Origin: Muribaculaceae bacterium
GTDB taxonomy: Bacteria > Bacteroidota > Bacteroidia > Bacteroidales > Muribaculaceae
Reading direction: 5' to 3'
Length of the DNA: 57,640 nt
Assembly (NCBI GenBank): GCA_017462345.1
Contig: JAFTRI010000015.1
Coordinates: 1 to 57,640, forward strand
Positions 1 to 57,640 of the stretch are shown here, piece after piece; position 1 is the stretch's first letter; each line of letters starts with the position of its first letter. Below the pieces are notes generated by a model. It was given only the letters and a program-made list of their open reading frames with translations, was not told where the DNA came from and did no database searches. Position numbers and translations under genes: made by a program.

Positions 1-2322
1 CCGGGGACGGCTGTGATAACCGCCAATCAAAGCGGCAACAAAAATTATCTTCCCGCCAACCCTGTATCTCAGACATTGGTAGTGGGCAAAGCCATGCAAA
101 CTATTGTATGGTCGGAAATACCCGGGAAATATTATGGCGATCCCGACTTTGCCTTGCCAAAAACTACCGACAAGGGTTTGACCATAAGTTATGTAAGCGA
201 CAACGAAGCAGTGGCTACTGTAAATGAAAATATCGTGCATATAACCGGTACAGGCAGTGCAAATATCACTGCATCACAAGCGGGTGATGATTTCTATCAT
301 GAAGCGGCGTCAGTAACCCTAACGCTAACCGTATCAAAGTCCTACCAGAATATCACTTTCAACGAATTACCAACATGCACCTATGGCGATCCTGCCATTG
401 AATTGGGGGCATATACCAATTCTTCATCATCAGTGCGTTATGAAAGCTCTGATACCGAGGTCGCTACTGTGTCAGGTTCAACACTCACGATTGTCGGTGC
501 CGGCTCTTGTTACATCACAGCCTATGCCGGCAGTGATGATAATTACTATGAGGGAACGCCTGTGCAGCGTCAGTTAATAGTGAATAAAGCCGACCAGACA
601 ATAGAATTCCCTGCTATAGCCGACAAGGTTTACGGCGATATGCCATTTACCCTATCGGCAGTGTCAAGCCGCAATCTGCCAATAACCTATACATCATCAG
701 ATCCTTCCCGCATTTCCATAACCGGAGCTACGGCAACAATCAATGGCGCCGGCAGTGTGACAGTTACGGCTACACAGGAGGGGACACGCAACTACAACGG
801 AGCAACAGCTCAGATTCAGGTCAATGTAAACAAGGCTGTGTTAACCGCTTCGGCAGTAGATGTCACTCGTGAGTATGGTGAGCCTAACCCCGACTTGGCT
901 GTAGACTATACCGGCTTCAAAAACGGTGATACAGCACTTGATCTTAGCGATGTCCCTACAGCAACATGTGCCGCTACACGATACAGTAATGTCGGGACAT
1001 ACGACATCATTGTATCCGAAATCACCGACGGCAATTATTCGCTCATGTATCAGAAGGGAACTCTGACAGTGACAAAAGCCCAGTTGACTGTCATAGCGAA
1101 TGATGCAGCCAAAATTTACGGTGACAAAAATCCGACATTGACAATTTCATATTCAGGTTTTAAAAATAACCAGACAGACAGTGAATTACTCAATAAGCCT
1201 ACGGTAAGCACCACAGCAAAGACAATGAGCGATGCCGGAGAATATCCCATTATAGTCGAGGGCGGCAATGCACGGAACTATGAGATTGTGTACCGTGAAG
1301 GGACATTAACTATAAGCAAGGCAACCCTTACTGTCACTCTCGACAATGCCGAAAGAGAATACGGTTCTTATGTCGAATATGTATTGAACTATAGCGGCTT
1401 CAAGGGTAACGATACGAAAAACGATCTTGATGTGTTGCCATCAGTTGTCACCAACGCCGACATAGAGAGTCCAGCCGGACGATATGCAATAATGCTTGAG
1501 GGCGGCAGCGACAACAACTATGCCTATTCATTCCGCTATCAGGAGTACCCCTACACGTCAAACGGCATAATTATAATCACGAAAGCACCGCTTACAATCA
1601 TTGCCGATGACAAATATAAAGGGTATCTTGAAAGCATGCCCCAATTGACTATGTCGTTCCTTGGACTCCGGAATGGAGACACTGCCGACGATCTTGACCA
1701 GTGGCCATATATAAATTGCAATGCAAACGCCAATTCGTCACGAGGTCAGTATGATATTACCCTGTCGGGTGGATACGATAACAATTACGATTATATACTT
1801 CAAGACGGGACATTGACCATAGGAAATGACCCGGGTTCTTCAGTCCTTGCCAATTCAATCATCATAGAGCCTAATTATGTTACAATGATGCCCGGAGACG
1901 TCTCTGAATTAGCGGTGTCAATCCTGCCTGACAATGTTACGGACAAAACCATTGTATGGCGAAGCAGCGACACATACGTTGCCACAGTAAGCAGCGGTAC
2001 AGTAACAGCATTGAACATAGGTCAGGCGACAATCTCGGCAGCGACAACCGATGGCTCTAACCTGACAGCCTACTGTCTGATAAACGTTACTGCTTCAGGA
2101 ATCGACGAGATTGAAACGCAGGCGGTCACAATGTGGGTACACAATAAACAGATATTTATCAAAAATGCACCAATGGCATGTGATATAAAGATATATTCGG
2201 CATCGGGAACTATTGCCGCATCCCGACATGTTACAGAAGACATCACTGTTTGTGAAGTATTCTGCAACGGAATGTATATCGTAAACATTAACGGTCACAA
2301 CTATAAAATTATCGTGAGATAA
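1..2322 (+). CDS. Large MBG/Ig-like repeat surface protein, 5' truncated by window edge
   Basis: The reading frame is open at base 1, so the true start lies upstream; the GTG at 13 is only an internal codon. What remains is about 773 residues built of repeats. Three Ig-like units of about 80 residues come first (each with a YGD-P motif, a S-S-D-x-x-[VR] strand and a G-A/T-G-S turn). They are followed by four MBG-type units (YGX type, motif GF-K-[GN]-x-D), then one BIG_2-like unit near residues 610-690, and a C-terminal sorting-like domain of about 70 residues ending KIIVR. MBG and BIG_2 domains are typical of cell-surface adhesins of Bacteroidetes. No catalytic domain is visible. The protein is probably exported and held at the surface; its ligand cannot be told from the sequence. 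A strong hairpin terminator follows the stop directly. Confidence 0.85.
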   Translation, partial: PGTAVITANQSGNKNYLPANPVSQTLVVGKAMQTIVWSEIPGKYYGDPDFALPKTTDKGLTISYVSDNEAVATVNENIVHITGTGSANITASQAGDDFYHEAASVTLTLTVSKSYQNITFNELPTCTYGDPAIELGAYTNSSSSVRYESSDTEVATVSGSTLTIVGAGSCYITAYAGSDDNYYEGTPVQRQLIVNKADQTIEFPAIADKVYGDMPFTLSAVSSRNLPITYTSSDPSRISITGATATINGAGSVTVTATQEGTRNYNGATAQIQVNVNKAVLTASAVDVTREYGEPNPDLAVDYTGFKNGDTALDLSDVPTATCAATRYSNVGTYDIIVSEITDGNYSLMYQKGTLTVTKAQLTVIANDAAKIYGDKNPTLTISYSGFKNNQTDSELLNKPTVSTTAKTMSDAGEYPIIVEGGNARNYEIVYREGTLTISKATLTVTLDNAEREYGSYVEYVLNYSGFKGNDTKNDLDVLPSVVTNADIESPAGRYAIMLEGGSDNNYAYSFRYQEYPYTSNGIIIITKAPLTIIADDKYKGYLESMPQLTMSFLGLRNGDTADDLDQWPYINCNANANSSRGQYDITLSGGYDNNYDYILQDGTLTIGNDPGSSVLANSIIIEPNYVTMMPGDVSELAVSILPDNVTDKTIVWRSSDTYVATVSSGTVTALNIGQATISAATTDGSNLTAYCLINVTASGIDEIETQAVTMWVHNKQIFIKNAPMACDIKIYSASGTIAASRHVTEDITVCEVFCNGMYIVNINGHNYKIIVR

Positions 2323-2331
2323 ATCATTCTT

Positions 2332-2376
2332 TAAGGGAGCGGGCAGTGATGCCGGGATTCCGCTCCCTTAGTTTTA
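2332..2376 (+). terminator. Intrinsic terminator after the MBG protein gene
   Basis: An 11-bp perfect stem, TAAGGGAGCGG at 2332-2342 and CCGCTCCCTTA at 2360-2370, is followed by GTTTTAA. It lies ten bases after the stop codon. Confidence 0.85.
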
Positions 2377-2439
2377 AACCTTTCAAATATTAACGGTGTC
2401 AGCAATCCCGATGATACCACGACAAAAATTCTTCTTACA

Positions 2440-2913
2440 ATGAAAAAAATTATTTTGGCTGCGTGCATTGCCGTTGCGGGCTGCGTATGCGCATCGGCTC
2501 AACAGAGCCAGGCAGTGGGTGTCAACCTCGGCTACGGCTCTGAAATCGAGACATTCAGCATCGGTGCCAAGTATCAGCACGGTATTACCGATGCCATACG
2601 CGGTGAGGTTGCGTTCAATTATTTCTTTGAGAACCAAGGTCTGTCAATGTGGGACATCGACGTGACCGGGCATTATCTGTTCAACGTGGCAGAAAAGGTC
2701 AAGGTGTATCCTTTGGCAGGACTGACCTACACCAATGTAAAGGTTGACTGGGGTTTCGGCTCGGCATCAGACGGCAAGTTCGGAGTGAACCTTGGTGGCG
2801 GTGCCGAATATGCGCTTACCGAGACTATCTCGATCGGTGCAGAACTGAAATATTCGTTAATCAGCGACTGGGACCAGATTCTATTGCAGATAGGGGCTAC
2901 CTACAAGTTCTGA
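2440..2913 (+). CDS. Small outer-membrane beta-barrel protein (OmpW/porin-like)
   Basis: This 157-residue protein starts with a clear signal peptide (MKKIILAACIAVAGCVCASAQ, split here as MKKIILAACI and AVAGCVCASA, cleavage after A-Q region). The mature part is a run of alternating amphipathic strands with G-x-x-Y turns: VGVNLGYGSE, FSIGAKYQHG, IRGEVAFNYF, WDIDVTGHYL, VYPLAGLTYT, and a final strand ending in F (GATYKF). A terminal aromatic residue is the usual outer-membrane beta-signal. It fits an eight-strand barrel of the outer membrane protein beta-barrel family (Pfam OMP_b-brl). Its role (structural barrel or pore) is not visible. It stands alone between two terminators, so it is probably monocistronic. 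Confidence 0.8.
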   Translation: MKKIILAACIAVAGCVCASAQQSQAVGVNLGYGSEIETFSIGAKYQHGITDAIRGEVAFNYFFENQGLSMWDIDVTGHYLFNVAEKVKVYPLAGLTYTNVKVDWGFGSASDGKFGVNLGGGAEYALTETISIGAELKYSLISDWDQILLQIGATYKF

Positions 2914-2949
2914 CAGACGAAAACACCAGAGTTAAGATTTTTCATAAAG

Positions 2950-2984
2950 AACGGTCGGATCAATATGGGTCCGGCCGTTTTTTT
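2950..2984 (+). terminator. Intrinsic terminator after the beta-barrel gene
   Basis: A 10-bp stem (2950-2959 with 2970-2979, one G-T wobble) is followed by seven T residues. It closes the beta-barrel gene. Confidence 0.9.
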
Positions 2985-3034
2985 ATCCCAACGGGGAGTT
3001 GCCTCATGTGTTGCCCTGATGGATTATTGTGATT

Positions 3035-3066
3035 TTTGCCTTGCTGAAAAATAATCACTAAATTTG
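3035..3066 (+). promoter_or_regulatory. Bacteroidetes-type promoter driving the structured RNA
   Basis: TTTG at 3035-3038, a 20-base spacer and TAAATTTG at 3059-3066 match the Bacteroidetes housekeeping promoter (-33 TTTG, -7 TAnnTTTG). No gene starts within 300 bases downstream, so the transcript must begin with the structured RNA described next. Confidence 0.75.
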
Positions 3067-3072
3067 CACCGC

Positions 3073-3306
3073 TGCCTTGTGCAGCGTGACATATTCAGGA
3101 AATGTTTTAGTGTATTCCTTGCTTGTGGATCTGGACAATCGACATCTGATATGGGAATTAACGCAGAACGTTCTCCTTTGGCATTGCTATATGTGTACAA
3201 TCATATACTGCCAAAGGTGTGAGCTGTTTTAGTAGTTTATCCATATCTCAGGCAGTCCAGAGCCTACAAGCATGATAAGCTAATGGGGGCTCACACTTCC
3301 TTTTTT
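3073..3306 (+). ncRNA. Candidate rod-shaped non-coding RNA, 6S-like
   Basis: The stretch folds into one long interrupted rod. From outside inwards: AGCGTGA (3083-3089) with TCACACT (3291-3297, one mismatch); a large bubble; GCTTGT (3121-3126) with ACAAGC (3266-3271); GG with CC; CTGGAC (3131-3136) with GTCCAG (3255-3260); GATATGG (3148-3154) with CCATATC (3241-3247); and an apical hairpin CTTTGGCA (3176-3183) with TGCCAAAG (3209-3216) that contains a further TATATG/CATATA stem. A T-rich tract follows at 3297-3306, and a good promoter ends at 3066. A long rod with a central bubble is the architecture of 6S RNA, and Bacteroidales are known to carry a divergent 6S (the former Bacteroidales-1 motif). 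The identity is inference from shape only; a different sRNA or a long leader of the 3386 gene remain possible. Confidence 0.5.
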
Positions 3307-3341
3307 ATGCCTACAATCCTTAACCTTTAACTTAAACACCC

Positions 3342-3370
3342 GCACCGGGTGAGCCTCTCCGGTGCTTTTT
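3342..3370 (+). terminator. Terminator-like hairpin, possibly an attenuator
   Basis: GCACCGG (3342-3348) and CCGGTGC (3359-3365) form a 7-bp stem followed by TTTTT. It sits only 15 bases before the ATG at 3386. A second hairpin, CACCC (3337-3341) with GGGTG (3347-3351), uses part of the same bases and cannot form at the same time. Confidence 0.6.
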
Positions 3371-3385
3371 AAACTAAAACGACAA

Positions 3386-3781
3386 ATGAATGAGATCGTA
3401 AAACAGGAGGCTATCGAGTTGCTTAACCGCATCGAACCGCAGGTGCTGCTGAAAGAGGCTGACAGTGGACGTAAAAAGATGGTAGTTGCCCGGATAATTG
3501 ACATTATATCCGCGCCTTATTGCACTGAGTTCAGGGTCGAGAGCGACTCGTCGGTCTTAGGATTCCTGAGGCTGAAGAAACTTCAGGTAATGCTGATGGA
3601 TGACAAGGAACTGTCGCAGTTCTGTGAGAACTGTGTCACCGGCAATGACGTGCTGGTGAGAATCTATGAGTTCCTGCTTGACTTGCGCAGCAGGCGATAT
3701 GCCACAACAAACGGCTCACGGAACTATTACCTGTCGGAAATACGTTCGTTTTCATGGGCAACAGGACGGCAACGGTGGTGA
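3386..3781 (+). CDS. Hypothetical protein, about 131 residues
   Basis: I chose ATG 3386 over the GTG at 3362 because the latter lies inside the terminator-like hairpin. The product starts MNEIVKQEAIELLNRIEP, has no signal peptide or membrane segment, and looks helical and soluble, with K/R-E rich heptads. I do not recognise the family. It has no obvious partner; proS starts 104 bases later with its own promoter motif. Codon use is like the neighbours, so it may be real, but the support is an open frame and context only. Confidence 0.5.
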   Translation: MNEIVKQEAIELLNRIEPQVLLKEADSGRKKMVVARIIDIISAPYCTEFRVESDSSVLGFLRLKKLQVMLMDDKELSQFCENCVTGNDVLVRIYEFLLDLRSRRYATTNGSRNYYLSEIRSFSWATGRQRW

Positions 3782-3839
3782 GATAAGAAATACAGCTGCG
3801 GATTTTCGTGGCAAACGGCGATATGTGCGAATAATTTGT

Positions 3840-3847
3840 TAAATTTG
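3840..3847 (+). promoter_or_regulatory. Probable -7 element of proS
   Basis: TAAATTTG matches TAnnTTTG and lies 38 bases before the proS ATG. There is no clean TTTG at the -33 position, only TTTTCG, so support is moderate. Confidence 0.5.
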
Positions 3848-3884
3848 CAGAATCATTAAACGAAAACAATATTATTCTCAGAAT

Positions 3885-5366
3885 ATGGCAAAGGAACTGA
3901 AGGATCTGACGAAACGTAGTGAAAATTACTCGCAGTGGTACAATGATTTGGTGGTCAAGGCCGATCTGGCCGAGCAGTCGGCCGTGAGAGGCTGTATGGT
4001 GATAAAGCCCTACGGTTATGCGATATGGGAAAAGATGCAGCAGCAGCTTGACCGCATGTTTAAGGAAACGGGGCACGTGAATGCCTACTTCCCGTTACTT
4101 ATACCGAAATCATTCCTTAGCCGTGAAGCTGAACATGTCGAGGGTTTTGCCAAGGAGTGTGCCGTAGTGACACATTACCGTCTGAAGAACTCTCCCGATG
4201 GCGGCGGTGTCGTTGTCGATCCGGCTGCAAAGCTTGAAGAGGAGCTGATCATACGCCCGACATCGGAGACAATCATCTGGAACACTTACAAGAACTGGAT
4301 TCACAGCTATCGCGACCTGCCGATACTGTGTAACCAGTGGGCAAATGTTATGCGGTGGGAGATGCGCACCCGCATGTTCCTGCGCACTGCCGAGTTCCTG
4401 TGGCAGGAAGGGCACACAGCCCATGCCACAAGAGAGGAAGCTCTTGAAGAGGTGGTGAAGATGATAAATATCTATGCCGATTTTGCTGAAAATTACATGG
4501 CTGTGCCGGTTATCAAGGGGGTAAAGTCGGCCAACGAGCGTTTTGCCGGGGCAATCGAGACATTTACCATAGAGGCCATGATGCAGGACGGCAAGGCGTT
4601 GCAATCAGGGACTTCCCATTTCCTCGGACAGAATTTTGCAAAGGCCTTTGACGTGAAATTCGTTAATAAGGAAAACGAGCTTGAATACGTATGGGCGTCA
4701 TCGTGGGGCGTATCGACACGATTGATGGGCGCTCTCATAATGGCGCACTCCGATGACAATGGACTTGTTCTGCCGCCTCACCTCGCACCTATTCAGGTCG
4801 TTATTGTCCCTATCTATAAGAATAATGATCAGCTTGCTGAAATAAGCAAGGTCGTTGAACCGATAGTGAACGAGCTGAAAGGAATGGGTATCAGCGTGAA
4901 GTATGACGATGCCGATAACAAGCGTCCCGGATTCAAGTTTGCCGACTATGAATTGAAGGGTGTCCCGGTAAGGCTTGCGATAGGAGCCCGTGACATCGAG
5001 AACGGGACAATCGAAGTGATGCGCCGTGATACGCTTGAGAAGAGTGTGGCGCAACTTGACGGTATCGCTTCGCATGTCAAGGATCTGCTCGAAAAGATTC
5101 AGGACAATATCTTCAAGAAAGCCCTTGCCCATCGTGAAGAGATGACAACTACAGTCGACACGTATGACGAGTTCAAGGAACAGATTGAAAAAGGCGGATT
5201 TATCCTGGCTCATTGGGACGGGACCACTGAAACCGAAGAGAAAATCAAGGAGGAGACAAAAGCCACTATCCGCTGTATACCTCTTGACGGGGACAAGACT
5301 CCCGGCAAGTGTATGGTAACCGGTCGCCCGTCGGCTCAGCGTGTGATATTTGCCCGCAGTTACTAA
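3885..5366 (+). CDS. proS: Prolyl-tRNA synthetase
   Basis: This cytosolic enzyme charges tRNA-Pro with proline using ATP. The 493-residue product is the short archaeal/eukaryotic-type ProRS (bacterial-type ProRS has an inserted editing domain and about 570 residues). Class II motif 2 region is seen near residues 123-180 ([15 protein letters not shown] and later [11 protein letters not shown]), motif 3 near 275-293 ([19 protein letters not shown]). An anticodon-binding domain follows (about 300-400), then the C-terminal domain ending in the expected aromatic residue (ARSY). No insertion domain for editing is present, as usual in this type. The glycosyltransferase gene starts 18 bases after the stop and may be co-transcribed. 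Confidence 0.97.
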
Positions 5367-5384
5367 CGTTATTACCGGAAGTTT

Positions 5385-6335
5385 ATGCCATTGCCGGTCA
5401 TTGCAATAGTAGTCCCATGCTATAATGAGGAAAAGGCTCTGCCCTTCTCCTCGGCAAAGTTGCTTTCGGTTCTCGACTGTCTTGTGAATGACGGGATTGC
5501 ATCTGCCGGCAGCTATGTGCTGTGTTGTGATGACGGCAGCAGGGACGGCACATGGGAACTCATAAAATCATTGCATGACGAAGATGCCCGCATTAAGGGT
5601 ATTTCGTTGGCTCACAACCGTGGTCACCAGAATGTGCTGTTGGCCGGACTGATGACCGTGCGCGGACATTGTGATGCCGCAATCTCGATCGATGCCGACC
5701 TGCAGGATGATCCTGATGCAATAATACGGATGGTGAATGAATTCCGTCAAGGGAAAGAGGTCGTGTATGGAGTACGCAGCAGCCGGGTTACCGATACATG
5801 GTTCAAGCGCACTACCGCCCATGCGTTCTATTCATTCCAGAAGAAGATGGGATTGGAGACGGTATATGATCATGCCGATTACAGGTTGCTGAGTGCACGG
5901 GCTTTGGACTTGTTGAGCGAATACGGAGAATCCAATCTGTTTCTCCGCGGTATCATTCCTCAGATAGGCCTTGAATGCTCGGTGGTAAAGTATGAGCGTC
6001 ATGAACGGGTTGCCGGCGAGTCAAAATATCCGTTAGGGAAAATGTTGAGTTTTTCGATAGACGGCATCACGTCATTTTCGGCAAAGCCTATCCGCTTTAT
6101 CTTCATGACCGGCTTGATCCTCCTGTTGGTGGATATTGTCGTGGCATTGTATGTACTTACTGCATATTTCTATCATCAGACGGTATCGGGATGGGCATCG
6201 ATTATGATTTCGGTGTGGTTTTTCGGCAGCCTTATGCTTATGAGTATCGGTATCATAGGTGAATATATCGGAAAAATATTTGTAGAGGTTAAGCACCGTC
6301 CGCGTTATGCGATCAAGGAGACGTTGCTTGACTGA
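5385..6335 (+). CDS. GtrB/DPM1-like family 2 glycosyltransferase
   Basis: The 316-residue protein belongs to the polyprenyl-phosphate glycosyltransferases (GT2, DPM1/GtrB type), which move a sugar from a nucleotide donor to a membrane lipid carrier. The N-terminal GT-A domain starts VVPCYNEEKAL, has DDGSRDGT near residue 47 and the metal-binding DADLQDDPD near 103-111. Two C-terminal membrane segments lie at about residues 236-262 and 268-292, followed by the usual GEYIGKIFVEVKHRPRY tail. The donor sugar cannot be told. There is no linked flippase or O-antigen cluster here, so the final acceptor is unknown. It follows proS closely. Confidence 0.9.
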   Translation: MPLPVIAIVVPCYNEEKALPFSSAKLLSVLDCLVNDGIASAGSYVLCCDDGSRDGTWELIKSLHDEDARIKGISLAHNRGHQNVLLAGLMTVRGHCDAAISIDADLQDDPDAIIRMVNEFRQGKEVVYGVRSSRVTDTWFKRTTAHAFYSFQKKMGLETVYDHADYRLLSARALDLLSEYGESNLFLRGIIPQIGLECSVVKYERHERVAGESKYPLGKMLSFSIDGITSFSAKPIRFIFMTGLILLLVDIVVALYVLTAYFYHQTVSGWASIMISVWFFGSLMLMSIGIIGEYIGKIFVEVKHRPRYAIKETLLD

Positions 6336-6376
6336 ATGATCTGACACTCACATCAAAGACAGGTCTGCGAAATCTT

Positions 6377-6428
6377 TTTTAGCGTTTTGATTGTTTACTA
6401 TACACGTAACACAATTAAAACGCTAAAA
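6377..6428 (+). promoter_or_regulatory. Long inverted repeat directly before ureA
   Basis: TTTTAGCGTTTT (6377-6388) and AAAACGCTAAAA (6417-6428) are a perfect 12-bp inverted repeat. The pairing continues inwards (GATTGT with ACAATT, and TTAC with GTAA past one bulged C), giving about 22 pairs around a 7-base loop. The right arm ends two bases before the ureA ATG. There is no T-run on either strand after the arms, so it is not a terminator. It could be an operator for a dimeric regulator or, in the mRNA, a hairpin that hides the translation start. No TAnnTTTG promoter is visible in the gap. Confidence 0.75.
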
Positions 6429-6430
6429 TT

Positions 6431-6733
6431 ATGCATCTGACACCTAAGGAAATTGACAAATTACTATTGCTCAATGCCGGGATAATCGCTGAGCGACGAT
6501 TGAAGAAAGGGCTCAAGTTGAATTATCCTGAAGCGGTGGCGTATATAACATCCGTGGCATTGGAGGAGGCGCGTGCCGGAAAAACGGTAGAGGAAGTAAT
6601 GAATATCGCTGCCAACGTCCTGACCAAAGAGGATGTTATGGACGGGGTTCCCGATATGATTTCCCTGCTCCAGGTCGAACCGGTCTTTACCGACGGTTCC
6701 CGGTTAGTGAGTATCCATAATCCTATCAAATGA
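6431..6733 (+). CDS. ureA: Urease subunit gamma
   Basis: UreA is the small structural subunit of the nickel enzyme urease (urea to ammonia and carbamate). The 100-residue product has the normal length and begins [17 protein letters not shown], with the family signature of [20 protein letters not shown] and the C-terminal end [20 protein letters not shown]. It opens an eight-gene operon that runs to 12904. The start codon is fixed by family alignment and lies right after a long inverted repeat, which suggests control at this point. Confidence 0.97.
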
Positions 6734-6776
6734 CTGTGTCAAGACAGTTCCTGAACATTAATTCCCGATTAAATCT

Positions 6777-7268
6777 ATGAGTACACAAGTAAACAATGCT
6801 GGACAAACGGGGACAAGCAATGGCAGTGCCGGAAAAATGATTCCCGGTTTTACGCCGAAACAATATGTCCCGGTGGGTGGCATAATCCCGATGGATTCCC
6901 CTGTCGAATATAATGCCAACCGTAATACGATAAAACTGACGGTACGTAATACCGGAGACCGTCCGATACAGGTGGGTTCCCATTTCCATTTCTTTGAAGT
7001 GAACCGCTATCTGCAATTTGACCGAAAAAAGGCGTTCGGGTATCATCTGAATATTCCTGCAACGACGGCCATAAGGTTCGAGCCTGGTGATGCCAAGGAG
7101 GTAGAGCTCGTCACATACGGCGGCAAACGTGTTGTAATAGGGTTCAATGATATTGCAAACGGTTATACGGGTGGCGAGGATGCACCGGCATATTATCCGA
7201 CAAGAACCATGGCATTCGCACGATTGGCCGAATTGGGATTTAAGGATAGCGATGAAGCCGATGCCTGA
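6777..7268 (+). CDS. ureB: Urease subunit beta, with extended ends
   Basis: The central part carries the UreB signature [20 protein letters not shown] and the [14 protein letters not shown] segment, which in the alpha3-beta3-gamma3 enzyme packs against UreC. Standalone UreB is usually near 100-110 residues. Here the product is 163 residues, with about 20 extra Ser/Gly/Asn/Thr-rich residues before the usual MIPG start and about 35 after the usual end. An internal ATG at 6837 ([10 protein letters not shown]) would give a conventional N terminus, but the upstream ATG 6777 is placed well after the ureA stop, so I kept it. The C-terminal tail ([20 protein letters not shown]) is in frame and ends in DEADA. 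Confidence 0.95.
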
Positions 7269-7304
7269 TATGTAAAGAATGTGAATTAAACAGATAATAA
7301 TACT

Positions 7305-9023
7305 ATGGCAACAATATCAAGAAAAGAATATAATGATCTGTATGGCCCGACTGTGGGTGACAAGATACGCCTCGGTAATACCAATCTGTATGTGGAGATT
7401 GAGAAAGATCTGAGAACGTACGGAGACGAAACGGTCTATGGCGGGGGAAAAACATTAAGGGACGGAATGGGGCTTGCCAATACAATGACTTCATCCATGG
7501 GGTCTTTGGATCTGGTGATAACCAATGTCACTATACTCGACCCGGTACTTGGAGTGGTCAAGGCCGATGTGGGAATAAAGGACGGAAAGATTGCCGGAAT
7601 TGGTAAAGCCGGGAATCCGAACACAATGGACGGAGTCAGCCCTGATCTTGTTACCGGTGCCTCAACCGATGCAATTTCCGGGGAACACCTGATACTGACT
7701 GCTGCCGGAATCGACGGACATGTACACCACATCGCTCCGCAACAGGCTTATTCTTGCTTGAGTAATGGAATAACCACTCTTATCGGGGGCGGTGTGGGTC
7801 CGACTGACGGCTCTAACGGAACGACCATTACTCCGGGAGTATGGAATATGTACAAGATGTTGCAGTCGGTGGAGAATATCCCGATCAATTACGGGTTTCT
7901 CGGGAAAGGGAATTGCTCAGTGGATCTGCCCATTGAAGAACAACTGATAGCCGGTGCGTGCGGGCTTAAAGTCCATGAGGACTGGGGCTCAACACCGGCG
8001 GCAATAAAACATGCACTTGATGTCGCCGACAGGTATGATGTCCAGGTTGCAATCCACACTGACACACTGAATGAGGGCGGTTATGTGGAAGATACGATAG
8101 CGGCATTGAATGGCCGTACCATCCACACTTACCACACCGAAGGCGCAGGTGGCGGACATGCTCCTGACCTGTTGAAAGTCGCGTCGATGGCAAATGTACT
8201 CCCCTCCTCGACTAATCCTACCCTCCCGTTTGGTGTAAATTCAAAGGCTGAGCTGTTTGACATGATTATGGTGTGCCACAATCTTAATCCTAAGATTCCA
8301 TCGGATGTGGCTTTTGCTGAAAGCCGAGTGCGTCCGGAGACCCAATCGGCTGAGAACATACTGCATGATCTCGGGGTATTGTCGATGGTCTCAAGTGATT
8401 CCCAGGCCATGGGACGTGTGGGTGAATCATTTATGCGTTCGTTCCAGATGGCATCGTATATGAAAGATGTAAGGGGAAAACTTCCTGAGGATTCTGCCGA
8501 TAATGATAATTTCCGGGTATTGCGGTATCTGGCAAAAGTTACGATAAATCCAGCCATAACATACGGAATTTCCTCGATACTCGGGTCGGTCGAAAAAGGT
8601 AAGATGGCTGATTTGGTGTTGTGGGAACCTGCATTTTTCGGGACAAAACCAAAGATGGTAATCAAGAACGGATTTATAAATTGGGCTCAAATGGGTGATA
8701 TAAATGCTTCGCTTCCAACCCCTCAGCCTATTTATATGCGTCCTATGTACGGGGCATTCGGAAAGGCATTGCCGCAGACATGTGTCACATTCCTGTCAAA
8801 TGCCGCAATTCAAGCCGGTGTTCCGGAAAAGTTACATCTTGAGCGTATTTGTTATGGAGTAAACAAGACCCGCCAGTTGTCAAAACAGGATATGATACTT
8901 AATTCCGCAATGCCGGTAATCGATGTCAATCCCGAGACATTCTATGTCTATGTCGACGGGCAGCTTGCATACGTCCCGCCGGCACAAGAGTTCTCATTAG
9001 GTCAGCTTTATTGGTTCAGTTGA
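7305..9023 (+). CDS. ureC: Urease subunit alpha (catalytic)
   Basis: UreC holds the dinickel centre. All metal and catalytic residues are in place, each offset by +5 from the Klebsiella numbering: nickel ligands H139 and H141 (GHVHH), carbamylated lysine K222 (GLKVHEDWG), H251 (AIHTDTLNE), H277 ([14 protein letters not shown]) and D365 (SSDSQAMGR). The mobile-flap cysteine C324 and catalytic H325 are kept in VCHNL, where most ureases have CHHL, so the residue after the catalytic histidine is Asn. The length of 572 is normal. The enzyme should therefore be active once loaded by UreDEFG. The gene follows ureB by 36 bases. Confidence 0.98.
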
Positions 9024-9037
9024 TGATATTAACAATG

Positions 9038-9071
9038 CCTGCCTATCCTTACACTGATAAGGATAGACAGG
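9038..9071 (+). promoter_or_regulatory. Intra-operon hairpin between ureC and ureE
   Basis: A 14-base left arm (9038-9051) pairs with 9058-9071, with a single C-A mismatch and a 6-base loop. It is not followed by a T-run, so it is more likely an mRNA-stability or processing element that separates the structural genes from the accessory genes than a full terminator. Confidence 0.65.
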
Positions 9072-9093
9072 TCTTATAAACAATGATGAGACT

Positions 9094-9651
9094 ATGAAGA
9101 TTTTTAATGACATAATAGGTAATATATACGAGGATAAGGAGCTTGAAAATAAGATAAGCCGATGCGAGATTGAATATCTTAACCTTGACCAATGGACTGC
9201 GCAGAAAAGCCGTTTTATAATGACAGGTGACAGGGATACCCGGTGTGCAGTATCACTGAAACGTCACCGTCTGATTGTTGACGGGGACGTACTGGAATAT
9301 GAGCCTGTCAGGAAATTTGCTATTGTGGCCAAGGTTGATCTGAGTCCTGTTCTCGTCATTGACCTATCGGAAATTGAAAGGAAAGATAAGCCTGAAATCG
9401 TTTCGGCTTGTATTGAATTGGGACATGCGATAGGTAACCAACATTGGCCTGCTGTAGTGAAAGGAACTGAAGTATTTATCCCGCTTACTGTTGATAAAAA
9501 AGTCATGGAAAGTGTCATGGAGACGCATCATTTTGACGGTATATCGTATAAGTTCATGAAAGGACGGGAGGTTATACCCTATCTTGCTCCGCATGAGGTC
9601 AGACGGTTGTTTGGTGGTGCTTCACAAGAGAGTCATTCCCATGACCATTAA
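9094..9651 (+). CDS. ureE: Urease accessory protein UreE (nickel chaperone)
   Basis: UreE brings nickel to the UreDFG complex for insertion into apo-urease in the cytosol. The 185-residue product has the N-terminal UreE domain (about 1-75) and the metal-binding C-terminal domain (about 76-160, ACIELGHAIGNQHWP with the conserved His of GHAIGNQHW). It ends in a short histidine tail, SHSHDH, which is the typical nickel store though much shorter than in Klebsiella. The gene sits behind the hairpin at 9038-9071 and nine bases before ureF. Confidence 0.95.
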   Translation: MKIFNDIIGNIYEDKELENKISRCEIEYLNLDQWTAQKSRFIMTGDRDTRCAVSLKRHRLIVDGDVLEYEPVRKFAIVAKVDLSPVLVIDLSEIERKDKPEIVSACIELGHAIGNQHWPAVVKGTEVFIPLTVDKKVMESVMETHHFDGISYKFMKGREVIPYLAPHEVRRLFGGASQESHSHDH

Positions 9652-9659
9652 ACGTACTG

Positions 9660-10361
9660 ATGATGAATGTGGACAACAACATAATAATACTTATGAGGCT
9701 CCTTGAAATGAGTGATTCACAGTTCCCGGTCGGAAACTTTTCGTTTTCCAATGGGCTTGAGACTGCTTCGTATTCAGGGATGGTTAATGACGCCATGACG
9801 TTGAAACAGTATGTTGTGGCGGCATCTTTGCAATCGGCCTATTGTGACGGGATCGCTTCATTGTTTGCCTATCGGTCGGCATTATCGGACAATTATGACG
9901 GTGTATTGGAGGCGGACGAACAGATTATTATGTGTAAAATGAATGACGAGTCCCGCCAGATGCTGATGCGTATGGGTAAGAAGTTGAGCGAATTATATAT
10001 CCGTATGACCGAATGTGGCATGATGAACAGATTTCTTGGGGACATATTTTCCGGTCGCACATCAGGTACTTATCCTGTGGCGCAGGCAATTGCTATGTGC
10101 CACGCCGGAATTTCCGAAAAAGAAATGTTTGTTTCCCAGCAATATGGGGTTATAAATATGATTCTTGGTGCGGCATTACGCTGTGTCAAGGTATCGCATT
10201 ATGATACACAAAAAATATTGTTTGAAATCTCCGGTCTTGTTGCGGAGGAATATGAGAATGCCAGGAAACTTGATTTTGAAGATATGCAATCATTTGTTCC
10301 GTGTATCGACATAATGGCATCCCTTCATGAAAAAGGGAATATGCGTATGTTTATGAATTAA
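9660..10361 (+). CDS. ureF: Urease accessory protein UreF
   Basis: UreF is an all-helical protein that binds UreD and UreG and gates GTP-dependent activation of urease. The 233-residue product has the family start LMRLLEMSDSQFPVGNFSFS, followed by GLETASYSG, and a middle GTYPVAQAIAMCHAGI segment. Two ATG codons occur in a row (9660 and 9663); either may serve. The gene follows ureE by eight bases and precedes ureG by 22 bases. Confidence 0.95.
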   Translation: MMNVDNNIIILMRLLEMSDSQFPVGNFSFSNGLETASYSGMVNDAMTLKQYVVAASLQSAYCDGIASLFAYRSALSDNYDGVLEADEQIIMCKMNDESRQMLMRMGKKLSELYIRMTECGMMNRFLGDIFSGRTSGTYPVAQAIAMCHAGISEKEMFVSQQYGVINMILGAALRCVKVSHYDTQKILFEISGLVAEEYENARKLDFEDMQSFVPCIDIMASLHEKGNMRMFMN

Positions 10362-10383
10362 AACCATAGTTTAGATTATAAAT

Positions 10384-11019
10384 ATGAACAGTACATGTAG
10401 AATTGGAGTCGGAGGACCTGTCGGCTCGGGGAAAACGGCTATAATTGAGGCTATTACTCCGTATTTATTGGAACAGGGATTCAAAGTGCTTATAATCACT
10501 AATGATATTGTTACGACTGAGGATGCCAAGCATGTCAGAAAAATGTTGAAAGGCATATTGCTTGAAGACAGGATAGTCGGTGTGGAGACAGGAGCCTGTC
10601 CTCATACGGCAGTGAGGGAGGACCCGTCGATGAATATTGCTGCTGTTGAAGAAATGGAAGCAAAATTCCCTGACACTGACATCGTATTGATTGAATCGGG
10701 CGGTGATAATCTGACGCTGACATTCAGTCCTGCTCTCGTCGACTTCTTTATTTATGTCATCGATGTGGCTGCGGGAGACAAGATACCCCGTAAGGATGGT
10801 CCGGGCATATCTCAAAGTGATATTCTGGTAATAAACAAGACCGATCTCGCCCCGTATGTCCACGCTTCGCTTGAGGTAATGGAACATGACTCCAGAATAA
10901 TGAGACCCGGCAAGCCTTTTATTTTCACTAATTGCATGACCGGTGAGGGGATTGATGAACTTGTGGGACTGATACGTTCCATGGCATTGTTTGACAAGGC
11001 ACAAGAAAAGCGGTTATGA
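10384..11019 (+). CDS. ureG: Urease accessory GTPase UreG
   Basis: UreG is the SIMIBI-class GTPase that powers nickel delivery to urease. The P-loop GPVGSGKT lies at residues 11-18, the nickel-binding CPH motif at 72-74 ([12 protein letters not shown]), the Walker B-like segment at [10 protein letters not shown], and the guanine-specificity motif at NKTDLAPYV. The length of 211 is usual. The stop codon overlaps the start of ureD by four bases (ATGA), so the two are translationally coupled. Confidence 0.97.
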
Positions 11020-11930
11020 AGAAGGATTTCTTATCGGCTAAAGAAATGCTCCCCTATTCCAGTCCCACAAGGGCAATGTATGTAGGTGCGCCGGGTAAGG
11101 TGGGTGCGCTAAGGCTTGGATTTGAACTTGATAATGATGGGAAATGTATCATGCGCGATCATGAGCGTGTAGCACCGCTGATTGTTCAGCGGGAACTGTA
11201 TTGTGACAGGACAATGCCGGAAATGCCGGTGGTTTATATCCTTTCATCGGGAGGACCGAATGTGGATGGAGACAGATATTCCCAATCGATAGAGATGCGT
11301 AAAGGTTCTTTTGCCCATATAACAACGGGAGCTGCCACTAAAATTGCCGAGATGAAGGATAATTTTTCAGCACTTTATCAGAGCATCAGGCTTGATGACG
11401 ACTGTTATTTGGAGTATATGCCTGAAGTCACTATCCCTTGCAGGCATAGCCGTTACATCACCTACACCGATATAGAGTGCCATAGTTCCGCGACACTGTT
11501 TTACAGCGAGATTTTTGCCTGTGGACGCAAGTATTATGGAGACGGGGAGATTTTCAAATATGATATCATTTCGGTGTGCTGTAATGCTTGCCGGAATGAC
11601 GGGAAGAGACTTTTCCGTGAAAAGTTTGTCATACGTCCGGGTGATGATGATGTCCGAAATATTGGAATTATGGGAATATATGATATATTTGCCAATGTTA
11701 TAGTAATGACACCACATGACTGTGCTGAAGAAATATATGCCAAAGTCGATCCGGTAATGACTGACACTTTTGCTGTAGGAATTACTCGGTTGCCCAATAA
11801 TGCCGGATTATTATATAAGGTTCTCGGGAAAGAGACCGAACCGGTTAAAAAGAATGTCAGGGCATTTTGTTCTATAGTAAGGGAAACAGTGAAAGGGAAA
11901 CCGTTATCCGATGATTTTCCCTGGCGGTGA
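11016..11930 (+). CDS. ureD: Urease accessory protein UreD (UreH family)
   Basis: UreD forms the scaffold that binds apo-urease and channels nickel together with UreF and UreG. The 304-residue product keeps the family core: [19 protein letters not shown] and then [15 protein letters not shown], which corresponds to the usual GGDR...TTQAATKIY. Here ureD comes last among the accessory genes, whereas in many Proteobacteria it is first. It overlaps ureG by four bases at its start. Confidence 0.93.
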
Positions 11931-11947
11931 AATTAAATGTGTTGAAT

Positions 11948-12904
11948 ATGGAAGCTAATGGTTCTTTAAGATTGGGTTGTCCGGTAACTTATCTGCATTC
12001 CTGTCTGCGCGGTGCCGGACAAGTGATGTTTCAGAATAGCAGTTGGACAGGATTGCTTTTTTTAATCGGTATTTTTTACGGCGCATACGCTGAAGGACAA
12101 CCTCTTGTTGCCTGGGGCGGTGCTGTCGCGTTATTAGTGTCGACAATTACCGGATATGTATTGGAGCAGCCGTCCGATGAGGGAGAGGAAGGACTGTGGG
12201 GTTTCAACGGGATTCTTGTAGGATGCGGTATCATGACATTTGTCGGTAATACTGTCGGTGCTTGGATTGCGATTGTGTTATGTTCGGCACTGACGGTATG
12301 GGTCAGGCGTGGCTTCAACAATATTATGTCTCCATGGGGAGTTTCTTCGTTTACTTTCCCGTTTGTTTTCTGTACATGGATATTCCTTTTGTGTGCGAGA
12401 ACCATGAGTGCCCTACCCTCTGAATATATGTCGGCAGTGTCATTGCCTACTGCTGAGACTGCAATCGTTCATCCGTTGGATCTCCCTCATTTATTGGTGT
12501 ATTGGCTGAAAGGAGTATCACAAGTGTTTCTGATTAACAATTGGGTGTCGGGTGTGTTATTCCTTATAGGGCTGGCTTTGTGTAGCCGATGGGCTGCATT
12601 CTGGGCAGCTGCAGGCTCGGGGATGGCCTTGTTTATTGCAATTGCCTACGGTGCACCGTCATCAGATATAGCAAATGGTCTGTATGGCTTTAGTCCGGTG
12701 TTGACGGCGATAGCCCTTGGATGTACATTTTATAAACCTTCATGGCGCAGTGCATTGTGGTGCGTTTTGGGGACGGTCACGACAGTGTTTATTCAAGGGG
12801 CAATGGACGTGTTGTTTATGCCGGTAGGTCTCCCGACGCTAACGGCTCCGTTCTGTATTGCCACATGGCTCTTTATATTCCCTAAGTTCAAGATCGGTCG
12901 GTGA
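11948..12904 (+). CDS. Urea transporter (UT family)
   Basis: This is an integral inner-membrane channel of the UT (SLC14-like) family, passing urea down its gradient. The two homologous halves are visible: a first LRGAGQVMFQNSSWTGLLFLIG and a second LKGVSQVFLINNWVSGVLFLIG, each with the family L-[RK]-G-x-x-Q-V-x-x-x-N-x-x-[ST]-G motif, and each followed by a GL-x-GFN/FSP-[IV]-L loop (GLWGFNGILVGCG and GLYGFSPVLTAIA). About ten membrane segments are predicted by eye. I chose ATG 11948; the GTG at 11927 would overlap the ureD stop and add seven residues. As last gene of the urease operon it supplies the substrate. Its 3' end overlaps the convergent cupin gene by 17 bases. Confidence 0.92.
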   Translation: MEANGSLRLGCPVTYLHSCLRGAGQVMFQNSSWTGLLFLIGIFYGAYAEGQPLVAWGGAVALLVSTITGYVLEQPSDEGEEGLWGFNGILVGCGIMTFVGNTVGAWIAIVLCSALTVWVRRGFNNIMSPWGVSSFTFPFVFCTWIFLLCARTMSALPSEYMSAVSLPTAETAIVHPLDLPHLLVYWLKGVSQVFLINNWVSGVLFLIGLALCSRWAAFWAAAGSGMALFIAIAYGAPSSDIANGLYGFSPVLTAIALGCTFYKPSWRSALWCVLGTVTTVFIQGAMDVLFMPVGLPTLTAPFCIATWLFIFPKFKIGR

Positions 12905-13403
12905 TGTGTCGGGCAATATCCTGCCACTTGCTGTCAACGTCAGTCTCTCCATCAAAATAAGAGTGTTGTTCATTCATTTTGAATGTTTCTCCATTTGGTA
13001 CAATGATTATTTTGTCGGAATCAGGGTATTCACATACATCATATCCGATGTAGGAACGTATATCCAAGAATATACAGGGCTTTTCACTATGATTATATAG
13101 TTGATGGGCACCGTGTTCTCCTGATTCAAAGAATATCATATCCCCTTCCTCGACAATCACCATTCCGTCAGAAGTGCGTAATGTCGAAGTGCCGGATAGA
13201 ATAACAAATAATTCCTCTGCATATCTGTGAAAATGATATGCTGCATTATATTGTTTCGGATTCAGCTTCCTTATATCAAAATTGAGGTATTCAGGATTTA
13301 TTCCTTTTAGATTTCTTGAAATATCGGTTAACAAACGGAAACCGTCGATTCTATTCGGGTTCGGCTGAAAATCCCGCTCTGATTCCTTTATGATTGATGC
13401 CAT
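12888..13403 (-). CDS. Cupin-domain protein
   Basis: The 171-residue soluble protein has a single cupin barrel. Cupin motif 1 is seen as H57-x-H59 with E63 (YHFHRYAEELFVILSG) and motif 2 as GDMIFFESGEHGAHQLYN with H100 and N104. These residues would bind one metal ion. Small cupins of this type are sugar isomerases, dioxygenases or sensor proteins; nothing here decides among them. The gene is convergent with the urea transporter and overlaps it by 17 bases, so there is no room for a separate terminator. A -7 element lies at 13453-13460. Confidence 0.8.
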   Translation of the reverse strand: MASIIKESERDFQPNPNRIDGFRLLTDISRNLKGINPEYLNFDIRKLNPKQYNAAYHFHRYAEELFVILSGTSTLRTSDGMVIVEEGDMIFFESGEHGAHQLYNHSEKPCIFLDIRSYIGYDVCEYPDSDKIIIVPNGETFKMNEQHSYFDGETDVDSKWQDIARHITDRS

Positions 13404-13452
13404 GATACAATGTTTCTAATTTGCCTAATGCTCAGGTATTCATTATTATATA

Positions 13453-13460
13453 CAAAGGTA
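13453..13460 (-). promoter_or_regulatory. Probable -7 element of the cupin gene
   Basis: Read on the minus strand, TACCTTTG matches TAnnTTTG and lies about 50 bases before the start codon. No clear -33 TTTG. Confidence 0.45.
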
Positions 13461-13553
13461 GATAAAATTGCATAAACAACAATTGCAATTATTTTATCCA
13501 ATAAAATTTAAACAGTTTATGGCTGTAAAGTCTTAAATCGGCAACATTTTCGT

Positions 13554-13561
13554 TATATTTG
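13554..13561 (+). promoter_or_regulatory. Probable -7 element of leader RNA copy A
   Basis: TATATTTG matches TAnnTTTG. Transcription from here would start near 13568 and give a leader of about 315 bases, which contains the structured RNA at 13618-13872. Confidence 0.55.
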
Positions 13562-13617
13562 CATCCGATTCGGAATATGGGGCTAAAGAGATAGCATTCC
13601 GGATACCACATTTTTAC

Positions 13618-13872
13618 AAAAGGTGTTATTGTAATTATCTTCTCGATTCAAACTTGGCCGTATGAAACGTAGCGGAGATAGTTGACAATGGCACCTGCAC
13701 TGATTGTTATATCCACTGTCCTCGTGGCAGTTAAATATGGCAATATCGGTGTGGGGCTGTTGTTTTATCTGCTACACGGTAAGCCAAGACCTGAATCGAA
13801 GATAAGACAAAATACGATTCCCGCACCTTTTTATGTTTACAGGATAAACTGTTTCTTTGGGGATTGGGAAAC
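13618..13872 (+). promoter_or_regulatory. Structured 5' leader RNA, family copy A
   Basis: One of three related leaders in the window. Helices seen: closing AAAAGGTGT (13618-13626) with GCACCTTTT (13823-13831); TTATCTT (13635-13641) with AAGATAA (13799-13805); CGATTC (13644-13649) with GAATCG (13793-13798); CTTGGC (13653-13658) with GCCAAG (13783-13788); GTAGC plus AGATA (13669-13680) with TATCT plus GCTAC (13766-13775); GCACC near 13691 with GGTGT near 13748; inner hairpin ACTGTC with GGCAGT. A hairpin GTTTC/GAAAC (13851-13872) stands 13 bases before the ATG, and its loop GGGGAT (13859-13864) can pair with ATTCCC (13817-13822). Long blocks are identical to copy B (GGTGTGGGGCTGT, GGTAAGCCAAGACCTGAAT). 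Function unknown; cis-regulation of the 13886 operon is the likely role. Confidence 0.75.
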
Positions 13873-13885
13873 ATGATAAACTATT

Positions 13886-14347
13886 ATGAGAACAACTTTA
13901 GGCATCTTAATGATGATGCTTGGCGCGATGATACACGCGCAAGAGTATGAGAGTGTGACCATGACAATGGTCAACGGTTCGACTACAGTAGTAACATTGT
14001 CAGGAGAACCCACAATCAAATTCGCTGATGGTAAACTGATTATTGTTACGGGTGATGCAACAGCTGAGTTTGACCGTCAAAACATTCTGAGGCTCAATTA
14101 TAACGTTGTTGCCGGTGTGGAAAACATCAGTCGGGACAACACTACAATTGAGAATAACGGTAGTGCTTTGATCTTCAACAATCTTCCTTCGGACAGTGAT
14201 ATTATGGTCTATGACATGTCCGGCAGATTATTGAAAAACTATGTCGTGAATGGCAAGAGTTTTGAACTTCCGTTCGATAATCTTTCCAGCGGAATATACA
14301 TTGTGAGCGTTAACGGAATATCAACTAAAATTTCAGTAACACGATGA
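13886..14347 (+). CDS. Small secreted protein with type IX-like C-terminal domain
   Basis: The 153-residue product has a signal peptide (MRTTLGILMMMLGAMIHAQ), then a short beta-rich stretch of about 50 residues with the P-T-I-K-F and I-L-R-L-N-Y strands common in Bacteroidetes surface proteins, and a C-terminal domain of about 75 residues with the sorting-domain pattern (IMVYDMSGRLLKNYVV, LSSGIYIVSVNG, end KISVTR). There is thus almost no cargo between the signal and the sorting-like domain. It overlaps the next gene by four bases (ATGA), so both should be made from the same mRNA behind leader copy A. No enzymatic role is visible. Confidence 0.75.
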   Translation: MRTTLGILMMMLGAMIHAQEYESVTMTMVNGSTTVVTLSGEPTIKFADGKLIIVTGDATAEFDRQNILRLNYNVVAGVENISRDNTTIENNGSALIFNNLPSDSDIMVYDMSGRLLKNYVVNGKSFELPFDNLSSGIYIVSVNGISTKISVTR

Positions 14348-17118
14348 AAAAGATATCGTTTGCGTTAGCTGCACTTATTTCAATTGCGATAGCCTCAATA
14401 GCTTCAGATAATTCATCTTATGTTTGTGGCAATTTTGGCAACATTCTATCATTTGACGACAATGACATTGATAGTATTACATTGTCAAAAGTGGACATCA
14501 ACGGCGTTGAGCACAAAGGCTATGTCACTCAGATAATTCATGCCAAGGACAGTACTTATGTTGCCGAGATTTCAACTATTGACAGTATTTCTTTTGTCGC
14601 GCAGCCTCAGGTGACAGGCGATGAGAATATCTCACTCAATCAAGAGGTTGACCTGGGTCTGTCGGTAAATTGGGCTGGATGGGATATAGGCGCGTCGTCT
14701 CCCGAGGAAACAGGCGCATTGTTTCGCTGGGCGGAAATAGAGGAACAGGAAAATCCGAAAATAGAAGACTATTTCTTGTATATAGCCGAATCAGCTTCAA
14801 AGCCATGGAAATACGATTACGCTGACTTAAGATATAACATAAGCGGGACACAATGGGATGTGGCACGAAAACAATGGGGTGGCAGCTGGCGTATGCCGAC
14901 ACGCAAAGAGGCTGAAGAATTAGCTGATAAATGTACGTGGGAAATGTTGTCTTACAACAATGTAAAAGGATTTAAAATTACCGGACCCAATGGCAACAGT
15001 ATTTTCATGCCGATGACTTACATGGAGAGTGATACAACCATGTATGCCTATCGTTTTACCGGGACTGATGCTCAGACCGATAGACAATCAATGGGTGTTT
15101 ACACCAGTAACGGAAGAGCTTATGTTATCGAGGGCAGTTATGGTAAGTCGGATTATTATGAATACAACTATGCCGGTGGTAATGCAATGACTTATCCCTG
15201 TACAGCCCGATTGCCGGTAAGGGCCGTTAAGGGCGGAGAGCCTGAAAAACTTGCGTTGTTGCCGGAACTGACCTTCAATGCACAGCAAATCGTATATGAC
15301 AATGCCGAATATAATATATATCTATCGCAATGTCTCACCACAACCGACAGCTTGCAGACCGGGAGCTATCCCTATAAGAACGGTTGGGACTTAATGAGTA
15401 TCAACCGTCACCCGCAGTGGCGACGTCACTATGTTGACCTTGGAGTAAAAGCCAATTATGTAATAAGGGAAGCACGTAAGCTGAACAGCCTTAATTATGA
15501 ATTGATTGCCCGAACGTTGCGATTGTTATCGACCCAGTTGACCACCGATGCTTTTGGTGATATGCCGGATAACGAGTTCTATAATTATTATCATGACCTT
15601 ATGCGTCCGAGATTATACGCAGGCGAGGCGCCTCTTCCTGACTACGTGGGACAGACAGAGATATATAAGTGGATGTTCGTTGAACTCGACGAAATATTGG
15701 ATATGTATGAGGATGCAAGTGTGACAGGCAATCCCGACAATTTAGCAATAACCGCTGCCGAAGATTATATATATGCCGGCAACCTGACAGCGTGGAAAGG
15801 GTTGGCATACGCAATAAAAGCCCGCCTATTACTCCGTAATATCCCTAATGTCGACACAAGTTCTGCCAAGTGTCAGGAAATAATCGATTGTGCACAAAAA
15901 GCTATAGATGCATGGAAATCGGCATCAATGTTTGAAGATCCCTGGTTCGGTTGTGAACCACGCTTCTATTTCAGTGGAGGTATATACCGGCTGGATTATG
16001 CTGCTCCTGATTGTTCGCCCTGGAGCCCCGCACAGCCCATAATCAATTCGTGGGAGTCAAGAGGCAACCTATTGACATCGGCTGTCCCGTCCAAATTCTT
16101 TATAGAGGACTGCCTCGGAGTAGTCAATCCCGGTGTTGCTGCTACGAAAATGGGAGACTTAGGTGGTGCAGGCGTTTATCAGAGCTATAACGGTTATGGA
16201 ACTGACCCGAGACTTGCATTGTTACTGATCCCTAATTATGGACCTGTCTCATCTTCAGATGCTTCACGTACGGATCACCTTGCAATACGTTATCTTGAAA
16301 ATAATATCGGAACAAGTTCAAATGTTAAGCTGGCACACTATCCCGACCTTTATGCCGGGGCATACGCCCAGAATGATGGGTACAATCCTCTGTTCACAAT
16401 GGAAGAACTGTACTTCATTCAGGCTGAGGCTCACTATTGGATGGGAAATAAGGGTAAGGCAATGGAACTTGCTCGTGAGGCGACAGAGTATAACATCAAG
16501 CGTCATTTGACGCGTTTTCTGGATGACAATGGCGGTCTATATCCAGGTGTCGGAAACCGTACATCTTCATTATCCGTTGTGCAACAGAATGACCAAAGGC
16601 GTTGGGAACGGATGGTACGTGCATTCCTTTATAACATGGATAACGGTGATACCGAGTATACCCAAGGCACGTGGTTGGGAACCAAGCGCGGAAACACTAT
16701 TCCTGTAACCGAAATCGGGAATAAACATTGGTTCTTCAACGCTGAAGGATATTCACTGTATGACCTCATGACTCAAAAATATATAGCCATGTATATGCAG
16801 CCGGAACAGTGGACAGATATGAGACGCTACCACTTCAGTAACAATCGTAACGGATACGGAATTGGTGCGGATAAAGAGATTGTTTATCCTGCATTGCGCC
16901 GTCCTTATAATCTCTATTCCCCGCATTGGGTAGATGGACTGACCGATACTGAACAGGAAAACACTTGGATTCAGCGACTCAACTACGATCCGCAGATAAG
17001 CGGGCAATATGATAAAGACGAGTTGGAGAGAATCGGTGCATTAGACAATCCTGAATGGTTAAAGAAACCTATGATCTGGGCAGAACCGGCAGGCTCTCGT
17101 GCATCCTTGACTGAGTAA
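14344..17118 (+). CDS. FISUMP-like domain fused to a SusD/RagB-like domain
   Basis: This 924-residue exported protein has a signal peptide (MKKISFALAALISIAIASIA) and then a beta-rich start with the I-D-S-I-[ST] motif. A FISUMP-type segment (Fibrobacter succinogenes major paralogous domain) spans about residues 100-300, with VDLGLSVNWAGWDIGASSPE, WGGSWRMPTRKEAEELADKC and ARLPVRAVKGG. From about 310 to the end it resembles SusD-like proteins: tetratricopeptide-like helices, DAFGDMPDNEF, AWKGLAYAIKARLLL, and FTMEELYFIQAEAHYWMGNK. SusD proteins bind glycans at the outer membrane, normally as lipoproteins beside a SusC porin. Here no lipobox cysteine follows the signal peptide and no SusC gene is adjacent. 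The fusion is unusual; ligand unknown. Confidence 0.75.
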   Translation: MKKISFALAALISIAIASIASDNSSYVCGNFGNILSFDDNDIDSITLSKVDINGVEHKGYVTQIIHAKDSTYVAEISTIDSISFVAQPQVTGDENISLNQEVDLGLSVNWAGWDIGASSPEETGALFRWAEIEEQENPKIEDYFLYIAESASKPWKYDYADLRYNISGTQWDVARKQWGGSWRMPTRKEAEELADKCTWEMLSYNNVKGFKITGPNGNSIFMPMTYMESDTTMYAYRFTGTDAQTDRQSMGVYTSNGRAYVIEGSYGKSDYYEYNYAGGNAMTYPCTARLPVRAVKGGEPEKLALLPELTFNAQQIVYDNAEYNIYLSQCLTTTDSLQTGSYPYKNGWDLMSINRHPQWRRHYVDLGVKANYVIREARKLNSLNYELIARTLRLLSTQLTTDAFGDMPDNEFYNYYHDLMRPRLYAGEAPLPDYVGQTEIYKWMFVELDEILDMYEDASVTGNPDNLAITAAEDYIYAGNLTAWKGLAYAIKARLLLRNIPNVDTSSAKCQEIIDCAQKAIDAWKSASMFEDPWFGCEPRFYFSGGIYRLDYAAPDCSPWSPAQPIINSWESRGNLLTSAVPSKFFIEDCLGVVNPGVAATKMGDLGGAGVYQSYNGYGTDPRLALLLIPNYGPVSSSDASRTDHLAIRYLENNIGTSSNVKLAHYPDLYAGAYAQNDGYNPLFTMEELYFIQAEAHYWMGNKGKAMELAREATEYNIKRHLTRFLDDNGGLYPGVGNRTSSLSVVQQNDQRRWERMVRAFLYNMDNGDTEYTQGTWLGTKRGNTIPVTEIGNKHWFFNAEGYSLYDLMTQKYIAMYMQPEQWTDMRRYHFSNNRNGYGIGADKEIVYPALRRPYNLYSPHWVDGLTDTEQENTWIQRLNYDPQISGQYDKDELERIGALDNPEWLKKPMIWAEPAGSRASLTE

Positions 17119-17131
17119 AATCCATCTTGAC

Positions 17132-17179
17132 AAAAAAGCAGCCGTGTATTGTTTTCAGGTAATACACGGCTGCTTTTTT
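17132..17179 (+). terminator. Strong terminator after the SusD-like gene
   Basis: A 19-bp perfect stem (17132-17150 with 17161-17179) is bordered by A-run and T-run, so it may work in both directions. Confidence 0.9.
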
Positions 17180-17280
17180 ATTCCTACTATCTGACGGGAA
17201 CTATGGCTTGTATTTGCCGGTATGCTCGTAACGCTCTGTTGTAAACCAACCGGATTAATCCACAGAACCGGAATTTTTGT

Positions 17281-17350
17281 GCAATAAGCCTATTTTTGAC
17301 CAATAAACAAAAAACGCCCCTATTTTATGTACTATTTTGACCAATAAGCC
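17281..17350. repeat. Short intergenic direct repeats
   Basis: TATTTTTGACCAATAA at 17291-17306 is repeated as TATTTTGACCAATAA at 17333-17347, and AATAAGCC occurs at 17283-17290 and 17343-17350. The region 17180-17372 holds no gene that I can support. Confidence 0.6.
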
Positions 17351-17372
17351 GGATTTTGTCCCAGCTGTTTTG

Positions 17373-17413
17373 AAAAAAAAAAGCGCAACACGCTGATTAC
17401 TCGCCTGTTGCGC
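17373..17413 (-). terminator. Terminator of the tRNA gene
   Basis: On the minus strand, GCGCAACA (17413-17406) and TGTTGCGC (17390-17383) form an 8-bp stem followed by ten T residues. It ends the transcript of the tRNA gene at 17430-17503. Confidence 0.85.
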
Positions 17414-17429
17414 CTGCTGTTCCGTATCG

Positions 17430-17503
17430 TAGCGGGAACGAGAATTGAACTCGTGACCTCCGGGTTATGAATCCGACGCTCTAACCAACTGAGCTATCCC
17501 GCC
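17430..17503 (-). tRNA. tRNA-Met (CAT anticodon)
   Basis: The minus strand folds as a cloverleaf: acceptor GGCGGGA with TCCCGCT (first pair a G-T wobble, discriminator A), D-arm GCTC/GAGC, anticodon loop TTCATAA, T-arm ACGAG-TTCAATT-CTCGT. The anticodon is CAT and the first pair is not the C-A of initiator tRNA, so it reads as elongator tRNA-Met. A lysidine-modified tRNA-Ile2 also has a CAT gene anticodon and cannot be fully excluded. A promoter motif lies 20 bases upstream. CCA is not encoded. Confidence 0.95.
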
Positions 17504-17522
17504 ATCTATCGTTTTGCGAGTG

Positions 17523-17530
17523 CAAAGATA
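17523..17530 (-). promoter_or_regulatory. -7 element of the tRNA gene
   Basis: Minus-strand TATCTTTG matches TAnnTTTG; a CTTG near 17551-17554 sits at the -33 distance. Initiation near 17516 would give a short 5' leader before the tRNA. Confidence 0.65.
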
Positions 17531-17656
17531 GCGTTTATTATTTAATCACGCAAGTGATTTCACATAAAATTTTAGCGACAGTAATTTAATGTAGCGTGCA
17601 GAAATAATATATACGACATTTAATACGATATATAATTTCACCCTTGAGTTGTCTCA

Positions 17657-17691
17657 CAAATAAAGAGGATGCCTCGTTTTGAGACACCCTC
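17657..17691 (-). terminator. Terminator after glycogen phosphorylase
   Basis: On the minus strand a 9-bp stem (17691-17683 with 17673-17665, two wobbles) is followed by TTTATTTG. The rest of 17531-17656 holds no supported gene. Confidence 0.6.
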
Positions 17692-17715
17692 ATTGTATGG
17701 ATTATGTATCGGATA

Positions 17716-20280
17716 TTAGATCCAGCGGACGTATGCGAAGTCCTGACGGTGAGGCAGAGCCTCGTTCTTTGGATATATTCGGTAAGCATAGCGGAACACT
17801 CCGGCATCCTTGAGCGTTTCAGACAATTCATAAGTAATGATATTGCCTTCCTCTTTCACAATGTTAAACTGGATTGTTTCCCACAGCTTTTCTTCTCCAT
17901 TTTCCTGCTTGTAGATTACATTTTCTACTCCGAGGTCTTTGCCAAGACCGTTAGTGTCGAGAGTGATTGTTATCTTGTAACCCTGTCCTGTACAATTGTT
18001 GTTATTGCGCAGTTCATCAGGAATACATACATCAAGTACCTTTACTCCATCCCAAGCGGCTGCAACTTTTTCTTTCCATGCAACAATTTCACGAGCTTTG
18101 GCATAGTCTTTAGCTTTAAGTTGTTTGGTGCGTGCAGCTTCCTTATTGTAGAAGCGATCAATATAATCATCAATCATGCGCTTCATTGTGAAGTTAGGGG
18201 CAATGTGACCAATAGATCCCTTGATGTATTGAATCCATTCAGGAGAATATCCCTTAGAGTTCTTGGCGAAATACAACGGGATGATTTCGTTCTCGAGCAT
18301 CGAATAAATTGTGGCGGCATCAAGTTTGTCCTGCTGTGCCTGATCGGTGAAAGTGCGTTTGTCGGTAAGGGCCCAACCGGCTTTTTCATTAAAACGGTAA
18401 CCTTCATACCACCATCCGTCAAGTACCGAGAAGTTAAGGACGCCATTCATTTCAGCTTTTTCTCCAGATGTCCCTGACGCTTCGAGTGGACGAGTGGGCG
18501 TATTCAACCAGATGTCCACCCCGGTAACAAGACGTTTAGCCACAATCATGTTGTAGTCTTCAAGGAAAATAATCTTGCCAAGGAATTGTGGCATGCGTGA
18601 AATTTCCATGATACGCTTAATGAGCCCCTGACCTGCGCCATCGGCGGGATGAGCCTTACCGGAGAATACAAATTGAACAGGGAACTGTTCGTTGTTTACA
18701 ATCTTCGCAAGACGTTCAAGGTCGGTAAAGAGAAGGTGTGCACGCTTGTAGGTTGCAAAACGACGTGCAAACCCGATTATAAGGGCATTGGGATTAATTT
18801 TGTCAACTATTTTCATTACGGCAGCCGGATCTCCCTGGTTTGCAAGCCATTTTGCCTTGAAGTCACGTTTGACAAAATTGATGAATTTGTTTTTGAGACG
18901 CATACGCATTTCCCAGATTTCCTCATCCTTAACCTTGAAGATTCCTTCCCATGCCTTGGGGTTACTTTGGTCTTCAAATACCTGTGTGCCGAGTTTCTTT
19001 GCATAAAATTCCTTCCACTCGGAAGCTGCCCAAGTGGGCATGTGCACACCGTTGGTTACATAACCTACATGAGATTCCTGCCAATTGTAGCCTTTCCATA
19101 TCCCGGCAAACATTTTCTTGGAGACTTCACCATGCAGCCAACTTACACCGTTGGCTTCCTGGCAAGTGTTCAACGCAAATACACTCATAGAAAAACGATC
19201 GTTAGAACCGGGATTCTCGCGCCCCATATTCATGAGATCAGCCCATTCTATGCCAAGCTTTGCGGGGAATTCATTCATGTACTTATAGAACAGTCCTTCA
19301 TCAAAGTAATCATGGCCGGCGGGAACGGGAGTGTGAACCGTGTAAAGACTTGATGCACGAACCATTTCCATTGCGACATTGAAATCAAGGTGTTCTTCCT
19401 GAACATAATCGACAAGGCGCTGTAGGTTCAATAATGCAGCATGGCCTTCATTGCAATGGAACAATTCAGCCTTTATGCCAAGTTTCTTGAGCATAAGGAC
19501 GCCACCAATACCCAAAAGATACTCCTGCTTGATGCGGTTTTCCCAATCGCCACCATAAAGCTGATGTGTTATAGGCCGGTCAAATTCACTATTCATATCG
19601 AAATCGGTATCCATCAGATACAGATTCATGCGACCCACATTCACGCGCCATACATGAGAATAAATTATACGGCCGGGGAACGGTACTTCAAGAATCATCG
19701 GTTTTCCATCGGCTTCACATACCTGTTCAATGGGCAGTTGGCTGAAATTCTGAGGCTCATAATTTGCTATCTGTTGGCCGTCAACTGAAAGGGTCTGTGT
19801 AAAATAGCCATGACGGTAAAGGAATCCGACTGCAGTCATGTCGATACAGCTATCAGATGCTTCCTTGATGTAGTCTCCGGCAAGTACGCCAAGACCTCCT
19901 GAATATATCTTGAGAGCGTTACAAAGACCGTATTCCATTGAAAAATATGCAATCGAAGGAACATCTTTGCGCATAGGTTTCTTCATATATTCTTTGAATG
20001 AGGTGTAGACGCTATCGATGCGTTTCAATAATACTTCATCAGCAAGGATCTCCTGTAAACGTTCGAAACTGAGCTGTTGCAATACCATAACCGGATTTTC
20101 GCCGGTAGCACGCCACAAGTCAGGATTAAGTTCACGGAAAAGAGACTTGGCCTCACTATTCCATACCCACCAGAGATTTTTTGCCAACTCTTCAAGCGGT
20201 TTGAGTTTTGAAGGCAAGTCAGATTTTACAGTAATGTCACGCCAAACGGGTGCATTAGTGTTGCTTACTTGTAGTTTCAT
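17716..20280 (-). CDS. glgP: Alpha-glucan (glycogen/starch) phosphorylase
   Basis: This cytosolic GT35 enzyme releases glucose 1-phosphate from alpha-1,4-glucan ends. The 854-residue product is the short bacterial/archaeal phosphorylase type: AKNLWWVWNSEAKSLF near the start, IAYFSMEYGL, GGLGVLAGDY, and the PLP site SGEKAEMNG with the cofactor lysine at K608. The N-terminal allosteric sites of muscle phosphorylase are not present in this type. It lies 47 bases downstream of the glycogen synthase gene on the same strand, so the two form a turnover pair: one builds, the other degrades the storage polymer. Confidence 0.95.
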   Translation of the reverse strand: MKLQVSNTNAPVWRDITVKSDLPSKLKPLEELAKNLWWVWNSEAKSLFRELNPDLWRATGENPVMVLQQLSFERLQEILADEVLLKRIDSVYTSFKEYMKKPMRKDVPSIAYFSMEYGLCNALKIYSGGLGVLAGDYIKEASDSCIDMTAVGFLYRHGYFTQTLSVDGQQIANYEPQNFSQLPIEQVCEADGKPMILEVPFPGRIIYSHVWRVNVGRMNLYLMDTDFDMNSEFDRPITHQLYGGDWENRIKQEYLLGIGGVLMLKKLGIKAELFHCNEGHAALLNLQRLVDYVQEEHLDFNVAMEMVRASSLYTVHTPVPAGHDYFDEGLFYKYMNEFPAKLGIEWADLMNMGRENPGSNDRFSMSVFALNTCQEANGVSWLHGEVSKKMFAGIWKGYNWQESHVGYVTNGVHMPTWAASEWKEFYAKKLGTQVFEDQSNPKAWEGIFKVKDEEIWEMRMRLKNKFINFVKRDFKAKWLANQGDPAAVMKIVDKINPNALIIGFARRFATYKRAHLLFTDLERLAKIVNNEQFPVQFVFSGKAHPADGAGQGLIKRIMEISRMPQFLGKIIFLEDYNMIVAKRLVTGVDIWLNTPTRPLEASGTSGEKAEMNGVLNFSVLDGWWYEGYRFNEKAGWALTDKRTFTDQAQQDKLDAATIYSMLENEIIPLYFAKNSKGYSPEWIQYIKGSIGHIAPNFTMKRMIDDYIDRFYNKEAARTKQLKAKDYAKAREIVAWKEKVAAAWDGVKVLDVCIPDELRNNNNCTGQGYKITITLDTNGLGKDLGVENVIYKQENGEEKLWETIQFNIVKEEGNIITYELSETLKDAGVFRYAYRIYPKNEALPHRQDFAYVRWI

Positions 20281-20327
20281 AAACTAATAAATAATTTGGT
20301 TGTTAATTTCGTTACTATAAAAACATA

Positions 20328-21968
20328 TTATTGTCGCCTGCAAGCATTGTCGAGGGCAAGGTTGTAGGCTTCTTCGTAATAATCGATGAAGTGATTCCAT
20401 GCTGCCTTTGATGCTGTAGTCATGGCCGCACGACTTATCGATTTAGAATCACAATCGGTCAAATACAGGATTGAGCGAGCAATGGCATCTGCAACCATCG
20501 GATAATTGTAGTCACCTCGCGCAATGACACTAACACCGCAGTCGTCAAAATCATTCTCAAATGACGATAAAATCCACTGCCCGAATCCGGAAAGAGATGT
20601 TGTAACCGTCGGAACACCGAATGCAATACTTTCAAGTGGAGTGTAACCCCATGGCTCATAATAAGACGGGAACACCGTTGCATCCATTCCCACCAGCAAG
20701 TCATAGTAGGACATATTAAATATCCCGTCGTTGCCGTTCAGGTAACACGGTACATATATCACTTTTACCCGGCTATTGTCATCATTGGCAAACCCCAGGC
20801 CATGTATACGGGATATTATCGGGTCACTATCGGGATTATTCAGCCAATGAGTTATCACCGGATCATCCATCCTGCGTTTACGCTTGGATGCAAGTGACTT
20901 GGCAAGATCGGCTCTCGGTTCTTTAACCCATGCCGGTACCATCACATAAACAAGAATATCGCGAGATGGATTATGTGCGGCAATTCCGGATACTGCATCA
21001 AGGAACAAATCAATTCCTTTATTGCGATATTCGCAACGTCCGGATGTGGCAATGATGAATGTTTCATCGGAGAGTTTGCCTCCGGTAAGAGATGCCGCGA
21101 CATTCAAAAGTGTACGTCGAGCGGCGGCTCGGGCATCAGCAATTTTGGACTTGACAGGGACAAAGTTCTGCTCAAATCCATTAGGAGTGACAACTTGTGG
21201 ACGAATATCAAGCAATTGCTCACACTCAATAGCTGTAATCTCGCTAACAGTCGTGAAGCAGTCGGCAGCATGTGCCGCGGCTTTTTCAAGTGAATGTTTG
21301 GACTGCATATTCAGTTCGCCTGCCATCTGATCTCCATTATATCCTTTGAGGTAATCATAAAGCGGCTTGTTGTTCCCGCATATACTCCGTCCAATACTTG
21401 TAGCATGAGTGGTAAATACTGTCGCGACATGCGGTAACGCATGTTTTACGTATAAAAGCCCCATTCCGGTTGTCCACTCGTCAAAGTGGGCTATCACGTT
21501 CTTGCCTGTAATACCTGTGAAATTACAGATGCTTTCAATTACTATCCCGGCAGCATGAGAAAAGGCGCAGGCCTCATCGTAGTCTCCATAGGCATGAAGC
21601 GAGTCGACGCCATAAAGTTGCCACATTTTTCCGTAAAATTCATCCTTGACGGCATACATCCCATCAAATTTCACAAGAACGACAATCGGTTTCCCGGGAA
21701 TATCCCATCGCCCTACCCTCACCTCAATACCGTCGGGTAATTGTGTGCGGTTTTTCCAATCTTTCAGCAATGTAGTGGATTCGACAAAATAAGGTGAAGG
21801 ATTATCATCGCTCCACACGTCCGGTCCGATAAAAATGACTTTATCTTTGTGTAATTTCTGTAACGTCTTAGCCTTTGTAGAGAGAACGGTATAGATACCG
21901 CCAATCTTATTACAAACCTCCCAACTTGTTTCAAACAGCAGGTCAATCTTCGCCGTTGCTTTGTCCAT
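20328..21968 (-). CDS. GT3-type glycogen synthase
   Basis: The 546-residue product matches the GT3 (animal/fungal-like) glycogen synthases used by Bacteroidetes in place of GlgA. The start LLFETSWEVCNKIGGIYTVL is typical, as are AHFDEWTTGMGLLYVK, TTHATSIGRSICG, and the C-terminal SYYEPWGYTPLESIAFGVPT, where the GT-B donor-binding E-x7-E region lies. GT3 enzymes use UDP-glucose. The C-terminal regulatory tail of eukaryotic enzymes is absent. It is the first gene of the synthase-phosphorylase operon; a -7 element lies just upstream. Confidence 0.92.
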   Translation of the reverse strand: MDKATAKIDLLFETSWEVCNKIGGIYTVLSTKAKTLQKLHKDKVIFIGPDVWSDDNPSPYFVESTTLLKDWKNRTQLPDGIEVRVGRWDIPGKPIVVLVKFDGMYAVKDEFYGKMWQLYGVDSLHAYGDYDEACAFSHAAGIVIESICNFTGITGKNVIAHFDEWTTGMGLLYVKHALPHVATVFTTHATSIGRSICGNNKPLYDYLKGYNGDQMAGELNMQSKHSLEKAAAHAADCFTTVSEITAIECEQLLDIRPQVVTPNGFEQNFVPVKSKIADARAAARRTLLNVAASLTGGKLSDETFIIATSGRCEYRNKGIDLFLDAVSGIAAHNPSRDILVYVMVPAWVKEPRADLAKSLASKRKRRMDDPVITHWLNNPDSDPIISRIHGLGFANDDNSRVKVIYVPCYLNGNDGIFNMSYYDLLVGMDATVFPSYYEPWGYTPLESIAFGVPTVTTSLSGFGQWILSSFENDFDDCGVSVIARGDYNYPMVADAIARSILYLTDCDSKSISRAAMTTASKAAWNHFIDYYEEAYNLALDNACRRQ

Positions 21969-21995
21969 ATTGTAGATTTACATTTTTTGAAGTTG

Positions 21996-22003
21996 CAAAG
22001 ATA
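21996..22003 (-). promoter_or_regulatory. -7 element of the glycogen synthase operon
   Basis: Minus-strand TATCTTTG, about 28 bases before the start codon. ATTG at the -33 distance (22022-22025) is a near match to TTTG. Confidence 0.6.
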
Positions 22004-22163
22004 GCAGTTTTTTCTGAATAACAATTACTGTAACTCATTTTTTTAATTGTATAATAGGAAGTTGCGCCTTTCCCAAAATTAGGTGAAAATCAATTGTCAT
22101 CAGCATTCTTGGTTGAATGCGGAATTGTTTAGCCGAAATTGAATATTAATTATTGTAAAATAA

Positions 22164-22195
22164 TTTGGAATCGGTTATGTGATGTTGTATATTTG
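22164..22195 (+). promoter_or_regulatory. Promoter of the CTD mini protein and pullulanase
   Basis: TTTG at 22164-22167, a 20-base spacer and TATATTTG at 22188-22195 fit the Bacteroidetes promoter fully. The start codon of the mini protein is 26 bases further on. Confidence 0.85.
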
Positions 22196-22221
22196 TAAAG
22201 AATTACCTAAAAACTCAATCC

Positions 22222-22536
22222 ATGAAGAGATGTATAGCTATACTTGTTGTTGCATTTATAACCGGAATATCTTTCGGTGTGAATGCATCCGTACAGCCAA
22301 AAGAAAATCAGCATATCTCTTCCATTGCCTCATCCGTTCCGGTATTAAAGTCCGGAGAAGGACACATTGAGTTGACAGTCCCGTGCGATGAACCTGTGAC
22401 ATTTCACATCTACTCTATCACCGGTCAGTTGATAAAGACTATAACCGTTGTGTCGGGGACATCGTCTGTGGAGCTTCGTCGCGGATATTATATAGTCAAG
22501 TGTGAAAAATGGTCAAAACAGGCGGTGGTGAGATAA
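22222..22536 (+). CDS. CTD-only secreted mini protein
   Basis: The 104-residue product has a signal peptide (MKRCIAILVVAFITGISFG) and about 80 further residues that are almost entirely a type IX-like C-terminal domain: GHIELTVPCDEPVTFHIYS, ITGQLIKTITVV, ELRRGYYIVKCEKW, end KQAVVR. There is no cargo domain. It has a clear promoter and sits 56 bases upstream of the pullulanase gene, so it is probably expressed with it. It could be a decayed gene that kept both ends, or a small surface component in its own right. Confidence 0.7.
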   Translation: MKRCIAILVVAFITGISFGVNASVQPKENQHISSIASSVPVLKSGEGHIELTVPCDEPVTFHIYSITGQLIKTITVVSGTSSVELRRGYYIVKCEKWSKQAVVR

Positions 22537-22592
22537 GGTAACACAAAAGAAGATTATATCATACAAGCATAAATCAATTACAATAACCTAAA

Positions 22593-24614
22593 ATGAAAAT
22601 AAACCTCATGAACATCTGTTCCGGGGCACTACTTTCCGGTGCATTATTGTGTGGAGTTCCGGGGGCAAATGCCAAAAACAGTATGGAATCAGCCTATGCT
22701 TCACTTCCGGCCTATAACGGTCAAGATCTTGAACTTACAGTTGATAATTCCGGCACACATTTCAGATTGTGGTCGCCACAAGCATCGGCTGTGCGTGTCC
22801 TGCTTTACAGCACCGACCGCAATACTGCCGCAGCAGACACACTTGAAATGGCACGAGCCGAACAGGGAACATGGACAGTTTCCGTTCCCCGGCAATTATA
22901 TGGGAAATTCTATACTTTTCAGATAAAATACAATGGTAAATGGCTTGATGAGACTCCCGGAGTGTGGGCGAAAGCCGTAGGAACAAACGGACAACGTGCA
23001 GCAATTGTGGATTTAGCGTCAACCAATCCGTCGGGTTGGGAAAACGACAAGGGACCTGAAGTAAAAAACATAAATGATGTCATCATCTATGAGATGCATC
23101 ATAGGGATTTTTCGGTCCATCCATCATCAGGTATTGTAAATAAAGGAAAATTCCTCGCATTGACCGAACAAGGAACCCGCTCAGCACTTGGTGATAAAAC
23201 CGGTATAGATCACCTGAAGGAGCTTGGAATAACCCATATCCATATCCTTCCATCATACGACTACAACAGCGTGGATGAAACACAGCTGCCGTCGAATAAA
23301 TACAACTGGGGCTATGATCCGTTCAACTACAATGCCCCGGAAGGTTCGTATTCGACGAATCCTGCCTCTCCCGAATCGCGTATACGTGAGATGAAAGAGA
23401 TGGTGAAAGCCTTGCATGATGCAGGAATAGGTGTGATAATGGATGTCGTATATAATCATACCGCCAATAATGACAACTCCAATTTCTCCCTTACTGCTCC
23501 GGGCTACTATTATCGTCACCGTGCTGATGGAAGCTATTCGGATGCTTCGGGTTGCGGAAATGAAACAGCATCGGAACGTCAACAGATGCGCAATTTCATT
23601 GTAAATTCAGTAAAATACTGGGCAGAAGAGTATCACATCGATGGGTTCCGCTTTGACCTGATGGCAATCCATGACACCGAAACAATGAATGAAGTAGTCA
23701 AAGCCCTTAAAGGGGTGAATCCGAGTATATTTGTCTATGGAGAGGGATGGACCGCCGGAGACTCTCCCCTCCCCGTTGAACGACGTGCATTGAAAGAAAA
23801 TGTTGCAAAAATGGAAGGGATAGCGGTGTTCAGCGATGACATACGTGATGCAATCAAGGGTCATTACAGCAATGCTGCCGACCGCGGCTTTGCGACAGGG
23901 AAGCCCGGTAACGAAGAGACGGTAAAAATAGGTATAGTTGCATCGACGGCTCATCCGCAAGTGGACTATGCGAAAGGTAACAATTCAAAATTTGCATACG
24001 CATCCGCTCCAACCCAGATAATCAACTATGTATCTTGCCATGATGACCTGACCTTGACCGACAAACTGCATAAGTCAATGACCGGTGCATCAGAGGAAGA
24101 TATGCAGCGTGCTGCCAGGTTGGCACAAACGATTGTGTTCACATCTCAAGGAACACCGTTCATGTTTGCCGGAGAAGAGATTTTCCGTGACAAGAAAGGA
24201 GTTCACAATTCTTACCAGTCACCTGACTCTATTAACGCCATTGACTGGGCCTTGAAACAGAAGAATGCTGACCAGTTCAACTATTACCGAGAACTGATCC
24301 GTTTGCGCAAGGCTCATCCGGCATTCCGCATGACAGCTGCTGAGGATGTAGCGAAGCACATAGTTTTTGACAAGGTCGAAGGGGACAATCTCATCTCGTA
24401 TTCAATAAAAGACAATGCCAATGGCGACGTGTGGAAAGAGATTAAGCTTGTGTTCAATGGCTCGGATGACCCTCGTGAGGTGAAAATCAAGAAAGGAAAC
24501 TGGATTGTTGTTGCCGATGACGGGAAAATTAATGCCGACGGCATAGGGACATCGAAAGGCGGTAAAACGATAGTAGCTCCGCGCTCTGCCCTGATTCTTG
24601 CCAGAGAAAAATAA
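22593..24614 (+). CDS. pulA: Type I pullulanase (GH13)
   Basis: This enzyme cuts alpha-1,6 branch points of pullulan, starch or glycogen. A signal peptide is present (residues 1 to about 28, ending PGANA), so it acts outside the cytosol. A CBM48-like domain (about 45-135, FRLWSPQASAVRVLLYS) precedes the GH13 barrel: YNWGYDPFNYNAPEGSYST (the YNWGYDP signature of type I pullulanases), region I DVVYNH, region II FRFDLM with nucleophile D355, region III YGEGW with acid E384, region IV SCHDDL. The C-terminal beta domain ends in LAREK without a CTD. Its place next to glycogen genes fits alpha-glucan use. Confidence 0.93.
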   Translation: MKINLMNICSGALLSGALLCGVPGANAKNSMESAYASLPAYNGQDLELTVDNSGTHFRLWSPQASAVRVLLYSTDRNTAAADTLEMARAEQGTWTVSVPRQLYGKFYTFQIKYNGKWLDETPGVWAKAVGTNGQRAAIVDLASTNPSGWENDKGPEVKNINDVIIYEMHHRDFSVHPSSGIVNKGKFLALTEQGTRSALGDKTGIDHLKELGITHIHILPSYDYNSVDETQLPSNKYNWGYDPFNYNAPEGSYSTNPASPESRIREMKEMVKALHDAGIGVIMDVVYNHTANNDNSNFSLTAPGYYYRHRADGSYSDASGCGNETASERQQMRNFIVNSVKYWAEEYHIDGFRFDLMAIHDTETMNEVVKALKGVNPSIFVYGEGWTAGDSPLPVERRALKENVAKMEGIAVFSDDIRDAIKGHYSNAADRGFATGKPGNEETVKIGIVASTAHPQVDYAKGNNSKFAYASAPTQIINYVSCHDDLTLTDKLHKSMTGASEEDMQRAARLAQTIVFTSQGTPFMFAGEEIFRDKKGVHNSYQSPDSINAIDWALKQKNADQFNYYRELIRLRKAHPAFRMTAAEDVAKHIVFDKVEGDNLISYSIKDNANGDVWKEIKLVFNGSDDPREVKIKKGNWIVVADDGKINADGIGTSKGGKTIVAPRSALILAREK

Positions 24615-24635
24615 GATGATTCCAATATCATAGAT

Positions 24636-24670
24636 GCATCCGGGTGATTATTATCCCCGGATGCTCTTTT
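24636..24670 (+). terminator. Terminator after pullulanase
   Basis: GCATCCGGG (24636-24644) pairs with CCCGGATGC (24656-24664), followed by TCTTTT. Confidence 0.85.
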
Positions 24671-24720
24671 AGATTGCAAAGTCAGGTGATTTTACATCTT
24701 AATTGACACGAATAAGCATT

Positions 24721-26106
24721 ATGGAAAAATTAAGTGACCTTATTACGGCAGTAGCCGATTTTGTGTGCGGTTATCCGATGTTTTTTATGCTGATAGGCGG
24801 CGGATTGTTCCTGTTTGTCAGTTCGGGGATGGTGTCATTAAGACGACTGCCCCACTCCATTGCCGCACTGCGTACCAAGTCGGATGCCAAGAACGGGCAG
24901 ATAAGTTCGGCGGAAGCTTTGGCATCGGTCATTGCCGCGACAGTAGGCATGGGGAATATAGCAGGGGTGGCAATAGCATTGGTTATGGGTGGGCCCGGAG
25001 CAATATTCTGGATGTGGGTAAGCGCAATTGTAGGTATGTGCACAAAGTATCATGAGGGTGTACTTGCCATCATGTACAAAGGATGTGATTCTCAAGGGAA
25101 TCCGCAAGGCGGTCCAATGTATATAATCGAAAACGGTCTCGGGCGGAGGTGGAAACCGATGGCAATGTTCTTCGCTTTCGCCGGAATGTTCGGTACACTA
25201 TGTATCATGAATGCCAACCAGTTGACTGAAGCTGTTGTAACCACGTTTACTACTCCGGAGGTAATCGAGAACAGCCGCGTACTTGCAAGCGTATCGTCAA
25301 TTATCGGCCTCGATAATCTGCATTCGTTCAAGTTGCTGTTTGGCATTGCTGTCGCTGCAATTGTGGCTGTGGTGGTGCTTGGAGGCATCAAACGTATCGC
25401 TCGTGTTGCCACATATCTTGTGCCAATGATGGTAGGGATGTATTTTGTGCTTGTGCTCTATATAATCATTATCAATATCAGTGATGTCCCGACGGTTTTC
25501 CAGAGCATTTTTTCCGAAGCTTTCAGCCTTAAAGCGGGGCTCGGTGGGCTTGCGGGAATAGCAATTATTGGTGCACGACGGGCGGCTCTTGTCAATGATG
25601 CAGGCGTGGGAACGGCATCAATCATGCATGGCTCATCGAAAAATAATGAGCCGGTGCGTGAGGGGCTTATTGCAATGCTCGGTCCTAGTATCGATTCCGG
25701 ATTAGTCTGTACGCTGACAGCTGTGGCAATATTGCTGTGCGGGGACATCTCGGCTGATGGGATAAAGGGACTTGAAATTGCAATGAACGCGTTCGGCAGC
25801 GCGATTCCCGGAGGACAATATCTGCTGATGGTGATAGTGCTGTGCTTTGCCATGTCGTCGATGTTTTCATATTCCTATTATGGGAACCGTTGTGCGAGTT
25901 ACTTATTTGGTGCTGACAAGGCGAAATATTATACCTATTTTTTCATATTGTCACTTGTAATCTTTGCCGTTGTACCATTGAAAGCGGCCGTGGGGCTGTG
26001 TGATCTGTTTTATGGGTTAATGGCATTTCCAACCATGATCGCCGTACTACGGCTGAGCCCAAAGGTCCGACAGGCGACAAAGGATTATTTCGCGACAAAA
26101 CGATAA
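24721..26106 (+). CDS. Amino-acid:cation symporter, AGCS family
   Basis: This inner-membrane protein belongs to the alanine/glycine:cation symporter family (Na+ or H+ coupled uptake of small amino acids). The signature ATVGMGNIAGVAIALVMGGP is followed by GAIFWMWVSAIVGMCTKYHE, both highly typical, and by GGPMYIIENGLG. About ten membrane helices are seen. I chose ATG 24721 rather than the TTG at 24703, because the family starts at the first helix region and TTG-ACA there has no start context. Substrate (Ala, Gly or Gln) cannot be told from the sequence. Confidence 0.92.
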   Translation: MEKLSDLITAVADFVCGYPMFFMLIGGGLFLFVSSGMVSLRRLPHSIAALRTKSDAKNGQISSAEALASVIAATVGMGNIAGVAIALVMGGPGAIFWMWVSAIVGMCTKYHEGVLAIMYKGCDSQGNPQGGPMYIIENGLGRRWKPMAMFFAFAGMFGTLCIMNANQLTEAVVTTFTTPEVIENSRVLASVSSIIGLDNLHSFKLLFGIAVAAIVAVVVLGGIKRIARVATYLVPMMVGMYFVLVLYIIIINISDVPTVFQSIFSEAFSLKAGLGGLAGIAIIGARRAALVNDAGVGTASIMHGSSKNNEPVREGLIAMLGPSIDSGLVCTLTAVAILLCGDISADGIKGLEIAMNAFGSAIPGGQYLLMVIVLCFAMSSMFSYSYYGNRCASYLFGADKAKYYTYFFILSLVIFAVVPLKAAVGLCDLFYGLMAFPTMIAVLRLSPKVRQATKDYFATKR

Positions 26107-26206
26107 AAATTATCCTGCCTGATTAATGAAAAGCAGAATTAAATATCTGTTTTGATCGATAAATGGAAATTTATTGAAAAGATAGTGTCACTCCATTGTT
26201 TTTCGT

Positions 26207-26214
26207 TACCTTTG
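26207..26214 (+). promoter_or_regulatory. -7 element of the threonine operon
   Basis: TACCTTTG matches TAnnTTTG, about 55 bases before the thrA start. No convincing -33 TTTG at the right spacing. No leader peptide with runs of Thr or Ile codons is seen. Confidence 0.5.
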
Positions 26215-26268
26215 TAAAAACTAAAATTATTTTGTGTCTCAACAGAGGCGCTATTATATTCTACAAGG

Positions 26269-28704
26269 ATGAAAGTACTAAAATTCGGCGGGACGTCAGT
26301 GGGGACAGTCGAGAGCCTTCGCAACGTTAAAATGATTGTAGAACAATGCCGCGAGCAGGTTATTGTTGTGGTGTCGGCATTGGGAGGAATTACCGATCAA
26401 TTGATCAATACTGCAAAACTTGCGGCAAAGGGTGATATCAGTTATTTGGAATCATACGCCCACATTGTTGAACGTCACAACAATGTCATTGACAATATCG
26501 TGCCGGCAGAGAAACTTCTCGATGTCAAGTCTATAATTAATCCCCTGCTTGAAGAGTTAGGCAATATATACCGAGGTGTCAGTCTGATACGAGACTTGTC
26601 AGACAGGACGTTGGATATCATTGTCAGCTATGGAGAACGCCTGTCAAGTGTTATTATCAGCCGTATAATAAACGGAGCGCAGCATTTTGACTCACGGAAT
26701 TTTATCAAGACGGAGAAACAATTCGGGAAACATATCCTTGACAATGAGTCGACCCAAAAGCTTATTCATTCAGTATTTGATGACAGTGACTGTAAGGTGG
26801 CTCTTGTGCCGGGTTTTATTGCATCGGACGCTAATGGCGACATTACCAATTTGGGACGGGGTGGAAGTGACTATACAGCTGCGATAATGGCAGCATCCCT
26901 AAATGCTTCAGTCCTGGAAATATGGACGGATGTGGACGGATTCATGACCGCAGACCCGAGGGTTATCAATAACACATACGTAATAGACCATCTTTCATTT
27001 ATTGAAGCGATGGAATTATGCAATTTCGGAGCAAAAGTCATCTATCCTCCGACAATTTATCCTGTATTTCACAAAAATATCCCCATACTGATCAAGAACA
27101 CTTTCAATCCTGCTGCTCCGGGCACGTGCATATCGGAACAGCGACCGAGTGCCGAGGGAAAAGCCATTAAAGGTATTTCATCCATAAATGACACTTGCCT
27201 GATCACGGTGTCAGGTCTTGGTATGGTAGGTATCATCGGTATAAATGCCCGAATATTCAATGCCCTTGCCAAGAATGGAGTGAGCGTGTTCCTTGTCTCA
27301 CAGGCCTCCAGCGAGAACAATACCTCATTTGCGGTCAAAAATGCCGATGCCGACCTTGCGGTTCAAGTCCTCAGTGAAGAATTCAGTGTAGAACTTCAGA
27401 GCGGAGAAATCAGTGAAATAACTGCGGAACCTAATTTGGCGACAGTAGCAATTGTCGGTGAAAACATGAAACATTCCACCGGTATTGCCGGCAAATTATT
27501 TAACACGTTAGGCCGAAACGGCATAAATGTAATCGCGTGTGCCCAAGGTGCATCGGAAACAAACATATCGTTCGTAATTGACTTAAAGAATTTGCGCAAG
27601 GCATTGAATGTAATCCATGACTCTTTTTTCCTATCTGAAACGCAGGTCTTAAACTTGTTTGTTGTAGGTATAGGAAATGTCGGCCGTCACTTATTGCAAC
27701 AGATACGCCTACAGCAACAGAACCTGTTGGAAAACAAGGCTTTGGAATTACGCATTGTAGGTATTTCAAATTCACGTAAATGTTTATTTGACAGGAATGG
27801 CATCAATATTGACAGCTATCAGGAACTGTTGGATAAATCAGACATTGAGGCGTCTGCCGAAAATATAAAAAGCGGAATACTGGGAATGAATATCTTTAAC
27901 CCGGTATTTGTCGACTGTACCGCAAACGAAGGGATTGCCGCCTTGTATTACGACTTGTTGTCACATAACGTGAATGTTGTCGCCGCCAACAAAATCGCAG
28001 CATCATCAGAGTATGCCAATTACTCAAGAATGAAGCAGATTGCCCGCAGAAAGGACGTGAAATTCCTTTTTGAAACGAATGTAGGTGCCGGTCTCCCGAT
28101 CATAAATACCATTAACAGCCTGATTAATTCAGGAGATAAAATACTTAAAATTGAAGCTGTGCTTTCCGGGACATTGAATTATATTTTCAATGTCCTAAGT
28201 AAGGAAATTCCAATGAGCAGGGCTATCATGCTGGCAAAAGAGGCCGGCTACAGCGAACCGGATCCACGTGTGGATCTCAGTGGAAAGGATGTCGTGCGCA
28301 AACTGGTTATACTGGCGCGAGAAGCCGGATATGTTGTCGAACAGGATGATGTCAAGAAGAACCTTTTTATCCCTGAAAAATATTTCACGGGATCGGTAGA
28401 TGACTTTTTCTCGCAAATTCCTGAAATTGACGATGAATTTGATGCCAAACGCGTAGACGCGGAAAATAACGGAGAGCATTTCCGCTTTGTTGCCAGCCTT
28501 GAGGATGGTCACGCCGAGGTGGGATTACAGAGAGTGACATCTTCCCATCCGTTCTATGCGCTTGAAGGCAGCAATAATGTCATATTGCTGACCACTGAAC
28601 GCTATAAGGAATATCCGATGGTCATAAAAGGCTATGGCGCGGGTGCCGATGTAACCGCTGCCGGAGTTTTTGCCGATATAATAAGCATTGCAAATATCAG
28701 ATAA
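26269..28704 (+). CDS. thrA: Bifunctional aspartokinase/homoserine dehydrogenase
   Basis: The 811-residue cytosolic enzyme does the first and third steps of the aspartate route to threonine and methionine. The aspartokinase part (1 to about 285) starts with KFGGTSVG (residues 4-11) and has TNLGRGGSDYTAA. Two ACT domains follow (about 310-460, TVSGLGMVGIIGI and VAIVGENMKHSTGIAGKLF), where threonine feedback is expected. The homoserine dehydrogenase part begins near 464 with VVGIGNVGRHLLQQ, then AANKIAASS and FETNVGAGLPIINTINSL. The next gene starts five bases after the stop. Confidence 0.97.
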   Translation: MKVLKFGGTSVGTVESLRNVKMIVEQCREQVIVVVSALGGITDQLINTAKLAAKGDISYLESYAHIVERHNNVIDNIVPAEKLLDVKSIINPLLEELGNIYRGVSLIRDLSDRTLDIIVSYGERLSSVIISRIINGAQHFDSRNFIKTEKQFGKHILDNESTQKLIHSVFDDSDCKVALVPGFIASDANGDITNLGRGGSDYTAAIMAASLNASVLEIWTDVDGFMTADPRVINNTYVIDHLSFIEAMELCNFGAKVIYPPTIYPVFHKNIPILIKNTFNPAAPGTCISEQRPSAEGKAIKGISSINDTCLITVSGLGMVGIIGINARIFNALAKNGVSVFLVSQASSENNTSFAVKNADADLAVQVLSEEFSVELQSGEISEITAEPNLATVAIVGENMKHSTGIAGKLFNTLGRNGINVIACAQGASETNISFVIDLKNLRKALNVIHDSFFLSETQVLNLFVVGIGNVGRHLLQQIRLQQQNLLENKALELRIVGISNSRKCLFDRNGINIDSYQELLDKSDIEASAENIKSGILGMNIFNPVFVDCTANEGIAALYYDLLSHNVNVVAANKIAASSEYANYSRMKQIARRKDVKFLFETNVGAGLPIINTINSLINSGDKILKIEAVLSGTLNYIFNVLSKEIPMSRAIMLAKEAGYSEPDPRVDLSGKDVVRKLVILAREAGYVVEQDDVKKNLFIPEKYFTGSVDDFFSQIPEIDDEFDAKRVDAENNGEHFRFVASLEDGHAEVGLQRVTSSHPFYALEGSNNVILLTTERYKEYPMVIKGYGAGADVTAAGVFADIISIANIR

Positions 28705-28708
28705 CAAG

Positions 28709-29917
28709 ATGAAATATATAATTGTACTTGGTGACGGAATGGCCGATGAGCCGATAGAACAATTCGGGGGAAAGACTCCGTTGCAGGCAGCAAGTACTCC
28801 AATGATGGATTTTCTTGCCAGGAATGGCAGAGTCGGGATACTAAACACCGTTCCTGCCGGATTCCACCCGGGAAGCGAAGTCGCCAATCTGTCGGTATTG
28901 GGATATGATGTGGCTGAAGTGTTTGAAGGCCGCGGTTCATTGGAGGCGGCCAGTATGGGTGTCGGCATCGAACCGGGAGAAATGGCGATGAGATGCAACC
29001 TGATATGTATAGAGGACGGAAAGATAAAGAATCACTCAGCCGGTCATATCAGTAACGAGGAGGCATCGGAACTGATTGCGTATCTTCAGTCGGAATTGGG
29101 CGATGACAGTGTCTCATTTTATCCGGGTATATCATATAGGCATCTTTTAAAAATCAAAGGTGCGGACAAACATCTCGACTGTACCCCACCACATGATGTA
29201 CCGGGGACTGATTTTCTTGACGTGATGGTTAAGGCTACCAATGAGAATGCCGAGTCTACTGCCGATAAGATAAACTCATTGATATTGCAATCCCAGGAAC
29301 TGCTTGCGCAGCATCCGATAAATATCAGACGTATGGCAGAGGGAAAAGACCCGGCAAACAGTATATGGCCGTGGTCTCCCGGATATAGGCCATCGATGAA
29401 GCCGATGCAGGAGTTGTTTGGGATAGGTAACGGTGTCGTTATATCGGCAGTGGATCTGATTCGCGGAATAGGAGTGTATGCCGGTCTGAAGCCTGTGATA
29501 GTAGATGGTGCGACAGGACTATATGATACCAATTATGAAGGAAAGGTTCAGGCTGCGATAGATGCCCTTAAAGATAACGATTTCGTATTCCTGCATATCG
29601 AGGCAAGTGATGAAGCCGGACATGAAGGGGATGCCGAATTGAAAAAACTCACTATCGAATACCTTGACAAAAGAGTCCTAAAGCCTTTATATGACGCGAT
29701 ACAGAAGATGGATGAGCCGGTATCGGTTGCCGTGTTGCCCGACCACCCTACCCCATGTTGCCTGCGTACCCACACATCCCATCCGGTCCCGTTCCTGATA
29801 TACCGTCCGGGAGACGCTGCCGACGGTGTGATGTCATATAGTGAGACTGAGGCTGCTAACGGAAGTTACGGACAGCTGTCAGGCTCAGAATTTATACACG
29901 AATTTCTGAAAAAATAA
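28709..29917 (+). CDS. ApgM-like phosphomutase family protein, probable homoserine kinase stand-in
   Basis: The 402-residue product belongs to the alkaline-phosphatase superfamily group of cofactor-independent phosphoglycerate mutases of the archaeal (ApgM) type: LGDGMADEPIEQFGGKTPLQAA at the start with metal ligand D9, NLSVLGYDV with the putative phospho-serine, HIEASDEAGHEGD and AVLPDHPTPC, each with metal-binding Asp/His. I chose ATG 28709; a TTG at 28688 would overlap thrA. The gene lies between thrA and thrC, exactly where thrB (homoserine kinase) is expected, and no GHMP-type thrB is present here. In Bacteroides this family has been proposed as a replacement for homoserine kinase, so that role is the more likely one; glycolytic mutase activity remains possible. 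Confidence 0.85.
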   Translation: MKYIIVLGDGMADEPIEQFGGKTPLQAASTPMMDFLARNGRVGILNTVPAGFHPGSEVANLSVLGYDVAEVFEGRGSLEAASMGVGIEPGEMAMRCNLICIEDGKIKNHSAGHISNEEASELIAYLQSELGDDSVSFYPGISYRHLLKIKGADKHLDCTPPHDVPGTDFLDVMVKATNENAESTADKINSLILQSQELLAQHPINIRRMAEGKDPANSIWPWSPGYRPSMKPMQELFGIGNGVVISAVDLIRGIGVYAGLKPVIVDGATGLYDTNYEGKVQAAIDALKDNDFVFLHIEASDEAGHEGDAELKKLTIEYLDKRVLKPLYDAIQKMDEPVSVAVLPDHPTPCCLRTHTSHPVPFLIYRPGDAADGVMSYSETEAANGSYGQLSGSEFIHEFLKK

Positions 29918-29927
29918 AAATAAAACA

Positions 29928-31238
29928 ATGCAATATTACAGTACCAACAGGCAGGCTCCTGATGCAAGTTTACAGGAGGCGGTAGTCAAGGGCTTGGCTC
30001 CTGACCGGGGATTGTATATGCCTGAAGTAATACCTTCGATTCCCAAAGCATTCTTCAACAACATTTCGGAAATGTCGTTACAAGACATAGCCTATGTTGT
30101 GGCAAACACGTTATTCGGTCAGGATATAGAGTCAGAGAAGCTCAAGAATATTGTCAATGAAACGCTGAATTTTGACATCCCTCTGAAGCATGTCAACGGA
30201 AATATCTATAGCCTTGAACTGTTCCATGGCCCTACTCTTGCGTTTAAGGATGTAGGAGCAAGATTCATGGCACGGTTGCTGGGTTATTTCAACAGAAAAA
30301 ACAATGGCGAAGGCAGTACGGTGAATGTCCTTGTCGCGACATCGGGTGACACCGGAAGTGCCGTTGCCAACGGATTCCTGAATGTACCCGGCATAAGGGT
30401 GTATGTGCTATATCCCAAAGGTAAGGTAAGCAAGATTCAGGAGGCGCAGTTCACCACACTCGGTTCGAATATTACGGCACTTGAGGTCGATGGCACATTT
30501 GATGATTGTCAGGCTCTTGTCAAGAGTGCTTTTATGGATAAGGAACTTAATGACAGAATGCAGCTGACCTCGGCCAATTCAATCAATGTGGCCCGTTTCC
30601 TGCCGCAGATGTTCTATTATTTCCATGCATACGCCCAACTTGCCAAAATGGGTAAACCACTTGACAATGTTGTGGTATCGGTGCCGAGCGGAAATTTCGG
30701 AAACATTACAGCGGGACTTATAGGCAAACGGATGGGATTGCCCATTAAACGGTTTATCGCTGCCAATAACCGCAACGATATATTTTACCAATATCTACAG
30801 ACGGCAGAATATAGCCCTCGCCCCTCGGTTGCGACAATAGCCAACGCAATGGATGTGGGTGACCCGTCAAACTTTGCCCGTGTTCTTGACCTGTATGGCT
30901 CATATAAAGCGATTGCCGCGGAAATATCGGGATGCACATATACTGATGAACAGATTGCCGAGACACTGAAAGACACCTATAAATCGGCCGGTTATCTGCT
31001 TGACCCGCATGGAGCTGTTGCCTATCGCAGCCTGCTTGAGGGCTTGGATGGGAATGAAACCGGTATATTCCTTGAGACGGCACATCCTGCCAAATTCAAG
31101 GATACCGTTGAGCAGATAATAGGTGAACGGATTGATATTCCGGCAAAACTTGCCGCGTTCATGAAAGGGACGAAGTCAACGGTGAAAATGTCTCCTGCTT
31201 TTTCTGCATTCAAGAAATTTCTGCTCAAGAACGCTTAA
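29928..31238 (+). CDS. thrC: Threonine synthase
   Basis: This PLP enzyme turns O-phosphohomoserine into threonine. The 436-residue product has the family start YYSTNRQAPDASLQEAV, the PLP lysine K107 in TLAFKDVGARF, the phosphate-binding VATSGDTGSAVANG, and SVPSGNFGNITAG. It is the last gene of the thr operon, ten bases after the ApgM-like gene, and is followed by a strong terminator. Length and motifs fit the class of the E. coli/yeast type enzyme. Confidence 0.96.
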   Translation: MQYYSTNRQAPDASLQEAVVKGLAPDRGLYMPEVIPSIPKAFFNNISEMSLQDIAYVVANTLFGQDIESEKLKNIVNETLNFDIPLKHVNGNIYSLELFHGPTLAFKDVGARFMARLLGYFNRKNNGEGSTVNVLVATSGDTGSAVANGFLNVPGIRVYVLYPKGKVSKIQEAQFTTLGSNITALEVDGTFDDCQALVKSAFMDKELNDRMQLTSANSINVARFLPQMFYYFHAYAQLAKMGKPLDNVVVSVPSGNFGNITAGLIGKRMGLPIKRFIAANNRNDIFYQYLQTAEYSPRPSVATIANAMDVGDPSNFARVLDLYGSYKAIAAEISGCTYTDEQIAETLKDTYKSAGYLLDPHGAVAYRSLLEGLDGNETGIFLETAHPAKFKDTVEQIIGERIDIPAKLAAFMKGTKSTVKMSPAFSAFKKFLLKNA

Positions 31239-31261
31239 AGGTCAACTTTACCCATACATGC

Positions 31262-31302
31262 AACAAGCCCGCATTCTGAAACAGAAAGGATGCGGGCTTG
31301 TT
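31262..31302 (+). terminator. Terminator after thrC
   Basis: A 13-bp perfect stem (31262-31274 with 31290-31302) with a 15-base loop follows the thrC stop by 23 bases and runs into TTATTAG. It may also serve the minus-strand remnant that ends at 31321. Confidence 0.85.
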
Positions 31303-31320
31303 ATTAGATACATAATCAGA

Positions 31321-31443
31321 CTAAGCCATGACAATTTTCATTGTTTTGCCGGCGGCTTTCACGATGTATATTCCCGGGGAGGAGACTGGAATTTGTCTGG
31401 CCGTGGTAATATGATAAAAAACGGCTCTATTACTAATGAAAAA
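31321..31443 (-). pseudogene. Remnant of a CTD-bearing surface protein gene
   Basis: Read on the minus strand, a short frame of about 39 codons ends with SSPGIYIVKAAGKTMKIVMA and a stop at 31323-31321. This is the last part of a type IX-like C-terminal domain (S-x-G-I-Y-I-V, then K-x-V/I). The frame is closed by a TAA just upstream and there is no signal peptide or start in the 400 bases before it. It is therefore a decayed 3' end of a lost gene, not a working one. Confidence 0.65.
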
Positions 31444-31473
31444 ATATTACCCCCATCTAATATTGAAGCGTAA

Positions 31474-31809
31474 TTATATCTCTGTATCAGACATTAAAGG
31501 GGTAGATTTTTTACGAAAAACGCTACTTTTATAATTCATATTTCCCTCTATGGGGTAATATTCACTACCCCACCTGGACATCCAACTGTCCACCAAACGC
31601 GAAAATTAAAATGAAATGTGCAAAATTCAGGTGGTATTTCAACGTCATTTATGTAATTGTCGCCCATTCCTTTTCCCATTTTTAAGTGTGTGATGACCTA
31701 CAATAAAAGCATATTTTTAACCATTTTATCTAAAACGCCTTAAAGCTAATCGTTTTAGCAACTTACAAAGATTTCATCCTGCTTTTTTGCATATTAAGCA
31801 ATATCTCTG
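31474..31809. other. AT-rich intergenic stretch with two hairpins
   Basis: No gene is supported in this stretch. TGGGGTA (31551-31557) pairs with TACCCCA (31566-31572), and GGACA (31576-31580) with TGTCC (31587-31591), giving two adjacent small hairpins. No promoter or known riboswitch pattern is seen. Confidence 0.5.
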
Positions 31810-31854
31810 AAAAATAGAAAGCAGCACCAATGCGAAAGAGCGAAGGTGCTGCTT
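31810..31854 (-). terminator. Terminator of the lipoprotein gene
   Basis: On the minus strand AAGCAGCACC (31854-31845) pairs with GGTGCTGCTT (31828-31819) and is followed by TCTATTTTT. Confidence 0.85.
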
Positions 31855-31875
31855 GTAATGGGATGGCGAGGTTGC

Positions 31876-32652
31876 CTATTCGATGATTTCCCAAGTAAAA
31901 GTAATGGTTTGAGTTTCACTACCACCTATGTATTCGGTCACAGATGTAGGATAGCCGTTTTCATCAAATTCATAGCTCCAGGCATAATCATCAGATCCGT
32001 CAGAAGCGTCTTGAGGGAGGTGTATGGGCGTAATGCCGAAAAATCCCTGCATAACGAGGACGGGTTCAAAATCATCGTACAGCATATCGTTAGAATCTAC
32101 AACGAAGCCCACAATCCGTCCATAGTCATACCCGTCAGAGTATCTGTAAGTAGCATGGTATGTTGCCGGTTCGTCAGACCACTTGGTAGAAGTTTTCATG
32201 ATATCACCCGTGCTCCATTCAAAGGTCTTGTTTGAACCATCGTTCTCGCGCCATTTTGAAATGCGCCCTTCGTCATAGGAATATATTATTTCTCCCTCCA
32301 GCTCTGAAATCAGACCATTGTTCAGACAATAATTTTCCGTGGAGGAATTTCCATAGGAATAGGTTTCAGTCACAGAAATATGCGAAGATGAATAGGTGTA
32401 AGTCGTGGTTTTATCTGTCTGACCATTATAAACTCTGACAATTTGATCAATTAGACCATTGGCGTCGTATTGGATGTTGCAGTGATAGCCGTAGCTGTAT
32501 TTTACCGAGGTCAGACGTTTTTCAACGCTCGGCTTCGGCACATCAGGCACATCGGATGTTGGTTCGTCCATGTCATCATCGCTACACGAAGAGAAGTTGA
32601 CACTAGCAAGCACTGCACAGAGTGCCAACGCAAGAAATTTATATTTTTTCAT
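31876..32652 (-). CDS. Lipoprotein with RHS/YD-like beta strands (DUF4595-like)
   Basis: The 258-residue product has a lipoprotein signal (MKKYKFLALALCAVLASVNF then SSC), with the lipid-anchored cysteine at C23 followed by S-D-D-D-M-D-E-P, an acidic stretch that in Bacteroidetes favours surface export. The mature part is made of repeated short strands of the type Y-x-Y-D-x-N-G-L-I-x-x-I and YSYDEGRISKW, as in the DUF4595 lipoproteins common in gut Bacteroidales. No catalytic motif is seen. It is a single gene with its own terminator, led by structured leader RNA copy B. Confidence 0.75.
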   Translation of the reverse strand: MKKYKFLALALCAVLASVNFSSCSDDDMDEPTSDVPDVPKPSVEKRLTSVKYSYGYHCNIQYDANGLIDQIVRVYNGQTDKTTTYTYSSSHISVTETYSYGNSSTENYCLNNGLISELEGEIIYSYDEGRISKWRENDGSNKTFEWSTGDIMKTSTKWSDEPATYHATYRYSDGYDYGRIVGFVVDSNDMLYDDFEPVLVMQGFFGITPIHLPQDASDGSDDYAWSYEFDENGYPTSVTEYIGGSETQTITFTWEIIE

Positions 32653-32666
32653 TTTTTTTGGTTAGT

Positions 32667-32926
32667 GTTCCTCAATCCCCTGCGGAACAGCTAAGTTATT
32701 AGACAAAAAAGGTGTAGGGATTGTATCTCTGTCTTATCCTGTATTCAGGTCTTGGCTTACCTACTGCACAGATAAGATGACAGCCCCACACCGATTGAGC
32801 ATATACATTATGCCCGTCACGGGCATGGGTATAGCTACCGATGTAGGTGCCATCGAATTTTTCTTCGTGCAGTTTTCAGACGGCCAAGTTTGAATACAGA
32901 AGATAAAATTTCAATAACACCTTTTT
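32667..32926 (-). promoter_or_regulatory. Structured 5' leader RNA, family copy B
   Basis: Helices, given as plus-strand positions: closing AAAAAGGTGT/ACACCTTTTT (32917-32926 with 32706-32715, 10 bp perfect); TTATC/GATAA and GTATTC/GAATAC (32892-32897 with 32741-32746); CTTGGC/GCCAAG (32883-32888 with 32751-32756); ACTGCAC/GTGCAGT (32867-32873 with 32763-32769); GCACC/GGTGT; inner hairpin ATGCCCG/CGGGCAT. A hairpin GTTCC/GGAAC (32684-32688 with 32667-32671) precedes the start codon, and its loop GGGGATTG (32680-32673) is complementary to CAATCCCT (32723-32716). Compared with copy A the helix bases differ but pairing is kept (for example CGATTC/GAATCG against GTATTC/GAATAC). Confidence 0.75.
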
Positions 32927-33108
32927 ACCGATTATCTCGGTCTTTTTCAGAAAAAGCTGAAAATCAGTGACGGCTGCCTTCGCAACTTTCATGATTTCCG
33001 ACTGCGAAGATAGTTTAAATTTCTCAGTTATGGAAATAATTCGTATATTAGCCGTCAAGTAAAGATAACGAGCATTTATCATCAATATTAACGTTAAATT
33101 TAATTGTT

Positions 33109-33474
33109 ATGGCAAATAAACGTGACCTTAAAAAACAGATAAAATACATTTGTGGAGACCTTGCCGGTGAATGCATCATGGCCCGTAATTTCGTACATGG
33201 CATCGATGCCGACAAGATGAACGAGATTGTATTCAAGATCGCTGCTTTGCAGGAATCGACTCTTGTACGTGTGACTTTCGGCTATGACAAAGTTGTTGCT
33301 GACTTTGATTCGGCACATGCCTACAAGATTGCCCGTACCAAATATTTTACAGCAGCATACCGCACATTGGCAAATGACTTCAATGTTTCGGTGAAGGAAA
33401 TCGTCAAGGAAATGAATGCCCAACTGTCGGCTGAGCAGAAAGAGGCTAACAAAAAGGCTCTATCGGAAGAATAA
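33109..33474 (+). CDS. Conserved hypothetical protein, Bacteroidales type
   Basis: The 121-residue soluble, charged and helical protein starts MANKRDLKKQIKYICGDLAG, a pattern I associate with a widespread unnamed family in Bacteroidales. It has no signal peptide, no membrane segment and no known catalytic motif. The end is Lys/Glu-rich (EQKEANKKALSEE), as in a coiled coil or binding helix. It is divergent from the lipoprotein gene and its leader copy B, and precedes the nitrilase-family gene by about 90 bases. Function unknown. Confidence 0.7.
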   Translation: MANKRDLKKQIKYICGDLAGECIMARNFVHGIDADKMNEIVFKIAALQESTLVRVTFGYDKVVADFDSAHAYKIARTKYFTAAYRTLANDFNVSVKEIVKEMNAQLSAEQKEANKKALSEE

Positions 33475-33540
33475 CCGACCAGGATCACTTAAGGATGGTC
33501 GCAGGATGGATAAATGCCACTTCTGCAGCTATTCTGACCG

Positions 33541-33557
33541 TTGTACAATTTGTACAA
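33541..33557. repeat. Doubled palindrome before the nitrilase-family gene
   Basis: The self-complementary octamer TTGTACAA occurs twice, at 33541-33548 and 33550-33557, one base apart. It ends one base before the first possible start codon (33559). It could be an operator or only a chance repeat. Confidence 0.55.
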
Positions 33558-33567
33558 GATGGGATAT

Positions 33568-34365
33568 ATGATGACAGACAATGTGCTTAAGGTTGCTGTG
33601 ATTGCCTACGATATAGCGTGGGGCGACAAGGAGGAGAATCTCCTCAGTGTCGCCGCATTGCTTGAGCGTGTGGAGCATGGAACAGACATAGTGGTTTTGC
33701 CGGAGCTGTTCAGCACCGGTTATGTGCAGGAGGAATCAGTGATTCAAGAGTGTGCGGAGCCTCTTAGCGGGAAGACTATGGATGCTGTGCGAAGATGGGC
33801 AAAACATTACGGGTTTGCAATATGCGGCAGTTATATGGCATCGACGGCCGGTGCATTCTATAACCGGGCTTTTTTCATTGAGCCTTCGGGTGACGAGAAT
33901 TTCTATGACAAGCGTCATCTGTTTTCAATGAGCCGTGAAAGCCGTCTCTTTAACGCCGGTACACGGCAGTCCCCGATCGTACGCTATCGCGGATGGAATA
34001 TAAGTATGGTCATATGTTATGATATCCGTTTCCCGGCATGGTGCCGCAATAGGGATAACCGGTATGATCTGCTCCTTGTCCCTGCCAACTGGCCAAGTGT
34101 ACGTGAGCATGCGTGGAAGCATCTTCTGATAGCGCGTGCAATAGAAAACCAAGCCTATGTTGTCGGCGCAAACCGTTCAGGACGGGATGATTGTGGAGGA
34201 TACCTTATTGAACAGAGTATTGTTGTCGATTACAAAGGCAAAATTGTTAATGAACGTCGGGATGGTGAAATAATGTATGCGAGTCTGTCTCATGACCTGT
34301 TGTCGGAATTCCGCCGCAAATTCCCGGTGTGGAATGATGCCGATGACTTCACCTTAGCCGACTGA
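33568..34365 (+). CDS. Nitrilase-family amidohydrolase (omega-amidase-like)
   Basis: The product of about 265 residues has the Glu-Lys-Cys triad of the carbon-nitrogen hydrolase superfamily: E in VVLPELFSTGY, K in YDKRHLFSMSRE, and C in MVICYDIRFPAW. The close match in pattern is to the YafV/Nit2 group, which deamidates alpha-keto acid amides such as alpha-ketoglutaramate (inference). Three in-frame ATG codons (33559, 33568, 33571) are possible; I chose 33568. The gene is convergent with coaE and overlaps it by 17 bases. Confidence 0.88.
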   Translation: MMTDNVLKVAVIAYDIAWGDKEENLLSVAALLERVEHGTDIVVLPELFSTGYVQEESVIQECAEPLSGKTMDAVRRWAKHYGFAICGSYMASTAGAFYNRAFFIEPSGDENFYDKRHLFSMSRESRLFNAGTRQSPIVRYRGWNISMVICYDIRFPAWCRNRDNRYDLLLVPANWPSVREHAWKHLLIARAIENQAYVVGANRSGRDDCGGYLIEQSIVVDYKGKIVNERRDGEIMYASLSHDLLSEFRRKFPVWNDADDFTLAD

Positions 34366-34930
34366 GCAACATCTCAATCTGTGGTAATATTGCCTTAATA
34401 TTGTCGTTGACTACTGTATGGATATTTCTGTGGGGGTTCTCGGGAATATATTGTTGGGCTTTTATGCGTGATTTGACCTGATCTTCAGTAAAACCGTTTC
34501 TTTCCATTACTCTGGAGATGCGGATGTTTTCAGGAGCGTGTACCTCCCATACCTCATCAACGATGGAGTCAAGACGGCTTTGATAGAATATTGCCGTTTC
34601 GACAAAGCATATATCGTCAATACAATTGTTTCTCCACTGTCGCAGATCTTCCTTTACTGCACCATGCACGATATTGTTCAGGCGGGATAAAGCGTCAGGA
34701 TTATTGAATACGACAGTCCCTAACGAAGAGCGGTTTATAATACCGTCATTTACCGCATCGGGTGACACCTCGTCCCTGATGCGTCCAATAATCAGAGGAT
34801 TGTTGTCAATGAGCATTTTGGCGCGTGAATCACAGTCGTATACCTTATAACCCATTTTCAGTAATATCCCGGAAAGGACTGATTTTCCACTGCCTATCCC
34901 ACCGGTTATAGCAATAAGATAGTTTCTCAT
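34349..34930 (-). CDS. coaE: Dephospho-CoA kinase
   Basis: This enzyme adds the 3' phosphate in the last step of coenzyme A synthesis. The 193-residue product has the P-loop GGIGSGKS at residues 10-17, the YDCDSRAKML segment, and the lid/LID-type FVETAIFYQSRLDSIVDEVW. The start overlaps the end of the YbbR-like gene by four bases, so the two are coupled. The set nusB, yajC, YbbR, coaE reads as one minus-strand operon, a common order in Bacteroidales. Confidence 0.95.
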   Translation of the reverse strand: MRNYLIAITGGIGSGKSVLSGILLKMGYKVYDCDSRAKMLIDNNPLIIGRIRDEVSPDAVNDGIINRSSLGTVVFNNPDALSRLNNIVHGAVKEDLRQWRNNCIDDICFVETAIFYQSRLDSIVDEVWEVHAPENIRISRVMERNGFTEDQVKSRIKAQQYIPENPHRNIHTVVNDNIKAILPQIEMLLSRLR

Positions 34931-35904
34931 TTTTTCTCAATTATATATTCCACGCTGTCAGGCGTCATCGATATATTGTGGTAATATGCCGGCGGCTCAG
35001 ATAACACAAGAGGAATCCCGTTATCGGATATGTCATTATAGTTGGCGTACGCGTTCATTTCATAGTTATCATTGTTATACATGCTCATAGGTACAAGATA
35101 TGATATTTCAACTGTTGAAGGAAATGTTATCAGTCCTGTATTTTCAGGGGTATTGACAGGTACTACCGGAATTGTCCGTCTCTTGGCAATCAGGGGCTCT
35201 ATCGGGATACAAAGTTTTATGCGGTCTGGTATGATACGTGTCCCGTTTATCGGAACTATCTTTGCTTCAATGTAAGTCGTGTCTTTCATCTCGCTGCGTA
35301 CAATCGGGACAGTATTGACCGTGTTAAGTGAAAGAGGCAGGTCAGAAATGGAATATATTGTAACCGAGTCGGAGCTTGCAGTGATTTTACCGTTTATCAC
35401 ATATTGTAACGCCGGATGTAAGTCAGCATTTATCAGAATTTTGGCTTTCCGTCCCGGTTTGGTTGTGTAATACACATTAATGGAATCGGGTTTTGACGAG
35501 ATAATCCGGCTGCTGTTACCAAAGAATGAACGTAGACGGCTGTCAATATCGGCTTCCCCCATTACCAGCCGGTTATCCCCGTTATCATAGTCCTTGAACC
35601 GTACTTTCATGACCGGATTGCTTCCCCATGTGTATTTTATGAGAGATGAACCTTTGTCTCTCACGCTTACATTTATGATTTCCGGAACATCATTGATAAT
35701 CGTGACGCTATCGGGAATGTCGACGAGCTCGATGTTTACCTCCATATCCTCCTGTACCTCGATATTCAGTGTAAGAAGAAGCCAGAATGCATACGCAACG
35801 CAAAGAAACAATGAAAAGATAATGATGTCCTTACCTTTAGACGAGTGTATCAATCTGTCCAATTTACTCTTAAATTGCCGTAACGTATTGTTCTCTGTTG
35901 ACAT
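34927..35904 (-). CDS. YbbR-like domain protein
   Basis: The 325-residue protein has one N-terminal membrane segment (about residues 28-46, IIIFSLFLCVAYAFWLLLTL) and then an extracytoplasmic part of beta-strand repeats with the YbbR pattern (IPDSVTIINDVPEIINVSVR). Residues near 210-290 form a further beta unit. YbbR proteins elsewhere sit beside the cyclic-di-AMP cyclase gene; here the partner is coaE/yajC, so its regulatory link is not evident. A hairpin separates it from yajC. Confidence 0.85.
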   Translation of the reverse strand: MSTENNTLRQFKSKLDRLIHSSKGKDIIIFSLFLCVAYAFWLLLTLNIEVQEDMEVNIELVDIPDSVTIINDVPEIINVSVRDKGSSLIKYTWGSNPVMKVRFKDYDNGDNRLVMGEADIDSRLRSFFGNSSRIISSKPDSINVYYTTKPGRKAKILINADLHPALQYVINGKITASSDSVTIYSISDLPLSLNTVNTVPIVRSEMKDTTYIEAKIVPINGTRIIPDRIKLCIPIEPLIAKRRTIPVVPVNTPENTGLITFPSTVEISYLVPMSMYNNDNYEMNAYANYNDISDNGIPLVLSEPPAYYHNISMTPDSVEYIIEKK

Positions 35905-35931
35905 TGTTCTGTATCGGAAATTCTAATGAAT

Positions 35932-35965
35932 AAGCCCATTCATCGTCATGCAATAAAATGGGCTT
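35932..35965 (-). terminator. Hairpin between yajC and the YbbR gene
   Basis: AAGCCCATT (35932-35940) pairs with AATGGGCTT (35957-35965). No long T-run follows on the minus strand, so it may only weaken read-through inside the operon. Confidence 0.45.
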
Positions 35966-35993
35966 ACCGTGATTGTCTGTTATGAAATTTTTA

Positions 35994-36317
35994 TTATTTC
36001 TGCTCTTCGGCAGGAGACTGGGCCTGAGCATCGGCGGCTGAAGGATACACTGAACCTTTATCTATTGAGATTCTTACGTTATCGGCAATCTCAAGTGTTA
36101 TTGTATTGTCTTTCACTCCACGTATTTTCCCGTAAATACCACCTGCGGTAATAACTTTATCACCGACATTAAGGCCTTCACGGAATTTGCGGATTTCTTT
36201 CTGTCTCTTCTGTTGAGGGCGAATCATGAAAAAATAGAAAATCACGAAAAGAAGGACAATCATGATGATGCTTGACATTCCGCTTTCGGCTTGAAGAAGA
36301 ACTGTGTTTGTAATCAT
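35994..36317 (-). CDS. yajC: Preprotein translocase subunit YajC
   Basis: YajC is a small membrane partner of SecDF. The 107-residue product has one membrane helix (about residues 14-34, MIVLLFVIFYFFMIRPQ) followed by the diagnostic RPQQKRQKE and then the soluble GDKVITAGGIYGKIRGV domain. The length is normal. The C-terminal tail (QAQSPAEEQK) is disordered. It lies between nusB and the YbbR gene, as is usual in Bacteroidales. Confidence 0.95.
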   Translation of the reverse strand: MITNTVLLQAESGMSSIIMIVLLFVIFYFFMIRPQQKRQKEIRKFREGLNVGDKVITAGGIYGKIRGVKDNTITLEIADNVRISIDKGSVYPSAADAQAQSPAEEQK

Positions 36318-36376
36318 TTTCGATATAATTTATTAGTATGTGAATATTATGATATTACAAATATAACGTTAATTTC

Positions 36377-37807
36377 TTAATCTTTGTTGAGTTTTCCCTC
36401 GCTTTTGAGGTGATTGATTACCGAATAGAGAATACCGTTGATAAATTGACCACTTTTGGCTGTGCTGTAACAATTGGCAATCTCGATATACTCGTTCAGG
36501 GTAACGGCAATCGGAATCATCGGATAATTGATCAGCTCGGCAATGGCAGTTGTCATTATTACATTATCCATAAATGCGAGCCGTTCAGGATCCCATTGGC
36601 TGTCATTAATGAACATATCGATGTAATTGCGGTATTCATCACGGTTTTTTATCGCATGCATGAAAAGTGACTTCCCGAATTGGGCATCCTCCTCATCTTT
36701 GTACTGCGGCAGTAATGACACGCCAACACCATTCCCTTTGGAGAACTGTTTGATGGTTTTGATCACGAATGTTCCCATTATTGCCAAGTCGTCATTCCAA
36801 TACACTGACTTTGACTCCAAAGTCTCGCACAATTCATCAGATGGCATGATAATGTTCTTGAAAATATTGCGCCACAATTCACAGTCACCAGTATAGTCAC
36901 TGATGTTGGCTGACATATATTCATTATATACTTGAGATGCTGTTATTTCATCCAATAATGTCTTGACAAGATTAGTCTCATTTTCCCATGATATGGGATT
37001 AGAATTGAGATAGGACTTCATTCCAGGATGATTTTCAATGGATTTGATGAATTGATTCTCGACAAATCTCATGTTCGGGTTTAATTCTTCATCGGTTGGG
37101 AGGTATTTTGATTTTGCCGCCTCAATTCTTCGTGCCTGTAATTTTGTTATTTCAACCATCAGCATAAGCATACTGTGATACAATTCGTATGCTTTATTGA
37201 GTGATGTATCAAGAGAGCGTTGTGCATCGAGCAATAGTGTGCGCGTGTCACTATAATTTGATAAGGTATTTATCAACATTTTGATGCCATATTCGTAACC
37301 GGCATGGGTGAACGAGGGGTTCTTGCGCAGAGTTTCTATGAAAAGTGGTTCTTTGAGGAAAATCGTGTTGATAACAACTTTCCACATCGATATTTCATCT
37401 TTTATTTCAGGAGACTTGATTTTACGGAAATCACGGTAAGTGACGGATGTGGTTATTGTAGAATATAGGCGCAAAATAATTTCATCAAAATCAGCTATAT
37501 TATTGTTCCCCTTGATGATTATGTTCCTGATGTCGTCATCCGAAGCCAAAGCCTTTGCCATCTTGCTTGATGACAGAAGATTAGTAGCTCCGAGAGATTC
37601 CAATGGGGATTTTTCGTTCCCATTCTTTACGGAATAGCCTGACAGTTCAAGAATGAGAAGCAGTAAATCAAGATAAAGCGTATAGGCATAATTTTTATCG
37701 CGTGATGTTGACTCGGGTGCTGATTCGATTTTAAACTCATTTTTGGTCAGCAGATAGGAGTATAACATCTGCACAACCTTGATTCTAATCAAAATACGAT
37801 TTACCAT
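36377..37807 (-). CDS. nusB: NusB-family transcription antitermination factor, enlarged
   Basis: NusB with NusE binds boxA RNA in rRNA antitermination. The start MVNRILIRIKVVQMLYSYLL and the C-terminal domain (about residues 330-476, SVYWNDDLAIMGTFVIKTI, WDPERLAFMDNVIMTTAIAE, EYIEIANCYSTAKSGQFING) are typical of the family in Bacteroidales. There such proteins are usually near 300 residues. This one has 476. About 170 extra residues lie between the start and the segment LNKAYELYHSMLMLMVEITK, and the insert begins with a similar segment (YAYTLYLDLLLLILELSGY), which suggests an internal duplication of the N-terminal region. Confidence 0.85.
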   Translation of the reverse strand: MVNRILIRIKVVQMLYSYLLTKNEFKIESAPESTSRDKNYAYTLYLDLLLLILELSGYSVKNGNEKSPLESLGATNLLSSSKMAKALASDDDIRNIIIKGNNNIADFDEIILRLYSTITTSVTYRDFRKIKSPEIKDEISMWKVVINTIFLKEPLFIETLRKNPSFTHAGYEYGIKMLINTLSNYSDTRTLLLDAQRSLDTSLNKAYELYHSMLMLMVEITKLQARRIEAAKSKYLPTDEELNPNMRFVENQFIKSIENHPGMKSYLNSNPISWENETNLVKTLLDEITASQVYNEYMSANISDYTGDCELWRNIFKNIIMPSDELCETLESKSVYWNDDLAIMGTFVIKTIKQFSKGNGVGVSLLPQYKDEEDAQFGKSLFMHAIKNRDEYRNYIDMFINDSQWDPERLAFMDNVIMTTAIAELINYPMIPIAVTLNEYIEIANCYSTAKSGQFINGILYSVINHLKSEGKLNKD

Positions 37808-37835
37808 GATTCTAAATGTGCTAAAAATTATGTCA

Positions 37836-37843
37836 CAAATTTA
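37836..37843 (-). promoter_or_regulatory. -7 element of the nusB operon
   Basis: Minus-strand TAAATTTG matches TAnnTTTG and lies about 29 bases before the nusB start. The -33 element is not clear. Confidence 0.5.
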
Positions 37844-37878
37844 CAAAAAAAGTTCAGATTGAGGGCATGCCGACAGAT

Positions 37879-37910
37879 AAAAAACGGAGAAACTGTAGCA
37901 GTTTCTCCGT
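37879..37910 (-). terminator. Terminator after the GHL10 gene
   Basis: ACGGAGAAACTG/CAGTTTCTCCGT form a 12-bp perfect stem (37910-37899 with 37895-37884) with a 3-base loop, followed on the minus strand by TTTTTATC. Confidence 0.9.
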
Positions 37911-37932
37911 CGCCAACTATTTATCTGGAATA

Positions 37933-40900
37933 CTATCGTATTATAACCTTTTTGGTGTAGGTATTATTTTCTATTGTAGCATTCACGATATAAATTCCGG
38001 CAGGAAGATTAAGTTCTATTGATGTAACGTTATTTTCATCGGCAACTATACTTCCCGAGATATTATATACGGTTACATGCGCCTTGCCTCCGAAACTAGC
38101 GGAGTTTCCTGAGATAACAAATACATCATTGGATTCCGGAGTTTCGATTCCGCTCACGCTGGAGTCAGTCAACTCGTAGGCACATATACCGTTACCGGGA
38201 ACTGACAGATATAGTATACCTTTGCCCTCGTTAATTTTGAGGAAATCGGCATCGGCCTGAAATGTCGTACTGTTAACCGCACCGATACCATCCTTCGGTA
38301 ATGTCCATAATAATTCCATTGATTTAAAGCTCATATTGTCATCAACTTTTACAAGATTAAAAGAATGGAATCCATTGCTGTAGTCAGAATAAGGATATAC
38401 GATATAGTTTATTCCGTTGAGGGTAAAGAATGTCCCTCCATTGCATTCCTTGCCGGTTGGAACGAGTGATGTATTGTTTGCAAAAGAATCGGTCATTGTT
38501 CCTTTTGATGCGAATGTATAACGGCTGAAGTAGGTGTTGCCCCCGTTTAGGAAGAATGAGTTATCATCTATCGGGAATACACGGGGAGCTGTACCAAGGT
38601 CACTTGCACCGGATGGGTATAACGACTGGATTGTGCAAACTTCTTCATTGGTCAGTTCTCCATTTTCGTATGTATAACGTAGCACTGTCTTAGTGGCTCT
38701 CGGTGCAATGTATACTTTGAAGTTGCCAGTTGCCACATTGCCTGTAACCGAAGCGTGGTCTATACGTGCAGCCGTATTACTTGACGGCACAATCGATGCG
38801 ATTTCGGTCAATGCTCCCGTTCCAGTGTCAACTTTCCATACCTTAAATGCATAGTTTGATGCTTTGATGGTCATATTTGCAATACATATATTTCCATTGT
38901 CATCAGCCATGACATTATTACATGGATAATAGCCGACATTTCCTTCTGCACCAAGGAACAGATCTTCTACAATCTCTCCGGTTGTCTGATCAAATTTCCT
39001 GAGATAAATATTGGCTCCGATAGCATTCTCTGAGCGTCCCGACATATATACATAGTCGTTCCCTACACAGAATGTGCGATTGAATGATCCATATTCACCG
39101 TATTGGATATTGTCGTAATTTTCATCCACAGAGCGGAACCAGATACTGTTTATGCTCAGATTACCGTAATTTTCGTATGAAGAGTTATCCTTATCAATCA
39201 TAATGGAGTATCCGGGTTCGAAATTACCTACAGTGACTTTGGTTATATTGAAAGATCGTACATCCGATACGGTATTTGTCAGATACTTTCCTCCTGTTGT
39301 AACACGCCAATAGAATGTCCCCTTACCAAGTAACGAAATAGCCATATCATGGGAAGTGGTTGTCAGGCTCTGGCTATATTTTATGTTTGCAAAATCAGAA
39401 GATGTGGATATTTCAAGTAGATAGCTTTCACAATCTACAGCGCTCCATGATAACGTGAGATCTTCGTCAATATCCGCGCCATTTTCCGGCGACAACAATT
39501 CGGTCTTGGGCGCAGCCGGTCGAGTGGCGGTCTTGAACGTTGCCACATCGCTTACTGATTCAAGTTTGTTGGTTTGGGATGTACGGATACGCCAATAATA
39601 GGTCATGTTTGATTCGAAATCTCCAAGGTCTACTATTGTGGAATTACTGGATAAGTTTTTTGACTGATATTTTATTGTCGAGAAATTTACATCTTGCGCT
39701 ATATCGATTGTGTATGTCGCATCACTGACACTGCTCCAGGAGAATGTCTGGTTCCAGTCGGCTACCGTTCCTCCTACAGGTGAAATAAGTGTGGTCTTTT
39801 CCGATTCACCGTCAGGATAGTTGATGATGGCGGCTTCATGCTCCTTCCCGTATCCGTCAAACACGCATACTGCATACCAATAGTTGCTCTGCTTGTCACT
39901 GTCAACAGTATAAGATGTCCCATAAACTACTTTTTGCAGATATTTTCCGTCATATCCGTCTCCATCCGATGATTTGGCTGCATCTACAGTCACATCCATA
40001 GGAATGGCATAAACGGTGTAGCGTATGATTGCATTCCCGTTTGTTGTGGCTGTCCATGACAGTGTACCGTTATTATATGCAAGATTGGAGACCTTGCTGT
40101 ATGTGGGTCCTGATTTCCAAGTGATTTCAGGCGATAACGCTTTGGTGGAATATACGTCATCAGCGAGTTCTGAACAATAGCTTTTCAGCGTGTTAGAGTT
40201 ATAGAAAATAGCTCCGCAATTATTGTTCTTTGCATATTGACGGTTGATTTTCACCTGATCGATAATTTCGCCTATCCCCCAGCCTGAATTGTTTATTTTA
40301 TAAGATGCCTGACTGATATAGCAGTGGCAATTTAGCGTCTCGGCAACATCACTCCACCAGTGTGTAAGTGCTCCGTAGGCATTGGTACTGTGAGTGGTTT
40401 CCCAATAAAGCTGGGGAGAAATGAAATCTATTGTTCCCTCATGCATCCAAGTCAACGGGTCGGCATAGATTTGGTCATATTGCCAATCGCTTGCTGTTGA
40501 TCCGTAGGATGATAGTGTCGGCAGACCGTATTTGCTCGCCGATTTGTAGGATACTCCTGCCGGCCCGATACCGAAACGCACGTCGGGGCGCAATTCTTTT
40601 ATAGTTTCGTAGCAGTCTTTAACCATTTGGTTTACATTGGCACGACGCCAGTCACCGATACTGAGAGTTGTCCCACTTGCCTTGTAGTCATCATAATCGG
40701 GTGCAGAAGATGTTTCCGTAGTGCCTCCCCCCGGATAGAAATAGTCATCAAACAGAAGACCGTCAATAGCGTAGTTGTTCAAAAGTTCTTTGATGACATT
40801 AATAAACAACTCACGTGTTTCGGGAAGAGCCGGATTGAATGTATAAAAATCTCCGTCATCATTGGATATGATCATGTCATTTTCAAGCCATTCCTTATCC

Positions 40901-41337
40901 ATCTCTGTCGACCACTGAGTACCTGTTGTCCAACGGTATGGGTTAAGCCACACGTATGCCTCAAGTCCGCGCTTGTGGCATTCTTCCACGAAATAGGCAA
41001 GCGGATCCCAGCCAGGAGAGGTGCCTCGTTTGCCGGATATATAGCTCGACCAAGGAGCATATTCCGAAGGGTACATGGCATCTGCCATAGAACGTACATG
41101 AAGGCATGTCCCGGTCATGTTCCATGCTTCAAATTTGTCAAGATAAGCAAGAAGTTCATTCTTTTGTGCTGCTTGGGCACTTGCTGTAGTCCCCTTGGTT
41201 GACGGCCAGTCGATATTGCTGACTGTTGTCAACCATGACGAACGCATTTCTCGCTTTGGATTGGCGGCAATAATATTGCCGGACAACGTTGCCGTAACCA
41301 ATGCGGCTAATGTCAATTTTTTTAATAGATTTGGCAT
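37933..41337 (-). CDS. GHL10-family secreted glycoside hydrolase-like protein with FN3 and CTD
   Basis: The 1134-residue exported protein has a signal peptide (residues 1 to about 24), then a GHL10 (family 10-like glycosyl hydrolase, former DUF187) barrel at about 30-390: REMRSSWLTTVSNIDWPS, GLEAYVWLNPYRW, IDGLLFDDYFYPGG and IDFISPQLYWE. Two or three fibronectin-like units follow (about 400-690, each with a W-S-x-V-x-x-x-x-Y pattern). Residues about 700-1045 form a beta-propeller-like region that I cannot name. The last 75 residues are a type IX-like domain ending KKVIIR. GHL10 proteins act on cell-wall or host glycans in some cases, but the substrate here is unknown. It is the last gene of the sppA operon. 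Confidence 0.88.
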   Translation of the reverse strand: MPNLLKKLTLAALVTATLSGNIIAANPKREMRSSWLTTVSNIDWPSTKGTTASAQAAQKNELLAYLDKFEAWNMTGTCLHVRSMADAMYPSEYAPWSSYISGKRGTSPGWDPLAYFVEECHKRGLEAYVWLNPYRWTTGTQWSTEMDKEWLENDMIISNDDGDFYTFNPALPETRELFINVIKELLNNYAIDGLLFDDYFYPGGGTTETSSAPDYDDYKASGTTLSIGDWRRANVNQMVKDCYETIKELRPDVRFGIGPAGVSYKSASKYGLPTLSSYGSTASDWQYDQIYADPLTWMHEGTIDFISPQLYWETTHSTNAYGALTHWWSDVAETLNCHCYISQASYKINNSGWGIGEIIDQVKINRQYAKNNNCGAIFYNSNTLKSYCSELADDVYSTKALSPEITWKSGPTYSKVSNLAYNNGTLSWTATTNGNAIIRYTVYAIPMDVTVDAAKSSDGDGYDGKYLQKVVYGTSYTVDSDKQSNYWYAVCVFDGYGKEHEAAIINYPDGESEKTTLISPVGGTVADWNQTFSWSSVSDATYTIDIAQDVNFSTIKYQSKNLSSNSTIVDLGDFESNMTYYWRIRTSQTNKLESVSDVATFKTATRPAAPKTELLSPENGADIDEDLTLSWSAVDCESYLLEISTSSDFANIKYSQSLTTTSHDMAISLLGKGTFYWRVTTGGKYLTNTVSDVRSFNITKVTVGNFEPGYSIMIDKDNSSYENYGNLSINSIWFRSVDENYDNIQYGEYGSFNRTFCVGNDYVYMSGRSENAIGANIYLRKFDQTTGEIVEDLFLGAEGNVGYYPCNNVMADDNGNICIANMTIKASNYAFKVWKVDTGTGALTEIASIVPSSNTAARIDHASVTGNVATGNFKVYIAPRATKTVLRYTYENGELTNEEVCTIQSLYPSGASDLGTAPRVFPIDDNSFFLNGGNTYFSRYTFASKGTMTDSFANNTSLVPTGKECNGGTFFTLNGINYIVYPYSDYSNGFHSFNLVKVDDNMSFKSMELLWTLPKDGIGAVNSTTFQADADFLKINEGKGILYLSVPGNGICAYELTDSSVSGIETPESNDVFVISGNSASFGGKAHVTVYNISGSIVADENNVTSIELNLPAGIYIVNATIENNTYTKKVIIR

Positions 41338-41369
41338 AATTATTTATTAGATTTTAGATTAATTACTTA

Positions 41370-42404
41370 TCAGGAAAGATGATTCCATCCTTGTGCCTTC
41401 AGTTCCATTTCTGTGCCATCACGTGTAATCATTGCACATCCGAGGTTCGATCCGGTCATGTGCCCGATTATTTTTATGCCGGAAAGCTTCTCAACGGTAT
41501 CATGTTGGTGCAACGGTACGGTGAACAATAACTCATAGTCTTCGCCTCCATTAAGCGCTGCGGTAACAAGATTCATGTTAAGTTCTTCTGCCATTATAGC
41601 TGTCTGATAGTCAATCGGGATTCTTTCCTCGTAAATGCGGCATCCGGTATTACTTTGTTTGCATATATGCATAAGTTCTGAAGAAAGTCCGTCGGAAATG
41701 TCAATCATAGATGTGGGAATTATTCCGGCTTTGTCAAGTTCTTCAATTATGTCTTTTCTTGCTTCCGGTTTAAGTTGCCGCTCTATAATGTATTCTTTTC
41801 CTTCAAATTCAGGATGGAAATCTGCTTGTCCTACTGACGCAATTTTTTCACGTTCAAGCAATTGCAGACCCATGTATGCCGCACCTAAATCTCCGCTTAC
41901 GCATATAAGGTCTGTGTCCTTCGCTCCGTTTCGGTAAACGATTTTATCTTTCTGCGCATTGCCGATACATGTAATGCTGATTACAAGCCCGGAACGGGAA
42001 GATGTTGTATCCCCACCTACAAGGTCAACTCCGTATATCTCACAGGCAAGTCTGATCCCGCTATACAATGCCTCGATGTGCTCTACAGTGAAACGTTTGG
42101 ATATTCCTAAAGATACCGTTATCTGTCGGGGAGTGCCATTCATGGCATATATATCGGAGAAATTAACGATAGCTGCTTTATATCCGAGATGTTTCAGCGG
42201 TACGTAGGTGAGATCGAAATGGATACCTTCAAGCAACAGGTCGGTTGAAACAAGAACCTCGGACTCGCTATATTCAAGTACAGCACAATCATCCCCTACC
42301 CCTTTCAAAGTGAATTCATTGTTATGTACATGAAGGTCTTTTGTCAAATGTTCAATAAGACCAAATTCTCCGAGTTGTGCAATTTCTGTTTGTTTTTCGT
42401 CCAT
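41370..42404 (-). CDS. thiL: Thiamine-monophosphate kinase
   Basis: ThiL phosphorylates thiamine monophosphate to the active diphosphate. The 344-residue product shows the AIR-synthase-type fold: GEFGLIEHL start, GDDCAVLEY, STDLLLEGIHFDL, KAAIVNFSDIYAMNGTP, VDLVGGDTTSS, and DISDGLSSELMHI, plus NGGEDYELLFT, all typical ThiL motifs with Mg-binding Asp. It starts 16 bases after the nucleoside phosphorylase gene and belongs to the same minus-strand operon. Confidence 0.96.
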   Translation of the reverse strand: MDEKQTEIAQLGEFGLIEHLTKDLHVHNNEFTLKGVGDDCAVLEYSESEVLVSTDLLLEGIHFDLTYVPLKHLGYKAAIVNFSDIYAMNGTPRQITVSLGISKRFTVEHIEALYSGIRLACEIYGVDLVGGDTTSSRSGLVISITCIGNAQKDKIVYRNGAKDTDLICVSGDLGAAYMGLQLLEREKIASVGQADFHPEFEGKEYIIERQLKPEARKDIIEELDKAGIIPTSMIDISDGLSSELMHICKQSNTGCRIYEERIPIDYQTAIMAEELNMNLVTAALNGGEDYELLFTVPLHQHDTVEKLSGIKIIGHMTGSNLGCAMITRDGTEMELKAQGWNHLS

Positions 42405-42420
42405 GGAAAAGTTTTCTGAC

Positions 42421-43233
42421 TTATACCCGATTAACCAATTCTTTCATTATTTCCATCATTTTGGGTTGTGCCTGCTGTGCCGCTTTCTGTACCTCTTCAT
42501 GGGATACTTTCTCAACTATACCTTCAACGCCAAGATCGGTAATTACAGAAACTGCAAAGACTTCCATCCCTCCATGTCTTGCCACGATAACCTCGGGCAC
42601 TGTCGACATGCCGACTGCATCTCCGCCTATACGATGGAAATAACGATATTCGGCCGGAGTCTCAAATGTCGGTCCCTGCGTGCCGACATATACACCCTGC
42701 ACAACTCTTATTCCCTTTTCTTCAGCAATATTTAATGCGGCGTTTATAAGCCTATGGGAATATGCCTCGCTCATGTCAGGGAAACGGTCTCCAAGTTCGG
42801 TGAAGTTTTTTCCACGCAACGGATGTTCCGGAAACAGGTTTATATGATCGTTAATAACCATTATATCCCCTATCTGGAATGTGGGATTCATCCCCCCGGC
42901 AGCATTTGAGACAAACAATGTCTTTATCCCTAACTCTTTCATTACCCGGACAGGGAAAGTAACCTGCTTCATGTCATATCCCTCATAAAAATGGAAACGG
43001 CCCTGCATTGCCATTACACGTTTATTCCCAAGCTTACCGAATATCAGATTACCACTATGTCCCTCTACTGTAGATATTGGGAAATTAGGTATCTCTTGAT
43101 ACGGGATATACTGCTTTTCATCGATGTGGTCGACAAGAGCACCAAGTCCTGTCCCGAGTATTATCGCTGTTTTAGGAATATCCGTAATTTGGGCACGGAT
43201 GTAAGACGCTGTTTCTTTTATTTGTTCTAACAT
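42421..43233 (-). CDS. Purine-nucleoside phosphorylase
   Basis: The 270-residue trimeric-type enzyme (PNP family 2) splits inosine or guanosine with phosphate to the base and ribose 1-phosphate. Signatures are IILGTGLGALVDHI (phosphate loop), VEGHSGNLIFGKLG, MQGRFHFYEGYDM, LFVSNAAGGMNP and GDAVGMSTVPEVIVARH. Asn after the Ser-Thr-Val-Pro region favours a purine salvage role. The gene lies between lpxK and thiL in the sppA operon; the functions are unlike, so it is a housekeeping set. Confidence 0.95.
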   Translation of the reverse strand: MLEQIKETASYIRAQITDIPKTAIILGTGLGALVDHIDEKQYIPYQEIPNFPISTVEGHSGNLIFGKLGNKRVMAMQGRFHFYEGYDMKQVTFPVRVMKELGIKTLFVSNAAGGMNPTFQIGDIMVINDHINLFPEHPLRGKNFTELGDRFPDMSEAYSHRLINAALNIAEEKGIRVVQGVYVGTQGPTFETPAEYRYFHRIGGDAVGMSTVPEVIVARHGGMEVFAVSVITDLGVEGIVEKVSHEEVQKAAQQAQPKMMEIMKELVNRV

Positions 43234-43268
43234 TGTGTATTGTTGTTTTGATTTGGGGAATTTCTTAT

Positions 43269-44372
43269 TTAATGTTTAACATTATTCTCACTTCTGATCA
43301 GTTTATTAAGAGTGTCAACAAATGTCTCGGATGATTGGAGCAGAAATTGCACCTTAATGGGCATATAAAATATAACCGGTTTGAGATGTTGCGGAATGTA
43401 TGGATTATTTGACAATCTAACGGCATCCTTTTCCGTTGTAATTATATATTTATGTTTTCCCGATAGCGAGTCATAGCGTTCAGTTATGGATTTAATGTCG
43501 GCTTTGGTAAAATTATGATGGTCGGGAAACAGCTTTAGTTTTAATTTAGCCCGTTGTTTTCTTAAATGTTTGATGAGGGGGCGAGGATTGGCAATACCGG
43601 TAACTAACAATATAGAATCCGTTTCGGTCAGCCACTCAAGGAATGGAATATATGTCACTTTGTCGGGAAATACCGAGACAAGATTCCCATAGCTGTATCG
43701 GGAATAGAACAGTTTCTGGTATGGATACAGATTCAGGTTATTTTTATATATCCGATAGTCCATTGGCTTTACCTCATCCGGACACTTGGTCACAATAACC
43801 ATGTCGGTTCGATTGAGCGCATAACGTGATTCCCTTAGTCGCCCCAATGGCAAAAGCTTGTCGTGAAATATCGGTCTGTTGAATTCTGTCAGTACGATTG
43901 ATACCTTAGGTTTTACGTATCTATGTTGGAATGCATCATCGAGCAGAATTAGGTCAATATTGTTGTTTATACGCAACATCTCATCAATTCCTTTACACCG
44001 GTCTTCACAGACTGCAACAGTGACATCATTACCATATTTACGGAATACTTGGTACGGTTCATCACCAATATCATAGGGTGTTGTGCGGTTTGTCGCCAAT
44101 ACAAAACCCTTTGAGTGACGCTTGTACCCTCTACTCAACACTCCTATATGGTAGCTGTTCCGTAAAGCGTCAATTATAAATTCAGTATGTGGAGTTTTCC
44201 CGGTTCCCCCTACTGCGATATTCCCTATTACGACAACCGGGACATCAAACTCACGCTGTTTCAAAAGTCCAATATCAAACATGCGATTCCTTATACCGAC
44301 AATCATGCCGTATATCTTTGATAACGGCATCAAGACGAGTGTCGATATGAACTTATTTTTGCGCATGTTCAA
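43269..44372 (-). CDS. lpxK: Tetraacyldisaccharide 4'-kinase (lipid A synthesis)
   Basis: LpxK phosphorylates the lipid A precursor at the inner membrane. The 367-residue product has an N-terminal hydrophobic helix (about 10-27), the P-loop GGTGKT at residues 55-60, GVLSRGYKRHSKGF, LILLDDAFQHRYVKP and the conserved LPLGRLRESRYALNRTDMVI. A second ATG two codons in is an equally good start. It follows sppA by 11 bases. Confidence 0.96.
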   Translation of the reverse strand: MNMRKNKFISTLVLMPLSKIYGMIVGIRNRMFDIGLLKQREFDVPVVVIGNIAVGGTGKTPHTEFIIDALRNSYHIGVLSRGYKRHSKGFVLATNRTTPYDIGDEPYQVFRKYGNDVTVAVCEDRCKGIDEMLRINNNIDLILLDDAFQHRYVKPKVSIVLTEFNRPIFHDKLLPLGRLRESRYALNRTDMVIVTKCPDEVKPMDYRIYKNNLNLYPYQKLFYSRYSYGNLVSVFPDKVTYIPFLEWLTETDSILLVTGIANPRPLIKHLRKQRAKLKLKLFPDHHNFTKADIKSITERYDSLSGKHKYIITTEKDAVRLSNNPYIPQHLKPVIFYMPIKVQFLLQSSETFVDTLNKLIRSENNVKH

Positions 44373-44383
44373 TAATCCCGAGG

Positions 44384-46150
44384 TTATTCGATATTAATAT
44401 ATTCCATGCGGCATTGTATAGGAGCTAGCTCATCTATCCGTTTAACCGCATCATACAACGGTTTTATCGTACCTAATTCATTGGCTATTACATTTTCTTT
44501 ATAGCTTGTACTCAAACTTGTTATCTGCTCCCACCACTTAAACTCGGGTGACGGATACTCTATGATTCTGTGGTCTTCCAAACCAAGTTCAGAAACCATG
44601 TCGTCAATAGCAAGTCCAAGGCCTCCCATTTTATCAACAAGACCGATTTCATGGGCTGTCATCCCATCCCATACCCGTCCTTCGGCAACAAGCTTTATTG
44701 AATCTACAGGCATATCACGTCCTTCGGCACAACGAGACACGAAAAGTTCATAACCGCGATTGATGTTTTCTTGCATTCTGAAACGTTGTATATCGGTCAT
44801 CGGTTCTGATATCAGGGGGAAATTCCCATTGGCATTTGTTGATACAGAACTAGTGTGAATGCCTAATTTATCGTTAAGTAAGCCTTTTACACACGGTATT
44901 ATACCGAATATACCAATTGAGCCAGTTAATGTGACAGGCTCGGCATAAATGCGATCTGCGCCACAGGAAATATAATATCCACCGGATGCCGCGACATCTC
45001 CCATTGACGCATAGAAGGGTTTTCCTGTCTTCTTGAATTCCTCCAATGCTTCCCATATCTGTTCGGATGCAAATGCACTACCGCCTCCGGAATTAACTCT
45101 CAATACCAGTCCCTTGATGTCGTCATCTTCTGCCAAATCAAGAATCAATGGAGCCATATCCCGTCCGACAATCCCTCCGTCTCCACTATCGACAATATCA
45201 CCGACCGCATAAAGAACAGCGATTTTGTTGTCACTGCCAGAGAAATCTTTTGTGTTACTTATGTGACAATAATCATTAGGAGTAATCAATCTCAGGTCTT
45301 CATCCTCCCCAACTCCACACATTCTTTTTAGAACATCCTCAAACTGGTGACGGTAGCATAATTTGTCAACTATTTTGCGCTCATGATATGTCTTAGGATC
45401 TTGCGTAACGATAAGACTGTCAGCCCAACTGTTTATTTCTTCGACTGCAACATTTCTCATCTCGGAAATGCCGGCACACAATTCCGTCCATATTCTGTTA
45501 AGGTAATGCTGCTGTTGTTTACGATTAGGTTCGCTCATTTCATTTAGGACGAACGGTTCAACCGCACTTTTGAATGTCCCGACCTTAATGATCTGCGCTT
45601 CTATGCCGATCTTGTCAAGCATATCTTTGAAAAAGAATGTCGTGGATGATAATCCATGCACATCGACACTTCCCACGGGATTCAGGAAAATGCTGTCGGA
45701 TGCACATGCTATGTAATAATCTCCTTGTGTATATAAATCGGAATATGAGACAATCCATTTTCCTGATTCTTTGAAATTTATCAATGCATCAACAATTGAC
45801 TTGCGTGTGGCAATTCCGGCGGAAACCCCGTCACAATCGAGGTAAATACCACTTATGTTCTTGTCTTCGGCGGCATCTGTAATTGCTTTAATGATGTTGT
45901 TCAACCCTGCCGACGACGGCTTGTCCCCATAAAGTTCATCTGCAAGTTGTGGGGACGTCTTACGTTCTTCAATTGCTCCTGACAGCTTGATGTGCAGTAT
46001 GGATTTATCTTTAATTTCAGTGGGTGCACTATCGGTGTTTCCCGATATTGCGACTGCAATTACGACAAACAATGCAATTGCTGAGAATATAATTGCAATC
46101 CAGAATCCGGCCAATGCTCCAAGCATTGATATTAGGAATTTTTTCATCAT
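44384..46150 (-). CDS. sppA: Signal peptide peptidase SppA, 67K type
   Basis: SppA is an inner-membrane serine protease that degrades cleaved signal peptides. The 588-residue product has an N-terminal membrane helix (about 8-32), and two S49 domains as in the 67-kDa long type: the first around 80-280 (GIYLDCDGVSAG, SYSDLYTQGDYYIA), the second around 330-520 with SGGGSAFASEQIWEALEEF, SMGDVAASGGYYISCGADRI and the nucleophile serine in TGSIGIFG. It heads a five-gene minus-strand operon with a good promoter. Confidence 0.95.
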   Translation of the reverse strand: MMKKFLISMLGALAGFWIAIIFSAIALFVVIAVAISGNTDSAPTEIKDKSILHIKLSGAIEERKTSPQLADELYGDKPSSAGLNNIIKAITDAAEDKNISGIYLDCDGVSAGIATRKSIVDALINFKESGKWIVSYSDLYTQGDYYIACASDSIFLNPVGSVDVHGLSSTTFFFKDMLDKIGIEAQIIKVGTFKSAVEPFVLNEMSEPNRKQQQHYLNRIWTELCAGISEMRNVAVEEINSWADSLIVTQDPKTYHERKIVDKLCYRHQFEDVLKRMCGVGEDEDLRLITPNDYCHISNTKDFSGSDNKIAVLYAVGDIVDSGDGGIVGRDMAPLILDLAEDDDIKGLVLRVNSGGGSAFASEQIWEALEEFKKTGKPFYASMGDVAASGGYYISCGADRIYAEPVTLTGSIGIFGIIPCVKGLLNDKLGIHTSSVSTNANGNFPLISEPMTDIQRFRMQENINRGYELFVSRCAEGRDMPVDSIKLVAEGRVWDGMTAHEIGLVDKMGGLGLAIDDMVSELGLEDHRIIEYPSPEFKWWEQITSLSTSYKENVIANELGTIKPLYDAVKRIDELAPIQCRMEYINIE

Positions 46151-46212
46151 AGCGGTTGATCCTTTTCTCGTTTTGTTTAAATCGGACAGCCATTACACAC
46201 TATCCGACGTTA

Positions 46213-46244
46213 CAAAATTAATATAAAGCATTTAGCAAAACAAA
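46213..46244 (-). promoter_or_regulatory. Promoter of the sppA-lpxK-pnp-thiL-GHL10 operon
   Basis: On the minus strand, TTTG (46244-46241), a 20-base spacer and TAATTTTG (46220-46213) fit the Bacteroidetes promoter. The start codon of sppA is about 60 bases away. Confidence 0.8.
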
Positions 46245-46274
46245 TAAAATTAACCGCAATAGAATCTGATCATG

Positions 46275-48818
46275 TCAGAATGTAAAATGTAAGGCTATTC
46301 GTATTCCTCTTTTATCGGCGTTGTATGTGTCCCGGTATGATAATCTCCAAACATAGTCCACGCGTAATACCTTGAATATGTTTTCAATTCCAACACCTAT
46401 TTCCATGTATGGTGTTTTTCCCATGTTTCGTGTCTCCGTATTATCCGGAAATAAGAAAAGGTCTTTATTTATCAATGGGTTGTTTTTGTTACTTAGCTTT
46501 CCGTATATTCCTCTAAATGAGAACACTTCTCGCAGCTTTAGTTTTTTGAAATATGGTATGTAATTGAATATTGCACCGTTGGCCCAATAGGTCAAATCCC
46601 AAGACACATAGCTGTCATTGATGAACTCCATCGGATTCATCAGTGCATAGCTCTCTGGTTGTATAGTGTAGGATAAATTAGCGTTTGGGATCAAGAGGTC
46701 GGGGTACGGAGCTTTGTTCCAGATATGTCCTGCCTTAACAATAATATCAGTATATCCAAATGCGGAAAACCAGAAACGTTTCTGTACGCTGAATTCCGTC
46801 TTGTTGATTGTGTACATGCTGCCTAAAAATTTCATAGGAGCGAATGAATGAGACAGAATGAATATAGGTGCATCTTTGTTTATCGGATAGCGATAGCTTT
46901 TGGTCTGATAAAATTTTTCACCCGGAGCATAGCGTAATTGGATATCTAACGACGTTTCATCATAATGAGAAAACCGTTCTCCATATCCGTTAATAAACGG
47001 CGAATATATTGTTGCCTCTTGCCGCTCATGGGTAATACCGGCAGTCAGCGAAAAGTTGTTCAGGAGTTCCAGATTATATTCAAACTTCGATACCCGATGA
47101 TATGTCACTTGCGTATCGTCATGACGTTTTAGCGACAAGAAAATATTGTCCATATTAGTGAACATATAGTGCTGCCCTATCATGTCGACATCATACAAAT
47201 GCGATAATTTCAGTGAATGTACAGGAAATTCACGAGAGTGATACTTCTTGTCGTGAAACGAATATTCGAGTTCTCCGTTATACTTGAATTTATTGTCCTT
47301 TGTTCCGTATGCAACATAGCCACGGGCAAATAGCCGCTTGTTCAGATTGGCTGTTGTAATACCCCCAACTCTAAATCGTGCACCTTCAATAGTATTTCCG
47401 CTTATCACGGTATTCATAGGCCCAAAATCCCACTTACTGTCTGTCCCGGTAGACAGATAACCGGATACGAGTATTTTCAATACTTTTTCCGTCCAATAAT
47501 ATAGTGGGACAGAACGCATTTTGGAAACAAAATTCCCAATTTTTCGATCCTTGTCCGAAATTGGGATAAGGCGGTTTTCTTCCCAATATTCCATCGGATG
47601 GATATATGCATCTTCTGTCACAAAACTTTTCCGAGGGTGATTGAATATAGCTGAATCATTAAGCTCTTTGAAATTATGTCCGTGATATGCGGTATTCCTT
47701 CTTGCATAAAGTCCCTGCATTCCGGGCAATACACTGACTTCCACAATCATATCATCTTTCGTCTTTAGCCGGCTTCCATCTGATGCCCTGACGTATTCCT
47801 GAGACAAATACATCTGTTCAATGAAATTCAGATTGATGGAATGAGGAACATTCATTGTCACCTTTTTTATAAACATTGTTGAGTCGTTCTCCGGTACATA
47901 AATGCGTCCGGTAAAGCCGAAAGATTGAGAATTATGAGGGACAAAACTTAATTCAACACATCGTTCACCATCAACATCGATCGTATCAGTCAAATAAAAT
48001 TTATAAAAGTTTGTGGCAATTTTGGACAGGGGGCTGACGAACCGATTCTGAAGGATATTTATATCGTTTTGGTATAAATCTATCTCCCGAAATACATCCT
48101 CAAGGAATATCTGCATGCTTTCCTGATCAGTAATATCATCCAATCCTGCTCTACGTATTCCGGTAACTCTTTCCTTTTCCGCTTCCGGATGTTTCCTGTA
48201 ATGTACATCACTCACTTTTTCCTTAACCGAAACATTAAGTATCGGTTTCCCGGATACTTCAGATGTATCGACATGGTCTTTGAGGAAAGGGAACTTCTTA
48301 AATAGCCAATTTTCACGGCTTTTATCAGTGAAATTATTTAAACCGAGTGTTATTTTCTCATACTTGTTGTAATTGTAGTTATCATGTCGACGAGGGTTTG
48401 TCAATTCTTGTCGTGCCATGATTTTTTCAACAAATATTACTGCCGGATTATTTTTTTTTGAATACTTCTCTTTTTGGGGTTTTACAACAACTTCTTTCAA
48501 GTTTATACCGACAGGCGACATGTCGACGATTATGCGTCTGTCGGAAAGCCCGCATTCTTTTGTCCTGTATCCCATCGACGATATTATAAGAATCCCGTTA
48601 TGGGATGATGTGCTCAAATCGAATCGTCCCTTATCGTCAGCAAGGACTCCCCTGTCAGTCCCCTTGATAAAAATAGCGGCGTATGGAATCGGCTCATGGG
48701 TCAGAGAGTCTCTGACCGTTCCTGAAATTTGACTGATTCCATTTTGTGCGACAGCCTCTAAGGAAGACAGTCCCCAATAAATGAGACACAAAATCAGTAT
48801 TGTATATTTCAATCGCAT
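46275..48818 (-). CDS. DUF5686 outer-membrane protein with carboxypeptidase-like regulatory domain
   Basis: The 847-residue protein has a signal peptide (to about residue 25), an N-terminal CarboxypepD_reg-like beta sandwich (about 28-115, ISGTVRDSLTHEPIPYAAIF, GRFDLSTSSHNGIL) and then the long DUF5686 region that ends in outer-membrane strands, with terminal aromatic residue (IALHFTF). Such proteins look like TonB-receptor relatives without a plug. Their role is not known; an involvement in outer-membrane transport or biogenesis is only inference. It is monocistronic and divergent from the CYTH gene. Confidence 0.88.
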   Translation of the reverse strand: MRLKYTILILCLIYWGLSSLEAVAQNGISQISGTVRDSLTHEPIPYAAIFIKGTDRGVLADDKGRFDLSTSSHNGILIISSMGYRTKECGLSDRRIIVDMSPVGINLKEVVVKPQKEKYSKKNNPAVIFVEKIMARQELTNPRRHDNYNYNKYEKITLGLNNFTDKSRENWLFKKFPFLKDHVDTSEVSGKPILNVSVKEKVSDVHYRKHPEAEKERVTGIRRAGLDDITDQESMQIFLEDVFREIDLYQNDINILQNRFVSPLSKIATNFYKFYLTDTIDVDGERCVELSFVPHNSQSFGFTGRIYVPENDSTMFIKKVTMNVPHSINLNFIEQMYLSQEYVRASDGSRLKTKDDMIVEVSVLPGMQGLYARRNTAYHGHNFKELNDSAIFNHPRKSFVTEDAYIHPMEYWEENRLIPISDKDRKIGNFVSKMRSVPLYYWTEKVLKILVSGYLSTGTDSKWDFGPMNTVISGNTIEGARFRVGGITTANLNKRLFARGYVAYGTKDNKFKYNGELEYSFHDKKYHSREFPVHSLKLSHLYDVDMIGQHYMFTNMDNIFLSLKRHDDTQVTYHRVSKFEYNLELLNNFSLTAGITHERQEATIYSPFINGYGERFSHYDETSLDIQLRYAPGEKFYQTKSYRYPINKDAPIFILSHSFAPMKFLGSMYTINKTEFSVQKRFWFSAFGYTDIIVKAGHIWNKAPYPDLLIPNANLSYTIQPESYALMNPMEFINDSYVSWDLTYWANGAIFNYIPYFKKLKLREVFSFRGIYGKLSNKNNPLINKDLFLFPDNTETRNMGKTPYMEIGVGIENIFKVLRVDYVWRLSYRDTYNADKRGIRIALHFTF

Positions 48819-48870
48819 TAATCAGTCTACGTTTTGTCTCAGGTACTCTTATTATCAAGAAAACAATTTT

Positions 48871-48886
48871 TATCTTTGCAAAGTTA
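48871..48886. promoter_or_regulatory. Overlapping divergent promoters
   Basis: TATCTTTG at 48871-48878 (plus, for the CYTH gene) abuts TAACTTTG read on the minus strand at 48886-48879 (for the DUF5686 gene). The two -7 elements touch, so polymerase cannot occupy both at once. Confidence 0.6.
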
Positions 48887-48966
48887 AGGATTAATTGTGG
48901 AAGAATTTTAGTGTTAATGATTCATTTAGCTTTTTAATGGTTTAATTAGAAAGGATTTCAACTAAA

Positions 48967-49419
48967 ATGGCAAAAGAAATAGAAAGGAAATTCCTGGTGG
49001 TAAATGAGTCTTACAAATTATCGGCCAGTAGGATTGATGATTTAAAACAAGGATATATTTCTTTACAGAAAGAATCAACTGTAAGAATAAGGATAAAAAA
49101 CGATTCGGCTTTTCTGACAATAAAAGGCATGACAATGGGTATGACACGCGATGAGTGGGAATATGCGATACCGGTGGATGCTGCAGAAGAAATGTTGTCT
49201 AAAATAGCATGTGGCAGGATAATTGACAAAACCCGATATATAGTGCCTTACGGCAATCATACGTGGGAAATAGATGAATTTCACGGATACCATGAAGGGC
49301 TTGTTGTTGCCGAAATCGAATTGAAGGCAGAGGATGAATCATTTCCCCTGCCCCCTTTCATTGGAAAAGAAGTAACCGGCGATGCGGCATATTATAATTC
49401 CACGCTTGCCGGGAATTAG
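48967..49419 (+). CDS. CYTH-domain protein (triphosphate tunnel enzyme-like)
   Basis: The 150-residue product starts with EIERK (residues 4-8), the E-x-E-x-K motif that defines the CYTH/triphosphate tunnel family. Later strands TVRIRIKNDSAFLTIKG and WEIDEFHGYHEGLVVAEIEL hold the charged residues lining the tunnel. Bacterial members are often inorganic triphosphatases (NeuTTM type, EIERKFLV start), so hydrolysis of triphosphate is likely, although in vivo role is open. The stop overlaps the 3' end of the convergent rlmD gene. Confidence 0.92.
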   Translation: MAKEIERKFLVVNESYKLSASRIDDLKQGYISLQKESTVRIRIKNDSAFLTIKGMTMGMTRDEWEYAIPVDAAEEMLSKIACGRIIDKTRYIVPYGNHTWEIDEFHGYHEGLVVAEIELKAEDESFPLPPFIGKEVTGDAAYYNSTLAGN

Positions 49420-50828
49420 GCTTTCAATGTAAGTTTGACAACATTCTCGACATGGTGGGTATGAGGAAACATGTCAACAGGTTGGATTGCATCAACCCTG
49501 TATTTGCCGTCAAGTAAGGCGAGATCTCTTGCTTGAGTTGACGGATTGCAGCTTACATATACAATGCGCCCGGGAGCAGCTTTTAATATTACGTCAACAA
49601 CATTCTGATGCATGCCTGCACGTGGGGGATCCACAATCATCACATCGGGATGCCCATGCTGTTCTACAAACTCGTCGGTCAATACATCTTTCATGTCGCC
49701 GGCAAAGAATAATGTATTGTCAATATTGTTTACTGCTGAATTAAGCTTGGCATCCTCGATTGCTTCCGGTACATATTCTATTCCAATCACCTTTTTGGCT
49801 TGTCGCGAGATGAAATTAGCTATTGTTCCGGTTCCGGTGTAAAGGTCATATACCAGTTCGTCACCTGTCAATTCCGCATAATTGCGAGCTACCTTATACA
49901 ATTCGTATGCCTGGAGGGAATTTGTCTGATAGAACGATTTGGGGCTTATGCGGAACCGTAAACCTTCCATCTCTTCTTCGATATAAGGCTTGCCGTAGAA
50001 TGTCGCAATCTCCTGATCAGATATGGTATCGTTGACTTTTAGGTTTATAACGTATTGTAGTGATGTGATTTGAGGGAAATTATCTTTTATCGCTTCGAGC
50101 AACGGTACAATATGTTGCATATTGTTTTCCCCGAATACCATAACAGCCATGATTTCTCCTGTCGAGGAAATTCTTATCATCAGTGTACGCAGCAAACCCT
50201 GCTGAGCGCGTAAATCATAAAAACTGTAGCCATGTTGTTTGTCATAATCCTTTACAAATAATCTTAACCTATTACCGAAATCATCCTGTAAGTGGCATTT
50301 CTTTATATCAAGCACTTTGTCAAATGCTCCGGGAATATGGAAACCGGCTGCATTGCGGTCGGGGAACTCTTCTCCGCTACGCATTTGCTCGTATGTCAGC
50401 CAGCATTTGTTTGAGAAAGTGTATTCCATCTTGTTCCGGTACTCCCAGATGTTTTTAGAGCCGAGAATTGGCGAGATCTCCGGGATATTCACTTTTGCAA
50501 TACGTTCAAGCGCATCCTTGACTTGTTGCTGCTTACACTTTAATTGAAATTCGTATGGTAAATGTTGCCATCGGCAACCTCCACATGTGCCGAAATGCTC
50601 GCATCTCGGCTCGATTCTTATCGGTGATGGCGTTATAATCTTCTCAATATGGGCTTCGGCGTATGATTTTTTCTTTTTATCGACCTTAATATCTACAATG
50701 TCGCCCGGTGCTCCATACGGAATGAACACCACCATATCATTCACGCGGGCTATGCTGTTACCCTCTGCCGCTACGTCCGTTATTTCCACCGCCTTTATTT
50801 GTGGCAGTTCTTTACGTCTTCTTGCCAA
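49416..50828 (-). CDS. rlmD: 23S rRNA (uracil-C5)-methyltransferase, RlmD/RumA type
   Basis: The 470-residue SAM-dependent enzyme methylates a uracil of 23S rRNA. It has an N-terminal TRAM domain (about 14-68), four cysteines for an iron-sulphur cluster (C76, C82, C85 in RCEHFGTCGGC, and C in DIKKCHLQ), the SAM-binding DLYTGTGTIANFIS, VDPPRAGMH, and the catalytic cysteine in VSCNPSTQARDLALL. It is not certain whether the target is U1939 or U747. It has its own -7 element at 50853-50860. Confidence 0.93.
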   Translation of the reverse strand: MARRRKELPQIKAVEITDVAAEGNSIARVNDMVVFIPYGAPGDIVDIKVDKKKKSYAEAHIEKIITPSPIRIEPRCEHFGTCGGCRWQHLPYEFQLKCKQQQVKDALERIAKVNIPEISPILGSKNIWEYRNKMEYTFSNKCWLTYEQMRSGEEFPDRNAAGFHIPGAFDKVLDIKKCHLQDDFGNRLRLFVKDYDKQHGYSFYDLRAQQGLLRTLMIRISSTGEIMAVMVFGENNMQHIVPLLEAIKDNFPQITSLQYVINLKVNDTISDQEIATFYGKPYIEEEMEGLRFRISPKSFYQTNSLQAYELYKVARNYAELTGDELVYDLYTGTGTIANFISRQAKKVIGIEYVPEAIEDAKLNSAVNNIDNTLFFAGDMKDVLTDEFVEQHGHPDVMIVDPPRAGMHQNVVDVILKAAPGRIVYVSCNPSTQARDLALLDGKYRVDAIQPVDMFPHTHHVENVVKLTLKA

Positions 50829-50852
50829 TTTTATCAGATTTTATATTTCTTG

Positions 50853-50860
50853 CAAAGTTA
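50853..50860 (-). promoter_or_regulatory. -7 element of rlmD
   Basis: Minus-strand TAACTTTG about 25 bases before the rlmD start. Confidence 0.45.
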
Positions 50861-50908
50861 GCAATTCATCGCAACAGATAAAAATTATCTCTTACTAACA
50901 ACCCCCGA

Positions 50909-50951
50909 AAAGAAATCAGTGGCTGCGCCATATTGAATGGCGTAACCACTG
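50909..50951 (-). terminator. Terminator after the LRR protein gene
   Basis: CAGTGG and CGCCAT (50951-50933 on the minus strand) pair with ATGGCG and CCACTG around a five-base loop, with one small internal loop, followed by ATTTCTTTTC. Confidence 0.7.
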
Positions 50952-50982
50952 ATCGGGATTATTGTTGTGTGTTTTGTGCTGA

Positions 50983-53481
50983 CTATCTGATAACGACCTT
51001 GTGGGCATTGCTGCCGAGACGTAGGATATAGATGCCCGCTTTCAGTGGCAACTCCATGTATTCGGTAGCGCAGCCACTGTACAGCACGCGCCCGTTCATG
51101 TCGGCAAGCATCACCGGAGTGCTGCCGTCACCGTTCACCACTAACATCCCACGGATTACGCTGTAAGATACAAGGCTATCATCGTCATTGACCGCTTCTA
51201 CCCCGGCAATAGTACTGAATGTACCTGTGTACTGCGACAACACCGCTTTCGCCTCATCATACGCTGTTATACGGTAATAATAGCCGGTAGAAACCGAAAG
51301 ACCGGTTACCGTCGCCGACATCTGCGTTGCGGCTTGCGTCATTACCTGTCCGCTTTGGTCGACCTCCATACTACCCACTTGCTGCGTCATCGCTGCATCT
51401 GAGTAAACCCCTATCTCATAGCTTGACGCCCCATCTTCCTGTTCCCATGACAATGTTACCGCTTCCGATTGCGGTGTCACCGTTACATTATTCTCGTTGA
51501 GCAACGAGGCGAACTGAGCCACAAGTGTGTGGCTCTCCGTCACGGTAAACGAGTACTTGGAGTCGGTGGTGAGCAACTGTCCGTCCTCATACCATCCCAC
51601 GAAAGTATAGCCCGAATGTGCTATCGCCTCCATCTCTGCGGTTGCTCCAGGCTCATACTGGTTGATGCCAAGTATCTCACCACCGTTATCTATGCTCTTG
51701 GCAACCGACACTGTCAGCGGTGCTTCCTCCTCGATGAAGTAGAAATATTTCCACCCGTTGGCTATCGAGTAGTACTGCTTGCTGTTGTGTGGCACATGCA
51801 GTGTGCAACCAAATTGGTTCACACCCGTAAAGCTTGTCTCGTAGGCACTCGGTGGCAACGCTCGCTTCACGTAGAGGTCTGTCAGACCGTCACAACCGTA
51901 TAGGGCATTCTCCTTGACACCCTTTATGGTAGTAGGCAACGTCAGTTTCTCGATCATAGAGCAATTGTACAACGCACCGTAAGGTAGCTGCTCGCACCCC
52001 TCGCCAATCACCAGTTCTTTCAGCCCCGTAGGCAGATAATATGTCTTTGCAGTCCCATCCTCCATCAGCTGAGTCACTGCCCGCATATTAGAGTTCACGG
52101 CCGTCCCGAACAGTTCTCCGAAATTGCCCACAGTCTGAGCTGTCCCCGCACCCGCAAACGGAAGCTCCAAATATTTCAGATTTTTCAATCCCCAAAAGCA
52201 GCATTGAGATAATGATTTTGCATTTGGCAAACACAATGTATCCAATGCCAAACATCCGCGGAATGCGTGTGAAACATAATCTATTTTACTTGAATTCGAT
52301 GATTCATAGTATATATGACTATCAACATTCACTTTTCCCAATATTTTTACTGATTGTAATGATGTACAGCCGTAAAACTCATCATATCCGATATAAGTTA
52401 GCGACTTCGGTAATATTATTGAAGACAACGACGTACAGCCAGAAAATGCACTACTCCCTATTGTTGTTACAGAATTAGGAATATCTATCGTTTTTAACGA
52501 TGTGCATCCAGAAAATGCACTATTCCCTATTGTTGTTACAGAATTAGGAATATCTATCGTTTTTAACGATGTGCATCCAGAAAATGCACTATTCCCTATT
52601 GTTGTTACAGAATTGCCAAGTTTCACAGTATTTAGATATGTACAGTCGCTAAATATAGCATTCGGAATATCTGTTACACTGTTACCTATGGTTACTTCTC
52701 TCAACATGTTACATTCTAAATCTCCTCTTTCTACATCAGTATATACTATTGAAAGATTACGACCAATATATATTGTATTAATATTAACTCGATAATAGGT
52801 GGTATATGCGTTTTCGGTATAAGTGTCGCTAAATATTGCCGACGAGTCAATTGTTAGAGGTGCTTCACCATCCTCCATTACAATATCAGATAAATAATTT
52901 CTGCCAAAAGCACGTTTTCCAATGCTTTTCAGAGTGTTAGGAATAGTTAGACTTAATATCCCACATCCATAAAACGCATCTTGTTTTATTTCAGTAATAT
53001 CCTCCGGTATAACTAAATTTGATATGCGTTCACCATTTAAAACCAAATTGCCGTAACCGTCTTGAAAAAGACGGCCCTCAAAAGTTATTTTACACCAAGC
53101 TGACAGGTTCTTAATATGTACTTTTCGAATGCGTGTAAGGCTAAATGTATTTGCTCCAATGTAGCCTAAGGTTTCCGGCAAATATATCTCCGTCATATTT
53201 TCACAATGGCTAAAAGCCTTGTCAAATATATTATATACCCCTTCGTTTATTTTTGCAATTTTTATATATTCCTTTAATGTTTCCCATGGGCATCCGTCTC
53301 TATCACTCCACCACATGTATTCCGAGCCGGTAATTTCAAATACACCTGTTTCCGAGTCAAGTGTCCATGCTAACCCTCCATCGGAAGAGCATGTTCCGGA
53401 ATATACTTCGGCATGGACCATTTTGATTGCAAAGATTGCTGTAAACATCGTTAGGAACAGTCGTAAATTTTTCATATGCAT
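50983..53481 (-). CDS. BspA-type leucine-rich repeat surface protein with CTD
   Basis: The 832-residue exported protein has a signal peptide (MHMKNLRLFLTMFTAIFAIKMVHA, split MHMKNLRLFL, TMFTAIFAIKMVHA), then LRR_5 repeats of about 23 residues (about 90-430 and 455-560) of the kind I-G-x-S-A-F-S-G-C-T-S-L-x-x-I-x-[IL]-P. A bacterial-repeat unit (about 585-655, GYTFVGWYEDGQLLTTDS), an FN3-like unit (about 660-750), and a type IX-like C-terminal domain ending HKVVIR follow. BspA-type LRR proteins bind host matrix or other bacteria in some species; the ligand here is unknown. Two consecutive repeats are identical in DNA. The gene is preceded by leader copy C. A second ATG two codons in is possible. 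Confidence 0.88.
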   Translation of the reverse strand: MHMKNLRLFLTMFTAIFAIKMVHAEVYSGTCSSDGGLAWTLDSETGVFEITGSEYMWWSDRDGCPWETLKEYIKIAKINEGVYNIFDKAFSHCENMTEIYLPETLGYIGANTFSLTRIRKVHIKNLSAWCKITFEGRLFQDGYGNLVLNGERISNLVIPEDITEIKQDAFYGCGILSLTIPNTLKSIGKRAFGRNYLSDIVMEDGEAPLTIDSSAIFSDTYTENAYTTYYRVNINTIYIGRNLSIVYTDVERGDLECNMLREVTIGNSVTDIPNAIFSDCTYLNTVKLGNSVTTIGNSAFSGCTSLKTIDIPNSVTTIGNSAFSGCTSLKTIDIPNSVTTIGSSAFSGCTSLSSIILPKSLTYIGYDEFYGCTSLQSVKILGKVNVDSHIYYESSNSSKIDYVSHAFRGCLALDTLCLPNAKSLSQCCFWGLKNLKYLELPFAGAGTAQTVGNFGELFGTAVNSNMRAVTQLMEDGTAKTYYLPTGLKELVIGEGCEQLPYGALYNCSMIEKLTLPTTIKGVKENALYGCDGLTDLYVKRALPPSAYETSFTGVNQFGCTLHVPHNSKQYYSIANGWKYFYFIEEEAPLTVSVAKSIDNGGEILGINQYEPGATAEMEAIAHSGYTFVGWYEDGQLLTTDSKYSFTVTESHTLVAQFASLLNENNVTVTPQSEAVTLSWEQEDGASSYEIGVYSDAAMTQQVGSMEVDQSGQVMTQAATQMSATVTGLSVSTGYYYRITAYDEAKAVLSQYTGTFSTIAGVEAVNDDDSLVSYSVIRGMLVVNGDGSTPVMLADMNGRVLYSGCATEYMELPLKAGIYILRLGSNAHKVVIR
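52472..52609 (-). repeat. Two perfect 69-bp tandem repeats inside the LRR gene
   Basis: Units 52472-52540 and 52541-52609 are identical over 69 bases (23 codons, one LRR turn). The preceding 33 bases (52439-52471) match the end of a further unit with one change. Confidence 0.95.
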
Positions 53482-53490
53482 AAAATTGGT

Positions 53491-53749
53491 GCCTCCTGTG
53501 TCCCCGAATTTGGCGGTTAATAAAATTTTTGGTGTTCTAAAATGCGAAAGGCGTAGGACATTGCCGGTTTATTTACATAGAGGCATCGCCAAACGCCTAA
53601 GTCTACAATAAACAGCCCACCCACGCCAATTATATATCGTCACCCGCTTGTATGGGTGGGATATACAACAAGCAAAGGCGTTTTCACTGCTAATCCTGTA
53701 GACTTTGAAAATTGGCGATTTTCTATGTAAGGATAAAGCGAAACGCTTC
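53491..53749 (-). promoter_or_regulatory. Structured 5' leader RNA, family copy C (divergent)
   Basis: Same plan as copies A and B but with mostly different bases. Given as minus-strand sequence and plus-strand positions: closing GAAGCGT (53749-53743) with ACGCCTTTC (53554-53546, two bulges); TTTAT with ATAAA and TTACATAG with CTATGTAA (53730-53723 with about 53580-53573); ATCGCC with GGCGAT (about 53719-53714 with 53589-53584); AAGTCTACA (53705-53697) with TGTAGACTT (53607-53599); ACGCC (53681-53677) with GGCGT (53627-53623); inner hairpin CACCC/GGGTG. GGGCTGTTTAT is kept as in A and B. TGTCCT (53560-53555) can pair with the start-proximal GGGGACA (53505-53499). The gene start is at 53481. 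Confidence 0.65.
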
Positions 53750-53804
53750 ACAATAAAATGTCACTTGCGGAAACGGCAACGCTTTGCTTTCCACAAGATT
53801 GCTG

Positions 53805-53812
53805 CAAAATTA
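53805..53812 (-). promoter_or_regulatory. -7 element of leader copy C
   Basis: Minus-strand TAATTTTG matches TAnnTTTG and lies about 60 bases before the structured region, a spacing close to that of copy A. Confidence 0.5.
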
Positions 53813-53914
53813 ATAAATTATTACGTGTATAACCATCGGTGTAATCAATTTTTATGCCTTTCTTCAAACTTCTCAAAAATAAATTTCGTCCAAAAGATAA
53901 TTTCGCTCAACATA

Positions 53915-53946
53915 TTTGCTATTTATCTTTATTGGTATTATTTTTG
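53915..53946 (+). promoter_or_regulatory. Promoter of ppdK
   Basis: TTTG at 53915-53918, a 20-base spacer, and TATTTTTG at 53939-53946. The start codon is 67 bases downstream. Confidence 0.85.
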
Positions 53947-54013
53947 CACTAATCTCTCCATGTATTAACACAAATAACATTTACATAAATAATTTAACTA
54001 ACACTATCAACCA

Positions 54014-56728
54014 ATGAAAAGAGTTTATACATTCGGTGACGGTAAGGCAGAAGGTAATGCCTCGATGAGAAACCTCCTCGGTGGTAAAGGTGCCAACCTC
54101 GCTGAAATGAATTTGTTGGGTATGCCCGTTCCTCCGGGATTCACCATCACAACTGAAGTATGTACCGAATATACACAAAAAGGTCGTGATGCAGTGGTTG
54201 CCCTGATTAAAGATGACGTAGAAGCAGCTATCGCTCACGTTGAAGCGTTGACGGGAAAACAGTTCAACGAGCCTTCAAACCCACTGTTGGTATCAGTACG
54301 TTCAGGTGCACGTGCATCAATGCCCGGTATGATGGACACGGTATTGAACCTCGGTATGAACGACGCAACCGTTGCTTCTCTCGCTGAAAAGAGCGGCAAT
54401 CCCCGTTTCGCATGGGACAGCTACCGTCGTTTCGTGCAGATGTATGGTGATGTTGTTCTCGGTATGAAGCCGAAGAGCAAAGCCGACATCGACCCGTTTG
54501 AAGAAATAATGGAAAAGGTCAAGGAAGAAAAAGGTGTAAAACTTGATACCGAATTGGAAGTAGCCGATCTTCAGAACCTTGTGAAATTATTCAAGGCTGC
54601 CGTCAAGGATTTTACCGGCAAAGATTTCCCTGACAGTGCATGGGAACAGCTTTGGGGCGGAATCTGTGCCGTATTTGACAGCTGGATGAATGAGCGTGCA
54701 ATTATATACCGTCGTATGAACCAGATTCCTGAAGAATGGGGAACTGCCGTTAATGTCCAGGCTATGGTTTATGGTAACATGGGCGACAATTCAGCTACCG
54801 GTGTAGCATTCAGCCGTGACGCCGCTACCGGTGAAAACATGTTTAACGGCGAGTATCTCATCAATGCACAGGGCGAAGATGTTGTTGCCGGTATCCGCAC
54901 TCCTCAACAGATTACTACCGAAGGCTCACGTCGCTGGGCAGCATTGCAGGGCATCAGCGAAGAAGAACGCGCAAGCAAATACCCTTCACTTGAAGAGTCG
55001 ATGCCTACTCTTGCTGCTGAGCTTATCGCAATATCCAACCGTCTGGAAGACTATTACCGTGACATGCAGGATATGGAATTCACTATCCAAGATGGAAAAC
55101 TGTGGATGCTTCAGACCCGTAACGGCAAGCGTACAGGTGCAGCAATGGTAAAGATCGCTATGGATCTTCTTCGTGCAGGACAGATTGATGAAAAGACTGC
55201 CCTACTCCGCATGGAGCCGCAGAAACTTGACGAACTTCTTCATCCGGTATTTGACAAGAGTGCATTGAAACGCACAAAAGTTGCGGCAAAGGGTCTCCCC
55301 GCTTCTCCGGGTGCGGCTACCGGTCAGGTTGTATTCTCGGCTGAAGAAGCTGAAGCATGGGCTGAAAAGAAGAAAAAAGTTATACTTGTGCGTATTGAGA
55401 CATCTCCCGAGGATCTTCGCGGTATGGCAGTTGCTCAAGGTATCTTGACAATGCGTGGCGGTATGACATCTCACGCTGCAGTTGTTGCTCGCGGCATGGG
55501 TAAATGTTGCGTATCCGGAGCCGGAGAAATAAAAGTTGACTACAAAGAAAAGACCGTTGAAATGAGCGGTAAGATGTATAAAGAGGGTGACTGGATTTCG
55601 CTTAACGGTTCAACCGGTGAAGTATATGACGGTCAAGTTCCCACTACTGATCCCGAATTGGGTGGTGACTTCGGCGCAATCATGAACCTTGCAGAAAAAT
55701 ACACCAAGACTCTTGTACGTACCAATGCAGATTCTCCGCGTGATGCAAAGCAGGCCCGCTACTTCGGGGCACAAGGTATCGGTCTCTGCCGTACAGAACA
55801 CATGTTCTTTGAAGGTGACCGAATCAAGGCTGTACGCGAAATGATTCTTGCAAGCGATGTTGATGGTCGGCGTGCTGCTCTTGCCAAACTGCTTCCAATG
55901 CAGCGCGGTGACTTTGAAGGAATATTTGAGGCTATGGATGGATTCGGTGTTACAATCCGTCTCCTTGACCCCCCGTTGCATGAATTTGTACCTCATCAGA
56001 CTGCTACACAGAAAGAACTTGCGGAAGAAATGGGCTTAACGCTTGAGCAAGTAAAAGCAAAGGTAGACAGTCTTGAGGAATTCAATCCGATGCTCGGTCA
56101 CCGTGGTTGTCGTCTCGGTATTACATATCCTGAAATCACCGAAATGCAGACACGCGCAATTATTGAAGCAGCTCTTGCAGTGAAAGCTCGTGGTATCGAT
56201 GTTCATCCTGAAATCATGATTCCATTAGTCGGTTCTCTAAAAGAAATCCAGAATCAGGCAGATGTAATCAATGCTACTGCAGCTAAGGTATTTGAGGAGC
56301 AAGGCTCAACAGTTGCATATAAAGTTGGAACCATGATTGAAGTTCCCCGTGCAGCATTGACTGCAAATGAGATTGCAACTGTTGCAGACTTCTTCTCATT
56401 CGGAACAAACGACTTGACACAGATGACATTCGGATTCTCACGTGATGATGCACCCAAGTTCCTGAAATTCTATAAAGAGCATGGTGTAATCAAGACTGAC
56501 CCGTTTGAAGTTCTCGATCAAGAAGGTGTTGGTCAGCTTGTCCGCATGGGTGTTGAAAAAGGACGAGCAACGAAGCCAGAGCTTAAAGTGGGTATATGTG
56601 GTGAGCATGGTGGCGAACCATCTTCGGTTAAGTTCTGTGCAAAACTCGGCATGAACTACGTAAGTTGTTCTCCTTTCCGCGTGCCCATCGCACGTGTTGC
56701 AGCGGCGCAGGCTGCTGTGGAAGATTAA
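54014..56728 (+). CDS. ppdK: Pyruvate, phosphate dikinase
   Basis: This cytosolic enzyme interconverts pyruvate, ATP and phosphate with phosphoenolpyruvate, AMP and diphosphate. The 904-residue product has the N-terminal ATP-grasp part (1 to about 340, GGKGANLAEMNLLGMPVPPGF), the swivelling domain with the phosphorylated histidine H487 in GGMTSHAAVVARG, and the PEP-binding barrel with the catalytic cysteine C862 in GICGEHGGEPSS. Codon use is clearly biased and even, as in a highly expressed gene. It has its own promoter and terminator, so it is monocistronic. Confidence 0.98.
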   Translation: MKRVYTFGDGKAEGNASMRNLLGGKGANLAEMNLLGMPVPPGFTITTEVCTEYTQKGRDAVVALIKDDVEAAIAHVEALTGKQFNEPSNPLLVSVRSGARASMPGMMDTVLNLGMNDATVASLAEKSGNPRFAWDSYRRFVQMYGDVVLGMKPKSKADIDPFEEIMEKVKEEKGVKLDTELEVADLQNLVKLFKAAVKDFTGKDFPDSAWEQLWGGICAVFDSWMNERAIIYRRMNQIPEEWGTAVNVQAMVYGNMGDNSATGVAFSRDAATGENMFNGEYLINAQGEDVVAGIRTPQQITTEGSRRWAALQGISEEERASKYPSLEESMPTLAAELIAISNRLEDYYRDMQDMEFTIQDGKLWMLQTRNGKRTGAAMVKIAMDLLRAGQIDEKTALLRMEPQKLDELLHPVFDKSALKRTKVAAKGLPASPGAATGQVVFSAEEAEAWAEKKKKVILVRIETSPEDLRGMAVAQGILTMRGGMTSHAAVVARGMGKCCVSGAGEIKVDYKEKTVEMSGKMYKEGDWISLNGSTGEVYDGQVPTTDPELGGDFGAIMNLAEKYTKTLVRTNADSPRDAKQARYFGAQGIGLCRTEHMFFEGDRIKAVREMILASDVDGRRAALAKLLPMQRGDFEGIFEAMDGFGVTIRLLDPPLHEFVPHQTATQKELAEEMGLTLEQVKAKVDSLEEFNPMLGHRGCRLGITYPEITEMQTRAIIEAALAVKARGIDVHPEIMIPLVGSLKEIQNQADVINATAAKVFEEQGSTVAYKVGTMIEVPRAALTANEIATVADFFSFGTNDLTQMTFGFSRDDAPKFLKFYKEHGVIKTDPFEVLDQEGVGQLVRMGVEKGRATKPELKVGICGEHGGEPSSVKFCAKLGMNYVSCSPFRVPIARVAAAQAAVED

Positions 56729-56755
56729 TCACAAACGATTGATTATACGGGATTT

Positions 56756-56800
56756 AGGCGGTAGGCTTTTCATTATCAAAGGCTTGCCGCCTATTGTTTT
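56756..56800 (+). terminator. Terminator after ppdK
   Basis: A 15-bp stem (56756-56770 with 56778-56792, with wobbles) is followed by ATTGTTTT. Confidence 0.75.
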
Positions 56801-56851
56801 GAACGAAAATGCGTGCATTCCGCACGATAAATGAGCAGAATGAGCATGCTT

Positions 56852-56904
56852 TGTTTACAAAAAGTTATACGAAATCCAAGGCGATGTTTACAATGTGTTT
56901 ACAA
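56852..56904. repeat. Three copies of TGTTTACAA before the integrase gene
   Basis: TGTTTACAA occurs at 56852-56860, 56885-56893 and 56896-56904. Short repeats beside an integrase gene are typical of arm-type binding sites or attachment-site parts; this is inference. Confidence 0.6.
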
Positions 56905-57028
56905 ATGCTTTCGGCTATATGTCAGTAAGTTATGATAAAAAGTTGATGAAAACGAAATTTCAAAGCATTCCACATGGGAACACAGATAAGTGAGCAAAAA
57001 TTGAATTTATATTATAAAACAAACTGTT

Positions 57029-57640
57029 ATGGCTAATTTTAAGGCAGTAGTAAGGACGGCACGAGCCGATGGATTTTACCAAGTGTACATTCGTGTAACT
57101 CATCACAGGAGTGTCGGGTATATCAAGACGGACAAAATGGTTACGAAGAATGAACTGACCAAGTCCAGGGAGATTAAAGACCCTTTTGTGTTGCAGTATT
57201 GCACGAAACGCATCTTGGAGTACAACGAACAATTGAACAGGAAAAATGTCGAGCATTGGACGGCAAAGGAGGTTGTGGACTTTCTTGTGAATGGCAATGA
57301 CGACATTTGTTTCTCTGACTATGCCCGAAAGGTGCATATCCCGATGATGATTGACAGAGGACAGGAACGCAACGCCAAAAACTATACGCTTGCCCTGCAA
57401 CATTTGGAGCGGTTTATGGGAACGAACCGCATTATGTTCTCACACCTGACCTCTCAGGTAATGAACAGGTGGATTAAGTCTTTGGAGAACACGCACAGAG
57501 CAAAGGAAATGTACCCTATCTGTATGCGGCAGGTGTTCAAGGCGGCACAGTTGGAGTATAACGACTATGATACCGGGCTTATCCGTATCAAGACCAATCC
57601 TTGGGTAAAGGTGGAAATCCCTGCGGCAGACAAGGCGGAG
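57029..57640 (+). CDS. Tyrosine-type site-specific integrase, 3' truncated by window edge
   Basis: The frame starts at ATG 57029 (MANFKAVVRTARADGFYQVY) and is open to the last base, giving 204 residues. This covers the N-terminal Arm-type domain (about 1-85) and the SAM-like core-binding domain (about 95-190: FSDYARKVHIPMMIDRGQER, YTLALQHLERFMG, VMNRWIKSLE). The catalytic domain with the R-H-R-Y residues lies beyond the window. The pattern is that of integrases of Bacteroidetes conjugative or mobilizable elements. Together with the repeats upstream it marks a probable element end just downstream of ppdK. Confidence 0.88.
   Translation, partial: MANFKAVVRTARADGFYQVYIRVTHHRSVGYIKTDKMVTKNELTKSREIKDPFVLQYCTKRILEYNEQLNRKNVEHWTAKEVVDFLVNGNDDICFSDYARKVHIPMMIDRGQERNAKNYTLALQHLERFMGTNRIMFSHLTSQVMNRWIKSLENTHRAKEMYPICMRQVFKAAQLEYNDYDTGLIRIKTNPWVKVEIPAADKAE

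Follow-up and report, generated by a model that had tools for sequence, protein, structure and literature searches.

In gut Bacteroidales, numerous genes for surface proteins and other accessory functions are, to our knowledge, without known control, and a contig of a Muribaculaceae bacterium (GenBank assembly GCA_017462345.1, contig JAFTRI010000015.1) raises the question of what kind of element might govern them. In the window, that is the whole stretch of 57,640 nucleotides analysed here, three stretches (A, B and C) had been described as copies of one structured leader RNA of about 200 nt, standing in sense orientation before genes of secreted or lipid-anchored proteins. What such a leader comprises, how widely it occurs and what it could do for the genes behind it are addressed here.

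The three copies are present in the orientation claimed, in sense and directly 5' of open reading frames (ORFs), and their predicted folds include the helices named in the preliminary description. Compared with 200 dinucleotide shuffles, the folding energies gave z-scores of -7.55 (A), -6.26 (B) and -5.34 (C), and no shuffle folded as well as A, B or C (0/200 each). The length had been underestimated: copies A and C are headed by a TAnnTTTG promoter box and a 5' hairpin, and another hairpin (H3) at the 3' end is part of the leader, which measures about 330 nt. Its core is a module of four strands that can pair either as two hairpins or as a long rod. On the forward strand, copy A begins with the promoter box (13554..13561) and the 5' hairpin (13571..13601), both assigned from the sequence, followed by the module at 13617..13832 (210.4 bits with model R1, and a predicted fold) with strands 1, 2 and 3 at 13618-13631, 13686-13695 and 13747-13759 and strand 4, including a U-tract, at 13815-13832. 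H3 follows at 13851..13872, placed by comparing segment 4a (13815-13822) with its complement, strand 5 (GGGGATTG, 13859-13866), and then an ORF of 153 aa with a Por_Secre_tail domain (13886..14347). Copy B, on the reverse strand, has only a variant promoter box, TATCTTCG; its module lies at 32706..32926 (250.2 bits with R1, for which B is a training copy, and a predicted fold), H3 at 32667..32688 (4a 32717-32723, strand 5 32673-32679) and the downstream ORF of 258 aa (DUF4595) at 31876..32652. Copy C, also on the reverse strand, consists of the promoter box (53805..53812) and 5' hairpin (53764..53797), again read from the sequence, the module at 53545..53752, delimited by model scores and predicted fold, and an H3 with a 3-bp stem, GCC/GGC (53491..53514), placed by the 4a:strand 5 comparison (4a TGTCC, 53556-53560; strand 5 GGGGACA, 53499-53505); behind it stands an ORF of 832 aa of the LRR_5 (BspA) type (50983..53481).

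Two models were used to look for relatives. R1 was trained on A, B and two further copies from the same genome, D and E, with C left out, and R2 was trained without A, B and C; they are not fully independent, since the copies that trained R2 were originally found with R1. Copy C was missed when R1 scanned the window with default filters, and it scored 36.4 bits with R1 when filters were off; under R2, copies B, A and C scored 61.4, 39.5 and 32.1 bits. Scored by two models, neither of which had been trained on it, C is a true relative. Three copies were an undercount, as R2 gave 13 matches in the genome itself at E <= 1e-5, including L009 and L011, on which it had been trained; the E-values of both models are rough. 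One more stretch of the window, 3096-3302, scored 29.1 bits with R1; reverse-strand scores with this model run from 22 to 34 bits because rods are self-complementary. A search of further genomes, which the preliminary description had proposed, gave R1 matches in 97 of 198 Muribaculaceae genomes and R2 matches in 51 of 295 Bacteroidales genomes, and a pattern scan of named genomes returned 83 stretches. Cultured isolates with copies include Muribaculum caecicola, Barnesiella sp. WM24 and Palleniella intestinalis. A single alignment of all subfamilies (475 columns, with three reverse-strand rows) was set aside in favour of R1 and R2, and alignment A13, of 23 selected sequences, served for inspection only.

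The leader had been thought to belong to no known class, and an Rfam scan of the window, copy B included, indeed found only tRNA at the gathering score. Permissive scans of A and C (E <= 10) returned chance-level matches only, with no cobalamin or other Rfam match above that level; the supposed likeness to a B12 box is not supported. Ten diverged loci, scanned permissively too, yielded DUF805b once, one tRNA and two matches under the cut-off. Among 20 loci scanned, three reached the gathering score for these motifs (DUF805b, RF02914, in L035 and L036; DUF805, RF03081, in L147) and 17 held neither; the window had no match, and the best in its genome was 14.8 bits for DUF805b, under the cut-off. 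The three loci are short relatives of the leader that end in a DUF805 or DUF805b motif, which there takes the place of H3 past the rod. Both motifs (clan CL00115, Cis-reg) resemble the leader in being short cis-regulatory elements, but their Rfam models, of 35 and 68 positions, exclude the rod. Nine bases of the motif complement the rod in L035 and L036, a length equalled in 8/200 and 4/200 shuffles, and in L147 the complementarity is unremarkable. The DUF805 motifs reportedly stem from a comparative study of 2017. A search by term of PMC12247911, PMC8040213 and PMC7366714 gave no passage that describes the element, nor did the full-text literature searched, mostly open papers, and the terms are absent from PMC2965389; an unnamed earlier prediction might still lie among the thousands of predicted RNAs in the supplements of PMC8040213. 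We apparently deal with a leader RNA of many gut Bacteroidales genomes, found before unrelated accessory genes and new to the literature.

By their complementarity the four strands can join either 1:2 and 3:4, as tandem hairpins I and III, or 1:4 and 2:3, as a single long rod. The helix covariation claimed earlier holds for the rod, in which 95.1% of cells are paired across 79 copies and 43 of 71 pairs are doubly changed, against 27.0 in shuffles (0/500 as high). The two-hairpin fold is conserved as well: paired cells amount to 99.1% in hairpin I and 98.2% in hairpin III, with double changes in 5/17 and 12/25 pairs against 1.9 and 4.3 in shuffles (0/500 as high), statistics that, like all our shuffles and permutations, ignore relatedness among copies. 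The outer stem of hairpin I has no double change. RNAalifold picked the two-hairpin fold unprompted from the 79 copies, and the C-type and X-type copies retain both folds. A leader that needed only the rod, as a passive structured 5' UTR acting as stabiliser or protein landing site, would make the second fold a relic of tandem duplication, and the likeness of strand 1 to 3 and of 2 to 4 in the alignments is what such a duplication would leave. The rod is moreover the calculated minimum in 71/79 copies, on average 12.3 kcal/mol below the two-hairpin fold when the contact between loops is excluded, so that hairpin III may be merely transient. Pairs found only in the two-hairpin fold nevertheless covary, as in AUCUUC/GAAGAU, of which the rod leaves the 3' half unpaired, and so does the 4a:5 pairing described below; we regard a passive role as improbable. 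The preliminary interpretation stands as to a conserved, covarying and uncatalogued leader in many copies, and is not supported as to the B12 likeness, the surface protein regulon, which takes in only some of the downstream genes, and the rod, which is one of two folds retained.

Hairpin III ends like an intrinsic terminator, with a U-tract of at least five in 66/79 copies, although the U-tracts of C-type copies are poor. In the rod, the U-tract also pairs with an A-run in strand 1; in L018, L058 and L070 this pairing is kept and the U-run is broken. Segment 4a, a bulge of strand 4 that is unpaired in the rod and hidden by pairing in hairpin III, has its complement in strand 5, which forms part of the loop of H3, the last hairpin before the start codon, and is thus a candidate for a third pairing. 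The observed sum for 4a:5 covariation was reached in 0/5000 permutations, for A and for X, again with relatedness disregarded; among C-type copies, own 4a:5 pairs were better than swapped ones in only 2/9, and H3 was found by a 4-bp criterion in just 2/9. The surroundings are regular, with the promoter box at most 110 nt before the rod in 72/79 type-A copies and the start codon 45-70 nt past it in 60/79.

These features suggest, as read from sequence, an on/off switch employed repeatedly for a variety of genes, and the best reading is a bistable attenuator or translational switch common to them. That the leader is a regulated attenuator, a self-contained module before single accessory genes with hairpin III off and the rod on, has in our judgement about an even chance. 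Against it weigh the lower calculated energy of the rod, the C-type copies with their poor U-tracts and weak 4a:5 preference, the few copies with a broken U-run and the outer stem of hairpin I, which lacks double changes. The module would comprise promoter, 5' hairpin, an RNA switch of about 215 nt and a 3' hairpin adjoining the start codon. Hairpins I and III would fold first, during transcription, and hairpin III with its U-tract would halt RNA polymerase in the off state; a contact between loops I and III (CUUGGC:GCCAAG) may seed the shift to the rod, which would remove strand 4 from the terminator. Strand 5, synthesised after the U-tract, could not prevent termination; after read-through, 4a would dock on H3 by the start codon and either hold the on state or set ribosome access. 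A switch of translation without regulated termination, in which the choice between rod and hairpin III sets 4a:5 pairing and hence ribosome access, seems clearly less probable, at perhaps one chance in four. It would fit the conserved, covarying 4a:5 pairing, the exposure of 4a in the rod alone, the position of H3 immediately before the start codon and the poor U-tracts of C-type copies, yet it leaves the canonical terminator-like ends with long U-tracts of many X-type copies unexplained, and the GGRGG of H3 is in most cases separated from the start codon by 20-30 nt, a distance too great for a simple Shine-Dalgarno sequence, a role that we rejected.

An attenuator of this kind would resemble those of the trp type in its four competing strands and its terminator-like last hairpin followed by a U-tract. 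Unlike them, it lacks a reading frame conserved through the rod (the lengths of the 79 rods are spread over the three frames as 31, 25 and 23 copies; any frame open throughout in only 6/79), and it alone has the long-range 1:4 rod and the downstream bulge-loop contact. By eye, one frame is open through much of the leader of copy A; the family as a whole does not preserve this frame, and a conserved upstream ORF was rejected. Riboswitches share with the leader its size, its position and alternative folds beside an expression platform, but the leader has no shared pathway downstream, no Rfam match and no ligand assigned to it.

The genes behind the leader were surveyed by Pfam and PADLOC scans of 71 of the 79 downstream ORFs, short or uncertain ones (L044, L045, L054, L059, L060, L070, L074 and L099) being left out; some proteins may be wrong because in 19/79 the script chose a start whose distance from the rod is not within 45-70 nt. 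LRR proteins (LRR_5) form the largest group (14/71); TerB, YcxB, LytTR and caspase-like proteins and many without a Pfam match also occur, so that the surface protein regulon proposed earlier accounts for only some of the downstream genes. By eye, small HTH proteins were seen downstream as well. A link with defence was rejected, since PADLOC gave a single or weak match for each of six models among the 71 proteins, the best being caspase, and no clear theme.

Leaders up to 98.4% identical stand before unrelated ORFs, a leader and the one most similar to it have homologous genes behind them in no more than 7/79 cases, which marks the genes as accessory and swapped, and 732 of the 733 pairwise alignments longer than 150 nt end by +82 past the rod. 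Such borders might also be left by a mobile or recombination site of MITE or integron kind, foldable for DNA exchange and not for RNA control. One copy (L102/L213) follows RadC within a series of short ORFs that share one orientation and are flanked on either side by a tyrosine-recombinase gene. In gene arrangement this setting is similar to the rAID clusters of Bacteroidales, in which a tyrosine recombinase is reported to accompany short genes of one orientation, with conserved motifs in the intergenic regions (PMC12247911). Unlike those clusters, copies A, B and C have housekeeping genes as neighbours and no recombinase, and no integrase was found among 17 window proteins scanned. The sense orientation, the fixed spacing of promoter box and start codon and the compensating base-pair changes in highly divergent copies speak against a DNA-level site, and homologous recombination between leaders accounts for the swaps equally well; we hold such a site to be unlikely. 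In the switch reading, the module would be exchanged as a unit among unrelated genes. The fuller picture, a modular promoter-borne switch with strand exchange between kissing hairpins and rod, bulge-loop readout and deeply diverged subfamilies, a switch that a genome often carries more than once and that is swapped as a unit, is put forward tentatively, at somewhat under even chances.

If true, a switch swapped among unrelated accessory genes would place newly gained genes under one common signal, and it may show how acquired genes come under control. Its two covarying, mutually exclusive folds open the mechanism to direct testing by mutation and compensation. With matches in roughly every second Muribaculaceae genome sampled, before genes of LRR surface proteins and many others of unknown role, the switch would offer a handle on when these genes are used.

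The preliminary description had placed three structured leader RNAs in the window, and copies A (plus strand), B and C (both minus strand) are indeed present as first described, sense to open reading frames (ORFs) starting at 13886 (+), 32652 (-) and 53481 (-). Their structured character is borne out by folding z-scores of -7.55 (A), -6.26 (B) and -5.34 (C). With copy A as query, blastn recovered two further copies, D and E, together with B in the genome of origin (GCA_017462345.1). A covariance model, R1, was trained on A, B, D and E; copy C, left outside the training set, reached 36.4 bits with filters off. Four weaker matches to R1 in the same genome (L009–L012) have, by eye, the architecture of the leader. 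L009 and L011 later entered the training set of a second model, R2, under which L010 scores 22.6 bits; L012 is absent from the R2 matches, so it is counted as a member on its R1 score (20.3 bits) and by inspection. L009 (G000 contig 13, 28061–28306) is of the X-type subfamily, with a terminator-like end of U8 or more; no downstream ORF was located there by script, and the adjoining downstream sequence resembles, by eye, a reversed transposase gene. Within the window, positions 3096–3302 (+) also match R1, probably by chance, and the 29.1 bits of this match indicate that the E-values of R1 are too optimistic.

The covariance-model search over relatives proposed with that description found further copies in the genus, the family and the order. 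Under R1, whose E-values, like those of R2, are rough, 10 of the 12 genomes in the genus have matches at E≤1e-5 (two of the matches listed being reverse-strand; R1 gives the reverse strands of rods, the long fold of the leader, 22–34 bits), as do 97 of 198 family genomes and 25 of 30 genera at E≤1e-9, with at most six in any genome, and, at E≤1e-10, 27 of the order's 295 genomes (17 of 184 genera; 15 families, counted by hand from the table). R2, trained on ten X-type copies with A–E all excluded, recovered all five, gave 13 matches in the genome of origin, and matched 11 of 12 genus genomes at E≤1e-5; at E≤1e-8 it reached 51 of the order's 295 genomes, which belong to 34 of the 184 genera and, counted by hand, to 26 families. 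It also recovers 27 of 31 loci from other subfamilies and lineages, missing L012, L115, L142 and L143. The two models are not fully independent, since the R2 training copies came from R1 searches. A pattern scan of named genomes yielded 83 stretches, mostly in metagenome-assembled genomes labelled Muribaculaceae, Porphyromonadaceae, Bacteroides or Bacteroidales; isolates include Muribaculum caecicola, Barnesiella sp. WM24 and Palleniella intestinalis.

The layout was read from the 79 copies of the type-A subfamily. A promoter box, TAnnTTTG, lies at most 110 nt upstream of the rod in 72 (median 61 nt), a U-tract of at least five is present in 66, the distance from rod to start codon is 45–70 nt in 60, and no reading frame is conserved through the rod. 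Directly upstream of the box, L041, L043, L044, L045, L046, L052, L053 and L055 have in common, by eye, TAGCCCC(A)CCAATAACATTTTT, which lies where a -33 element would be expected and might be bound by a regulator or a sigma factor. A 5' hairpin (window 13571–13601, and the equivalent position of other type-A copies) often carries, by eye, a TAGAG or AAAGAG loop on a variable closing stem.

Two incompatible folds are written into these sequences. In the rod, strand 1 pairs with 4 and strand 2 with 3. Aligned to R1, the type-A copies have standard pairs in 95.1% of cells and double changes in 43 of 71 pairs, against a shuffle mean of 27.0 (0/500 as high), numbers that lean towards the rod because the alignment was fitted to it; a shift of the partner by at most three columns lowers the paired fraction to 39.5–47.5%. 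RNAalifold found rod helices P2 and P3 unprompted in MAFFT alignments of nine C-type and eleven X-type copies, the X-type fold also retaining a three-pair stem of hairpin III. On the 79 type-A copies its preference was not the rod but the alternative, tandem hairpins I (strands 1 and 2) and III (strands 3 and 4, with the U-tract). Each aligned on its own, hairpin I is paired in 99.1% of cells, with double changes in 5 of 17 pairs (shuffled mean 1.9), and hairpin III, 98.2% paired, has double changes in 12 of 25 pairs (shuffled mean 4.3); 0/500 shuffles reach either value. The support for hairpin I comes from its inner AUCUUC/GAAGAU stem, the 3' half of which is unpaired in the rod, its outer stem having no double change in these copies. 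When the 5' and 3' parts were folded separately, both hairpins appeared in all nine C-type and 10 of 11 X-type copies (hairpin I with z between -0.1 and -3.4, hairpin III between -1.6 and -4.8); truncated L032 fits poorly. The loop of hairpin I contains CUUGGC or CUUCGC in many copies, with the complement at the top of hairpin III, and the loop region folds on itself at -1.0 kcal/mol or better in 75 of 79 type-A copies, and not in every case in this register.

By calculation the rod is the minimum in 71 of 79 type-A copies, the two hairpins averaging 12.3 kcal/mol above it with the loop contact left out; for C- and X-types, too, the complete fold lies below the sum of its parts. In L018, L058 and L070 (type-A), compensating changes preserve the A-run:U-run pairing of the rod and disrupt the U-tract; in them the evidence favours the rod and argues against a terminator.

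A third pairing joins 4a, a segment of strand 4 (e.g. AAUCCUC), to strand 5 (GAGGAUU), which lies in the loop of H3, the last hairpin before the start codon; 4a is a bulge in the rod and part of hairpin III in the alternative. The helix has at least 6 bp in 67/79 A, 7/9 C and 14/20 X copies, and beats shuffled downstream sequence in 77/79, 9/9 and 17/20 and the average over swapped-in downstream parts in 53/79, 2/9 and 15/20, respectively, the C copies saying little because they are alike in that region. In A and X alike, 0/5000 permutations of downstream parts among copies reach the observed sum, in a test that ignores relatedness. An H3 stem of at least 4 bp surrounds strand 5 in 76/79 A (46 distinct stems), 19/20 X and 2/9 C copies, and in 225/540 shuffled controls. 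Three short members carry an Rfam motif downstream of the rod, DUF805b (L035, L036) or DUF805 (L147). Nine motif bases are complementary to the rod in L035 and L036 (equalled by 8/200 and 4/200 shuffles) and the complementarity in L147 is unremarkable (195/200), so that such pairing is only hinted at.

Since both incompatible folds covary, the second hairpin is terminator-like and a third contact lies near the start codon, the leader is best read as a conformational switch. From the sequences we infer termination, switching, an order of events and a signal; attenuation followed by a lock at H3 has about an even chance of being the form this would take, and a switch of translation alone is the less likely form.

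Like the pairings, layout and distribution, the swapping of genes behind the leader can be read directly from the sequences. Pfam scanning of 71 of the 79 proteins downstream of type-A leaders gave LRR_5 (14), TerB (4), DUF4595 (3), Por_Secre_tail (2) and YcxB (2), the remainder having families seen once each or no match. The most similar leader precedes a homologous gene in just 7 of 79 cases, and L041 and L043 are 98.4% identical across 320 nt with unrelated ORFs. Among 733 pairwise alignments longer than 150 nt between 39 copies, ends lie at a median of +38 from the rod, 732 by +82, and starts mostly at or past the promoter, one extending to -878. In five of six relatives valS adjoins the next ORF of the genome of origin (amylase-like; both identified by eye) without leader or LRR gene, and in the sixth (G006) a different ORF is found. 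At the PPDK site, a TRAM methyltransferase gene adjoins PPDK (both by Pfam) in three of six relatives, a C-type copy is present in G001 and another stretch in G006, G009 being left out of the reading. In L102 (G026 contig 24, 5609–13047) and L213 (Muribaculum caecicola), a RadC gene is followed by the leader and short co-oriented ORFs, some recurring in changed order, flanked by two tyrosine-recombinase genes; this resembles a gene-cassette or rAID-like array. Small HTH-like proteins, recognised by eye, follow the X-type leaders L011, L027 and L280; the leader's targets may thus include regulators.
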